Source: Paratrimastix pyriformis
Lineage: Eukaryota > Preaxostyla > Paratrimastigidae
Direction: 5' to 3'
Assembly (NCBI GenBank): GCA_027972325.1
Contig: JAPMOS010000018.1
Span: 496,001-560,000, forward strand
DNA: 64,000 bases
Under the pieces are notes generated by a model. It ran no database searches. It saw only the letters and a list, made by a program, of their open reading frames with translations, and was not told where the DNA came from. Shown piece by piece: positions 1 through 64,000 of this stretch (its first letter is position 1; each line of letters begins with the position of its first letter). The translations under genes and the position numbers were made by a program.

Positions 1-3000
1 TCCCGGGGAGTCTTTGAAAGACCGAAACGACCGTGCTGTCTTCGCCGCCATGAAGTGGTACGATGAGCACCTCTCCGAGCAGCCCCGCATCGCGGGCCGG
101 TGTAAGGGGGCCCTCTTCGGGATTCAGGGGCCGGCGCCCCGCACTGTTGTGCTGCTGACGGACGACGCGGTCACCCGGACCCGGGCCGCTCAGCGGGACC
201 TGGTCGCCTACTCCGGTCAGCTCCCTGCCCCCCCTGCCCCCGCCCCTGTCCATGCCCCCGCCCGCCCTGCCCCCGCCCTGCCCCCGCCCGTGCTGGGGAT
301 GCCTGTCGCTCCACTTGGCGCTGGGGGCTCAGCGTGGACCGGCTGGCGGGCGGGCGGGTGGTGGTGGTGGTTGTCTCGGCCTGGGCAGCCATCGCGTACG
401 CGCAGACGCGGTTCGCCGGGTGCGGGGAGGTGACCGACCTGGTGGTGGGGCCCGAGGAGGAGCCCACCGAGGCCGCGGGCCAGGCGCCCATGCAGCTCGA
501 GGGCGCCGCCCCCGAGACCACGGCCGTCCTGCCGCCCCACGTGCCCTTCCACTTCGAGAAGGTCCGCCCCCGCCCCTGCCGTCCCCCTCCTCCGCAGCCT
601 CCCCCTGCTGGATGTCATCCGTCGGCTGCCCCCTCGGTCGGCTCTGGTCCGTCTTGAAACCGATGCGACCCCCACCTGTCCCTCGCCCCCTCCGTCCATC
701 CGCCCATCGGCCGGGCAGCACCGCAAGCTGGCCGACCTGCAGGTCCTGGTGGGCCAGCGGAAGCTGTACCGGGGGCGGCTGATGATGACCCGGCACAACT
801 GCTACGAGGCCTACGTCAACGTGCCCACCCTGCGCAAGCCCATCATCATCCACGGGGTGGCCAACCTCAACCGGGCCCTCGACGGCGACACGGTGGCCGT
901 CCGGCTGCTGCCCACCGCCCAGTGGCGCCGGCCCTCGCCCTGCCTGGCCGAGTACGGATCGGGTCCGGCCCCCCCACACACCCGCTCCCCTGCCCTCCTG
1001 TCCCCGCGTCCCTGCGCCCCCTTCGGCCGCCGTGGATCTCCGCTCACCAGGCGTCCTGCTCCTCTCGCCATGCCCTGACCCCTGACCCCTGCCCCTTGCC
1101 CCCCTGCCCCTTGCCCCTGCCCTGCCCTGCCCTGCCCTGCCCCCTGCCGTGCCGTGCCGACTGGGCGGGGGCAGAGCAACCCGACCCGGACCTGCTCGAG
1201 GCCGACATGGCCGCCCTGACGGCCGCCGCCCAGGCGCCGCTCCCCGAGGAGATCGACGTCATCGCCGACCCGGCCCTGGCCGTGGCCCAGCCCGAGGGAG
1301 CCGAGGGCGAGCGGGCCCTGCCCGCGGCCCGGCTGGCCGAGATGGAGGTCCAGGAGGCCGTCGCCGCCTCGCGGGGCGCCGAGATCGAGGGCACCGCCCA
1401 GGAGCAGCGCAAGCCCCACCCCACGGGCCGCGTGGTGGGCATCATCAGGCGCGACCTCAGGACGTCCGCCACCCCCAGCCCATCCCCCCCGCCCCTCATG
1501 CCCATCCCGCCCCTGGGCACGCCCTCCCCCCCGATCCCCCTCATGCCCATGGGCACGCCCGGGCGTGCCCATCCCCCCCGCCCCTCATGCCCATCCCGCC
1601 CCCGGGCACGCCCTCCCCCCCGATCCCCCTCATTGGTGCTGACGGGTTTTGGGCCCCCGATGCGATCCGATCCGGTCCGGTCCGGTCCGGTCCGCTTGGG
1701 GCGCAGCTTCGCGGGGTCGGTCGAGGTGGACCCCAAGGCGCCCAGCCTGCCCGCGGGCCAGCTGCGGACGATGCTCTTCGTGCCGGTCAACGAGCGCATC
1801 CCCAAGATCGAGATCCGCACCTCGCAGCCCGAGCGCCTCGTCGGCCAGCGGGCCATCGTCGCCATCGACGGCTGGCTCGAGGCCTCCAGGTCCCGCGGCC
1901 CTGCATACCGCATACCCTGCATACCCTGCCTGCCCCCACACCCGCATACGGCGCCCCAGCCCCCTGCACACGCACTATCCCGCCGCAGCCATCCAGGCAC
2001 CCCGTCCCTCTGCCTGCCTCCTGCCCGGGCTCGTGGGGTGCCGCTCACGGACCGGTGGCGGCTGGCGGCTGGTGGCTGCATCCCCGGGGGGGTTGCACCT
2101 GCAGGTACCCGCACGGCCACGTGGTGCGGGTGATGGGGCCCACTGGGGCCATGGCCCCGGACCGGGACGCCGAGAAGGTCATCGAGGCCGACGTGCTGCT
2201 GCACGAGTACGGGGTCCCCCACGAGCCCTTCAGCCCGGCCGTCCTGGCGGGGGTGCCCGTCACCCCGTGGATCATCCCCGACTCGGAGCGCGAGCGGCGC
2301 CTCGACCTGACCGGCATCGACATCTGCTCCATCGACCCCCTCGGTCCGGCGCCCTCCCCCGCCCATCACTCCGCCCCTCCCCCGCCCCTCCGCCCCTCCC
2401 CGTGGCTGGGGCGCCCTGACCTAACACGGAGCCGGGCCCTGGCCCTCCCCCCGATAGGCTGCAAGGATATCGATGATGCCCTGCATGCCCGCATCCTGCC
2501 CAACGGCCTCGTCGAGACCGGCGTGCGTCCGTCTGCCGTCCCCTGCACCTCCTGCCATGCCTGCCTCCCTCATGCCTCCTTCCTGCCTTGGCCACACCAT
2601 GCGGTCCCCTCCCCCTCCCCTCCCCTCCCCCTCCCCTCCCCTCCCTCTCTGCGCTCGCGTCGGTTTGGGCCGGTTGGTTGGGGGTCCCACGCGGCGGCCG
2701 GGGCTGATTGCTGATGGTCGTCGCGGCGGGGGGCCCGTGCAGACATTGCCGATGTGGCCTACTTCGTGCGGCCCGACACGGCCATCGACGCGGAGGCCGC
2801 CAACCGGGGCAACACGACCTACCTGGTGGACCGGCGCTTCGACATGCTGCCCAAGCTGCTCACCGAGGACCTCTGCTCCCTCAAGGGCGGCGTCGAGCGG
2901 TTCGCGTTCAGCTGCCTCTGGGTCCGCCCCCTGCTCCCTCTGCCCATGCCCTCTGTCCATGCTCCCTCTGCCCATGCTCCCTCCGCCTCCCTGCCCGGCC

Positions 3001-5787
3001 CGGCTGACAGACCCGCTTCTGGACGACGACGGGGGGGCTTGGCACAGGAGATGGACCCGGCGCAGGACTACAAGATCGTCAAGACGACCTTCGGCCGGTC
3101 GATCATCCGCTCCCGGGGGGCGCTGCACTACGAGCAGGCCCAGATGATGATGCTCAAGGGCCGCGACCGGCTCTCGGACCAGGTGCGCCTCCTCAACAAG
3201 GTCGCCTGCGCCCTCAAGCGCCGCCGCATGCAGGTCCGCCACCCCCCCAGCCACTGCCACCACTGCCAGCCACCACTGCCAGCCACCACTGCCAGCCACC
3301 ACTGCCAGCCACCACTGCACAACCCCCAGCGCCCTCCTTCCCTTCCGCTTGGCCGCCGGCCGATCCGATCCGATGTGATGTGATGCGATGCGGTTCGGCT
3401 GGGCTGGGCTGGGCTGGGCTGGGCTGGGCTGGGCTGGGCTGGGCTGGGCTGGGCTGGGGTCTGAGGGCAGGGGGGTGCGCTGGTGCTCGCCTCGCCGGCG
3501 GTCAAGTTCGAGCTGGACAGCGAGACCCACGACCCGGCCGCGGTGGCCCAGTACCAGATGTTCGACACCAACTCGCTGGTGGAGGAGTTCATGCTCCTCG
3601 CCAACATCGCCGTCGCCGAGCGCATCTACCAGTCCTACCCCACATTCGCCCTGCTCCGGTCCGCCCAGCCCCCGCCCAGCCCCGCCCCCGCCCAGCCCCC
3701 TGGGGGCCCGTTTGGGGTGCTGTTTCTCACTTGGCGCATGTCTGCCCTGGCCTGCCCTGGCCTACCGGCTCGTCTGCCCCCCAGGCGGCACCCGCCGCCC
3801 CTGCCGAAGAGCTTCGAGTGGCTCGTGGCGACGGCCCGCGAGCTGGGCGTCAACATCGATGTCTCCTCCAACAAGGCCCTCAACGACTCCCTCGCCGCGG
3901 CCAAGGTCCCCGCCCGCCCACCCACCGCACCTCCTCATGCGCCCGCCCCGCCCCGGCCCGCCTTTTCGCCGGATGGTGGCCCCATGCGGCCCACCATGAA
4001 TGACACCTCGAACATCGGGGGGGATATGGCGCGCGCGGGGCACCCGGGCTGGGCTGGGCTGGGCTGGGCTGGGCTGGGCTGGGCTGGGCTGGGCTGGGCT
4101 GGGCTGGGCTGGGCTGGGCTGGGCTGGGCTGGGCGCTGGACAGATGGCCGGCAACGAGTACTTCCCGACGCACATCAAGATGCTGGCCACCCGGAGCATG
4201 GCGCTGGCCCTCTACTTCGCCTCGGGGGACTTCGAGTACCCCGAGTTCTACCACTACGGGCTGGCCTGCCCCATCTACACCCACTTCACCTCGCCCATCC
4301 GTCGGTATGCCGGTCCGCACCGCTGCTGCTCCCCCTGCCCCGTCCTCATGCTCCCCCTGCCCCGTCCTCATGCCGTTCTCGCGTCGCGACGGGTGATGGC
4401 GGGGCTGCCGGCTAGCGCAGATGTGGTCGTGCATCGGCTCCTGGCGGGCGCCATCGGGATTGACGACGTGCCGCCCTCGATCTGCGACCAGCAGCGCCTC
4501 CGCGACCTCTGCAAAGGCCCCCCACCCCCCCCCCCCCCCCCCGTGCTGTGCCGTGCCCCTCGACACCCCCTCGACACCCCTCGACACCCCCCTCGACACC
4601 CCCTCCCCCCTCGATGCCTCTGCCTCTCTCACCGAGCCATCGCCCCTGGCTGGCTGGCTGGCTGGCTGGGGTGGGCTGTGCGAACCTGTGCAGGCATCAA
4701 CAAGCGGCACAAGATGTCCCAGGACTGCGGCCGGGCGAGCAACCGGGTGCAGACGGTGATCTACCTGCAGCAGCAGGTGCTCTCGGCGGCCCGGCTGGCC
4801 TGTCAGAAGCGCACCGAGCTCGTCCAGGCGGGGCCCTGCCGCCCTCGGCCGGCCCCGCCACCGAGGAGCAGGAGGCCTTCCTGGTCGAGAAGGCCTACGT
4901 CAACCGCGTCTGGCGCAACGCCCTGGTGGTCTTCATCCCCGGTCCGCCACCCGGTGCCCCTGCACCCCACATCCCTGTCCCGTCCCTGCTGGCGCCCCCC
5001 CCCCCCCCCCCCCCCCCCCCGGGTCTCATCTCGGTTTTGCGTGGTGCGTGCGGCGGCGGCGGCCAGGTTTGGCCTGGAGGGGAACGTCTACGTGGGGCCC
5101 GCCGGCTCGCAGCACCACACGGAGCACCTGGTGGCCCTGGACGAGGACCGCCAGACGATCTGCTTCACCTCGGTGCACCCCGACCTGTACCTGCCCAGCC
5201 ACGGGCCCCACCCGGCCGCCGCCCCCCGGGCCGCCCTGGCCCCCTGGGACCCCGCCCAGCCGGCCCCGGCCCCGGTCCTGCCGGCCGGCAGCCACTACGA
5301 GGTGCGCCTCTTCGACGAGATCTTCGTCACGGTCCGGGTGCTGACCGGGCCCCAGTACCCCACGGCCCGCTTCGTGCTGGGGCTGCCCCGGTATGCCGAC
5401 CTGCGGACCCACCCCGACCTGGGGGCCATCGAGACGGCCGCCAAGAAGGAGCGCCGGGCCGTCGCCCAGGCGGTCAAGGCACCCGTCACCGCCGCCGCCG
5501 CCGGGTCGGGCTGGTGCCCCAGCACCCCCACCGAGGACGGCCCCTGGCTGCCGCCCCAGCCCGAGGACGGCGCCGCTCCGGCGGGCTTCGTCCCGGCCAC
5601 CCCCACGCCATCTCCCGCCGCCCCCTCCGTCCCCTCGCCGACTCCTGCCGCCGCGCCGACCACCCCACTGGCTGCCGCCGCCCCCCAGGAGGCTGACCGC
5701 GAGATGCCCCACAAGAAGGCCGCCGCCACGGCCGCCGCCACCACCCAGCAGCAAGGCAAGGGCAAGAAGAAGAGCAGGACCGAGTAA
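1..5787 (+). CDS. DIS3: DIS3/RRP44 exosome 3'-5' exoribonuclease, 5' partial
   Basis: Catalytic subunit of the RNA exosome, degrading RNA 3'-5' in nucleus and cytoplasm. The window opens inside the PIN endonuclease domain (RNDRAV..KWYDEHL). Cold-shock domains follow (about 391-1890), then the RNB domain with the metal-binding motif GCKDIDDALH (2458-2487), TSPIRRYAD across the 4312/4421 junction, and a C-terminal S1 domain (FGLEGNVYVG, from 5067). The tail is Pro/Ala-rich and ends in a Lys stretch. About 16 exons; well-supported ones are 2458-2526, 2743-2921, 3048-3233, 3471-3658, 3785-3905, 4144-4312, 4421-4516, 4694-4821, 4872-4941 and 5067-5787. Most donors read GTCCG. The intron at 4517 appears to start with GC, and that at 4822-4871 is only 50 bp. 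The phase across 4941/5067 is off by one base, see findings. Collinearity with animal DIS3 is strong along the whole length; only exon ends before 2400 are soft. Confidence 0.93.
3397..3457 (+). repeat. GGCTG pentamer tandem array in a DIS3 intron
   Basis: About 12 perfect GGGCT/GGCTG units inside the intron 3234-3470, just upstream of the CAG acceptor. The sense RNA is rich in GGG runs and could form G-quadruplexes. Confidence 0.95.
4046..4134 (+). repeat. Second GGCTG pentamer array in a DIS3 intron
   Basis: About 17 units of the same pentamer as at 3397, inside the intron 3906-4143. It ends nine bases before the acceptor CAG. The same pentamer recurs in a TPR intron near 16605-16635. Confidence 0.95.
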
Positions 5788-5860
5788 GAAGAGGAGAGAA
5801 GGGTTATTGGCGACAGAAGAAGGGGGTGACAGATGAAAAGGCCCTTGGTCCATTCGGGGA

Positions 5861-8800
5861 TTACCTGGGGGCCCCCTGGAGCGCCGCAACCTGGGTCTCG
5901 AGCTCCCTGTTTCGGCCCTCGAGCTCCCGATTGCGGGTCTCGAGCTGCTGGTTGCGCCCCTCCATCTCTGCGGGGGGGAGAGGGAGAGGGGCGGTGTGGT
6001 GGTGATGAGGGACAACAAACAGAGGGCAGGCTGAGCAAGATGTGTCGCGCGGCGGACCCGTCAGGCGGGCTTGCAGCTTGCACATCTGGTCGGTGATGTC
6101 GAGCAGCTGCTTGCGGAACAGGTCCAGCTGCACCGGGTCGGCGGGCGGCGGTGCCGGGCTGGCGCTTGTGGTTGCCGAGGGGCTGCTGCGGGGCGGTGGG
6201 GTGGCCAGGGGCGAGGTGCCCTGCCCGATGGAGAGGCGGCGGGTGGGGATGGGGGGTGGGGTCCGCTTGCTCTGGGGGGCCGGGGGAATGCCCCCCGAGG
6301 GGGACGGGGACGAGGCGGGCGGCATGATGACGGGCATGTGGGCCGGGATCGCCGCGGCGACGACCGTCTTGGCGCTCTGGGCCGCGCGGGCGTTGGCGAT
6401 GACGGCGGCCCGTTCCTCGCGGGTCATGCGGCGCGAGCCCATCTCGGACTCGCATTCGCTGCCCACCGGGCTGGCCGTTGGGGCGGGCATGGCCGAGATC
6501 GGGGCGAAGGCCTCCTCGCGGGCGAACGGGTCCAGCGGGTTGACCATGGCCGCCGGGGTCGAGACGGGCGGCGAGGCGATCGGCATCGGGAAGGGGCTGG
6601 CCGATTGCGGGGGGGGAGGGTAGCGCAAGGGCGGCCCCTGCATTGGGGTGGAGACGCGAGGTGGCAGGGAGGACAGGGAGGACGAGCCCGCCATGCCGTG
6701 GCGGGGCTGCCCGCTCACACGGGCGTGGGTCTCGGCAAGAGCAGCAGTCATGGCGCCAATGCTGAGCCGGCGCCCACCGGCGCCCGACGTGCTCTCGTTA
6801 CTGTTTGGCTGCCCAGGGATGCCCTGCACCGGGGGAAGAAGAAAGAACGCCGAGAATGATGAGGCCATGGTGGCAAAGAAGAGCGGTTCCAGAGCGGAAG
6901 TTGCAACGGTCGGGAGGAGGGGGCTGACCTTGACTGGGGATACCTGATTCATGAAAGTGAGTGCCTGCGGCGAGCAAACAGCGGGGGCAAGAAGAACATG
7001 CGAGTGTCAGCAATGAGGTCATTGGGTCCTTCCGGACGCCCACAGACCGCAGTCATCTTCTCCTCGATGAGCCGATGGGGTGCCGCGGCCCTAAATCGAA
7101 GAAAACAAAGGCCAAACTGTATTCAGACAAAAAGCCGAATGGTCGGCAAGGCAGACCCCTCAAGGTTGCGGGTGGCCAGGTAAACCCGCTCGGCCTGGGC
7201 GCGAGCCAAGGGTGCCCGCTGACGGACTTCTTGCAGAAGGGCAGCCCGGTTTTCCGAGACTGGGGCGGCACACAAGGGGACGGAGGTCTCAATTTGTGAG
7301 GACGACACGGAAAACAGACCCACATAGAGCGCATAGACAGAGGAAGAAGGGGCGCCGGGGGCCACCTCGCCTCTACAGAGAAGCAAACCGGCGGATGAGG
7401 GGCGGGATGGGGTGAGGCAACCAACCCGATGAGGCACACCGAGACACCCGTCAGGGTGGCCGTGTGGAAGAGCAGTGGGCCGGGAACGGTCCCGGTGATC
7501 CGGCGGCGAGACCAGCCGAACCGCTCTGCACGCCAAGCATGGAGGAATGGACGCACACGATGGATGAGTCCGACGAGTGGATGGGAACAACGTGCCGACG
7601 CAAAACTCGGGCAGGCAGACCGAGATCGAGGACATGAGCCAGAGTCGGGTCTTCGTGCCCCTTCAGGTTGGAGCCCCCCAGCAGGAAGAGGTGTCGGCCA
7701 ACGTTGACTGCCACATGACCGTACCGGAGGGATGGCTCCTCCCGGGGCGTGGGTGTCACGGGCCACTTCCACTGCATATCGCCCGCTGGACAGAACAGGA
7801 TCGTTTCCAAGAAACCCAGTCAGGAGGACGCCATGAGGAAACGCATGAAGCACGAAGACACAACAGACCCAGACTCAGAACAGCCAGGTCGGGAGCCAAG
7901 CCACGCGGGCCGAGACCTCCCCAGAGAATCAACTGGTTGCGGTAGAGGGCGGCGACGTGGCAAGCGCGCGCACGAGCACTCGGGAGAAGAGCCGCGGTGG
8001 GCAGGATCTCCCAGACCAGCGTCTCTGTGAAAGCGAGTGCCTGATGGACGGCGGCGAACCAGGGATCATCCCAGACCAGTGTTAAAAAGGTGGACATCGC
8101 TGTAGTAAGCCTGTTGGAGGGGCATACCCGCGTCGCCCCAGGTGGAACCCGTCCTGCCGGGCAGAACCGACGCCGGGCAAACGGAACACCCACCCACCAC
8201 AATAATCTTGGAGCCCCAGGCGGTCGCTGTGTGGCCCCAGCGGGGCGGTGGGAACCTCCCATCGATGGCGATGAAGTGCCAGCTCAGAGTTGCTGCACGC
8301 GCGATGGGAATCGATAAGTTTCATCTGGTCGCCCCAGGGCCGAAAACTGCGCAACAGACCCAGATCGAGGACGTACATCTCGTTGGTTGGCCGCCAGTGC
8401 CCGTCATCAAACTGGGCCACACCGCCAAAGATGTACAGTCGCCCGCCGACCTGGACGCACGTGTGCCCGTAGCGCGGGCTTGGGCGCTCACCTCGAGCGC
8501 CGTCCACGGGGCGAACCTCGCGTTTCTCTGCGATCCAAGGAGAACGGGTGAGTCCCTTTGATGTTCCTCTCTGGCGGCTGACCTGTGTCAAAAGTCAGCA
8601 AATCATCGGAAGGTATCAGAGTCCCCTGATCGTTCAGGACCAAGCCACCGAAGATATGCACGGTGCTCATCGACCCCGTGGCAGCAGCGCCGTGGAGAAC
8701 GCGAGAAAGGAGGTTGGAAGCAGTGGGCTGGAGTTGCTCACAGGAGAGACTTTCCGTCGCAACTGGGGCGGGAGCAACGCCTGGGGCAGGGCAGCCATCC

Positions 8801-9088
8801 GGCGAAAAGGTTCGAGGACAAGAAGGAATCCAACGACAGACCGGGTTCCACTGCTTCGGCTTCGGTGCGCCGGTCGGTAACGGCCTGCGCTACCAAGGTC
8901 ACCCAGGAATCCCGATCCTGAACAAGAGAATGCAACTATATGTCAGAGGGCGAGAAACAGACCGGCAAACTGGGGAATGTGAGGACAAAGCGAACGATGG
9001 TTGGTGGAACGGTGGACACCGCGAGGTGAGTGGTTGCGTCACATTGACCCTGGAATCCAAGGACCACACACTGCGTCGACTCTGCGGG

Positions 9089-9122
<34 letters not shown>

Positions 9123-10536
9123 GGGGGCGGAATTAGTCGGGAAAACACAAACGAACCGGGCTTTTCGACGGTTACCTGGCAACTTTCGTTGATGACCATC
9201 ATGGCCCGAAACTTCTTGGGCTTGCCGATGGTTCGGTTGCAGAACACCTAACGGGACGGCGGTCCTGAGAAAAAGCGAGGCTGGTGGCAGTGGCGGACCA
9301 AGCAATCGTGGAACAGCATCACCCAGTCGGCCCGGAGTTCACCCTTGACCTCGATGGCCCCCTCACGGAGGAAACGTCTGTGATGCGAGAAGAGATCCTG
9401 CGAGGGCGATCGGCAAGAGGCAAGCAATGGGGGACAGACGTAGCCCGTGATGGTTTGTTGCACGGAAACCGCTTGTTCAAGCTGATCGGCCAGCCGGGCC
9501 TGACTCTCCACAAAAGACGCCGTGTCACTCAACTGCACGAGGGCCTATGGTTGCAGTGCACCAACGAACAAAACGTGTATGTGGTGTCACAGCTCCAGTG
9601 AGCGGACTTTGTTGAGGGAGGAGTAGTCTTGATGCTCTTGAGGGGTGTGCTTGACGAGTTCCTACGGGCGATGATGAGCAACCCCGACCCGCACGTTTGG
9701 GGGGACCTTGAGAAGAAGTCCATACCGGGGGATTCTCTGGACAGGTCGGATGAGAAGGGACGAGAGGCTGGTAATCCCCGTAGCCTCGGGGGATTTCCAT
9801 GCTTCCTGGATGGGGGTGTTTGGACGTTCTCGGAAGATGGGCACCGACAAACCTCGCAAAACGCTTGAAAGCGGGCGTGGGTGCGGAGTTTGGTGAGCAG
9901 AGCCAGCGCTTTCCGATAATTTACCACGTATTGTGCATATGACTTGAAAACCCAGCTGCAACAAAGGAGAAGATGAGAAACTGCACCCTCCGGCAGCAGA
10001 CGAATACTCCACAAATAAATCGCCGATGCATGGAACGAATGCAAAGCAGCGCCATCTCTCTTGAAGACGCAAAAGAAGGGAGCGGTTGTAGGTGAGAAGG
10101 TTGGGCACCATGCCAAAGAGGGTCTGCACCTCCGTCTGGCTCAAGATGCAACAGCCCGGTGGCTCACGGAGGGGGGTGAGAAAAAGGTGTTCGAGAGTCT
10201 CGAGATTCTTGACGTATTCCACCTAGAGGCGAGTGATGGTGTGTGGCATCTTTGACACGGACCTCGGTTTGAATGGTTTCTTTAATCAGCATCAGTCGAT
10301 GAAAACCAGCCCGGTATTCTGGCAACTCCTTACAACGTTTCCGGATTTGACGTTCTCTCCATAATCGTATTATTATTGAAACCGGCGACCGCGGGGGGCG
10401 CCGCTCTGGAAGAGTTCGAATTTCCAGCGCGAACAACAAACAGTTTCGAGAACCGGCGGGGACTGTCCACTGATGGGTTTGCTTTGTTTTCTTTCTTGAC
10501 TTTCCCGTCATGGATGGTTCCATCTTTTTCCCCATA
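5861..10536 (-). CDS. RhoGEF (DH-PH) with kelch repeats and C-terminal coiled coil
   Basis: Probable guanine-nucleotide exchange factor for a Rho/Rac GTPase. The start is the ATG at 10536; exon 1 (10536-10263) ends at ETIQTE and splices to VEYVKNLETLEHL, the first DH helix. Further DH landmarks are IGDLFVEY with FKSYAQYV (about 9900-10050) and the diagnostic SLLIRPVQRIPRYGLLLK (about 9710-9770). A PH domain follows (GAIEVKGEL.ADWVMLFHDCLV near 9310-9370, ending in a DSWVTLVAQAV helix near 8900). At least five kelch blades are visible between about 8680 and 7640 (VHIFGGL; RYGHTCVQVGGRLYIFGG; RWGHTATAW; RYGHVAVNVGRHLFLLGG). The last exon (about 6832-5861) is Pro/Ser-rich and ends in a short heptad-like coiled coil of ENQLET-type repeats. 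Many short introns interrupt it, one carrying about 30 G on the plus strand (9090-9121). Domain order is clear; exon ends in the kelch part are approximate. Confidence 0.85.
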
Positions 10537-10589
10537 GGAGACCAAGACAAATCTCAAGAAGACAGGTCTGGTTTGATGGTCAAATCTTT
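10537..10589. promoter_or_regulatory. Divergent start region RhoGEF / TPR
   Basis: Short AT-richer stretch between the RhoGEF ATG (10536, minus) and the first recognisable TPR coding bases. The TPR start codon is not certain. An ATG at 10510 opens a short plus-strand reading frame that would overlap the RhoGEF start and need a roughly 40-base intron to join TPR. No TATA box stands out. Confidence 0.45.
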
Positions 10590-13500
10590 TTGTTGAAAGC
10601 TCTCAGCCGACGGGATCTTCTCGAGTCTGTGGGCCGATATCGGGAGGATATCGATGTTGCCCGTGGTCTGTGCTATCACTGTGCACTCTCTTCGGATCTG
10701 TTTCTTTCAGCCGAAATACGAACGTTGACAGAAAAGATGCTCGACCTGTCCAAGTCCAAGAGCGAGCTCCAGACAAACCTCACCGACGCCCGTGAGGCTC
10801 TGGGTGCGAGCCAGGTCTGCTGTCGCACTTCTTTTTGGTGCAAGCTGATTTCTCTTCCTCGTCCGCTGCTGCGCGCCGGGCCTGCTGCTCCCTGCCGCAG
10901 TTTGTCCAAACCAAACTGACCCAAGAGAAGGAGGCCCTGGCCAAGCACAACACCTGGCTGACTGCAGAGTTGGAGGAGCGCCGAAAGGAGGTTCTGGCCC
11001 TCCACAAAGAGAAGGTACTTCTGCCATTCCGGATGGGCTACCTCCTCCTCCCCTCCCCTCCCTCCCTCCCTCCCTCCCCTCCACCCCCCTCCTCCTCCTC
11101 TCACTGGCGCCCCATCTTCTGGCTGTGGATAGGCTGCCAAAGAGATCGACCTCACCGCACGGGCCGACGCGTGCGTCGAGGAACTCAAAACCACCCAGCA
11201 GCACGTGGCCCACTTGAAAGCCGTCCGTAGCGCCCCCCCACCTGCCGTGCCCCTTCTCCTCTCTGCCGCGCTCGTGCCCCACTGTCGATCGGTTGGACGC
11301 GTGGGCCGGTCGATCGGTTGGATGCGCGGGCGGCGCAGGTGATTGCCGACCAGGAGCGCCGCATCGAGCAGCTCACCGTCCAGGCCGCCCAGGCCACCGA
11401 GCGTCACGCGGCCGAGGCTGCCGCCCTGCGGGCCGAGCGGGACGCCCACGCTCGCCTGGCCCAGGCCTCCAAGGTCCGGCCCGCCCCGCCCCGCCCCGCC
11501 CCGCCCCGCCCCGCCCCACCCCACCCCGGCATCCTCCCTGTGCCCGGGTCGTCGCGTCGCCCTTCCCCAGGACGGGCTGGACCAAGGGCGATGTGCATGC
11601 GGATGCGCACGTGGCGGTTGGCGGGGGCCTGACGCAGGAGGACGCCGACGAGCACCGCCGGATGGTGGCCGCCCTGCAGGAGCAGGTGCAGGGCCTGCAG
11701 GACGCCCTGACCCAGAGCCAGCAGGCCGCCCGCCAGGCGACCGAGCAGCTGGACCGGCTGGGCGAGCAGAGCCAGGCCACCATCGCCGAGCTGCGCCAGC
11801 GGGCCGGCCGGGCGGAGGGCGAGCTCGAGGCCATCCGGAAGGAGCATCGTGACCTGATTGCCTGCGCCCTGCCCGCCGCCGTGGCCCGCGTCGAGGCCGC
11901 CCCGCAGGCCGCCGACCGCACCCCGGGGGCCTCCCAGGACCCGGCTGCCCTGCCCGATGTGGGCGCCCTCGGGGCCGAGGGGGCCGCCCCGGGGACCCTG
12001 GTCATCACCGTCCCGGTCCGCACCCCTGCCCATCCGTCCCCCCCCCCCCCCCCAGGACAGGCAGCGACAGACGGGCAGTGACAGACAAACAGTGACCAGA
12101 CAGCGATACACACACGTCTGCGGACCTGCCGTCACCAGCTGCCCGAAAATCTCGCAATTGGGCAACCCGCCACCTTTGTTTTTTTTTTGACACGGGTGGG
12201 ACCTCATGTTTGGTCAAAGGCACTCAGAAAAGGGGATGAAATTGGATTTGGGGAAAAAAGGACAGGAACGGAATCAGAAAAAACCCATCACAGACCCGCA
12301 ACCCCACGCACATTTTTTGTTTTTAATTTTTTTGGGGCCCGCTCATCCCTTTGACCCCTCCCCTCCTGTGCCCCTCCGGGCATCCTCTGCCACGGGTCGG
12401 GACAGGGGCCTGCCGAGCGGGCCCTCAAGGAGAAGGGCATCACCATCACCGAGCTGGTCCGTCATGCCCCCTGCCCTGCCCTGCCCTCCCTGCCCTGCCA
12501 CCAGCACCCTTCCCGCCCTGGCCGCCCACTCACCCCCGCCCCGCCCCGTCCAACTGGGCCCCGCCCGCGGCGCAGTACACGCGCTACTCTGCGGTGACCC
12601 AGTCGCTGATCCGGGAGCGGAGCGAGACCAAGCGGGTCCAGCAGACCCTCGACGGGGTCCTGGCCAAGCTCCAGGAGAAGGTCCGCCCCCCGCCCCCGGC
12701 CCTCCTCGCCGCCTGCACCAGCGCTTTGGCGGCCGGGCTGACCTCGGGGCGGTGTGGCTGCCCGGCCCGGCCAGATGCCGCTGATGGAGGAGCAGCGCCG
12801 GGCCCTGGAGGCGGCCCTGGCCAACAGTGGGTCCCTGACCAAGCAGCTCGAGCAGGCCGCCCGGGAGGCCGACCAGTGGCGCAAGCGGACCGAGGCCGCC
12901 AAGGCCCAGCTGGCCCAGCTCCAGCAGCGCACGGCCCAGATCGAACAGAGTCCGGCCCGCCATACCCCCTCCCCTCCCTTCCCCTTCCTTTCCCTTCCCC
13001 TTCCCTCCCCGCCCTTCCATCCCCGCCCCGCCCCGCCCCGCCCCGCCCATCCCTCGCTGCTTCCCCTCTCGTTGTTCTTGTCGTTGCTCTTGTCGTTCTT
13101 CCTGCGCCCTTCCGCTCACGGGGGGAGCTGCTGGCTTCGTGTGTGGGCCACCCGGGGCGGGGGGCGGGGGCGGGGGGACAGCCAACCGCGACCTGGGCCA
13201 GCAGGTGCAGGTGCTGCTCAAGGAGGCCGTGGCCCGGGCCGCCCCGGGCGGGGCGCCGACCCCCTCGCGACCCCTGATGGCCCCCGAGGCGGCCGGCCCG
13301 CAGCCCCAGCCGCCCACCGGGGCCGAGGCGCTGATCAGCGAGCGGCTGGTGAGCTTCCGGGACATTGTCGAGCTGCAGCAGCGCAACGAGGAGCTCCTGC
13401 GGGTCGTGCGGCGCCTGTCGCGGGACCACGAGCGGGCCGAGGACGAGCAGACCCGCCGGGCCCAGGGCGAGGTCCAGGCCAAGCTCGACAGGGCAGAGCG

Positions 13501-16500
13501 CGAGCTCGACGAGCTGCGCCTCACCCGCAAGCGCCAGCAGGAGCTCGTCCGCCCCCCCCCGTGGCCCTCTGCCCCCGGATCGCCCCCCCCCCCCCCCCCG
13601 GATCGCCCGCCCGCCCGGACGCCTGTGCCCAAGTCGTGACCACCCTGTGGCTTGGCGGCGGTGGGTGGTGGGCAGGTGGGGGCCATCATCCAGCAGCGGG
13701 ACATGTACCGGGCCCTGGCGGCCTCGGCCAGCCCCGCGGGCGAGTCGGCGCTGAAGGGCCTCCTCGACCAGGCCAAGAGCGGCGCCCTGGGGGCCGCCCC
13801 CGGCACCTCCGGCCCAGCGGCGCCCTCGGGGGCCGCCCTCGACGGGGAGGCCGTCCGGACCCTCGAGAGCAAGCTCAAGGCCGCGGTCCGCCCCGTGCTG
13901 CCCCTGCCCGCACCGCCTTGCCCCTCGAGCCCCCGGTCCGGATGGCGGGGCTGACCCGACCTGTGGCGCGGCCCTGCCCCTCCCCCCGTCTGGTAGGACG
14001 CGGCCCTGACCGAGTGCCGGGCGGGGCTGCGGGAGCGCGAGGAGAAGGTGCGCCAGCTGGAGGAGGCCGTCCGGGACATCGACAGGCAGCACCGCGAGAC
14101 GTGCCGCCTCACCCAGGTCCGCCACTGCCACTGCCACTGCCACTGCCACTGCCACTGCCACTGCCACTGCCACTGCCACTGCCACTGCCACTGCCACTGC
14201 CACTGCCACTGCCACTGCCACTGCCACTGCCACTGCCACTGCCACTGCCACTGCCACAGCCACGCCTCGCCTCGGCCCTCGGATGCGCGGCCCGCTCACC
14301 CCGTTTCCTCCTGGGGATGGCGGCGGGGTGCAGAACGAGGTGGATCGGCTCCACTCGGCCCTGGCCGACGCCGAGACGAACTCGGCCCGCACACGCCACG
14401 AGCGCGACAGCTGCCTCGGTCAGTCCGGCTCCCCTGGTGACGGCCTCACTCCCACGTCCTCCCGTCCTCCCGTCCTCCCGTCCTCCCGTCCTCCCGTCCT
14501 CCCGTCCTCCCGTCCTCCCGTCACCCTTCCTGCGGCCCTGACTCTCACTCCCCGGGGCGGGATCCATGCTGCAGAGCGACACCAGCTGCTGCTGGAGAGC
14601 GTCAAGCACCGCCAGGCAGAGGTCGACGCCCTCGTCGAGAAGACCAAGGTCCCCGGCCCCCGCCCACCCAGGGCTTGCCGGCCTCCACCCACCCACCCAC
14701 CCACCCCGTCCCTCTGCCGCTTGCCCCGTGGCCGCCGTCCCTCGCTCACGCCGTCCTGTCCGGCCGCCCGTCTGCTCGTTGGGCCGCCGCTGCCGTTGGG
14801 CCGGTGGGGCAGGCGCACACGGGGCTGATCGAGCACCAGCGGCTGCTCGCCCAGGCCAACGAGGAGCTCCTGGCCGCCCGCTCGGAGGCCGCCGCCGCCC
14901 AGCAGCGCATCGCGGCCCTCGACGCCGAGCGCGCCATGGCCAAGGTCCCCCCCGCCGCCCCACCCTGTCCCTCCCCATTCCCCTCCCGCCTGCGCCCCGC
15001 CGAGCCGCCTTCACCCGGCCGGTGCCCCTTGGGATTGGGTTGGGCTGGGCTGGGTCGGGTCGGCTGGGGCTGGGCGGTCATGCAGCGGAGCCAGGAGAAC
15101 CTGCAGGCCGAGATGGAGCAGCTGCGCCGGGAGCGGCGCCAGCAGGAGGACCTCGCCCGCACGGTGGAGGCCCTGAGGGCCGGCCTCGACTCCAACCAGG
15201 CCGCCACCGAGGAGCGCCACCAGCAGGAGGTCGAGCGGCTCAACCGCCAGTGGTCCGCGCCCCGCCGACTCCCCCCGCCACATCCGACTCCCCCCGCCAC
15301 ATCCGACTCCCCCCCGCCATCCCACCGCATCGCCGCCCGCCCCCTTGGCGAACCGCCCCTTGGCTGGCCCCCTGCTGACCATGCTGCCCGCCATGGCCGC
15401 TGTCCCCTTCGGCGGCCCCCTCTGCGCGGCGGTCAGGATCACGGCCCGCCAGCAGCTGGACCAGGAGCGGGCCCGGGCCCAGGAGGCCGAGGTGCGCTGC
15501 GCGGGTGAGGTGCAGCGGCTTCGCGAGCGGACCCTCACCGTCGAGCGGGACCTGGCCGCCGCCCAGGCCGCAGCCACGGCCGCCCAGACGGCCCTCGCCC
15601 GGGAGCAGGCCGAGTCAACCCGCCTCACGACGGCCCTCAAGCAGGTCGCACAGGCTCCCTCCCCGCAGCCACGCCAGCCACTCCCAGCCACTCCCACTCC
15701 CATCCACTCCCATCCACTCCCATCCGCCCGGCACGCACCCCCAACTGACACGCCTGTGCCTTACTGGGGGCGGGCAGGCCGAGGAGGAGGCCGCCCAGTT
15801 GCGGACGCGGCTGCGGGCCGACGAGGCGGAGAAGCGGCTGGAGGAGCTCCGCCAGGAGATGCAGGCTGAGATCGCAGACCTCACAAGGAAGAACCGTCCG
15901 CACCGCCCGCCCGCCCGCCCGCCCGCCCGCCCGCCCGCCCGCCCGCCCGCCCGCCCGCCCGCCCGCCCGCCCGCCCGCCCGCCCGCCCGCCCGCCCGCCC
16001 GCCCGCCCGCCCGCCCGCCCGCCCGCCCGCCCGCCCGCCCGGCACAGCAGCAGACCAGCACGACCTCACCGTTGCCGGGTGCCGTTTTGTGTCTGCAGAG
16101 GACCTCAAGGCCACGGCAGACCAGAGCGCCCTCGAGCTGGCCACCACCAAGGAGTGCCTCGCACAGGTCCGCCACCACCACCACCACCACCTCCTCCTCC
16201 TCCTCCTCCTCCTCCTCCTCCTCCTCCTCCTCCTCCTCCTCCTCCTCCTCCTCCTCCTCCCCCAGCTGCAGCATGGGCTCACCGCCCTTCCTCGCTCCCC
16301 CGTCCCCTCCGCCCCCCCGCCGCGCCCCCCGCCCACCGTGCAGGCCGAGGCGCACAAGGCCGAGCTGACGGCCATGACGGAGGCCCACGCCCAGGCCCTG
16401 GAGGAGACCCAGAAGGCGGCGGCCCTCTTCCGCGAGGCCGCCCAGGGCCGCGAGGCTGCCCTGCGGGCCCAGTGCGCCCTGGTCCGCGTCCCCCCACCGC

Positions 16501-19500
16501 GATGGCACCCGAGCCCTCGGAGCCTTTGCCCCTCCCATGCGGCGCCGTGTCGCTGCCCCCGTCTCATCTTGGCTGGCTGTGTCGCTGACCCATCGGCGGC
16601 TGGGCTGGGCTGGGCTGGGCTGGGCTGGGCTGGGCGCGGCGGGTGGGCGCAGGACGCGGAGCACCTGGGCTGCGTGGTGGAGGATGCGGTGGGGCAGGCC
16701 CTGGTGCGGGCCGACCTGCAGGCCCAGTGGGACCAGACCCGGGCCCAGCTGGACGGGGAGGCCATCCACATGCGCGAGGCCCTGAAGCGCTCCCAGGACT
16801 TCTCCGCCCACGCGACCCAGCTCCACGACCAGATGAAGGGTCCGCCCAGGCCCCCATCGCCCCTCGTTGTCCGCCCCGCCCGGCCTCCCTCCCTCTGCTC
16901 CGACCTGACCTCTGTCCCCCCGTCGGTCGGTCGGTCCCTGCAGCCGAGATTGCCGAGGTGAGCCAGCAGCTGCGGGACGCCCAGCGGCGGTACGACGACT
17001 CGGTGTTGGCCCACGCGCAGGACGTGCAACGGATGCGGCAGCAGGAGGAGCAGGCCGAGCGGCTCGGGGCCCAGATCAGGCAGCTCGAGGTCGCCATCCC
17101 CCCTCCCCCTCCCCTCCCCCCTCCCCTCCCCGCCTCTCCATTCCCCGCCCCGCCCCCCCGCTTTGCCTCTGGGTGGCTCTCTCTTGACGCCTTGCTGCTG
17201 CGATGCTGCTCCCCAGATCGGCCTGGCGGCGGAGCGGGACAGCCACAACAGCACCCGGCAGCTGGGTGCCCAGCAGCAGCAGGAGCTTGACCGGCTGGAG
17301 CGCTCCCTGGCCGAGGTGCGCCACCAGAACGAGCTGCTCCTGGCCCAGCTGGGCGCCCTGGCCACCCAGGCCCACAGCCGCCTCACCGGGCCCTCGGCCG
17401 CCACCCTGGTCGGCGCCACACGCCCCACATGCCCCACACCGCCCCGCGTCCCCACAGACCCCCGCATGCTCTGACCCCCCCTCATGCTCTGACCCCCCCT
17501 CATCGCTGCTTGGTGGCCCTTCCCCTCTTCGCTGCTTGGTGGTTCCCTCCCTCCGCCCGTGCAGAGCGCCGTCGACGCGGTTCTCAGCCAGCAGTCCCTG
17601 CCGCCCCCCGCCACCGGGGCCGAGGGCGCCGCCGCCCCCGCAGCCGCCGCCCCAGGCAGCGCCACGCCCAACCCCGAGGCCGCCGCCCCGGGCACCACCC
17701 CAGCCGCCGGGGCGGCCCCCGCGACCACCGGGACCGAGGGTCTGGGGCAGGAGCAGGCCGTGGCCAACCTGCTGGAGGTGATCCGCTACCTGCGCCGCGA
17801 GAAGCACCTGGCCGAGGCGCGGCTGGACGTCCTCCAGCTCGAGACGGCCCGCCTCACCCAGGCCGGCCAGCTGGCCCTCGCACAGCGCGACGACTGCCTC
17901 GCCCAGTACAGGGAGGTCTGGCCTGCTGCCCGGGGGGAGAGGGGGTCTCCGGCATCGCTGTCTCATTCCTGTTCTCGCTCTCTGCTCCGCCACCACCACC
18001 CCAGCTGCAAGCCCGCATCGCCTCTGGGGCTGCCCTGCCCGCCCAGGCCGTGGGCGCCGCTGGGGGCGCCGCCCCACCAGCCGCCGCGGCCGCGGTCCCG
18101 ATGGGCGGGGCGGGCGGGACGCTCGAGGCGCGCCAGGTGGACCTGCTCCGGGAGAGCAACGCCATGCTGCGGGGCGAGAGCCACGCCCTGCAGGCCCAGC
18201 TCAAGGAGGCCCGGGCGGCCCTCGAGAAGGCCCAGGCCGAGCTCGTCCCCCTGCGCGGTCCGCCTCCTTCCCCACGCCCGGCTCGGCCGGGAGGGGCGCT
18301 ATGGGTGGTGCGGAGGGAGTGGCGAGAGCAAGTCCCTGGTGGGCGGGTTGGCTCCTTGCCTGACGGCGTCCGTGGTTGTGCGCCCGGGGGGGCTGGGCGG
18401 GGGGGGGCCTGCAGACGGTCTCAAGCAGGCCCAGGCCGAGCTGGAGGCGGCCGTGGCCGAGCGGGACAGCGCCACGGTGACCATCCAGCAGTGGAAGGGC
18501 CGGGTGGACGTGCTGGTGGCCCGCTATCACGGCCTCGATCCCAACGTCTACCAGGACATGCAGCGCCGGTGCAAGTCTGCATCCCCCCCCTTGCCCTTGC
18601 CTGCCTGACCGCCTCGCCTCGTTCCATATGCATGGCGTCCCGCCCCACGGGGTGGCGGCGCGTGCGGCTTCAGTCGCTGACTGGCCTTTCTGGGTTCCTC
18701 GGGGCGGCTGGCCGGCTGGTTGCCCTGGCTGCTCGGGGGTGTCTGTGTCTGTGTCTGTGTCTGTGTCTGTGTCTGTGTCTGTGTCTGTGTCTGTGTCTGT
18801 GTCTGTGTCTGTGTCTGTGTCTGTGTCTGTGTGTCCCAGCGAGCTTGAGGGCGAGCTCAAGGCGCGCCAGGGCGAGATCGAGGTGCTCAAGGCCTCCCAG
18901 GACGACGAGCGCCGCCGGGCGGCCGAGGCCCGCGACCAGGCCGCCGCCGAGGGCCGCGATCTGCGCGATCAGGTGGCCCGGTGGCGGGCCGAGCACGAGG
19001 GGGCCGCCAAGTCGATGCAGGTGTGGCACGAGAAGGCCGAGCAGACCCTCAAGGCCCGCCCCCACCCGCCCCGCTCACACACCGGCGCCCGACACCCCGC
19101 CGTGTACCCCATGCTCGCCCCTCGCGCATCCGGGGCTCACCGGTGCGTCTCGGTGGGCTGGTGGCTGCTGGTTGGGCTGCTGGTTGGGCTGCTGGTTGGG
19201 CTGCTGGTTGCTGGTGGGGCCCTGGGTGGGACTGGCTGGGACTGCAGGAGCTCGAGGACCTGCGCCGCTTCACGGAGCAGCTCCGGCTGCTGCTGAGCAC
19301 GACCCAGACGACCCAGACCAGCAGGCAGGAGCACATCGCCAAGCTGGAGCTCAAGTTCCGCCAGCTGAGCGACCTCTACGAGCGCGAGTACAATGGTCGG
19401 CGCCCCGCCTCGCCCCTGCCCTCCCGTCATGCCCCACCACGCCCTTCCACTGCTGCGGACGCCGCGCCACCCGTCCACCAACCTCATGGCTTCGGCCGCG

Positions 19501-22500
19501 TGCCCACCTCCCCGTCCGTGTTGCCCTGCCCCCCCAGCGGCCCACGAGGCGATGCGGATGCAGGACGTGCACGCGCGCTCGGTTGCGGGCACCCACCAGA
19601 AGGAGGTCGACGAGCTGCAGCACCAGCTGACCCAACTGCGCTCCGACATGCAGGCCGCATGCGCCGCCGCCGCCGCCGCCAAGCAGGTCCGGCCCCCACC
19701 CACCCGCCAATCCGACCCATCCCTCCCTCCCTCCTCCCTCCCTCCCTCCCTCCCTCCCTCCCTCCCTCCCTCCCTCCTCCATCCCTCCCTCCCTCCCTCC
19801 CTCCCTCCCTCCCTCCCTCCCTCCCTCCCTCCTCCCTCCCTCCTCCCTCCCTCCCTCCCTCCCTGGGGGTGCAGCCTCTCCTCATCGACACATCATCTCG
19901 GGGCGTGGGCTGGGGCGGGGCGGGGCGCCACAGCTGGAGGACCAACTGCGCCAGGTGGAGATGCGCAACAAGCTCATCGAGAACAGCAACAAGCGCAGCA
20001 CCGCCAAGGTCGGCCCGCCCGCCGCCTAACCCCCAATGAACCCCCAATCCCCCAGCCTCTCAACCCGCTCGCCCCGGCTCTTCGTCTGCCCATCTGGGTG
20101 GGGCGCCGCGCCACGGGTGAGGGCAGCTGCAGAAGGAGCTGCAGGATGAGCGCGACCGGGCCAAGGAGCTCGAGGGCCGCCTGGCCGAGGTCACCCGGGG
20201 CCTGGTCGAGGCCCAGCAGACCCTCGCCGCCCTGCAGGCCGACCGCGACGCCGCCACCCAGCAGCTGGCCGCCCTGCAACAGGCCCAGCAACAGGCCCAG
20301 GCCGCGGCCCAGCAACAGGCTCAGCTGGCCGCCCAGGCCCCGGAAGCTGCCGCCCCAACCCACCCGGAGATCGCCGCGGCACCCGCACCCGCCAGCCCCA
20401 CCCAGCCGGCCCCGCCCTTGTCGCCCCCGCCCCCGCCCCCGCCCCGGCGCCGCTTCTGGCCTCCCCCAAACCGGCCGCCCCCATCGCCCCGGCCGCCCAG
20501 GCGGCGACCCCGAGCCCCGCCTCTCCAGCCGCGGCCGCCCCCACTGTCATCACCCCACCCCCCGCGGCTGCGGCCCCCGCCAGCGCCATCACCTCGCCCC
20601 GGGAGGCCCCCGTCTCACCCCTGGGGGCTGCCGCCTCGCCCGCCCTGCCCGCCAAGGTGGCCCGCCCCGCGACGCCCCTCGCCCAGGGGGCATCCCCGGC
20701 AACCCCCAAGCGGGCCCGCATCGAGGCCGCCCCAGCCCCGGCCACTCAAGCGGCCCGACCACCCAGCCCCGCGGCCGCCAGCCCGCCATCATCGCCCTCG
20801 CCCGCTCTGCCGCCCATCCCGTCGCCCGCGGCCGTCCTGGCCGGCCCGGCCGGCCTCGTTGGCCCGTCTGCGGCCCCACCGGCGGCGGCGGCGGCCCTGG
20901 GCGAGGGTGCGGCCGGGGCCCTGGCTGCCCTGGTCTTTGGCCAGCCCGTGCAGGCGCCCATGACAGTCGTGGCCGAGGGCACACTGCTCGCCGTCGCGGC
21001 CCTGAAGAGCCCCGGCCGCAAGCGGAGGCCCGAGGAGACGGTCCGTGGCTCCGGAGGGAGGGAGGGAGGGGAGGGGAGGGGGGACCTGCCGGGATGGCTG
21101 GCGGGAGCGGACCAAGATGCTGCTGCCCGCTCAGACGCGCCTCCCTCACGCTCCTCCTCCGCTGCTCCTTCGCCCCGTCCGCCCCTTGCCGCCACGCAGC
21201 TCGAGGGCACACCCCAGCGCCTGCGCAGCGAGCTGCCCAGCCCGCCCCGGCCCGCGGCTGTGACCAGCCCCTCCCGTCCGGCTGCCCCTGCGCCCGCGGC
21301 TGCGCCCGTCGTCGTTGCCGAGGCGGCCCCTCCAGCCGCCCCCGCAGCGGCAGCGGTGGAAGCCCAGGCTCTCGCAGAGGAGCCCGCAAGCGTGCTCGCC
21401 ACCGCTCTCGTGGAGGCCGAGGCCGCACTCGCTCCCCCCGCGGTCCCCGAGGAGCCGGTCGAGGTCACCCCGACCCCAACCGCCGAGGCCGAGGCCGAGG
21501 GGGCTTCTCCCGCCCCTCAGCCCGCCGCCGCACCCGAGGAAGTGCTCGCCGACGAAGAGGCGGCGGCCCTGATGATGCGCGAACGGCTGGCCGCCCCCGC
21601 GACGCCACCCGAGGAGACCGGCGGGGCGGCCCCCATGGAGGAGGAGCAGCCCTCGCAGCCGCAGCCGCCGGAGGAGGTCGTCCCCTCGCCGGCCGCCCCC
21701 GAGGAAGACCTGACCGCTGTGGCCGCTGCCCCTGCCGCCACCCCTGGCGGCGAGCCGCTGCCCGCCCAGGCGGCCGCCATCGTCCCCGAGGAAGGCGAAG
21801 GGCTGGTCCTTGCCGAGCCCATGCCCGCACATGAGGAGGCCGAACACTTCGCTGAAGTTGCCGCCCCCGAGGCTCCCCAGGCGGCGCCCGAGACGGCCCC
21901 CGAGACGGCCCCCGAGGCGGCCCCCGAGACGGCCCCGAGACGGCCCCCGAGACGGCCCCCGAGACGGCCCCCGAGACGGCCCCCGAGACGGCCCCCGAGA
22001 CGGCCCCCGAGACGGCCCCCGAGACGGCCCCCGAGACGGCCCCCGAGACGGCCCCCGAGACGGCCCCCGAGACGGCCCCCGAAGCGACTCTGGCTGAAGT
22101 GGCCCCCGAAGCAGTCTCCGTCGCTCCTGCCCCCGAAGCAACCACCGAAGCGACCCCTGATGTGGTCGCCGAAGCCCCTGCCGAAGCGCCTATAGAACCC
22201 GGTCCCGAAGCCGGGCCCGAAGCCGGGCCCGAAGGGGTCATCGAAGGCGCCCCCGAAGCCGGCCCCTCCGAACCGGCCACCCCTGAGGCTGAGGCCGAGG
22301 CCGAGACACAGGACGCCGAGCAGCCGGCCGAAGAGGGCATGATGGAGGGCCTCGCCGAGCAGGTGGCACCCGAGCCCGAGCTCGGGAAGGGGACGGCAGA
22401 GCAGCCAGTCGAGGCCGCTGGTGCCCTCGGGGGGGAGACCGCGGAGGAGGCCCAGGATCTGCAGCAGGAGACCCTCGCCGCGGAGGCCGACGAGCAGCAG

Positions 22501-22779
22501 CATGCCGCCCCACCGGGGGAGGCCGAGCCGCAAAGCATCGAGGCCATCGAGGAGGAGGCCCCCCAAGAAGCCCCCGGGGAGGCGCAACGCGCACCGGATG
22601 GCGATGAGAGCGCCGAGCCGTTGGGAGAGGAGCCGGGCGAGGAGCTGGCAGAGGAAGAGGTCGTTGGCGAGGTGACCGAGGGCCTCGCTCCACCAGAAGG
22701 TGAGCTTCAGAGCGAGACGAATGAGGAGCAGCCTCTGCCCACACCGCACGAGGAGAATCCCGTGCCTCCGGCTCCATAG
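10590..22779 (+). CDS. TPR: TPR/Mlp nuclear-basket nucleoporin
   Basis: Large coiled-coil scaffold of the nuclear pore basket, acting in mRNA export and spindle checkpoint anchoring. Family signatures appear in the expected order. Early coiled coil: LTEKMLDLSKSKSELQ, 10710-10814, then EALAKHNTWLTAELEER, 10902-11013. Middle: RLVSFRDIVELQQRNEELL (about 13345-13400), followed by IIQQRDMYRALAA (about 13685). Late: LLEVIRYLRREKHLAEARLDV (about 17770-17830), then WKGRVDVLVARYHGLDP (about 18492-18545). The coiled coil ends near 20000 and is followed by a long Pro/Ala tail, then an acidic Glu/Ala/Pro tail to the stop at 22777-22779. More than 20 introns, mostly GTCCG...CAG, many holding a different simple repeat. 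The start is unresolved: no in-frame ATG precedes the first coding exon, and a further small 5' exon is likely. One frame change lies inside the PETA repeat near 21935, see findings. Confidence 0.9.
14121..14257 (+). repeat. CCACTG hexamer array in a TPR intron
   Basis: About 23 near-perfect hexamer units starting five bases after the donor GTCCG at 14117. Confidence 0.95.
14456..14523 (+). repeat. GTCCTCCC octamer array in a TPR intron
   Basis: About eight direct 8-base units within one intron of TPR. Confidence 0.9.
15903..16041 (+). repeat. CCCG tetramer array in a TPR intron
   Basis: About 34 uninterrupted CCCG/CCGC units. All six frames are open, which creates spurious Pro/Ala and Arg/Gly reading frames on both strands. 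Confidence 0.95.
16189..16260 (+). repeat. CTC trinucleotide array in a TPR intron
   Basis: About 24 CTC units straight after the donor GTCCG at 16168. The array is a pure pyrimidine tract on the sense strand. Confidence 0.95.
18741..18830 (+). repeat. CTGTGT hexamer array in a TPR intron
   Basis: About 15 hexamer units running up to the acceptor CAG before the exon that encodes ELEGELKARQGEIEVL. Confidence 0.95.
19727..19863 (+). repeat. CCCT tetramer array in a TPR intron
   Basis: About 33 CCCT units with a few CTC interruptions, in the intron that starts GTCCG at 19687. Confidence 0.95.
21889..22084 (+). repeat. 12-bp coding minisatellite (Pro-Glu-Thr-Ala) in the TPR tail
   Basis: About 16 copies of a 12-base unit (consensus GAGACGGCCCCC) encoding ETAP. 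Units on both sides of about 21935 encode ETAP in two different frames, because one unit has four instead of five C. Confidence 0.9.
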
Positions 22780-23126
22780 CCCCCCCCCCCCCCCCCTTCT
22801 TTTTTTTTTATCATGGGACAACAAGGCTGAACTCGCGACCATCGACGAGGGTTATTGGACAGGGGAAAGGCGGCAGAGATGAGGACGACTGTCGTCGTAC
22901 CCAACGCTGCCGAGCAAAGGCGATCCCCTCAAGCAAAGGCGATGGCGATCCCCTCAAGCAAAGGCGATGGCGATCCCCTCAAGCAAAGGCGATGGCGATC
23001 CCCTCAAGCAAAGACAGGATATGGGTGTTTTTTTCTTTTTATTTTTTGGGAGAGGTTATTGTAGAAGAAAAGAGAAACAAACGTACGAGCGGGCAAAAAT
23101 GGCGTAGGAGTACAAATGAATGGCGC
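22780..23126. other. Convergent intergenic region TPR / cathepsin L with 27-bp repeats
   Basis: Non-coding spacer between two stop codons. It holds an 18-base C run and a T run just after the TPR stop (22780-22810), then about three to four direct copies of a roughly 27-base unit containing GATCCCCTCAAGCAAAGGCG (about 22917-23010), then T-rich sequence (23026-23055) probably in the 3' UTRs. No gene is visible. Confidence 0.8.
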
Positions 23127-24164
23127 TTAAGCGACAATGGGAACGGTAGCCATGGAGGCCTCACCGCACTGGTTCTTCTTGTCCTTAACCATCCAGATGT
23201 AGCCCTTCTGGCCCCACGACGCGCCCCTGAGGAGAAAAAAGGTCATTGAGCATTTAAAGATCATGTCAAGTGAGGAGGCAGACCAGGAGTTCTTAACGAT
23301 CCAGTAGTTCTTGCCGGACTTGGAGTCAGTGCCATAGCCAACAAGGGTCACACCGTGGTCCAGAGAGTAGGCAGAGCAAGCCTTCTCGTCATAGACACCA
23401 GTGCTGTAGAACTGGAAGCTCATGTGGGAGGCATCAATGGCAATCGAGACGGGGCCACGAGTGGCGACGGCGTCGGCCAGATCGGTCTCAGAGCCCTCAG
23501 TGACGTTGTACATGCCGGAGACGGTGGCACCAATGCAGGAGGTGGAGTACTTGCACTTGCCGTCGACCGCCTTGTAGGGGTAGCAGGCCTCAGTGTCGAT
23601 ACCCTTGTTGTCAATGACGTACTGGATACCCTCAGTCATCAGGCCGCCGTTGCAGCCCTCGTTGCCGTAGGAGGTAGCGCAGTCAACCAGCTGCTGCTCA
23701 GAGAGGGAGACGAGCTGGTTCTTGGCAATGGCCCAGGCACCCTCAATACCGGCAACAGTGGAGAAGGCCCAGCAGGAACCGCACTGGCCCTGGTCCTTGA
23801 CGGGGGTGACGGCGTTCTTGTCGCGCCAGTCAACAGCGGCGGGAGCCTTAACGCCAGAGTTGACGTAGGGCTTGGCCTGAACGTGCATGCCCTCCATGGG
23901 GGTGGAGAGGTACAGGGAGCGGAACTCCTCGTGGGACAGGTCACCGAACTGGTTCATGGCGAGGACGACACCGTTGTTCTGGGCGTTGAACTTCTCGATG
24001 TAGTCGAGGTTGTTCTTGAAGACATTGAAGCGGTAGACGGACTCCTCGTTGGAGTAGGCCTTGTTGTGCTGGGTGGACCACTTCTGCCAGAGGAACTGGT
24101 ACTCAGACTCAGAGTGGAAGGCAAGAGCAATGCCGAGGAGGGCGAACGCGAGGAAGGCCTTCAT
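23127..24164 (-). CDS. Cathepsin L-like papain-family cysteine protease
   Basis: Secreted or lysosomal endopeptidase (peptidase family C1A). The ATG at 24164 is followed by a signal peptide ([16 protein letters not shown]) and an I29/ERFNIN propeptide ([29 protein letters not shown]). The mature enzyme starts near [17 protein letters not shown]. Catalytic Cys lies in QCGSCWAF (Cys codon at 23771-23773), His in [11 protein letters not shown], Asn in YWIVKNSW, and the GCNGG motif is present. A 57-bp intron (23283-23227) splits the Trp codon of [11 protein letters not shown]. It is a multiple of three with no stop, so intron retention would insert 19 residues. Removing it gives the usual family spacing and a 326-residue product. 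GC content is moderate and the gene is otherwise intronless. Confidence 0.95.
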
Positions 24165-24602
24165 TGTTCGGTGGCGGGTTTGCTGAAGAATAATCCCGGG
24201 GTACTTGAGGTTAACAACTTTTGAGGTTCACCCCATTCAATGACCGGCCCGATTTTTCACCACTCGTTGTTCGGGTTCTTCGGCGATTGTTCGGCGGGCT
24301 CCCATTTTGCGAGAAACAAAAAATGCGTGACGAGTGGATGCCATCCAAGGTCCAACATGTCCCGTTTGATCGTTTAGGTGTTCGTTATCGTTTATGCTCG
24401 GCATCGGAGTCACTCAGAGCCTTTTTTCGATCGAATGTATCACCACAGGAATTTCTCCGGTCCTCGATTTTTTTTTGGGTGTGTATGATTTCGATATACA
24501 GAAGACTTTGGAACTTTGGAACTTGGTCTGATGGTACAACATTCTGTAGCGGGAAAAAAGAGGAAGGAAGAAAAACAACAAAAGAAATACATGCCAATGA
24601 GT
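24165..24602. other. Upstream region of cathepsin L and downstream region of the BAR gene
   Basis: About 440 bp of AT-richer sequence with no convincing coding frame. The bases next to 24164 should hold the cathepsin promoter (both flanking genes are on the minus strand, so this is head-to-tail). A GAACAAC motif lies on the minus strand at 24266-24272, about 100 bp before the cathepsin ATG. The side near 24602 is presumably the BAR-gene 3' UTR. Confidence 0.6.
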
Positions 24603-25843
24603 TTATTGGGTAGCCGTGGCCTCGGCCTCGGCCTCGGGAGCTTCGGCAGGGACGGAAGCAGCTGCAGCCTATGACAAAGAATACGACAATCCTTAGGTCC
24701 GAGCACGGAGCCGCGGGGGTGGGAGGGGGAAGCCGAAGGACGCGGCGAGGAAACAGACGCGAATTTCCTGCTGGAGGGTGCGAAGGTAGGGCTCCACCTC
24801 GGCAATTTTCGAGTAGCACTGTTGGTAGTAGGTGAACTGGGCATCCATGAACTCGACCACCTGAAGAGGCGCCGTATGATCTTTGTCGTGGGCGAGTATG
24901 AATGGCGGGCGGACCTGCTCAAGCAGTTCAAAGTCCTTGCGCGCCTCAACATTGCGGCAGCGGTCGGCGACCTCTTGCTGCATGGAGTCAAAGCGAGCCT
25001 TCAGCTTGCCGAACTCGGCCTCAGCCTGCACGACAATCAAGATGGGGCCATGAGTCGGAAAGGGGATGTCCAGCGACCGACCTGCTGAATTTTGAAGGCG
25101 TTGCGATCTTTCTTGCTGGTCTGGCCCTGAAGTTCGTTGCGGGCCGAGTCGTACTCCAGGCGAAGACGATGGTGCCGGTTCTTGACCTCCTGCAGTCACA
25201 GTGTCAGTCAGAATCTGCTCGGCGAGACAGGAGTTCCAGACGCGGCAGTCCTTGATCTCACCGTCCAGGAGGGTCTGCATGGGCCCAAGCATCTTGCCGC
25301 CGATGGTCGAGACAAGAGATTCGCGTTCCGCTTCGAGTGCCTTTTGAACTGCGGGAGCCCGATACAAAAGGACAAGAAAACGAGAAAACGAGCCGACCTT
25401 CACCGAACTTGAGCAGGGCCGCACCTGGTCACGACATGTCAATAACAATGGCTGTCAAATGACAGACCAAGAGCAGTCTGCTGACTGGCTCCAAAGGAGA
25501 GCCAAGTCTCAGCAAGGGCGGTTCCGTGCTGCTGTGCATTCCCAAGAGCAGCAGAATACTGCTTCGAGCGGCTGCAGAGATCCTCATAGGTCAAGCGGGT
25601 CGCCTGATTCCCGAGAACGAGAATTGAGAATGGAATTGAATGTCTGGACGAACCTTAAAGGTGTCAAGGGTCTTGCGGAATTCCGGGTCCTCCGGAGTTT
25701 GGTCGGCCTTGCCCATCTTCTCCAAGACGAGCTGCTTGCCCTGGGTGAACTTTTGCTTCATTTTATCCATGAAGCCGAGATGCTATGGAAAAATAAATTT
25801 TCCTCCCATTTTTGAGAAGGATAATCCGAACCTCGTCTTCCAT
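24603..25843 (-). CDS. BAR-domain membrane-curvature protein (amphiphysin/Rvs161-like, no SH3)
   Basis: Predicted banana-shaped dimer that binds curved membranes during endocytosis. The spliced protein is about 265 residues, starting MEDE, then HLGFMDKMKQKFTQGKQL. The three-helix BAR core includes TLDTFKATRLTYEDLCSR, EIKDCREVKNRHHRLRLEYD and DAQFTYYQQCYSKIAEVEPYL. It ends in a short Ala/Glu-rich tail and the stop at 24605-24603. Exon 1 is only 12 bases (25843-25832) and is followed by a 49-bp intron; exon 2 is 25782-25654. About eight introns with donors GTTCG, GTCTG, GTCGG and GTCCG fit the frame exactly. No SH3 or PX domain is present, so it resembles fungal Rvs161 or isolated endophilin BAR modules rather than full amphiphysin. 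The start is shared divergently with REV3. Confidence 0.88.
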
Positions 25844-25954
25844 TGTGGAGAAAAGGAATCGAACAACAAACGTGTAGTCAACACCGGGGTTTGACGGACT
25901 CTTCGTGTCTTTTCAACGGTTCGAACAACAAACTCGACGGAACCACGGAACCAA
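25844..25954. promoter_or_regulatory. Divergent promoter region BAR gene / REV3
   Basis: About 110 bp between opposite start codons, AT-richer than the gene bodies. It contains two direct copies of TCGAACAACAAAC (25859-25871 and 25921-25933). No TATA box is obvious. Confidence 0.55.
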
Positions 25955-39595
<13,641 letters not shown>

Positions 39596-40104
39596 TGATC
39601 GGCTCGTCGCGTGGGCCTCAGCCTGACCCAGCCGGCGGCCCGGCAATCGCCCGGTCGACCCTCCGTCCCATCGCCCATCCCCCTGCGCCCACCCTTAGTT
39701 CATCGACGTGTCCGGCAAGACGTTCATTTACCACTGCCGAGCAGTGACAGCAACATCTCATGTACGGCCGGAACACGAGGGGGAGGGAGGCGCAGACACG
39801 ACCAGACGACCAGACAGACGACCAGACAGACGACCAGGCGGCCAGACCGACCTAGGCCCGGCCGCCCCACGGGCCGCCCACACGGACACACCGATGCACA
39901 CAGACGTGCAGGCACGGACGGACAGACAGACAGGACAGACAGGACAGACAGGACAGACAGGACAGACAGAGAGACAGGGGCCGCACGCAGCCAGGCGCCG
40001 AGACAGAAGAAATGCGCCGGCTGGACTGGCAGGCCCTGCCGTCCACTCGGGTCGGGAGGGAGTCCCCACCCCACTGCCGAGAGCCCCCGTGGGGGCTGGC
40101 GGGG
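39596..40104. other. Convergent intergenic region REV3 / dsRNA-binding gene
   Basis: About 510 bp between two stop codons. It contains degenerate direct repeats built on CAGACAGACGAC (39801-39843) and GGACAGACA (39921-39975). I see no gene; it should hold both 3' UTRs. Confidence 0.75.
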
Positions 40105-43100
40105 TCATTGGATCTCCACCCGGGCGATCCAGTCGGTGACGGTGACGGTGCGGCCCGTCTGGCGGTTCTCGAAGCCGCACCCGGTCGGGCTGAAGTCGTA
40201 CACCTCTGCACCATCACCCCGCCCCACCGCGGCGCACAGCCAATGAACCACCAGACCACGGAGCAGAGGCAGAGGGGTCCGCCGCGTGGCGCAGCACACG
40301 GGGAAAGTGCGGGAGGGTGGGGGAGGGGAGGAGGGGCATGGCGGACTGCGCTGGCCGAACGAGGGCTGGTGCAGCTCCAGCACCCGGCCCACCGAGGCGG
40401 TGCAGCGGCCGCAGAGCAGCGAGATGGGGCCGCGCAGCGGGGCCTCGGGGTCGCAGTCGGGGTGCCACACCCGGGCCGCGTCGGGCGACCCCCACCGGTC
40501 CGTGGGGCCCACCGGCGGTGGGGGAGGGGAGCGGGAGCGGGACGAGCGGGAGCGGGAGCGGGAGGGCGGGTCCGACGGAGCGCGCGGGGGGGAGTGATGC
40601 GAATGCGAATGCGAATGATGCGAATGTGGCTGGTGGGCATGGGAGTGTGAGTGGTGAGCGTGGGGATGATGGTGCCTCGTGTGGTGGTGGTGGCGGTGGC
40701 GGTGGAGGCTCACCGATGGGGAGCGCGAGGACGATGAGCGGCTGGCGGACGCGTGGTCGGTGCTGTGTGGGGAGCTTTGGCGAGGCCGGCGGGAGCGCGA
40801 GGGACGCGGGGGCGAGGCCACGTGGCGGTGGACTGGCGAATGTGCCACCGAGAGACGGGGAGAGCCGCAGCCCGAAACGTTTGGGCACGGGGGCCCGCCG
40901 CCTCCCGGGGTTAGGGCGGCCCGCACCGGCACCGGCATGGGCACTGGCATGGGCGCCGGCACTGGCATGGGCGCCGGCACTGGCATGGGCGCCGGCACCG
41001 GCATCACCGTCATGGGCGCCGGCACCGACATGGGCACCAGAGGTGGACAGGAGGCTGCTGGAACAGGGATGACGCTAGCGACCGAGGGCGGTGTGGGCGT
41101 GGGTCGCTGTCTCCTGAGGACGCCCCGTCGTGGGGCGGCCTGGCCGCGGGAGGCGGCGGTGGCGGAGGAGGAGGAGGAGGGTGGCGGCTGGGGGCCGCTG
41201 GGCGTCGATGTCGGTGGCGGCACCTCGAGGGGCCCCAGGCCCAGGAGGGGCGCCGATGTTGGCCCGGACTGGGCCCCTGGAGGCGGCATGTCCGGGGCGC
41301 AGGCGAGGGGGGGCGCAGGCAGGGACTGGGCGGTGGGGGTCAGCGAGACCATCATCCCGTCCGCCCGCTGGAGGGCGGGGGCGGCATACCCGAGGGGCGA
41401 GGCGGACGCAGGGGGGAGAGCAAGCGTCTGTGGAACGGTGGCGAACGGCAGCCCGGGGATGGCGAGGGCGGGCGGCGGGGGCTGGGGCACGGAGAGGCCC
41501 ATGAGGGGGATGGGCCCCTGGTGCGCCGCGGGGAGCGGGGGCGGCTGCTGGCCGGCGGTCTGCTGGAGGAGCTGCCGCAGCCCCAGGGAGACCAGCATGG
41601 TGATGGGCAAGAGGAGCTGCCCGGGGGCGGTGGGGGCTAGGGGAGCCCCGTATGGGGGCGGCAGCGGCAGTGGGATGGGGATCGCCGGGGGAGTGGAGGG
41701 AAGGCTTGCCGGCAGCTGGGCCTGAGCGGCGGCCAGGGCGGCGCGGCGGCGTCTTCTCCGGATGCGGATCCGCTCGCGCCGCGGGGAGGGGGCTGACGAG
41801 GCCGACGAAGAGGAGCCGGAGCGCCCGCTGGCCGGAGATGGTGAGCGGTCCGTCGCCGGGTTGCGTTCGGGTGGGCGTGAGGGGGGGCGGGGCGAGCGTG
41901 GGCGGGGTTCCGAAGAAGAGCCCCGCGGTTTCCATTCGTGGGGCGGCACCAGGGCGGCGGGCGTGGTGGCTGCGCTGACGCTGACCGTGGGGGCACTGAA
42001 TGGCGGGCGGGCACGCTGGGTTGCCCGGCTACTGGCCGAAGGGGCCCCGGGGATGCTGGTGGGGGCCCCCAGGTGGTGCCGGGCGATCCGCTCGAATGGC
42101 CGCAGCCTCGAGGCGAGAGTGGCGGGGCTGTCAGTCTCCATGATGCGCCGCGAGCGGGACTCGACGATGCTCCCCACAAGGTGCTCCTCCACAAACCACA
42201 GCCCAGAGGCGGCCAAGAGACATTCTGGATGGCCCGATGAGGGCGCATGAGACCCGGAAGGGCGGGATGCGGGGATGCGGGGATGCGGGGATGCGGGGGG
42301 TGGGTAGAGGATGCGGGGATGCGGGGGTGGGTAGAGGATGCGGGGATGCGAGGACAGACGCTTGCAACAAAGACAGATGAGGAACCACTGTGGGAGCTCG
42401 CTGTCGGAGATCCTCTGGGGTGCGGGGGTGAAGGTGGCGGTGGAGGACGGATGACGATGGGCAGCCGGAGCGTCAAACCCGCACAGCTCAGCCTCACGCA
42501 TTCGCCATGCTCTGCTTCCCGCCCATTAGGACAGGAGATACCGGGACAGACAATCGGCTGCCGGTAGACGTTCACCAGCGCCCGGGGGATGACGCCCCCT
42601 GGCCCGAGCCGGAGCTGCTCGATGGAGGCCTTCTGCTTTTCCATATCGGCAGCTCGTCGAGCCATCCACGCGAAAGGAGTGGGCAATCGTTGCCTTGCGA
42701 AGCTACAGAGAACATGGCGTGAAAACAGAGACGCGGGTGCGACGGACGGGGGTAAGGCGATGAACATCTTGTGGGCGTCGAGAGTCTTCAAAGCCGCAAT
42801 CGCTGCTTCCTTCTCACTGATTTTTCGTAAGCCCGCGGTACCCTCAGCAACAATGCCATCGAGTCCGAACCCCATCGGAAAAGCAATAGTGCATTTAAAG
42901 CCGAGAGGCTCCTTTTTGGTCTCATATATCGGCGGCGATGTCTTAAACAGGACCCTAAAATTGTACTCCAAAAGACTACACAGCAGAACAGGTCAGAAAG
43001 AGGAACAACAAAGGGTGCGGGCCCTTTGGCGGCATCTGCCAGCCAACCGCGGTCCTGAATGGTCACCGCTGAACCCCACCGAACTTGGAGGTCACCCTCT

Positions 43101-43107
43101 TGGTCAT
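40105..43107 (-). CDS. dsRNA-binding protein with Pro-rich, RS and His-rich regions
   Basis: Likely nuclear RNA-binding protein of unknown role. The ATG at 43107 starts MTKRVTSKFGGVQ; a 3' exon continues LLEYNFRVLFKTSPPIYE...GFKCTIAF...GLRKISEKEAAIAALKTL. That is a DSRM fold with the usual beta strands and a final Ala/Lys helix. Later exons give RISDSELPQWFLICLCCKR, a roughly 350-residue Pro/Ala region with MPVPAP repeats (coding 18-bp repeat, about 40935-41030), an Arg-Ser region (SRSRSSRSRSPPPP), and a His-rich stretch of HSHSH/HHTRHHH type. The C-terminal segment has HPDC and CGRC pairs that could bind zinc, and ends DFSPTGCGFENRQTGRTVTVTDWIARVEIQ. The last intron separates FGQR from the final exon (start about 40212). 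Another intron near 42255-42350 holds a GCGGGGAT repeat. Domain calls are solid; the family is not recognised. Confidence 0.75.
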
Positions 43108-43230
43108 CGGGCTCTTCTTTTTTCTCACGCGACGTTTCGAAAGGTTCGGAATGACGCGAAAGAAAAAAGAGAAGTCCCCACAGGGCATGTCCACCACCGG
43201 TCAGGCATTTTCAAAGAAGGGTGGGAGCGG

Positions 43231-43758
43231 TCAGCCTGCGCCCAGCTGGGTGGCCCAAAGGGAGAGCTGTTGGCCCTGCTCGAGGATTTCGTCGTCGTCC
43301 AGTTGGGCCGCACCAGGACGGAGGGCCGGCGGCGGTTTGGCCTCCGGGGTCGCAGCGGCCGCCCCCAACTGGGCGGCGACCACTGAGAGCACGCTCCCGC
43401 CACCTAAATGATGTGTCACAAGGAGTCCGTGCCAACAGGGCGGCGGCCGGACCTTCCGGGCCGGCCTCGACGCGAGGTGAGGGTTGCTGTGCGAGGGGGT
43501 CCAGGCTGGGTTGGGGCACGATGACAGCCGGGAGGATGGGAGAGGTGGGCGTACTGGGTTCGGGCGGAGGGGCGAGAAGGGGAGTGACTGATGGAAGGTA
43601 GCCCGCCGCGGTGAACGTGGTGGTGGCGGTGCCATTTGGGGAAGGGGACAACTGGGCAGCGGGACCCAAGAGCTGCTGCTGAAGCCCCGAGAAGGTGCCC
43701 GTTGCCTCGGTTCGGTAGGTGGCCGGGTTTGTGGGGCTGTTGTTGGGCACGTCGGGCT

Positions 43759-43795
<37 letters not shown>

Positions 43796-45320
43796 ACTGT
43801 GAGGGACTAGGGAGCACACCAGGCGAGGCGCAGACCCAGCGATCGGACTCTTCCGGCGAAATGCGCCCAGCACCCGAGAATCCGCCCTCCAGCGCAGACT
43901 CGGAGACCCGGGGTGGAGGCTGCTCGAGCAGGCCGGCCCCCGCCTCGGCGCTGGGGGGTGGGTGGGCAATGGTTTCCATCTCCGCCGGCTGGCCGTCGTC
44001 AGCCCCCCAGTTAAGCAGCTCCCCCGCCTGGAGGGTGCGCAACATATCCAGCAGGTGCCGCTGCCGCTCACGCAGCACGCTCGGCTTGCGCAACGTCCCC
44101 CCGGCGGACCCCGCGACCGAGCGTGTGATGGAGCCCCTTGTCGCCGTGCCGCCGGGAGCACCGGGGAGGGGGGTCGGCGAGGTGTGGTCCTTGAATTGAA
44201 ACGCAGCGTTCACCCAGTGACGGGCGCCCGGGGGCTTTGTGGGTGTGGGGATGGTCGGCCTCAAGGTGGAGCGGAAGAAGGGGGATGGAGACGGAGTGGG
44301 GGTAGAGGGGGATGGGGTCGGCGTCGGGGTGTGGGCCGATGCAAGGTCACTGCAGAAACGAAACGAAGCCGAGAGAAGAGGGATGAGGTGACGTTTGGGC
44401 AAAGCGGCCGGGTTGCAGACTCGTCGCGCTTGGTCTTGCCGAGGATTGAGCTGTGGGCCGTGAGTGTCAGGGAGCGCGAATAGGAGACCCGATCGACAGT
44501 CTGCGGAAAAAAAGTCAGTCGGACCCAGACGGAGAATTTACCATCACCACGCACCTCTTCGAAGCTGTCCAGGGAAAGGGGGATCATTGCCGTCTTGGAG
44601 AGGGCCAAATAGAAGCTCCCGCTCTCAACTGTTGGGTGGTCAGTCAAACGACACGCGAGTCATGAAGGACACGACCTTGCATATGAACCGGTCTCCAGGT
44701 GTTACCGCGCCCGCCATAGTGCACAGGTCGCTCGTCCAGATCACGCTGGGAGAAGGGGGGGGGGGGGGGGGTCAGAGAGGCGAGCGGCCTGGCCGCAGAC
44801 AGACCAAATAACGGAGATATTCCTTTTCGTCCGTGTAGAAAGGTTTCTCCCTCGAGAGAGCTGCCTCCCTTTCAAGCATGATTTCGTTAAATCGAGCGAT
44901 TCCCATTGTCCTGGCAGCGTCGCGTCCGGCCTGGTTCATTGGTGTGATCAAGTTGATGCCACTTAGATACTGAATTGCGGTCGATCGGCTTACTATCTTA
45001 AATACAATCATGGGCGGAAAAAATTCTCCAGAAAACCGGAACCGCAAGCAAGAATTCATGGTGGGATCCGAGCAAATTGCAGCTTCGCTTCCAGGATTCA
45101 ATTTTTTGATAAGATCTGAGGTTGACGCTTCTTCGGCTCTTTTGATAATTTCTTTGAGTCGGTGAAATACCTTCCGATTCCAGTATCTTCTCCAAGCGTG
45201 CTGGATATAAAAGGCCGCCTCGGCCCTGTTCTCTGTTTCAATTGGAGAGTTGGTATGTGCTCGCAAGACGCCAAGCAATTGTTCGCCGCTCTGATCGATT
45301 TGAATGGGCAAAGTTTGCAT
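43231..45320 (-). CDS. IQ-motif protein related to C11orf65
   Basis: An IQ calmodulin-binding motif (FYIQHAWRRYWNRKVFHRLKEII) is followed by LRFRFSGEFFPPMIVFKIV. The latter matches the LRFRLGG.KFPP.IYYKI block that I recall from C11orf65-type ciliated-eukaryote proteins. Downstream exons encode RDLDERPVHYGGR, ESGSFYLALSKTAMIPLSLDSFEE, TVDRVSYSRSLTLTAHSSI, a Ser/Pro region, RERQRHLLDMLRTLQAGELLNWG, and a final exon ending LWATQLGAG. I chose the ATG at 45320 because the alternative upstream ATG at 45413 would overlap the KIF9 coding start on the other strand. Introns carry long C runs on the sense strand (43760-43793 and 44757-44771 as G on plus). The function is unknown; a flagellar link is suggested by family distribution and by the divergent pairing with KIF9. 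Exon ends after 44400 are approximate. Confidence 0.72.
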
Positions 45321-45396
45321 CGATGAAGCCCGGCACCTGGCCGGCTCAGCCCAAAGGTTCTCTTTACTAAGCAACCGTTCAAAGCGCCGTTGCGGG
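45321..45396. promoter_or_regulatory. Divergent start region IQ protein / KIF9
   Basis: Only 76 bp separate the chosen start codons. If the IQ protein starts at 45413 instead, the two coding starts overlap by 17 bp on opposite strands. Confidence 0.5.
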
Positions 45397-48300
45397 ATGG
45401 TGAAAGCGCCCATTAAAGTCTATGTGCGGACGCGCCCAACTGTGGATTTTATGGCAGATGTGATGACCCTCAATCAAGAGAAGCAGGTTCGTTTTTGTCC
45501 AACATTTTTTTTATTGAACTCTTCTCCGGCCACCTCCGCGCATAGGCGATAGACGTGCGTGTTAAAAAGCCAGAGGACGCAGGGATTGTGAATAACCAGC
45601 AGACAGAGTGGTCTGCCGCTCCTCTCATCATCTGCCGGCATTCTCCCCCCGCAGGAGTTTCAAATTCGATGGGATTCTCCATAACGCGACACAAGATGCC
45701 GTATTTCAACAGGTTGGCCCTCTCACTTTTCCGTCCCCTTTATCCGAGCACTGGCTGTAGTGCGCTCGCGAGATCGTCGACAGTGTTTTGCAGGGGTACA
45801 ATGGCACCCTTTTTGCCTACGGCCAGACGGGAGCGGGAAAGACTTTTACGATGGTTTGTATCTCCGCCCCTCGACGCCTCGACCCCCGCCGCTTTGTCTG
45901 CCGTAGACGGGCGCCGTGGACAACTATCAGTACCGGGGCATCATCCCCCGGACGATCGCCTACATCTTCCGCGAGATCCAGAACAGGCCAGACTTTGCGA
46001 TCACGGTGCGGGTCTCGTACCTGGAGATCTACAACGAGCAGATGGTGGACCTCCTCGAGTCGGCCATCCCCGCCCCGGGCACCCCCGCCCCGGCCCCCGT
46101 GGCCACGGCCGAGGGCTCCCCTCGCACGGACGACGTCCCCGGGGGTGAGCTGCTCATCCAAGAGGATGCCACTGGTCCGTCCGCCCTCAGGGGCTACCGG
46201 CGGGCCGGTGTGGTTGGCGGTTGGCGATTGGCGGTTGGGTCGGGGGCGGCGGTCGTGGCGCCTTCTTCTCTGGCGCCCATTCCAGCCCCCCCCTCCCCCC
46301 CGGGTTTGCCACAGGAGCCACCAACGTGCGGGGGCTCTACCGCCCGGTGGCCAACTCGGAGGAGGAGGCCCTGAACCTGCTCTTCGAGGGCGAGACCAAC
46401 CGGGCCATCGCCGAGCACAAGCTCAACAAGGCCTCCTCCAGGTCGCCCATGCCGCCCATGCCGCCCACCAGCACGGGTGCGCTTCCCTCCGTCCCCCTTC
46501 ATGCCCTTCATGCCCTTCATGCCCTTCATGGGTCCTTCCCACCACACGACGCGGCGGCACGGGGGGGCAGGTCGCACTGCGTGTTCACGATCTACCTGGA
46601 CATGCAGTCCCGAGTGGAGAGCGGCGGGGCCACCACCTGCGGCAAGCTGCACATCGTCGACCTGGCCGGCAGCGAGCGGGTCTCCAAGACCCAAACCGAG
46701 GGCCAGCTCCTCCGCGAGGCCATGTGTCCGCCCCCCAGCGGCCCCGCCCCGCTCCCACACCCCTGGCCGGCTTCGCGGTGCGGCTGTTGCTGTTGCCGGG
46801 GCATGAATGACGGTGCCGGATCTGCACGGGTATGCGGGTTGGGGGCGGGTTGGCGGGGGTTGTGCAGACATCAACAAGTCGCTGACCTTCCTGGAGCAGG
46901 TCATCCTGGCCCTGGCCGACAGGCACCGGGAGCACATCCCCTACCGCCAGTGCAAGCTGACCAACGTGCTGAAGGACTCCCTGGGGGGCAACTGCCGCAC
47001 GACCATGATCGCCAACATCACCCGTCCGCTCCCCAGCCCCCACAGCCCCCACAGCCCCCCTCCACCGCCCCGCCTTGGCCCATCCCGACGCTTCATCTCG
47101 TGCTGCTCTGTACCGCGGGGGCTCGGCTCGGCTCGGTGGGCGGGCAGCCGAGCGGCGGCACCTGGAGGAGACCATCGGGACGCTCCGCTTCGCGACCCGG
47201 GTGATGCACGTCAGCAACGAGGCCGTCGTCAACGTGCAGGAGGACCCCAGGGTCCGCCGTGCCCCCCGTGGCCCACATGCCCTCCGGCCACCGCTGCCCG
47301 CCGCCATGGATGCCCCTGTCCGCTGACGCCTGACGAGCTGCTTCTTGGGGGGGCTGGCGGGGGGGCTGGCGGGGCGCAGACGCTGGTCAAGCGGTACGAG
47401 CGGGAGATCAAGGAGCTCAAGCAGGAGCTCGCCATGCACGACTCCCTCGCGGGCCGCTCCCGGGTGCCCTACGACCCCTACACCAGGTCCCTCCCTCCCT
47501 CCGTCCCCATCGACCATCCTCCCCCCTCCCCATCATCGCCCCTCCCCTTCTTTGATGTGCCCGCACCGCATGATCCCAATGACGCCTTCGCGCCACTCGC
47601 GGGATCTCCGCCTGACCCGCATCCCGCACCCCCACCGCAGTGAGCAGCGCCACGAGCTGCAGCAGCAGGTGCGCCGCTACCTCGCGGGCGAGCTGGAGGA
47701 GCTTGATGTCTGCCCTTGCTGCCCCCCCCTCCCCCTCCCTCCCTCCCTCCCTCCCCTCCTCCCCATGTCCCATCCCCCTGCCCCCCATCTCCCGCTCCAC
47801 ACACGAAGACGGCGGGCTCGCTCATCGCCTCCGCCGCCTCATCCTCACCCACCCACTCACCCCACCCACCCACACCCTCACACCCATCCCCCCGGCAGTT
47901 CCCCAATCTGCGCCACGTGCGCGAGCTGATGGTGGCCTTCCGAGCGGTGGTGCGCCAGATGCGGGCCGACGTGGAGCACGACCTGCGCCAGCAGGGCCTG
48001 GGCGGGGCACCCGAGGGCGACGGAGCCGCGGCCGCCCGGGCCGCCCAGGGCAAGGTCCGCCTCGCAGGGCCTGCTGCCGCCGAGAGGGCCCCCAGTGGGG
48101 TGCGGCCCCCCGCTGACCTGACGGGTTCCTCATTCCTTACTCTGCAGGCCGCCGCGAAGCCCTCGACGGCCGGCCCCAAGGACGGCATGGTGGGCGAGAT
48201 CGACCCCACAGGCGGGTTCAGCCTGGGCGTGGTCCGCACGCCCCCCGCCCACCCGGCCTCGGTCTTTGATGGATGGGCCTCTTTGATGGATGGGCCTCTT

Positions 48301-50051
48301 TGATGGATAGGCCTCTCCTTCTGTCACCCGTGTCGTGGCCTGGGGGTGGCCCATCATCATCTCCGCCCCCCGCTGACCGGCTCCCCTCAGGCGCCCAGCG
48401 ACGCCCGTCCGGATGCCCTCAGCATGACCGCCGCTGCCGCTGCCGCTGCCGCTGCCGCTGCCGCTGCAGGGCTCCCGGTCTGCCCCCAGGTTCCCCACGC
48501 CCCCATGCACATCATCCGCTGATGCTGAATGCGATCGTCTCCGGGTTCGTGTGGGCTGGCGGTCGTTCCTCGCAGCTCCCTGAGGGCGCCCCCGTGGAGC
48601 GGGCCGCCATGACGGCCCCCGGCCCATCCGCCGATGTCCGTCCATGCCTGGTGCCCTCGCCTGCCTCCTCTCCCCCCCCCCCCCCCCCCCCCCCCCGTCG
48701 CGGTCCGGCCGCCCCTTTGGGGCACAAATCAAGGCCGGCGTTCCTGGGCGTGGGGGGCGTCTCGTCGGGTCAGGTGCCGCCCCGGGAGGCGGCCTTCGAG
48801 ACCTTCAAACAGGCCCAGGGCGCCGACACCCAGCGCAGCCTGGCCGAAAACAAGGGTCCGCGCCCGCGCCCCCGCCCCCGCCCTCCCCGCTCGTGACTGG
48901 TCCCTGGGGGGTCGTCTCCAACCCCCGCCTTGCTCCCGTTGCCCCCGCGCCCGGGCTGCTTGCAGGCCAGCTGGCCGAGAAGCGGACCCGGGCCAAGGCC
49001 CTGGCGGAGGCAGTCAACCAGTCCAAGGGCACCATCGACGCCCTCAAGCAGGCCCTCGACGACAAGCGGGCCCGCCTCAAGGCCCAGCAGGGTCCGCCTG
49101 CCCCCACCGGCCTCGTGGGGGACTCCTGGCCACCTTGGGCGCCCCGTCGGTGGTCTTCATGGGCGCGGGGTCTCTCGGGCGGGGGCGGGAGCAGCCGCGG
49201 CGGCGGCCATGCAGGCGGCCGGGACGGATGCCGACGAGGACGTCACCGACCAGGAGCTCTTCGACATGCTCCGCCGGCTGGCAGACGCCAAGACCGCCTA
49301 CAAGCAGGCATACCAAGTCCGCCCCCCGGCTCCCCTGCCTCGGCCACGCACCCTTCATTCCGCCCACCGCCCTTCGGACCTAACGCCACGCCCTGGGGCG
49401 GCGGGCTGGGCCCATGCAGGATCTGAAGAACGTCAAGTCGGAGATCGAGTACATCCAGCGGCTGGTCGACCAGTGCAAGCGCAAGCTGCTCATGGACTTC
49501 GACCAGTGGTCCGTCGTCCCGCCTCCTGCTGCTCTTCCCCCAGCCACAATGGCAACCAGGGCCATGGCCCCCCAAGGAGGCGCCACGATACGAGGATCTG
49601 GTCGCCGCCCTATACGGAATCTTATCACGGGCTACTGGCCAAATTGGATAAGGCACCTGACTACGGATCAGGAGACTGCAGGTTCGAGTCCTGCGTAGCT
49701 CGTCCTAATTTTTCTCCGGGCCCCTTTGTTGTCTGTTGTGGTGTTGCAGGTACGCCAGCCTTTCCGGCCAGGCGCCCCCAGAGCCGACCACCGCCCGCTC
49801 CCGGGTCTGCCAGCCCTCCATCCCCGGGCGCCTCATCTCCCCCCCCTCCCCTCCCCTTTCGATCGCAGGGTCTGCCGCCCCAGGGGCAGCCGCAGGGGCC
49901 GGAGGACGGACTGGACCCGGGGGAGCAGTTCGAGCAGCTGGAGATGGCCCGCCTGGCGGCCGAGGACCCCGACGCGTGCGCCTTCTACCAGGCCCGCAAG
50001 GCCCTCCGGGCCAGGAAAGCCGCGGCCCCATCGCCCGCCCGTCCCAGGTGA
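45397..50051 (+). CDS. KIF9: KIF9, flagellar kinesin-9 motor
   Basis: Microtubule motor of the axonemal central pair in other eukaryotes. Exon 1 (45397-45486) encodes [19 protein letters not shown]. Motor motifs follow: [17 protein letters not shown]-loop [11 protein letters not shown] (about 45821), [41 protein letters not shown], switch [42 protein letters not shown]. Kinesin-9-specific stretches come next: [92 protein letters not shown]. The C-terminal exon [29 protein letters not shown] ends at the stop 50049-50051. A GCTGCC repeat (48428-48468) encodes Ala. About 18 introns; the one after FDQW contains a tRNA gene. Collinearity with animal KIF9 is essentially complete. Confidence 0.95.
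49629..49702 (+). tRNA. tRNA-Arg(ACG) within a KIF9 intron
   Basis: Full cloverleaf. The acceptor stem GGGCTAC pairs with GTAGCTC (one G-T pair). The D arm reads GCC...GGC, the anticodon stem is CCTGA/TCAGG with loop CTACGGA (anticodon ACG), and the T arm is GCAGG/CCTGC with TTCGAGT. Discriminator base is G, no CCA encoded, no intron. Internal pol III promoters are the A box (TGGCCAAATTGG) and B box (GGTTCGAGTCC). A T5 run at 49708-49712 is a plausible pol III terminator. It lies on the same strand as KIF9, inside the intron between the FDQW and YASLSGQ exons. Confidence 0.96.
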
Positions 50052-50657
50052 GGACGCCCGCGCTCCTTCCCGCTGCCTGCCGCCCCGCCCCGCGGCCTCC
50101 ATCGGGTGGGTCCCGCCCGCCCGTCCCACCCTGTGCTGTTGGATGGAAGACGCGTCCGGTTCTCCGGGGGGAGGATGACCGTCGACGGATCGTTCTTCTG
50201 ACCGGATCCCGGTGGGGGGGGGGGGGGGGAAAGGGAGGGGGGAGGGAGGGAGGGGAGGAAGGGGAGGGGAGGGAAGGGGATGGCCACAGGCCGAGGGAGG
50301 CACACCGAACGCAGCCCCGACCGAACAAAAGGCATCCGCCATGGCCCAGGGTGGGTGGGTGGTGTGGGTGCGGTCCGGCTCAAGAGGAGTCGCACAGTAA
50401 TGGTGGTAGTGGTGGTGGGCAATCACTCGCTCAACACACGAACAAGTCGATATACAAACAAGGCTGGGGCCCCACCCGGGGCGGCGCATAGCCATCGATG
50501 CTGAATGCCGACCGGGCGAGCGCCCCACAAAGACGGGCGGGAATGGAATGGAGGGGGGGGGGGGGGGGTAGGCTGCGAGGCGCGTCATGAGGCGACCCGC
50601 TCCAGCGAACGGGCGCGGGGGCGCAGCAGCGGACAGCGGAAGGAGGCGGTGCATCGC
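50052..50657. other. Convergent intergenic region KIF9 / MAPK
   Basis: About 600 bp between two stop codons. It holds G runs on the plus strand (50214-50228 with following GGGA-rich sequence to about 50278, and 50553-50567). I see no conserved coding frame; it presumably carries both 3' UTRs. Confidence 0.7.
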
Positions 50658-52889
<2,232 letters not shown>

Positions 52890-53052
52890 CGCCGAGTCTT
52901 TTCAGGAAGGGCAGAGGCCAGAAAAGAGGTTGCACGATGCACCGGGGGTATAAAGACTAGATTACGAAAAATTAGGTCGGGCGTCTGGACAGTCGAAAGA
53001 AGGTCCTTTTTCAGAAGACGGAAAACTCCGAACACACTCCTTTTTTAGTACC
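52890..53052. promoter_or_regulatory. MAPK upstream region
   Basis: About 160 bp between the MAPK start (minus) and the UTP5 stop (minus). AT-richer than neighbours, with several AAAA and TTTT runs. It must hold the MAPK promoter and the UTP5 3' UTR in head-to-tail order. Confidence 0.5.
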
Positions 53053-56000
53053 TCAATCGTCAGACTTAGCAATACTTTTCCTCCTTGATGAGGCCGGGGT
53101 CTTGGCGGGCGTCTTGGCGGGCGTCTTGGCCGGAGTTTTCGCAGGGGTCTTGGCAGGGGTCTTGGCAGGGGTCTTGGCGGCTGGGGATCTCCTGGGTGTT
53201 GGTTGAGCCTTCTTGGAGGGGGTCTTCTTGGGGGTCTCCTCCGCGGCGTCCTCCTCGTCCTCCTCGTCGAGGCCCATCTGCTTCATGATGGCGGCCGCCT
53301 GGGCCTCCCCGTCTTCCTCGTCATCCTCGTCATCCTCCTCCTCCTCTTGCTGTTGAGGCTGTGGTGGGGATTTCTTTGCGGGGGTCTGCTTGGGGGTCTT
53401 GGGCCTGGGCTTGGGGGCCTCCTCATCGTCCTCCTCCAGGTCGTGCTTGGTCAGGTTGAACTCCGCCTCCTCGTCGTCCTCGTCGTCCTCCTCAGCCGCA
53501 GGGGCCGGTGCTGCCGCTGCCCTGGGGGTCTTGTTCTTGGGGCTGGGGGCCGGCAGGGGGATGGCCATCTTGCCCGGGGTGGCCGGCTTGGCGGGGGCCT
53601 GCTCCTCCACCAGGGGCGAGTCCTCCTCGTCCCCCTCGTCCTCGTCCTCGTCCTCATCGGCGGCCATGGGGCGGCCCACCTCGACCTCCTCCTCGTCGGC
53701 ATCCTCGGGCTCCTCCGCGCCCTCGGGCTTGCCCTCCATCGACATGGGGGCCGGCCCCTCCTCCTCCTCCTCTTCCTCGCCCTCGCTCCCCTCCTCGCCC
53801 GCGGGCAGCTCCAGCCCCAGGGCGCCCTCGCCCTCGCCCTCTTCCTCCTCCTCTTCCTCCTCTTCCTCGCCCTCCTCGCCCTCGTCCTCGTCGTGGAAGA
53901 CCACCTGCGGCGCCAGTGAGATGGTGGCCCCGCTCTCGGCAGGCGCCTCCTGCTGCCGCAGCTGCGCGAGGGAAGAGGCACGCGTTGAGATGGGCACCAT
54001 CAGGAAGAGCGCACACGGTGATTGCCTCCTCCCCTCCGCTCCCCTCCGCTCCCCTCCGCTCCCCTCCGCTCCCCTCCGCTCCCCGGGGAATGTGCGATAT
54101 GGGCCGGGTCGGGGTGTGTCTGGGGGGCAGGGATGCCGACCTGGGCCAGGAGGATGTCCAGGCGACCCTGGAGCCGCAGGAGCCGCTTGAAGACGGCCAG
54201 CCGGGTGTCCAGGGCCTGGTAGAGGAGCGACAGGGGCTGGGCCATGTCGGGCGCGCTCAGCAGCAGGCTGCTCCAGACAGCGCCCCCGGGGACAGCCGCG
54301 TGAGCCGACCCACCATCTTTGCCGCGGGTGGGGCGGGGCGGGGCGGGGCGGGGCGGGGCGGGGCGGGGCGGGGCGGGGCGGGGCGGGGCGGGGCGGGGCG
54401 GGGCGGGGCGGGGCGGGGCGGGGCGGCGGGGATGCGGACCTGATGTGCTCCACCAGGACGGCCCGGATCCAAACGGAGAGCGTGTACGCGCGCTGGGGCC
54501 GGGCCACGAAGCGCTCCACCAGGGCGCGCACGAAGGGCACCACGGCCTGGGGGTGGGTCGGTGGGTGGGTGGGAGAGGTCAGCGGACGGGCCGGGGGAGT
54601 GCCAAGGGGAGCGGACGAGGCAGCGAGGAGGGAGGGAGGGGGCAACGGACCGTGGTGGGGAGGGTGCGCACGGTGGCGCGGACGGTGCGGGCGTTGGTGA
54701 CGGCCAGGCAGTACTCGAGCATGGCCCGGTCGTCGCTGTGTAGGGCCTGCACCAGCACCGCCTGCAGCGAGGCCGAGTTGACGGCCCCACCGGCCGCCGA
54801 GGGGGCCGGCACAAGGGGCCCCGCCTGCGCGCGCCCCGCCAACACCACGCCGCCCAGCGGTGCCCAGACATCCCCTGGCGATGAGCGCAGAGTCCCCCCG
54901 GATGCACACGCACGCACGCACGCACGCACGCACACTCCCATCATCGCCACCACGGCGCCTGAGGTCCGATGCTGAGGGGGCGCCCGACCTTGACGGGGGC
55001 CGCGGGTGCGATGGGGGCCGCGCCGGCGACGGTGGGCTGCTCGGGGGCCGGCTGGGCGGAGGCCTCAGTCGGGGCTTGCTGGGGCCCGCGGGCGGGCAGG
55101 GGCAGCGTCTGCGAGAGGACCCGGGGGGCGGCCCCGGTGGCCTCGGCAGCCGCCAGGAAGGGCTGCGGGCCGCAAAGGAGGAGACGCAGAGGGGGTGCAG
55201 GTGAAGCGCCCCGGATGGCCCAGCAAAAGCCCGTGCGCCGTTCGCCTGGGGTGGTGGCGGGTGGGGTGGCGGACCATGCGCAGGACGTGGGGGGCGGTGG
55301 GCGCGCCGCCCGCGACCATGAGCTGGGCGGGCGCCTCGCCGGTCGAGGGCACGAAGACGGCCGCCATGACGCCGCCGCTCTGGGCCGGACCCGCGGCCGC
55401 CTTGGCGCGCTTGCGGGAGGCCGGGGCCGCCTCGGCGGGCATGTCGAAGGCGAAGACCCCGTCGGGCAGGCGGGGCCGGGCCACCAGGCCGCCCTGGGGC
55501 TGGGGGGCGCTCTGGTCGGCCATGGGCTCGGCCCAGAGGTGCGCCTGGCCGGTGGTCGCGAGGGCCGCGATGGCCGCCACGGGGCCCTGGGCGGTCTGGC
55601 CCACCCAGGCAGGGCAGATCTCCACGGAAACCACAGGGGCCGGAGCGGTCAGCACTGCGAGGCCGGGGGGAGGGGAGAGGAGGTGTGGAAGATGAGTGGC
55701 AAGGCGGGCTGATCTTGTCGTCCTCCCCGGGGGACCCGAGGAAAGGAAGCGTGGCGGGGATGCTGGATGCGGGTGAGGGGGGTGGGGGGGGGGGGGGGGG
55801 GGGGGGTGGGTGGGTGGGTGGGTGGGTGGGACGACGGACGGCGCAGGGGGGCCGGGGTGAGCTCCTCCTTGGGGCCCCGGCGGGCGGGGATGCGCCAGAT
55901 GCAGAGCACCGAGGCCCGGCCGGCGTCGGTGCGGGTGCACTCGGCCGAGATGAAGGAGGCGCCATCGGGGGCCACGGCCAGCGAGCCGATGGGGCCCTGG

Positions 56001-56759
56001 TGGCCCCCGCGGAACTTGTGCAGGGGCGCCGGGGCGGCCAGGTCCCAGAGCCGGGTGGCGATCTCGGTGGTGGAAGCCACGGGGGCCGCCGCAAGGGACC
56101 CGCCCGCGGAGATCAGCAGGCAGTTCGCATCAGTGGGAAGCTGGGCCAGCGCGGTGATGGGCTGGACGGGATCGGAGGGACGGGGAGTGCGAACATCACC
56201 CCGGAACGACCTGAGGGGATGCCGGAAAGGAGCGGGGGGAGAAGGGGGGGGTCAGTCTCTTCTTGAGGAAGGTGGATCGCCCAGACTTGATCATTTCGAA
56301 AGCGGGAATCGACCACTCCCGAACAAAACCGTCGGCAGAACCCGAGAACAGCGAGGAACGGGCAGCCGAGAAGAGGATGCATGTAACACGGCTCTTGGAC
56401 CGCTCATCAACCAAATGTCGGGGCTGTCCCGTGACCAAATCCCACATGACAATGTGACCATTGTCTGTACCAGTGGCAATGTAGAGGGCTGTGACAGTTT
56501 TCTATGGATGAGAGATAGAAAATGGCGTCCCGTTCAACGGAAAAGTGGTGCTGGTGTTACAAACGTTTGCCTTGGTCTTTTGGGTATGCGAAAGCCACGC
56601 CAGAGAAGTGTAACGCACTTCGAGGTGGGCAGCTTCGTGGAATTGATGCTTAAGAAGGCCAGTGTTGGATTCCCAAATTTTCAAACGGCCATCAACAGTA
56701 CTCACTGCTGCGAACAGGTCCCGGGCAGGAGAGAAGGCCGAAATCGTTGTGCTCGACAT
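53053..56759 (-). CDS. UTP5: UTP5/WDR43, t-UTP component of the SSU processome
   Basis: WD40 protein for early pre-rRNA transcription and processing in the nucleolus. Start ATG 56759 (MSSTTISAFSPARDLFAAV). WD-type units: STVDGRLKIWESNTG, GTDNGHIVMWDLVTGQ, SRVTCILFSAARSSLFSGSADGFVREWSI, ISAGGS...TRLWDLAAPAPLHKFRGHQGPIGSLAV. The C-terminal UTP domain includes AVLVQALHSDDRAMLEYCLAV, VVPFVRALVERFVARPQRAYTLSVWIRAVLVEHIR and LLYQALDTRLAVFKRLLRLQGRLDILLAQ. It ends in a long acidic region (about 53920-53220) and a Lys/Thr/Pro/Ala repeat tail KTPA (53098-53182) reminiscent of histone H1, ending RRKSIAKSDD. The intron at about 54332-54423 carries a GGGCG array. First exons are AT-richer than the GC-rich remainder. 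Domain order matches animal WDR43. Confidence 0.88.
53098..53182 (-). repeat. 12-bp coding minisatellite (Lys-Thr-Pro-Ala) in the UTP5 tail
   Basis: About seven units of a 12-base repeat encoding KTPA on the minus strand, just before the SSRRKS ending. Confidence 0.9.
54332..54423 (+). repeat. GGGCG pentamer array in a UTP5 intron
   Basis: About 18 units on the plus strand; it reads CGCCC on the sense strand of the gene. Confidence 0.95.
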
Positions 56760-56829
56760 GCAAAAGAAGGCCCTGGTGCGGCTGGACCCAGGTCGGATTC
56801 GACCAGAGCACGCAAACCAAAACCAAGCC
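56760..56829. promoter_or_regulatory. Divergent promoter region UTP5 / NSUN2
   Basis: Seventy bases between opposite start codons, with a run of CAAACCAAAACC just before the NSUN2 ATG. The shared control region fits coordinated expression of two RNA-maturation genes. Confidence 0.55.
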
Positions 56830-59800
56830 ATGCCGCGGACCAAGAAGGCAGCTTTCCACCGTGGTCGCCAGCCCAAACCTAAGAGTGATGATCAACCTCA
56901 GCAACGCACCGAAGAAGAAGGCGGGGAAAAGCGGCAGCAGCAGGTTGGAGAAAAGTGGAAGTCCTATAAGTTTGAGGACCTGCCGAAAGAGCGCGTTCGG
57001 GCTTTCAGTGCGTTCTACAAGGTTCGGTGGCTAATCTTCTCACATTTGATGAATTTTCCCTCCCTCTCAAAGCCTCTCGTCCCTGAAGCCGAATGGGATT
57101 GCTTCCTGCGCACCATGGCCACCCCGCTGCCCAGTACTTTCCGGATCACCGAATCGGGGTCCCAAACGGAACGGGTCTGCGCTCTTCCTCCACAGGAACA
57201 AGGTCCTCACCCCCGCCTCCTCCTCCACCTCCGCCTCCGCCTCCGCCTCCTCCGCCCTCCGCCCACAGACCCGCGCCGAGATTGAGACCCGCTTCGCCAA
57301 TCAGCCTCCTGTGGTCATCGACGGGAAGGAGTACTCGCCGGTGCAGCCGCTGCCCTGGTTCCCCAACCGGCTGGCCTGGGCGACCACCATCAGCCGGCCC
57401 ATGCTGCGCAAGTGCCCCCAGCTGCGGGCCTTCCACGAGTGGCTCAGCAACGCCACCGCGGCGGGGCAGGTTTCCCGCCAGGAGAGCGTCAGCATGATCC
57501 CGCCCATGCTGCTGGACGTGCGCCCCGGGCAGCGCGTCCTGGACATGTGCGCCGCCCCCGGCAGCAAGACCGCCCAGCTCATCGAGAAGGTCCTGCCCAA
57601 CAACGACTTCGGTCCGCCGCCCACACGACAAGCCATACACGTCCCACACGTCCCACACGTCCCACACGTCCCACACGTCCCACACGTCACACGTCCCACA
57701 CGTCCCACACCCACACGTCCCACACGTCCCGCTCACCCCTCTGGGGCTGACCGCGCGGGTGTGCATGTACTTTTTGGGCAGCCGGCAGCAACGGGTGCGT
57801 CATCGGGAACGACTCGGACCTGCGCCGGTGCCACACGCTCGTCCACCAGGTGCAGCGGCTGCGGTGCCCCAACGTGGTCATCACCAACCACATGGCCCAG
57901 TGCTTCCCCTCCGTCTACGTCACCATCGACGGCAAGAAGGGTCCGCCCCGGCCCCGGCCCCGGCCCGCTCTGCCCTCCCTCCGTTGCCGCATCAGGCCCC
58001 CTCACGGTGATGGTGGCTGTGCGTATGCTTGGTTGGGGTGGGCCCGGGGGGGGGGGGGGGGCGGATTCTGCAGAGCAACTCTACTACGACCGGATCCTGT
58101 GTGACGTGCCCTGCAGCGGTGACGGGACCCTCCGCAAGGCCCCCGACGCCTGGTGGACCTGGTCGCCCCTGCCCTCGGTGGGCCTGCACCCCATCCAGTG
58201 CCAGATCGCCCAGCGGGGCGCCCGCCTGCTGGCCCCCGGCGGCCGCATGGTCCGCCGCGCTGCCCTACCCCTGCCCCTGCCATCCCTGCCATCCCTGTCA
58301 TCGCCTCTTCCTGTGTTCGCCTCCTTGCTGCCTTTCCATCCCGCCTGGTTGTCTGACGCGGGTCACGATGGCTGGGGGGCTGGGGCAGGTCTACTCGACG
58401 TGCACCCTGAGCCCCTTCGAGGACGAGGCCGTCGTGGCGACCATCCTCCGCAACTGCCGTCCGTCCCCCCTCCCACCCCCCCTCAGGCGTACGGGTGCCC
58501 CTCGCCCGCACCCCTTCGTCGAGGCCTCACAGCGGCCTTTCTTCCTTGGGCCGATGTTGTTGGGTCTGGGGGTGGCCAGCCTACCTGTCGCTCGTGGACT
58601 GCTCGGCCGAGCTGCCCAACCTGCGCCGCTGCCCTGGGCTGGCCACCTGGCCCGTCCGCGAGCCCGTGGGGGTCTACAGCTCCGAGCGGGCCAAGGAGCG
58701 TGCCCAGGAGCGCCGCGCCCAGGCCGCCGCCAACGCCGCCAAGCAGGCCGCACGGAAGGCCGCCAAGGAGGCCGAGAAGGCCGGCGCGCCCGCACCCGCA
58801 CCCGCACCCGAGGCGACCCCCGTCCCGGCCCCGGCTGAGGAAGCCACTGCCGCCGCCGCCGCTGCTGCTGCGGCCGCGATCCCGGCCACCCCCGAGGAGG
58901 CGCCCCTGCTGGCCTCGCCGGCCCAGATCCCCCTGGGCAGCAAGCTGCGGCCCTCGCACTTCCCCCCCACCGCGGAAGGTCCGCCCCGCTGCCTGCTTCC
59001 CCTCGGCCAGCCGCCCCTCCCCATGCCCGGGCCATGGCCCTGACGTCCCGACGTCTCCGCTCTTGGCTCCCTCGGGGGCCCGGGGCACCCGGGTCAGAGG
59101 CGAGCTGGATGCACCTGGAGCGGTGCATGCGGGTCTACCCGCACCTGCAGGACACGGGCGGCTTCTTCATCGCCGTCTTCGCCAAGGCCCTCGAGGTCGT
59201 CCCCGAGCGGGCCGCCCCCGAGGCAGAGGCCGCCGAGGAGGGTCTGCCCCCCCGGCTCTGCCCCGCCCCCGGTGGTCGGCATTGCTGACTGTTCCGCTGC
59301 GGTGCCATCGCCCGCCAGATGAGGACAAGGCCGGGGCCGCCCAGGCCGACGTGGCCGAGGGGACGGCCGAGGCAGCCCCCAGGCGCAACCGGCCCGGCCG
59401 GGGGCACCGCCAGCGCCAACGCCAGGCCCACGATGCCATCCAGGCGGCCCGGCTGCACCCCAACAAGCGCTCCCGGGCCGAGGGCGAGGAGGAGCCCGCG
59501 GACGAGGCCCCCGAGGAGGCCCCCGAGGAGGGCGAGGGCGCCGAGGAGGAGGACGCGTCGGAGGCCTCGGGCCCCGAGGAGGAGAAGACCCCCGAGCCCG
59601 CGCCGTCCCCCGCCGAGCCCGCCCCCGAGGGCAGCCCCGCCCCTGCCTCGGTCCCGAGCGCCCCCGCGACCACCACCGATGCCGCCGCCACGGCCACGGC
59701 CCCGGCTGCCGCCCCCACGGCCGCCTCGAAGTACGATTTCTTCGTGCCCATCGCCGAGGGCCACCCGGGCCTGGCGGCCATCCGCAGCCACTACGGCATC

Positions 59801-60564
59801 ACCGAGCAGCAGCTGCCGCTCAGCTGCCTCATGGTCCGCACCCCTCCCCTCCGCACCCCTCCCTCCCGAGCCGTTTTGTTCGTTTTGCCGCCACACGCTC
59901 ACTGGCGGCCCGCGGGGCGCCGGTGTGCAGTCGCGCAACGAGGCCACGGCCAACAACATCTACCTGGTGGCCCCCTCGGTCAGGCAGCTGCTCGTGGGGG
60001 ACGCCTTCCACCCGCTCAAGGTGGTCAATGCGGGCGTGCGGGTCTTCGAGAAGGACCGCGCCGCCAGCACCAACGGCTGCCCCTACCGGCTCCTCCAGGA
60101 GGGCATCTTCTACCTGGCCCCGCACCTCTCCACCCGCAAGTCTGTGGATACCTTCGTCGTCCAATGATGTCGATTGCCTCGTTCTTGGTGGTCGTCGCTC
60201 TAGGGTGCTCTTCCCTCGCCACATCTTCGGCTGGCTTCTCTCGGCCCGCCAGCTCCTCCTCTCGGATACCCCCAAGGGTGTCCAGGACATGAGCCTGGGG
60301 AGCTTTGTGGCCGATCTGGACATGGCGACCGCTTTGCCGGGCGAGACTCCTTGCGTCGTTTGCGCGCACCGGGGCCGCAACAGTGTGGCCATCATGGTCT
60401 CGAAGCAGGAGTCGCAGGCTCTTGCCCATCTCTACCCTCTGACGGTTCCGCTCCCCTCGGGATCCAAGAAACCGGCCGCCGCGACGGAAGTCAGTTCTCC
60501 AGCCGCAGCTCCAACCACGCCGGCGGAAGTCGGCGCCCCCGCGGCTACCCCTTCCTCCCAATGA
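56830..60564 (+). CDS. NSUN2: NSUN2/Trm4 tRNA cytosine-5 methyltransferase
   Basis: SAM-dependent m5C RNA methyltransferase, mainly on tRNA. Start MPRTKKAAFHRGRQPKP. Then EDLPKERVRAFSAFYK, VPEAEWDCFLRTMATPLPSTFRIT, PLPWFPNRLAWATTISRPMLRKCP, SRQESVSMIPPMLLDVRPGQRVLDMCAAPGSKTAQLIE (SAM-binding motif I), LYYDRILCDVPCSGDGTLRK (motif IV PCS, about 58106) and VYSTCTLSPFEDEAV (catalytic TC, about 58390). Later: MHLERCMRVYPHLQDTGGFFIAV, an Ala/Glu-rich acidic insert (about 59330-59720), YDFFVPIAE, NNIYLVAPSVRQLL, RLLQEGIFYLAPHLSTRK, VLFPRHIFGWLLS and VCAHRGRNSVAIMVSKQE. Stop at 60562-60564. An intron at about 57612-57786 holds a CCCACACGT repeat. The exon join between FRIT and the TRAEIETRFANQPP exon is uncertain. 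Collinear with animal NSUN2. Confidence 0.93.
57640..57735 (+). repeat. CCCACACGT 9-bp array in an NSUN2 intron
   Basis: About ten slightly imperfect 9-base units inside the intron that follows the exon ending LPNND. Confidence 0.85.
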
Positions 60565-60652
60565 CCATCGGGGCGGTGACCGTTCTAACGTCTTTTCCGC
60601 GACCCGCGCCTCCCATTTCTCCCTTTTACAACGAAGGTTTTGTTCTTCATGA

Positions 60653-62378
60653 TCACAGAAGTGACTGATCGACATCGTACTCGCCCGACGGTTGCTGTGA
60701 GGATTGAGGATGGTGAGGTGAGATGATGAGACACTGTTTTGGTTCGAGACCTGAGATGGCGCGATGCACTGAGATGTGGGGTACGTGCCACAATCGGGCA
60801 TGGGCATCGTACTGCTGAGGTATTGGCCGCACTGCATGACGAAGCGCTGGCAGAGGCTCTGGCAAGGAGGCAGTGGGACGTCGTTCATGACGCGGGGAAA
60901 TCCGTCCAAGCACATGAAAGCCTGGGCCACGTTGTAGCAATCACGTTGCGATTGACGAGATCGCCGGGCAGCAGCGAGACACATGATGATGTGGTGGACG
61001 ATCTGCTGTTGAGATTCCACCAAACAAACGGGGTACTGGACGAAACGGCACACTGGAACGCGACTCACCCGAGCGACAGTCCCCGGCTTACCCAAGTATG
61101 TGCAAGTGCCTGGGGACGGCGGGGTCGGAGGGACGGGGGTGGGCTGAGGAGTTGGCGGCACCGGAGTGGGGCCGGGAGTGGGAGGAACCGGGGTCGGTCC
61201 GGGGGTCGGGGGTGCCACCGGGAAAGTGACTTCCCAGACGTCCTGCTCGATCCCGCAGTCGTTAGAGCCTTGGACGATCCGGAAGTAGCCGCTGGGGGGG
61301 GGGGGGGGGGGGGGGGGGGTCGCGAGTAGAGTGAGCATCACAGGCGTTTGTAAACCGAGAGGAGACCTCTCGCCCCAGGTCGGCCCCCAGCTATTCTGCG
61401 CAATCCAATAAGGAGTGGATCCCTCGGTCCCATAACCGATGAGTTTGATGGCATGCCCACCGAGGACACTGCCACTTTTGTGTTTGTAGACTCCTCCTTT
61501 GTACTGTTCGAAGTCTCCGTAGACAGTGTAGGCGGCTGTGAAAGAACTTCTGAGTCGGGAGGCATACGGGGGCACGGGCCTTGAACCGATCCGCCCGTCG
61601 AAATGGACCGTTTTATGGCATCCACGCTGGAGAGACGGGCATAGGAAACAGGCTTGTACTTGGGAATCGCGGCGCCATTGTCGCATGTCTTGGGGCATGT
61701 TCCATCGCGAGGGACATACTGGGGGGGAGATGACACCACGGACAAGGACGCGATGCCGGAGACCTTGACACAGTCGGCTGTAGTGATCCCATTCTTGGTG
61801 ATCCAATCGAGAGAGTTTTGTAAGTATCCTCCCTGGCATCCTACAAGCAAGATGATTTGGAATGAAGGCCGTGCAGACCCGAGTTGCAGCTTCGGGCGGC
61901 AATGCATGATTTGTCACAGTTCAGCTCGTCTGGTGTTGCTGGTACAATTCGTGCAGAAAAGGCAACAGACAGCCAGCACTTCCCATGACATTGGCTCCTC
62001 CACTGGTGCAGAGCCTGTCAGCCACCATGCCCGCAGCAGATTGGGCCCAGCAAGAGCCTAAAAGTGCTGAGTCGGCAGCCCACATTTTCTCAGACCACAA
62101 GATCCCTGATCTACAACGTTGATGAGCGACTTGCACTGAGGATACACCTTTCGAGCATCATAAGAGGTGGGGATGGGATCATTGGTGTCAAAATCTGCCT
62201 CATCTTTGGCGTATTGTCGACGTAAGTGCTCGGGAGTCGGGGCCGTTCCGAAACACCATTCTGGATGATTGGGCATGCATCCAGAGTAATTGGCAGCCCG
62301 ATTGCTTGCACCGAAGATAAAGTTGTGGTCGAGCCGTCCGAAAACCACCGCCGTACAGAGGAGCAGGAGAAGGAGCAT
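60653..62378 (-). CDS. Cathepsin B-like cysteine protease with Pro-rich linker and Frizzled-like Cys-rich domain
   Basis: Secreted papain-family protease. The ATG at 62378 begins a signal peptide (MLLLLLLCTAVVFG). A short pro-region follows, then PTSYDARKVYPQCKSLINVVDQGSCG, with the catalytic CGSCWA joined across a short intron. SAAGMVADRLC is the cathepsin B-type helix; GCQGGYLQNSLDWI precedes C-PKTCDNG. The His is in GGHAIKLIGYG, the Asn in YWIAQNSWGPTWGE, and the core ends DCGIEQDVWEVTFPV. A linker of PTPGPTPVPPTP repeats (about 61135-61210) leads to a C-terminal domain with CRFVQYPVC, HHIIMCLAA, DCYNVAQAFMCLDGFPR and PLPPCQSLCQRFVMQCGQYL. That is the spacing of a Frizzled/CRD fold, with one Cys lacking. 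The final intron joins IAPSQ to QPSGEYDVDQSLL and the stop at 60653. One intron carries a 23-base C run on the sense strand (61296-61318). Confidence 0.82.
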
Positions 62379-62481
62379 GGACGGGTGTGTTTTTTTTCTC
62401 TTCAGGGGACTTAAACAGCTGTCGATGATTCTCCGGCACCATGGATCTCACACAGGGGGTGATCGGCTATATTGATTGGCC
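62379..62481. promoter_or_regulatory. Divergent promoter region protease / carboxypeptidase
   Basis: About 100 bp between opposite ATGs of two secreted peptidase genes. A GGCTATATTGATTGG stretch just before the carboxypeptidase ATG contains a TATA-like core and an inverted CCAAT, and a T9 run lies near 62390. Confidence 0.5.
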
Positions 62482-64000
62482 ATGCTTTTTCGGCTCGCGT
62501 TGTTGTTCTCGATTTTGCATTTTGCAAACTGTCAAGACGACTTTCGTATTGCACCATCTGATGGATCCGTGAGGGCCGACAAGTCCCATGTCATGCACCC
62601 GCCCGCATCCTTTGGACCGGTCACCTCTCTTCCTCTCTATGGGCCGATCCGCGGGGTCCAGCACAGTGGTTACGTTCAAGTGAATGCCCAGTTTAATTCC
62701 AATATTTTCTACTGGATGGTTGAGGCCAGCGAAAGTGCTCCAGCCAACGCGCCATTACTTCTGTGGTTCCAAGGAGGTCCCGGGTCGTCCTCTATCGATG
62801 TGGGTTTCTTTTTCGAGCACGGTCCATTCCTATTTGACACGAAGAATGGCCGTCCGGTGGACAATCCCACCTCGTGGCATCATCTGGCCCATGTGCTTTA
62901 TATTGATCAGCCTGCCGGAACGGGTTTCTCGTACACCGACTCGAACGATGGATTCGCCAAAACCCTTGACGATGTCGCCAATGACATTCACACATTCATC
63001 ACGCTCTTCCTTAAGCGGTCTGTCCTCTTCTGCACCCAGCCCAGGGGGCGGGCTCACTTCCTCCAGGTACCCGCAGTACGCCAAATTGGACCTGTACGTG
63101 TGCGGCGAGTCGTACGGCGGAAAATATGTGCCCGCAATCAGTGCTCGCTTAGGTCAGGATGCGTCCCTCAACCTGAAGGGTCTGTCCTCTCCCCACGGCG
63201 GCAGGGGACCTCCTCTGAACCTTCCTCGCAGGGCTCTGCATCGCCGATGGCTGGTCGCACCCCCCGTCCCAATTGCCACCATACACCACCGTTGGTCCGC
63301 CCCCCTCCTCCATCCCCTTCGGAACCTAAGATGCTTGCCGTGTTTTCTGGGACGGGCAGCGCTCATCAACGGGCTGATCGACGAGAACACGAAAAAGTCA
63401 TACGACAAGGTCCGGCATGCCGGGGTTCCGCCCGCATACTGACCCAGGTTACACCCTCCACCGCCCACCCCTCCATTGGCGGCAGGTGTACGACCAGTGC
63501 CTGACCCTGGTCGAGCAAGGGAAGTGGGTCTGCTGCTCCCGATGGCGCCCTTGTTCTCACCCCACCCACCCTGCACGCAGCACGACGCCGCCCTCCTGTG
63601 CGATCCGACCTTCTGGTCGCTGCGCAATGCCACCGGCAGCGTCAACCCGTACGACATCCGCGCCTATGGCAATTACGACTTCGACCCCAGTCTGCCTTAC
63701 CCCCCCCCCCCCCCCCCCCCCGTGGTCACCCGTGGCTCTTTCTTGGCACCCAGTTTCTCACGACCCCCACGCCGCCGCCCCGATGGCTGACCAGTCGACC
63801 GTTACCTGAAGCGGAACGACACGATGGCCGCCATCCACGCCAACCACCCCTTCGGGAGCACCGCCGAGCAGGTGGGCCAGGCCATCCATGACGACTTCTG
63901 CCAGTCGGTGCGGCCGCTGCTGGCGTCCCTCGTCGAGCGCTACCAGGTGCTGGTCTACCAGGGCCAGGTCTGACACCCCGCCCCTGGCCCAACAACATTG
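62482..64000 (+). CDS. Serine carboxypeptidase (family S10), 3' partial
   Basis: Secreted or lysosomal exopeptidase. The ATG at 62482 starts a signal peptide (MLFRLALLFSILHFANC). Then SGYVQVN...NIFYWMVEASESAPANAPLLLWFQGGPGSSS, NPTSWHHLAHVLYIDQPAGTGFSYT, and the nucleophile motif LYVCGESYGGKYVP (about 63092-63131). GLCIADGW, ALINGLIDENTKKSYDK, VYDQCLTLVEQGKW, DAALLCD and RYLKRNDTMAAIHANHPFG follow, and the last visible exon ends YQVLVYQGQ at about 63972, just before a GTCTG donor. The catalytic Asp and His lie beyond the window. Exons: 62482-63017, 63067-63179, 63232-63294, 63360-63409, 63486-63527, 63581-63688, about 63802-63972. Donors are GTCTG or GTCCG throughout. Exon 1 is AT-richer than the rest. 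Confidence 0.93.

Follow-up and report, generated by a model that had tools for sequence, protein, structure and literature searches.

The introns of Paratrimastix pyriformis are of the ordinary U2 type, but their donor signal and the 5' arm of their U1 snRNA have very probably changed together. The predicted intron start has changed, with GTC(C/T)G replacing the usual GTAAG/GTGAG, and the U1 change appears to restore pairing at donor position +3, both sides of a nearly invariant pair appearing to have co-changed. The U1 5' arm is generally treated as nearly universal.

Donor signal in the window

The window, i.e., the whole stretch of 64,000 nucleotides that was analysed, contains 28 homology-supported junctions in five genes (DIS3 10, KIF9 10, NSUN2 4, MAPK 3 and cathepsin L 1; Table 1), and the donor consensus shown from these sequences is (G)/GT-C-Y-G-Y. 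Introns have GT...AG ends, with GT in 27 of the 28 donors and GC in one (T 27, C 1 at +2). Position +3 is C in 27 cases and T in one, +4 is C in 21, T in four, G in two and A in one, and +5 is G in 23 and C in five; GTRAG and GTATG are each found in 0/28. Among the 27 GT donors, the frequencies of +3 C (26/27), +4 pyrimidine (24/27) and +5 G (23/27) exceed those expected from intron base composition (P ~2e-8, ~0.003 and ~1e-9, respectively; at +4 the excess is mild) and those at all GT sites of the window (P ~3e-11, ~2e-5 and ~4e-7). A C at +3 is a strong rule, and a pyrimidine at +4 is common and weakly constrained.

The letters given in the preliminary description were largely found again: GTCCGC is present at 2922, 3234, 3659 and 4313 and GTCTGT at 63018 and 63180, while the donor at 2527, also listed as GTCCGC, is of the proposed kind but actually reads GTCCGT.

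The 28 junctions were selected gene by gene. In DIS3, 13 introns were compared and those at 963, 1464 and 2922 were excluded (fewer than 3 of 5 homologues gap-free); a further intron at 4942 was left out, the reading frame being doubtful there. In KIF9, 8 of the 18 predicted junctions were left out. By reading, the KIF9 gene model is wrong at at least two places, where an exon lies over a tRNA gene and where a probable intron near 48055 is read through; P. pyriformis' own KIF9 protein is absent among the 120 matches listed. The NSUN2 and MAPK counts cover the aligned parts only: residue 269.3 was omitted from the five NSUN2 junctions (one-residue gap), and in MAPK residues 7.0 (alignment edge) and 25.0 (model donor GTGCGA, probably wrong) were left out.

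Many tandem repeats and homopolymers lie inside the introns, and near 4830 the reading frame of DIS3 appears to slip by one base. Both would suit the view that low-complexity stretches were mistaken for introns, or that the assembly is faulty. That the introns are misplaced in this way is nevertheless extremely improbable, since conserved protein continues without a gap across the junctions when several homologues are aligned, and since database proteins match at 11 of the 13 introns of DIS3 as well as at that of cathepsin L. The DIS3 match, P0001, is probably the deposited gene model of P. pyriformis DIS3, and deposited models of this species are described as built with RNA-seq intron hints (PMC10703272).

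Table 1. Donors of the window, with their position, strand and support.
Feature	Position	Strand	Support
DIS3 GTCAGC (+4 A exception)	216..221	+	gap-free junction in 5/5 homologues; P0001 concurs
DIS3 GTCCGC	562..567	+	gap-free 3/5 homologues; P0001 concurs
DIS3 GTCCGG	963..968	+	P0001 concurs; gap-free 2/5, outside the 28
DIS3 GTCCGC	1464..1469	+	P0001 concurs; gap-free 2/5, outside the 28
DIS3 GTCCCG	1890..1895	+	gap-free 5/5; P0001 concurs
DIS3 GTCCGG	2344..2349	+	gap-free 5/5; P0001 concurs
DIS3 GTCCGT	2527..2532	+	gap-free 5/5; P0001 concurs
DIS3 GTCCGC	2922..2927	+	P0001 concurs; gap-free 0/5, outside the 28
DIS3 GTCCGC	3234..3239	+	gap-free 5/5; P0001 concurs
DIS3 GTCCGC	3659..3664	+	gap-free 5/5; P0001 concurs
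DIS3 GTCCCC	3906..3911	+	gap-free 5/5; P0001 concurs
DIS3 GTCCGC	4313..4318	+	gap-free 5/5; next exon skipped in P0001
DIS3 GCCCCC (GC-AG donor)	4517..4522	+	gap-free 5/5; preceding exon missing in P0001; at C homopolymer
KIF9 GTTTGT (sole +3 T)	45854..45859	+	gap-free 6/6 homologues over short flank in model
KIF9 GTCCGT	46175..46180	+	gap-free 6/6
KIF9 GTCGCC	46442..46447	+	gap-free 6/6
KIF9 GTCCGC	46726..46731	+	gap-free 6/6
KIF9 GTCCGC	47024..47029	+	gap-free 6/6
KIF9 GTCCGC	47252..47257	+	gap-free 6/6
KIF9 GTCCCT	47487..47492	+	gap-free 6/6
KIF9 GTCTGC	47708..47713	+	gap-free 6/6
KIF9 GTCCGC	48856..48861	+	gap-free 6/6
KIF9 GTCCGC	49317..49322	+	gap-free 6/6
NSUN2 GTCTGC	57175..57180	+	gapless vs PDB NSUN2, by eye; weak similarity at site
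NSUN2 GTCCGC	57612..57617	+	gapless vs PDB NSUN2, by eye
NSUN2 GTCCGC	57941..57946	+	gapless vs PDB NSUN2, by eye
NSUN2 GTCCGC	58250..58255	+	gapless vs PDB NSUN2, by eye
MAPK GTCCGT	51920..51925	-	gapless vs PDB MAPK, by eye
MAPK GTCGGT	51566..51571	-	gapless vs PDB MAPK, by eye
MAPK GTCCGC	51334..51339	-	gapless vs PDB MAPK, by eye
Cathepsin L intron, donor GTCTGC at 23278-23283	23227..23283	-	joined protein identical to deposited P0121, 326 aa
Carboxypeptidase candidate donor GTCTGT	63018..63023	+	sequence present
Carboxypeptidase candidate donor GTCTGT	63180..63185	+	sequence present

Donor signal across the assembly

Unsupervised gene models were begun from flat donor models, with GT imposed, with the window excluded, without GT, or with positions +3 to +8 held out of scoring. 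The model on which no GT was imposed (AG being imposed) still learns GT-C-C/T-G, and so does the model trained with the window excluded. The latter places only 7 of the 13 DIS3 donors exactly and, among its 174 introns kept out of 319, contains GTCCG 88 times, GTCTG 36 times and GTCGG nine times, GTAAG, GTGAG and GTATG all being at 0.

Of 475 predicted introns, 260 were kept (flanking exons of at least 60 bases, intron of at least 40, end CAG or TAG). They have C at +3 in 90.4% of cases, C, T, G or A at +4 in 61.5, 19.6, 14.6 and 4.2%, G at +5 in 86.5% and G at -1 in 73.1%. The predominance of G at +5, expected from the preliminary description, is thus borne out here as in the window, whereas the GTTCG class that it listed is rare (3/260). 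Its CTGAC and CTCAC branch-like motifs are indeed common near acceptors, being present in 29 and 48 of 210 intron tails, whereas single-letter shuffling leaves 8.3 and 17.5 on average; CTAAC is present in just 2 of these tails, vs 5.0 in shuffles.

It could be argued that the pyrimidines at +3 and +4 are a by-product of GC- and C-rich introns, GT and +5 G being sufficient and U1 irrelevant. Position +4 lends itself to this explanation: T is observed 51 times for 61.7 expected (n=210), the C:T ratio is that predicted by local composition, no selection for T over C is seen in these 210 introns, and, when +3 to +8 are held out, C and T at +4 (0.494 and 0.228) stay near intron composition (0.424 and 0.211). 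Position +3 behaves otherwise. T is observed there six times for 70.8 expected (n=241), a deficit beyond composition that indicates a strong preference for C, in keeping with the P value at homology-supported donors; the most T-rich quartile of introns keeps C at 58 of 65 donors (T 4, G 3), and +3 C reaches 0.685 vs an intron C of 0.424 when held out. As, in addition, all eight U1 genes are changed at precisely the facing position (see below), composition alone is a highly improbable explanation. The proposal of pyrimidines at both positions stands firmly for +3 C, but at +4, where the C:T ratio tracks local composition, the constraint is weak.

U1 snRNA genes and their pairing with donors

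Eight U1 genes were found in the 56-Mb assembly, and all of them start with AUACAGACCUUG, the canonical start being AUACUUACCUG. Their 5' ends are identical, with AG at positions 5-6 vs canonical UU, so that the 5' arm is ACAGACC in 8/8 genes and canonical ACUUACC in none. The covariance model RF00003 matches the eight loci at full length (model positions 1-166, E 3.7e-13 to 2.0e-10; alignments inspected for four of the eight), with a best score of 60.2 bits, under the Rfam gathering cut-off of 69.5 bits. A pattern search gave 18 matches, with a U1 body in exactly the same eight; a second one recovered 8/8, and a third the same eight plus two matches without a U1 body. A CCCATAA element lies upstream of 8/8 U1, 8/8 U2, 7/7 U5 and 4/4 U6 loci. 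Based on the full-length match, this common snRNA upstream element and their uniqueness, we call the eight loci putative divergent U1 genes. Neither the covariance nor the pattern searches revealed any further U1, be it of the G5G6 kind or with the canonical UU. From the sequence we infer U1 expression as well as splice junctions, and the expressed U1 is expected to begin with AUACAGACC.

On such a U1, C9, C8, A7 and C4 would keep their normal pairs with -1 G, +1 G, +2 T and +5 G, and G6 would pair with +3 C or wobble with the rare +3 T. A5, opposite +4, would pair with T in GTCTG and would tolerate C in GTCCG, purines at +4 being presumably somewhat avoided. The A5G6 U1 would in this way select donors that canonical U1 would pair poorly, and its best-paired donor is predicted to be AAG/GTCTGTAT. 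When mean duplex energy with the 260 predicted donors is compared, the real A5G6 U1 ranks second of 16 letter pairs (-6.68) and UU last (-3.05); with the donors restricted to 12 from DIS3, A5G6 comes only fourth of 16 (-6.18). G5G6 would fit much better (-10.2 vs -6.68), A5 matching the minority T at +4 and mispairing with the majority C. The idea that U1 would carry a compensation facing +3/+4 is thus supported at +3, where a G that is normally U can pair with C in 8/8 genes, and only half supported at +4, where A5, also normally U, matches the minority T but not the majority C. The GTCCG majority probably results from GC-biased mutation turning +4 T into C, a change that would be tolerable because the +3 pair is strong.

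Alternatively, A5 could be edited to inosine or otherwise modified, and U1 could then pair with C as well as with U at +4, in the manner of a tRNA wobble position. Such a base would account for the GTCCG majority, which A5 itself cannot pair, and for the interchangeability of C and T; weak selection at +4 is a simpler account of the same data, and a modified A5 is very unlikely. A wholly rewritten donor code, in which G6 would fix +3 C and a modified A5 or inosine would read C and U equally at +4, is likewise of very low probability. We favour the joint change of donor signal and U1, with weak selection at +4.

Other spliceosomal components

The ACAGAGA box of U6 is unchanged in 4/4 loci, the U5 loop in 7/7 and the branch-binding site of U2 in 8/8 inspected loci. 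With these contact sites canonical, P. pyriformis introns are, as far as sequence can tell, ordinary U2-type introns, and, once U1 departs, the donor would pass to an unchanged U6 and U5. The view that U6 and U5 dominate donor choice, raised in the preliminary description and making the U1 changes neutral, is consistent with the conserved +5 G and -1 G of the 260 predicted introns, which suit U6 and U5. It finds no support in the sequences of these RNAs, neither the U6 box nor the U5 loop being altered to fit +3 C or +4 Y, and G6 of U1 re-creates the +3 pair; we regard it as very unlikely.

A METTL16-like gene with CMCNPPFF and a SNRNP27K-like exon with RQYMNRKG are present. Loss of METTL16 or SNRNP27K as the cause of donors without A at +4 is rejected, genes of both kinds being present. 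The rarity of +4 A despite these genes and the U6 box is as expected if A5 of U1 disfavours +4 A. Two usually confounded roles of +4, facing position 5 of U1 and facing the methylated A of U6, may thereby be separated.

U1-C was not found, the sole zf-U1 match being WBP4-like; the search would overlook a short domain if an intron interrupted it. A search for U11 gave no match in P. pyriformis and none in control genomes either, and the P. pyriformis donors are unlike the U12 motif.

Implications

A joint shift of all detected U1 copies and of the donors would be the splicing counterpart of codon reassignment. The P. pyriformis case suggests that such a change is survivable, and the routes to ask about include an intermediate stage in which several U1 copies were mixed, GC-biased mutation and wobble at +3. 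If A5 were indeed read as inosine, U1 would widen its decoding by RNA editing, like the tRNA wobble position. In practical terms, gene prediction that takes GTRAG for granted will fail for genomes like this one.

Comparison with known systems

In the openly licensed literature, we found no report of a GTC(C/T)G donor consensus or of this U1, in agreement with the earlier remark that no described lineage has such a consensus. In the canonical system, UU of U1 (AUACUUACCUG) faces GTRAG (CAG/GTRAGT); P. pyriformis U1, a full-length match, shares its register and its pairs at -1, +1, +2 and +5, and differs by AG at 5-6 with +3 C and +4 C/T. In a survey of 227 Saccharomycotina and nine outgroup genomes, ACUUACC is reported as invariant among the U1 candidates, and a pseudouridine-to-A change at U1 position 5 is named there as a hypothetical compensation (PMC10581693). 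In Saccharomycotina, donors without A at +4 accompany the loss of METTL16/SNRNP27K, whereas P. pyriformis keeps METTL16- and SNRNP27K-like genes.

The GTATG donors of Saccharomyces, Giardia and Streblomastix have +4 U and +5 G in common with P. pyriformis, but their +3 is A. Giardia U1 is described as retaining ACUUAC with a U-U pair (PMC3510501). P. pyriformis is a free-living protist within Preaxostyla, and Streblomastix, with its GTATG donors, is an oxymonad of the same group (PMC1501061). A Streblomastix U1 reading AUACAUACC, if true, would mean that A5 arose first and G6 later, and one reading AUACUUACC that both changes occurred within the Paratrimastix line.

Entamoeba, Cyanidioschyzon and Amoebophrya, reported without a recognised U1 snRNA (PMC13292270; PMC11732430; PMC7789003), likewise have an unusual 5' splice site recognition, but P. 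pyriformis keeps at least eight U1 genes. Natural departures of U1 or donors are also described in the diplonemid S. specki, in which an alternative U1 with a C-run at its 5' end accompanies a classical U1 (PMC12621601), and in Fritillaria, in which introns are mostly non-GT/AG, both versions of U1 share one and the same 5' end and m6A is invoked instead (PMC13326754); in P. pyriformis, no canonical U1 copy was found. A parallel is provided by the laboratory compensatory U1 mutants of Zhuang and Weiner 1986 (as cited in PMC11732430), in which a base change in U1 restores the use of an altered donor, with the difference that in P. pyriformis the compensation is apparently natural and genome-wide.

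Donor Sites in the Window

Homology supports 28 intron junctions in the window, and their donors are not GTRAG but mostly have C at +3, a pyrimidine at +4 and G at +5, in line with the GT-pyrimidine-pyrimidine-G consensus of the preliminary description. At +3, 27 donors have C and one has T; at +4 there are 21 C, four T, two G and one A, and at +5, 23 G and five C; none of the 28 is GTAAG, GTGAG or GTATG. When the 27 GT donors are compared to intron base composition, the bias is marked for +3 C (P ~2e-8) and +5 G (P ~1e-9), and P is ~0.003 for a pyrimidine at +4.

DIS3 was rebuilt by hand and its 13 junctions were compared with five homologues, 10 of them being gap-free across the flanking residues in at least three. 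The database protein P0001, from the same contig and probably the deposited gene model, matches the hand-built joins at 11 of the 13 introns; its disagreement at the last two stems from a skipped exon. The GC donor of one DIS3 GC-AG intron is either genuine or the product of an assembly error. In KIF9, 10 junctions are gap-free in all six homologues; NSUN2 provides four junctions and MAPK three, by visual reading of alignments to solved structures, and cathepsin L one. Several window introns consist mostly of minisatellite (GGGCT, CCACTG, CCGC and others).

Features of the window and their positions
Feature	Position	Strand	Remark
DIS3 exon	4421-4516	+	omitted by P0001
DIS3 GC-AG intron, donor GCCCCC	4517	+	at C homopolymer
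DIS3 exon, apparent one-base frame slip	about 4827-4835	+	
DIS3 donor	4942	+	read through by P0001
Introns mostly of minisatellite (examples)	3393-3460, 4050-4135, 14117-14260, 15901-16040		
Cysteine proteinase gene	23130-24164	-	326 residues identical to deposited Cysteine proteinase 3, Paratrimastix pyriformis
KIF9 intron, donor GTCCGT	from 49509, ends before 49750		read by eye
tRNA-Arg(ACG) gene	49628-49705	+	inside the KIF9 intron, same strand

Donor Sites Beyond the Window

P. pyriformis is a metamonad belonging to the Preaxostyla. The window lies at positions 496001-560000 of contig C90, in an assembly of 56.06 Mb and 495 contigs; the published genome comprises 633 scaffolds totalling 56.6 Mb, with a GC content of 60.9%, and RNA-seq intron hints were used in building its gene models (PMC10703272). 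No donor consensus is given in the available passages of that paper, in whose main text the word "intron" occurs twice.

A two-strand gene model was fitted to 232,299 bases by Viterbi re-estimation; the training set joined the window to five 10-kb stretches and to 38 loci of ~3 kb chosen for other purposes. DIS3 and cathepsin served as seeds for its models of coding and intron composition. From a flat start, the donor learned is GT-C-C/T-G. With the window excluded from training, 319 introns are predicted, of which 174 have flanking exons of at least 45 bases and a length of at least 30. Their donors are mostly GTCCG (88) or GTCTG (36), followed by GTCGG (9), with no GTAAG, GTGAG or GTATG among the 174. 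This window-free model places exactly only 7 of the 13 DIS3 donors, and the gene model calls an exon, wrongly, at the tRNA gene in KIF9. When no donor dinucleotide is imposed, AG still being imposed at the acceptor, the frequencies are 0.94 for +1 G, 0.90 for +2 T, 0.92 for +3 C, 0.61 and 0.26 for +4 C and T, and 0.85 for +5 G.

Two further loci (238,716 bases in total) were added for the analyses of local composition and of held-out positions. With +3 to +8 barred from scoring, +3 C (0.685 vs 0.424 in introns) and +5 G (0.596 vs 0.215) remain enriched, whereas +4 C (0.494) and T (0.228) are near intron background. Among predicted introns, T is found at +3 in 6 of 241 where 70.8 are expected, so that C is preferred far above local composition, whereas at +4 it is found in 51 of 210 for 61.7 expected, indicating no preference for C over T beyond local composition; with A at 4.2% and G at 14.6%, purines are underrepresented there.

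U1 snRNA and Its Fit to the Donors

The genome contains at least eight full-length U1 matches, a lower bound, as scoring covered 41 of the 992 first-look candidates. Three pattern searches of the genome found no further U1: the first gave 18 matches, 8 with a U1 body, the second gave these eight alone, and the third gave 10, the same eight and two without U1 body. All eight genes start with AUACAGACCUUG, the Rfam consensus being AUACUUACCUG; they have A instead of U at position 5, G instead of U at position 6 and U instead of G at position 11. Their stem-loop II seems to lack the usual U1A loop sequence. The other snRNAs are canonical in the U6 ACAGAGA box (4/4 loci), the U5 loop CGCCUUUUACUA (7/7) and U2 GUAGUAUCUGUUC (8/8 inspected). 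CCCATAA lies upstream of 8/8 U1, 8/8 U2, 7/7 U5 and 4/4 U6 loci, with a TCAAG box closer to the gene at six U1, five U2 and two U5 loci. CCCATAA, common to L001-L012 and L031-L045, forms a candidate snRNA promoter together with the TCAAG box of many U1 and U2 loci, and this supports both the expression of U1 and the placement of its 5' end.

When U1 pairs with a donor, its position 6 lies opposite +3 and its position 5 opposite +4. For the 16 possible letter pairs at positions 5-6, the mean energy of the best duplex, register free, was calculated. Over 260 predicted donors, the real AG ranks second (-6.68 kcal/mol) behind GG (-10.2), with UU in the same backbone last (-3.05); over 12 DIS3 donors, AG is fourth (-6.18) and UU fifteenth (-2.81). 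AAG|GTCTGTAT with the real U1 (-14.6) is as good as CAG|GTAAGTAT with canonical U1 (-14.0). As C at +3 is selected above composition and C or T at +4 is not, the sequences firmly point to G6:C+3 as the co-change; A5 suits the minority GTCTG donors and would, at most, disfavour purines at +4. The compensatory U1 change suggested earlier as facing +3/+4 is borne out at +3, with G6 opposite C in all eight genes, and only in part at +4. The finding is real and unusual: from sequence alone we infer a joint change of U1 and the donor signal, which is strong at +3 but weak at +4.

Possible Origin and Comparison with Known Systems

Donors of the oxymonad Streblomastix are reported as GTATG (PMC1501061), and U at +4 may thus be old in Preaxostyla. 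A5 could have arisen for pairing with this U; next, in the Paratrimastix line, U1 position 6 would have changed from U to G together with donor +3 from A to C, and lastly GC-biased mutation would have turned many +4 T into C. For donors with U at +4, a hypothetical compensating change of U1 position 5 to A has been named in the literature (PMC10581693).

Our literature search, poor in subscription papers, found no report of such a donor consensus or U1. Across 227 Saccharomycotina and nine outgroup genomes, the U1 candidates are described as sharing an invariant ACUUACC arm (PMC10581693). Unlike P. pyriformis, Giardia (PMC3510501) and the ciliate Stentor (ACUUACCU; PMC9505925) are described as retaining ACUUAC, and Fritillaria as keeping its U1 5' ends (PMC13326754). 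Entamoeba (PMC13292270), Amoebophrya (PMC7789003) and Cyanidioschyzon (PMC11732430) are reported without U1, whereas P. pyriformis has at least eight U1 genes. A diplonemid is reported to combine a classical U1 with an extra one carrying a C-run (PMC12621601), whereas all eight U1 found here have the altered arm. Finally, +4 preference in Saccharomycotina is reported to track METTL16 and SNRNP27K (PMC10581693); P. pyriformis departs from this pattern, as it has METTL16-like and SNRNP27K-like genes (L052 and L053) and yet +4 A is rare.
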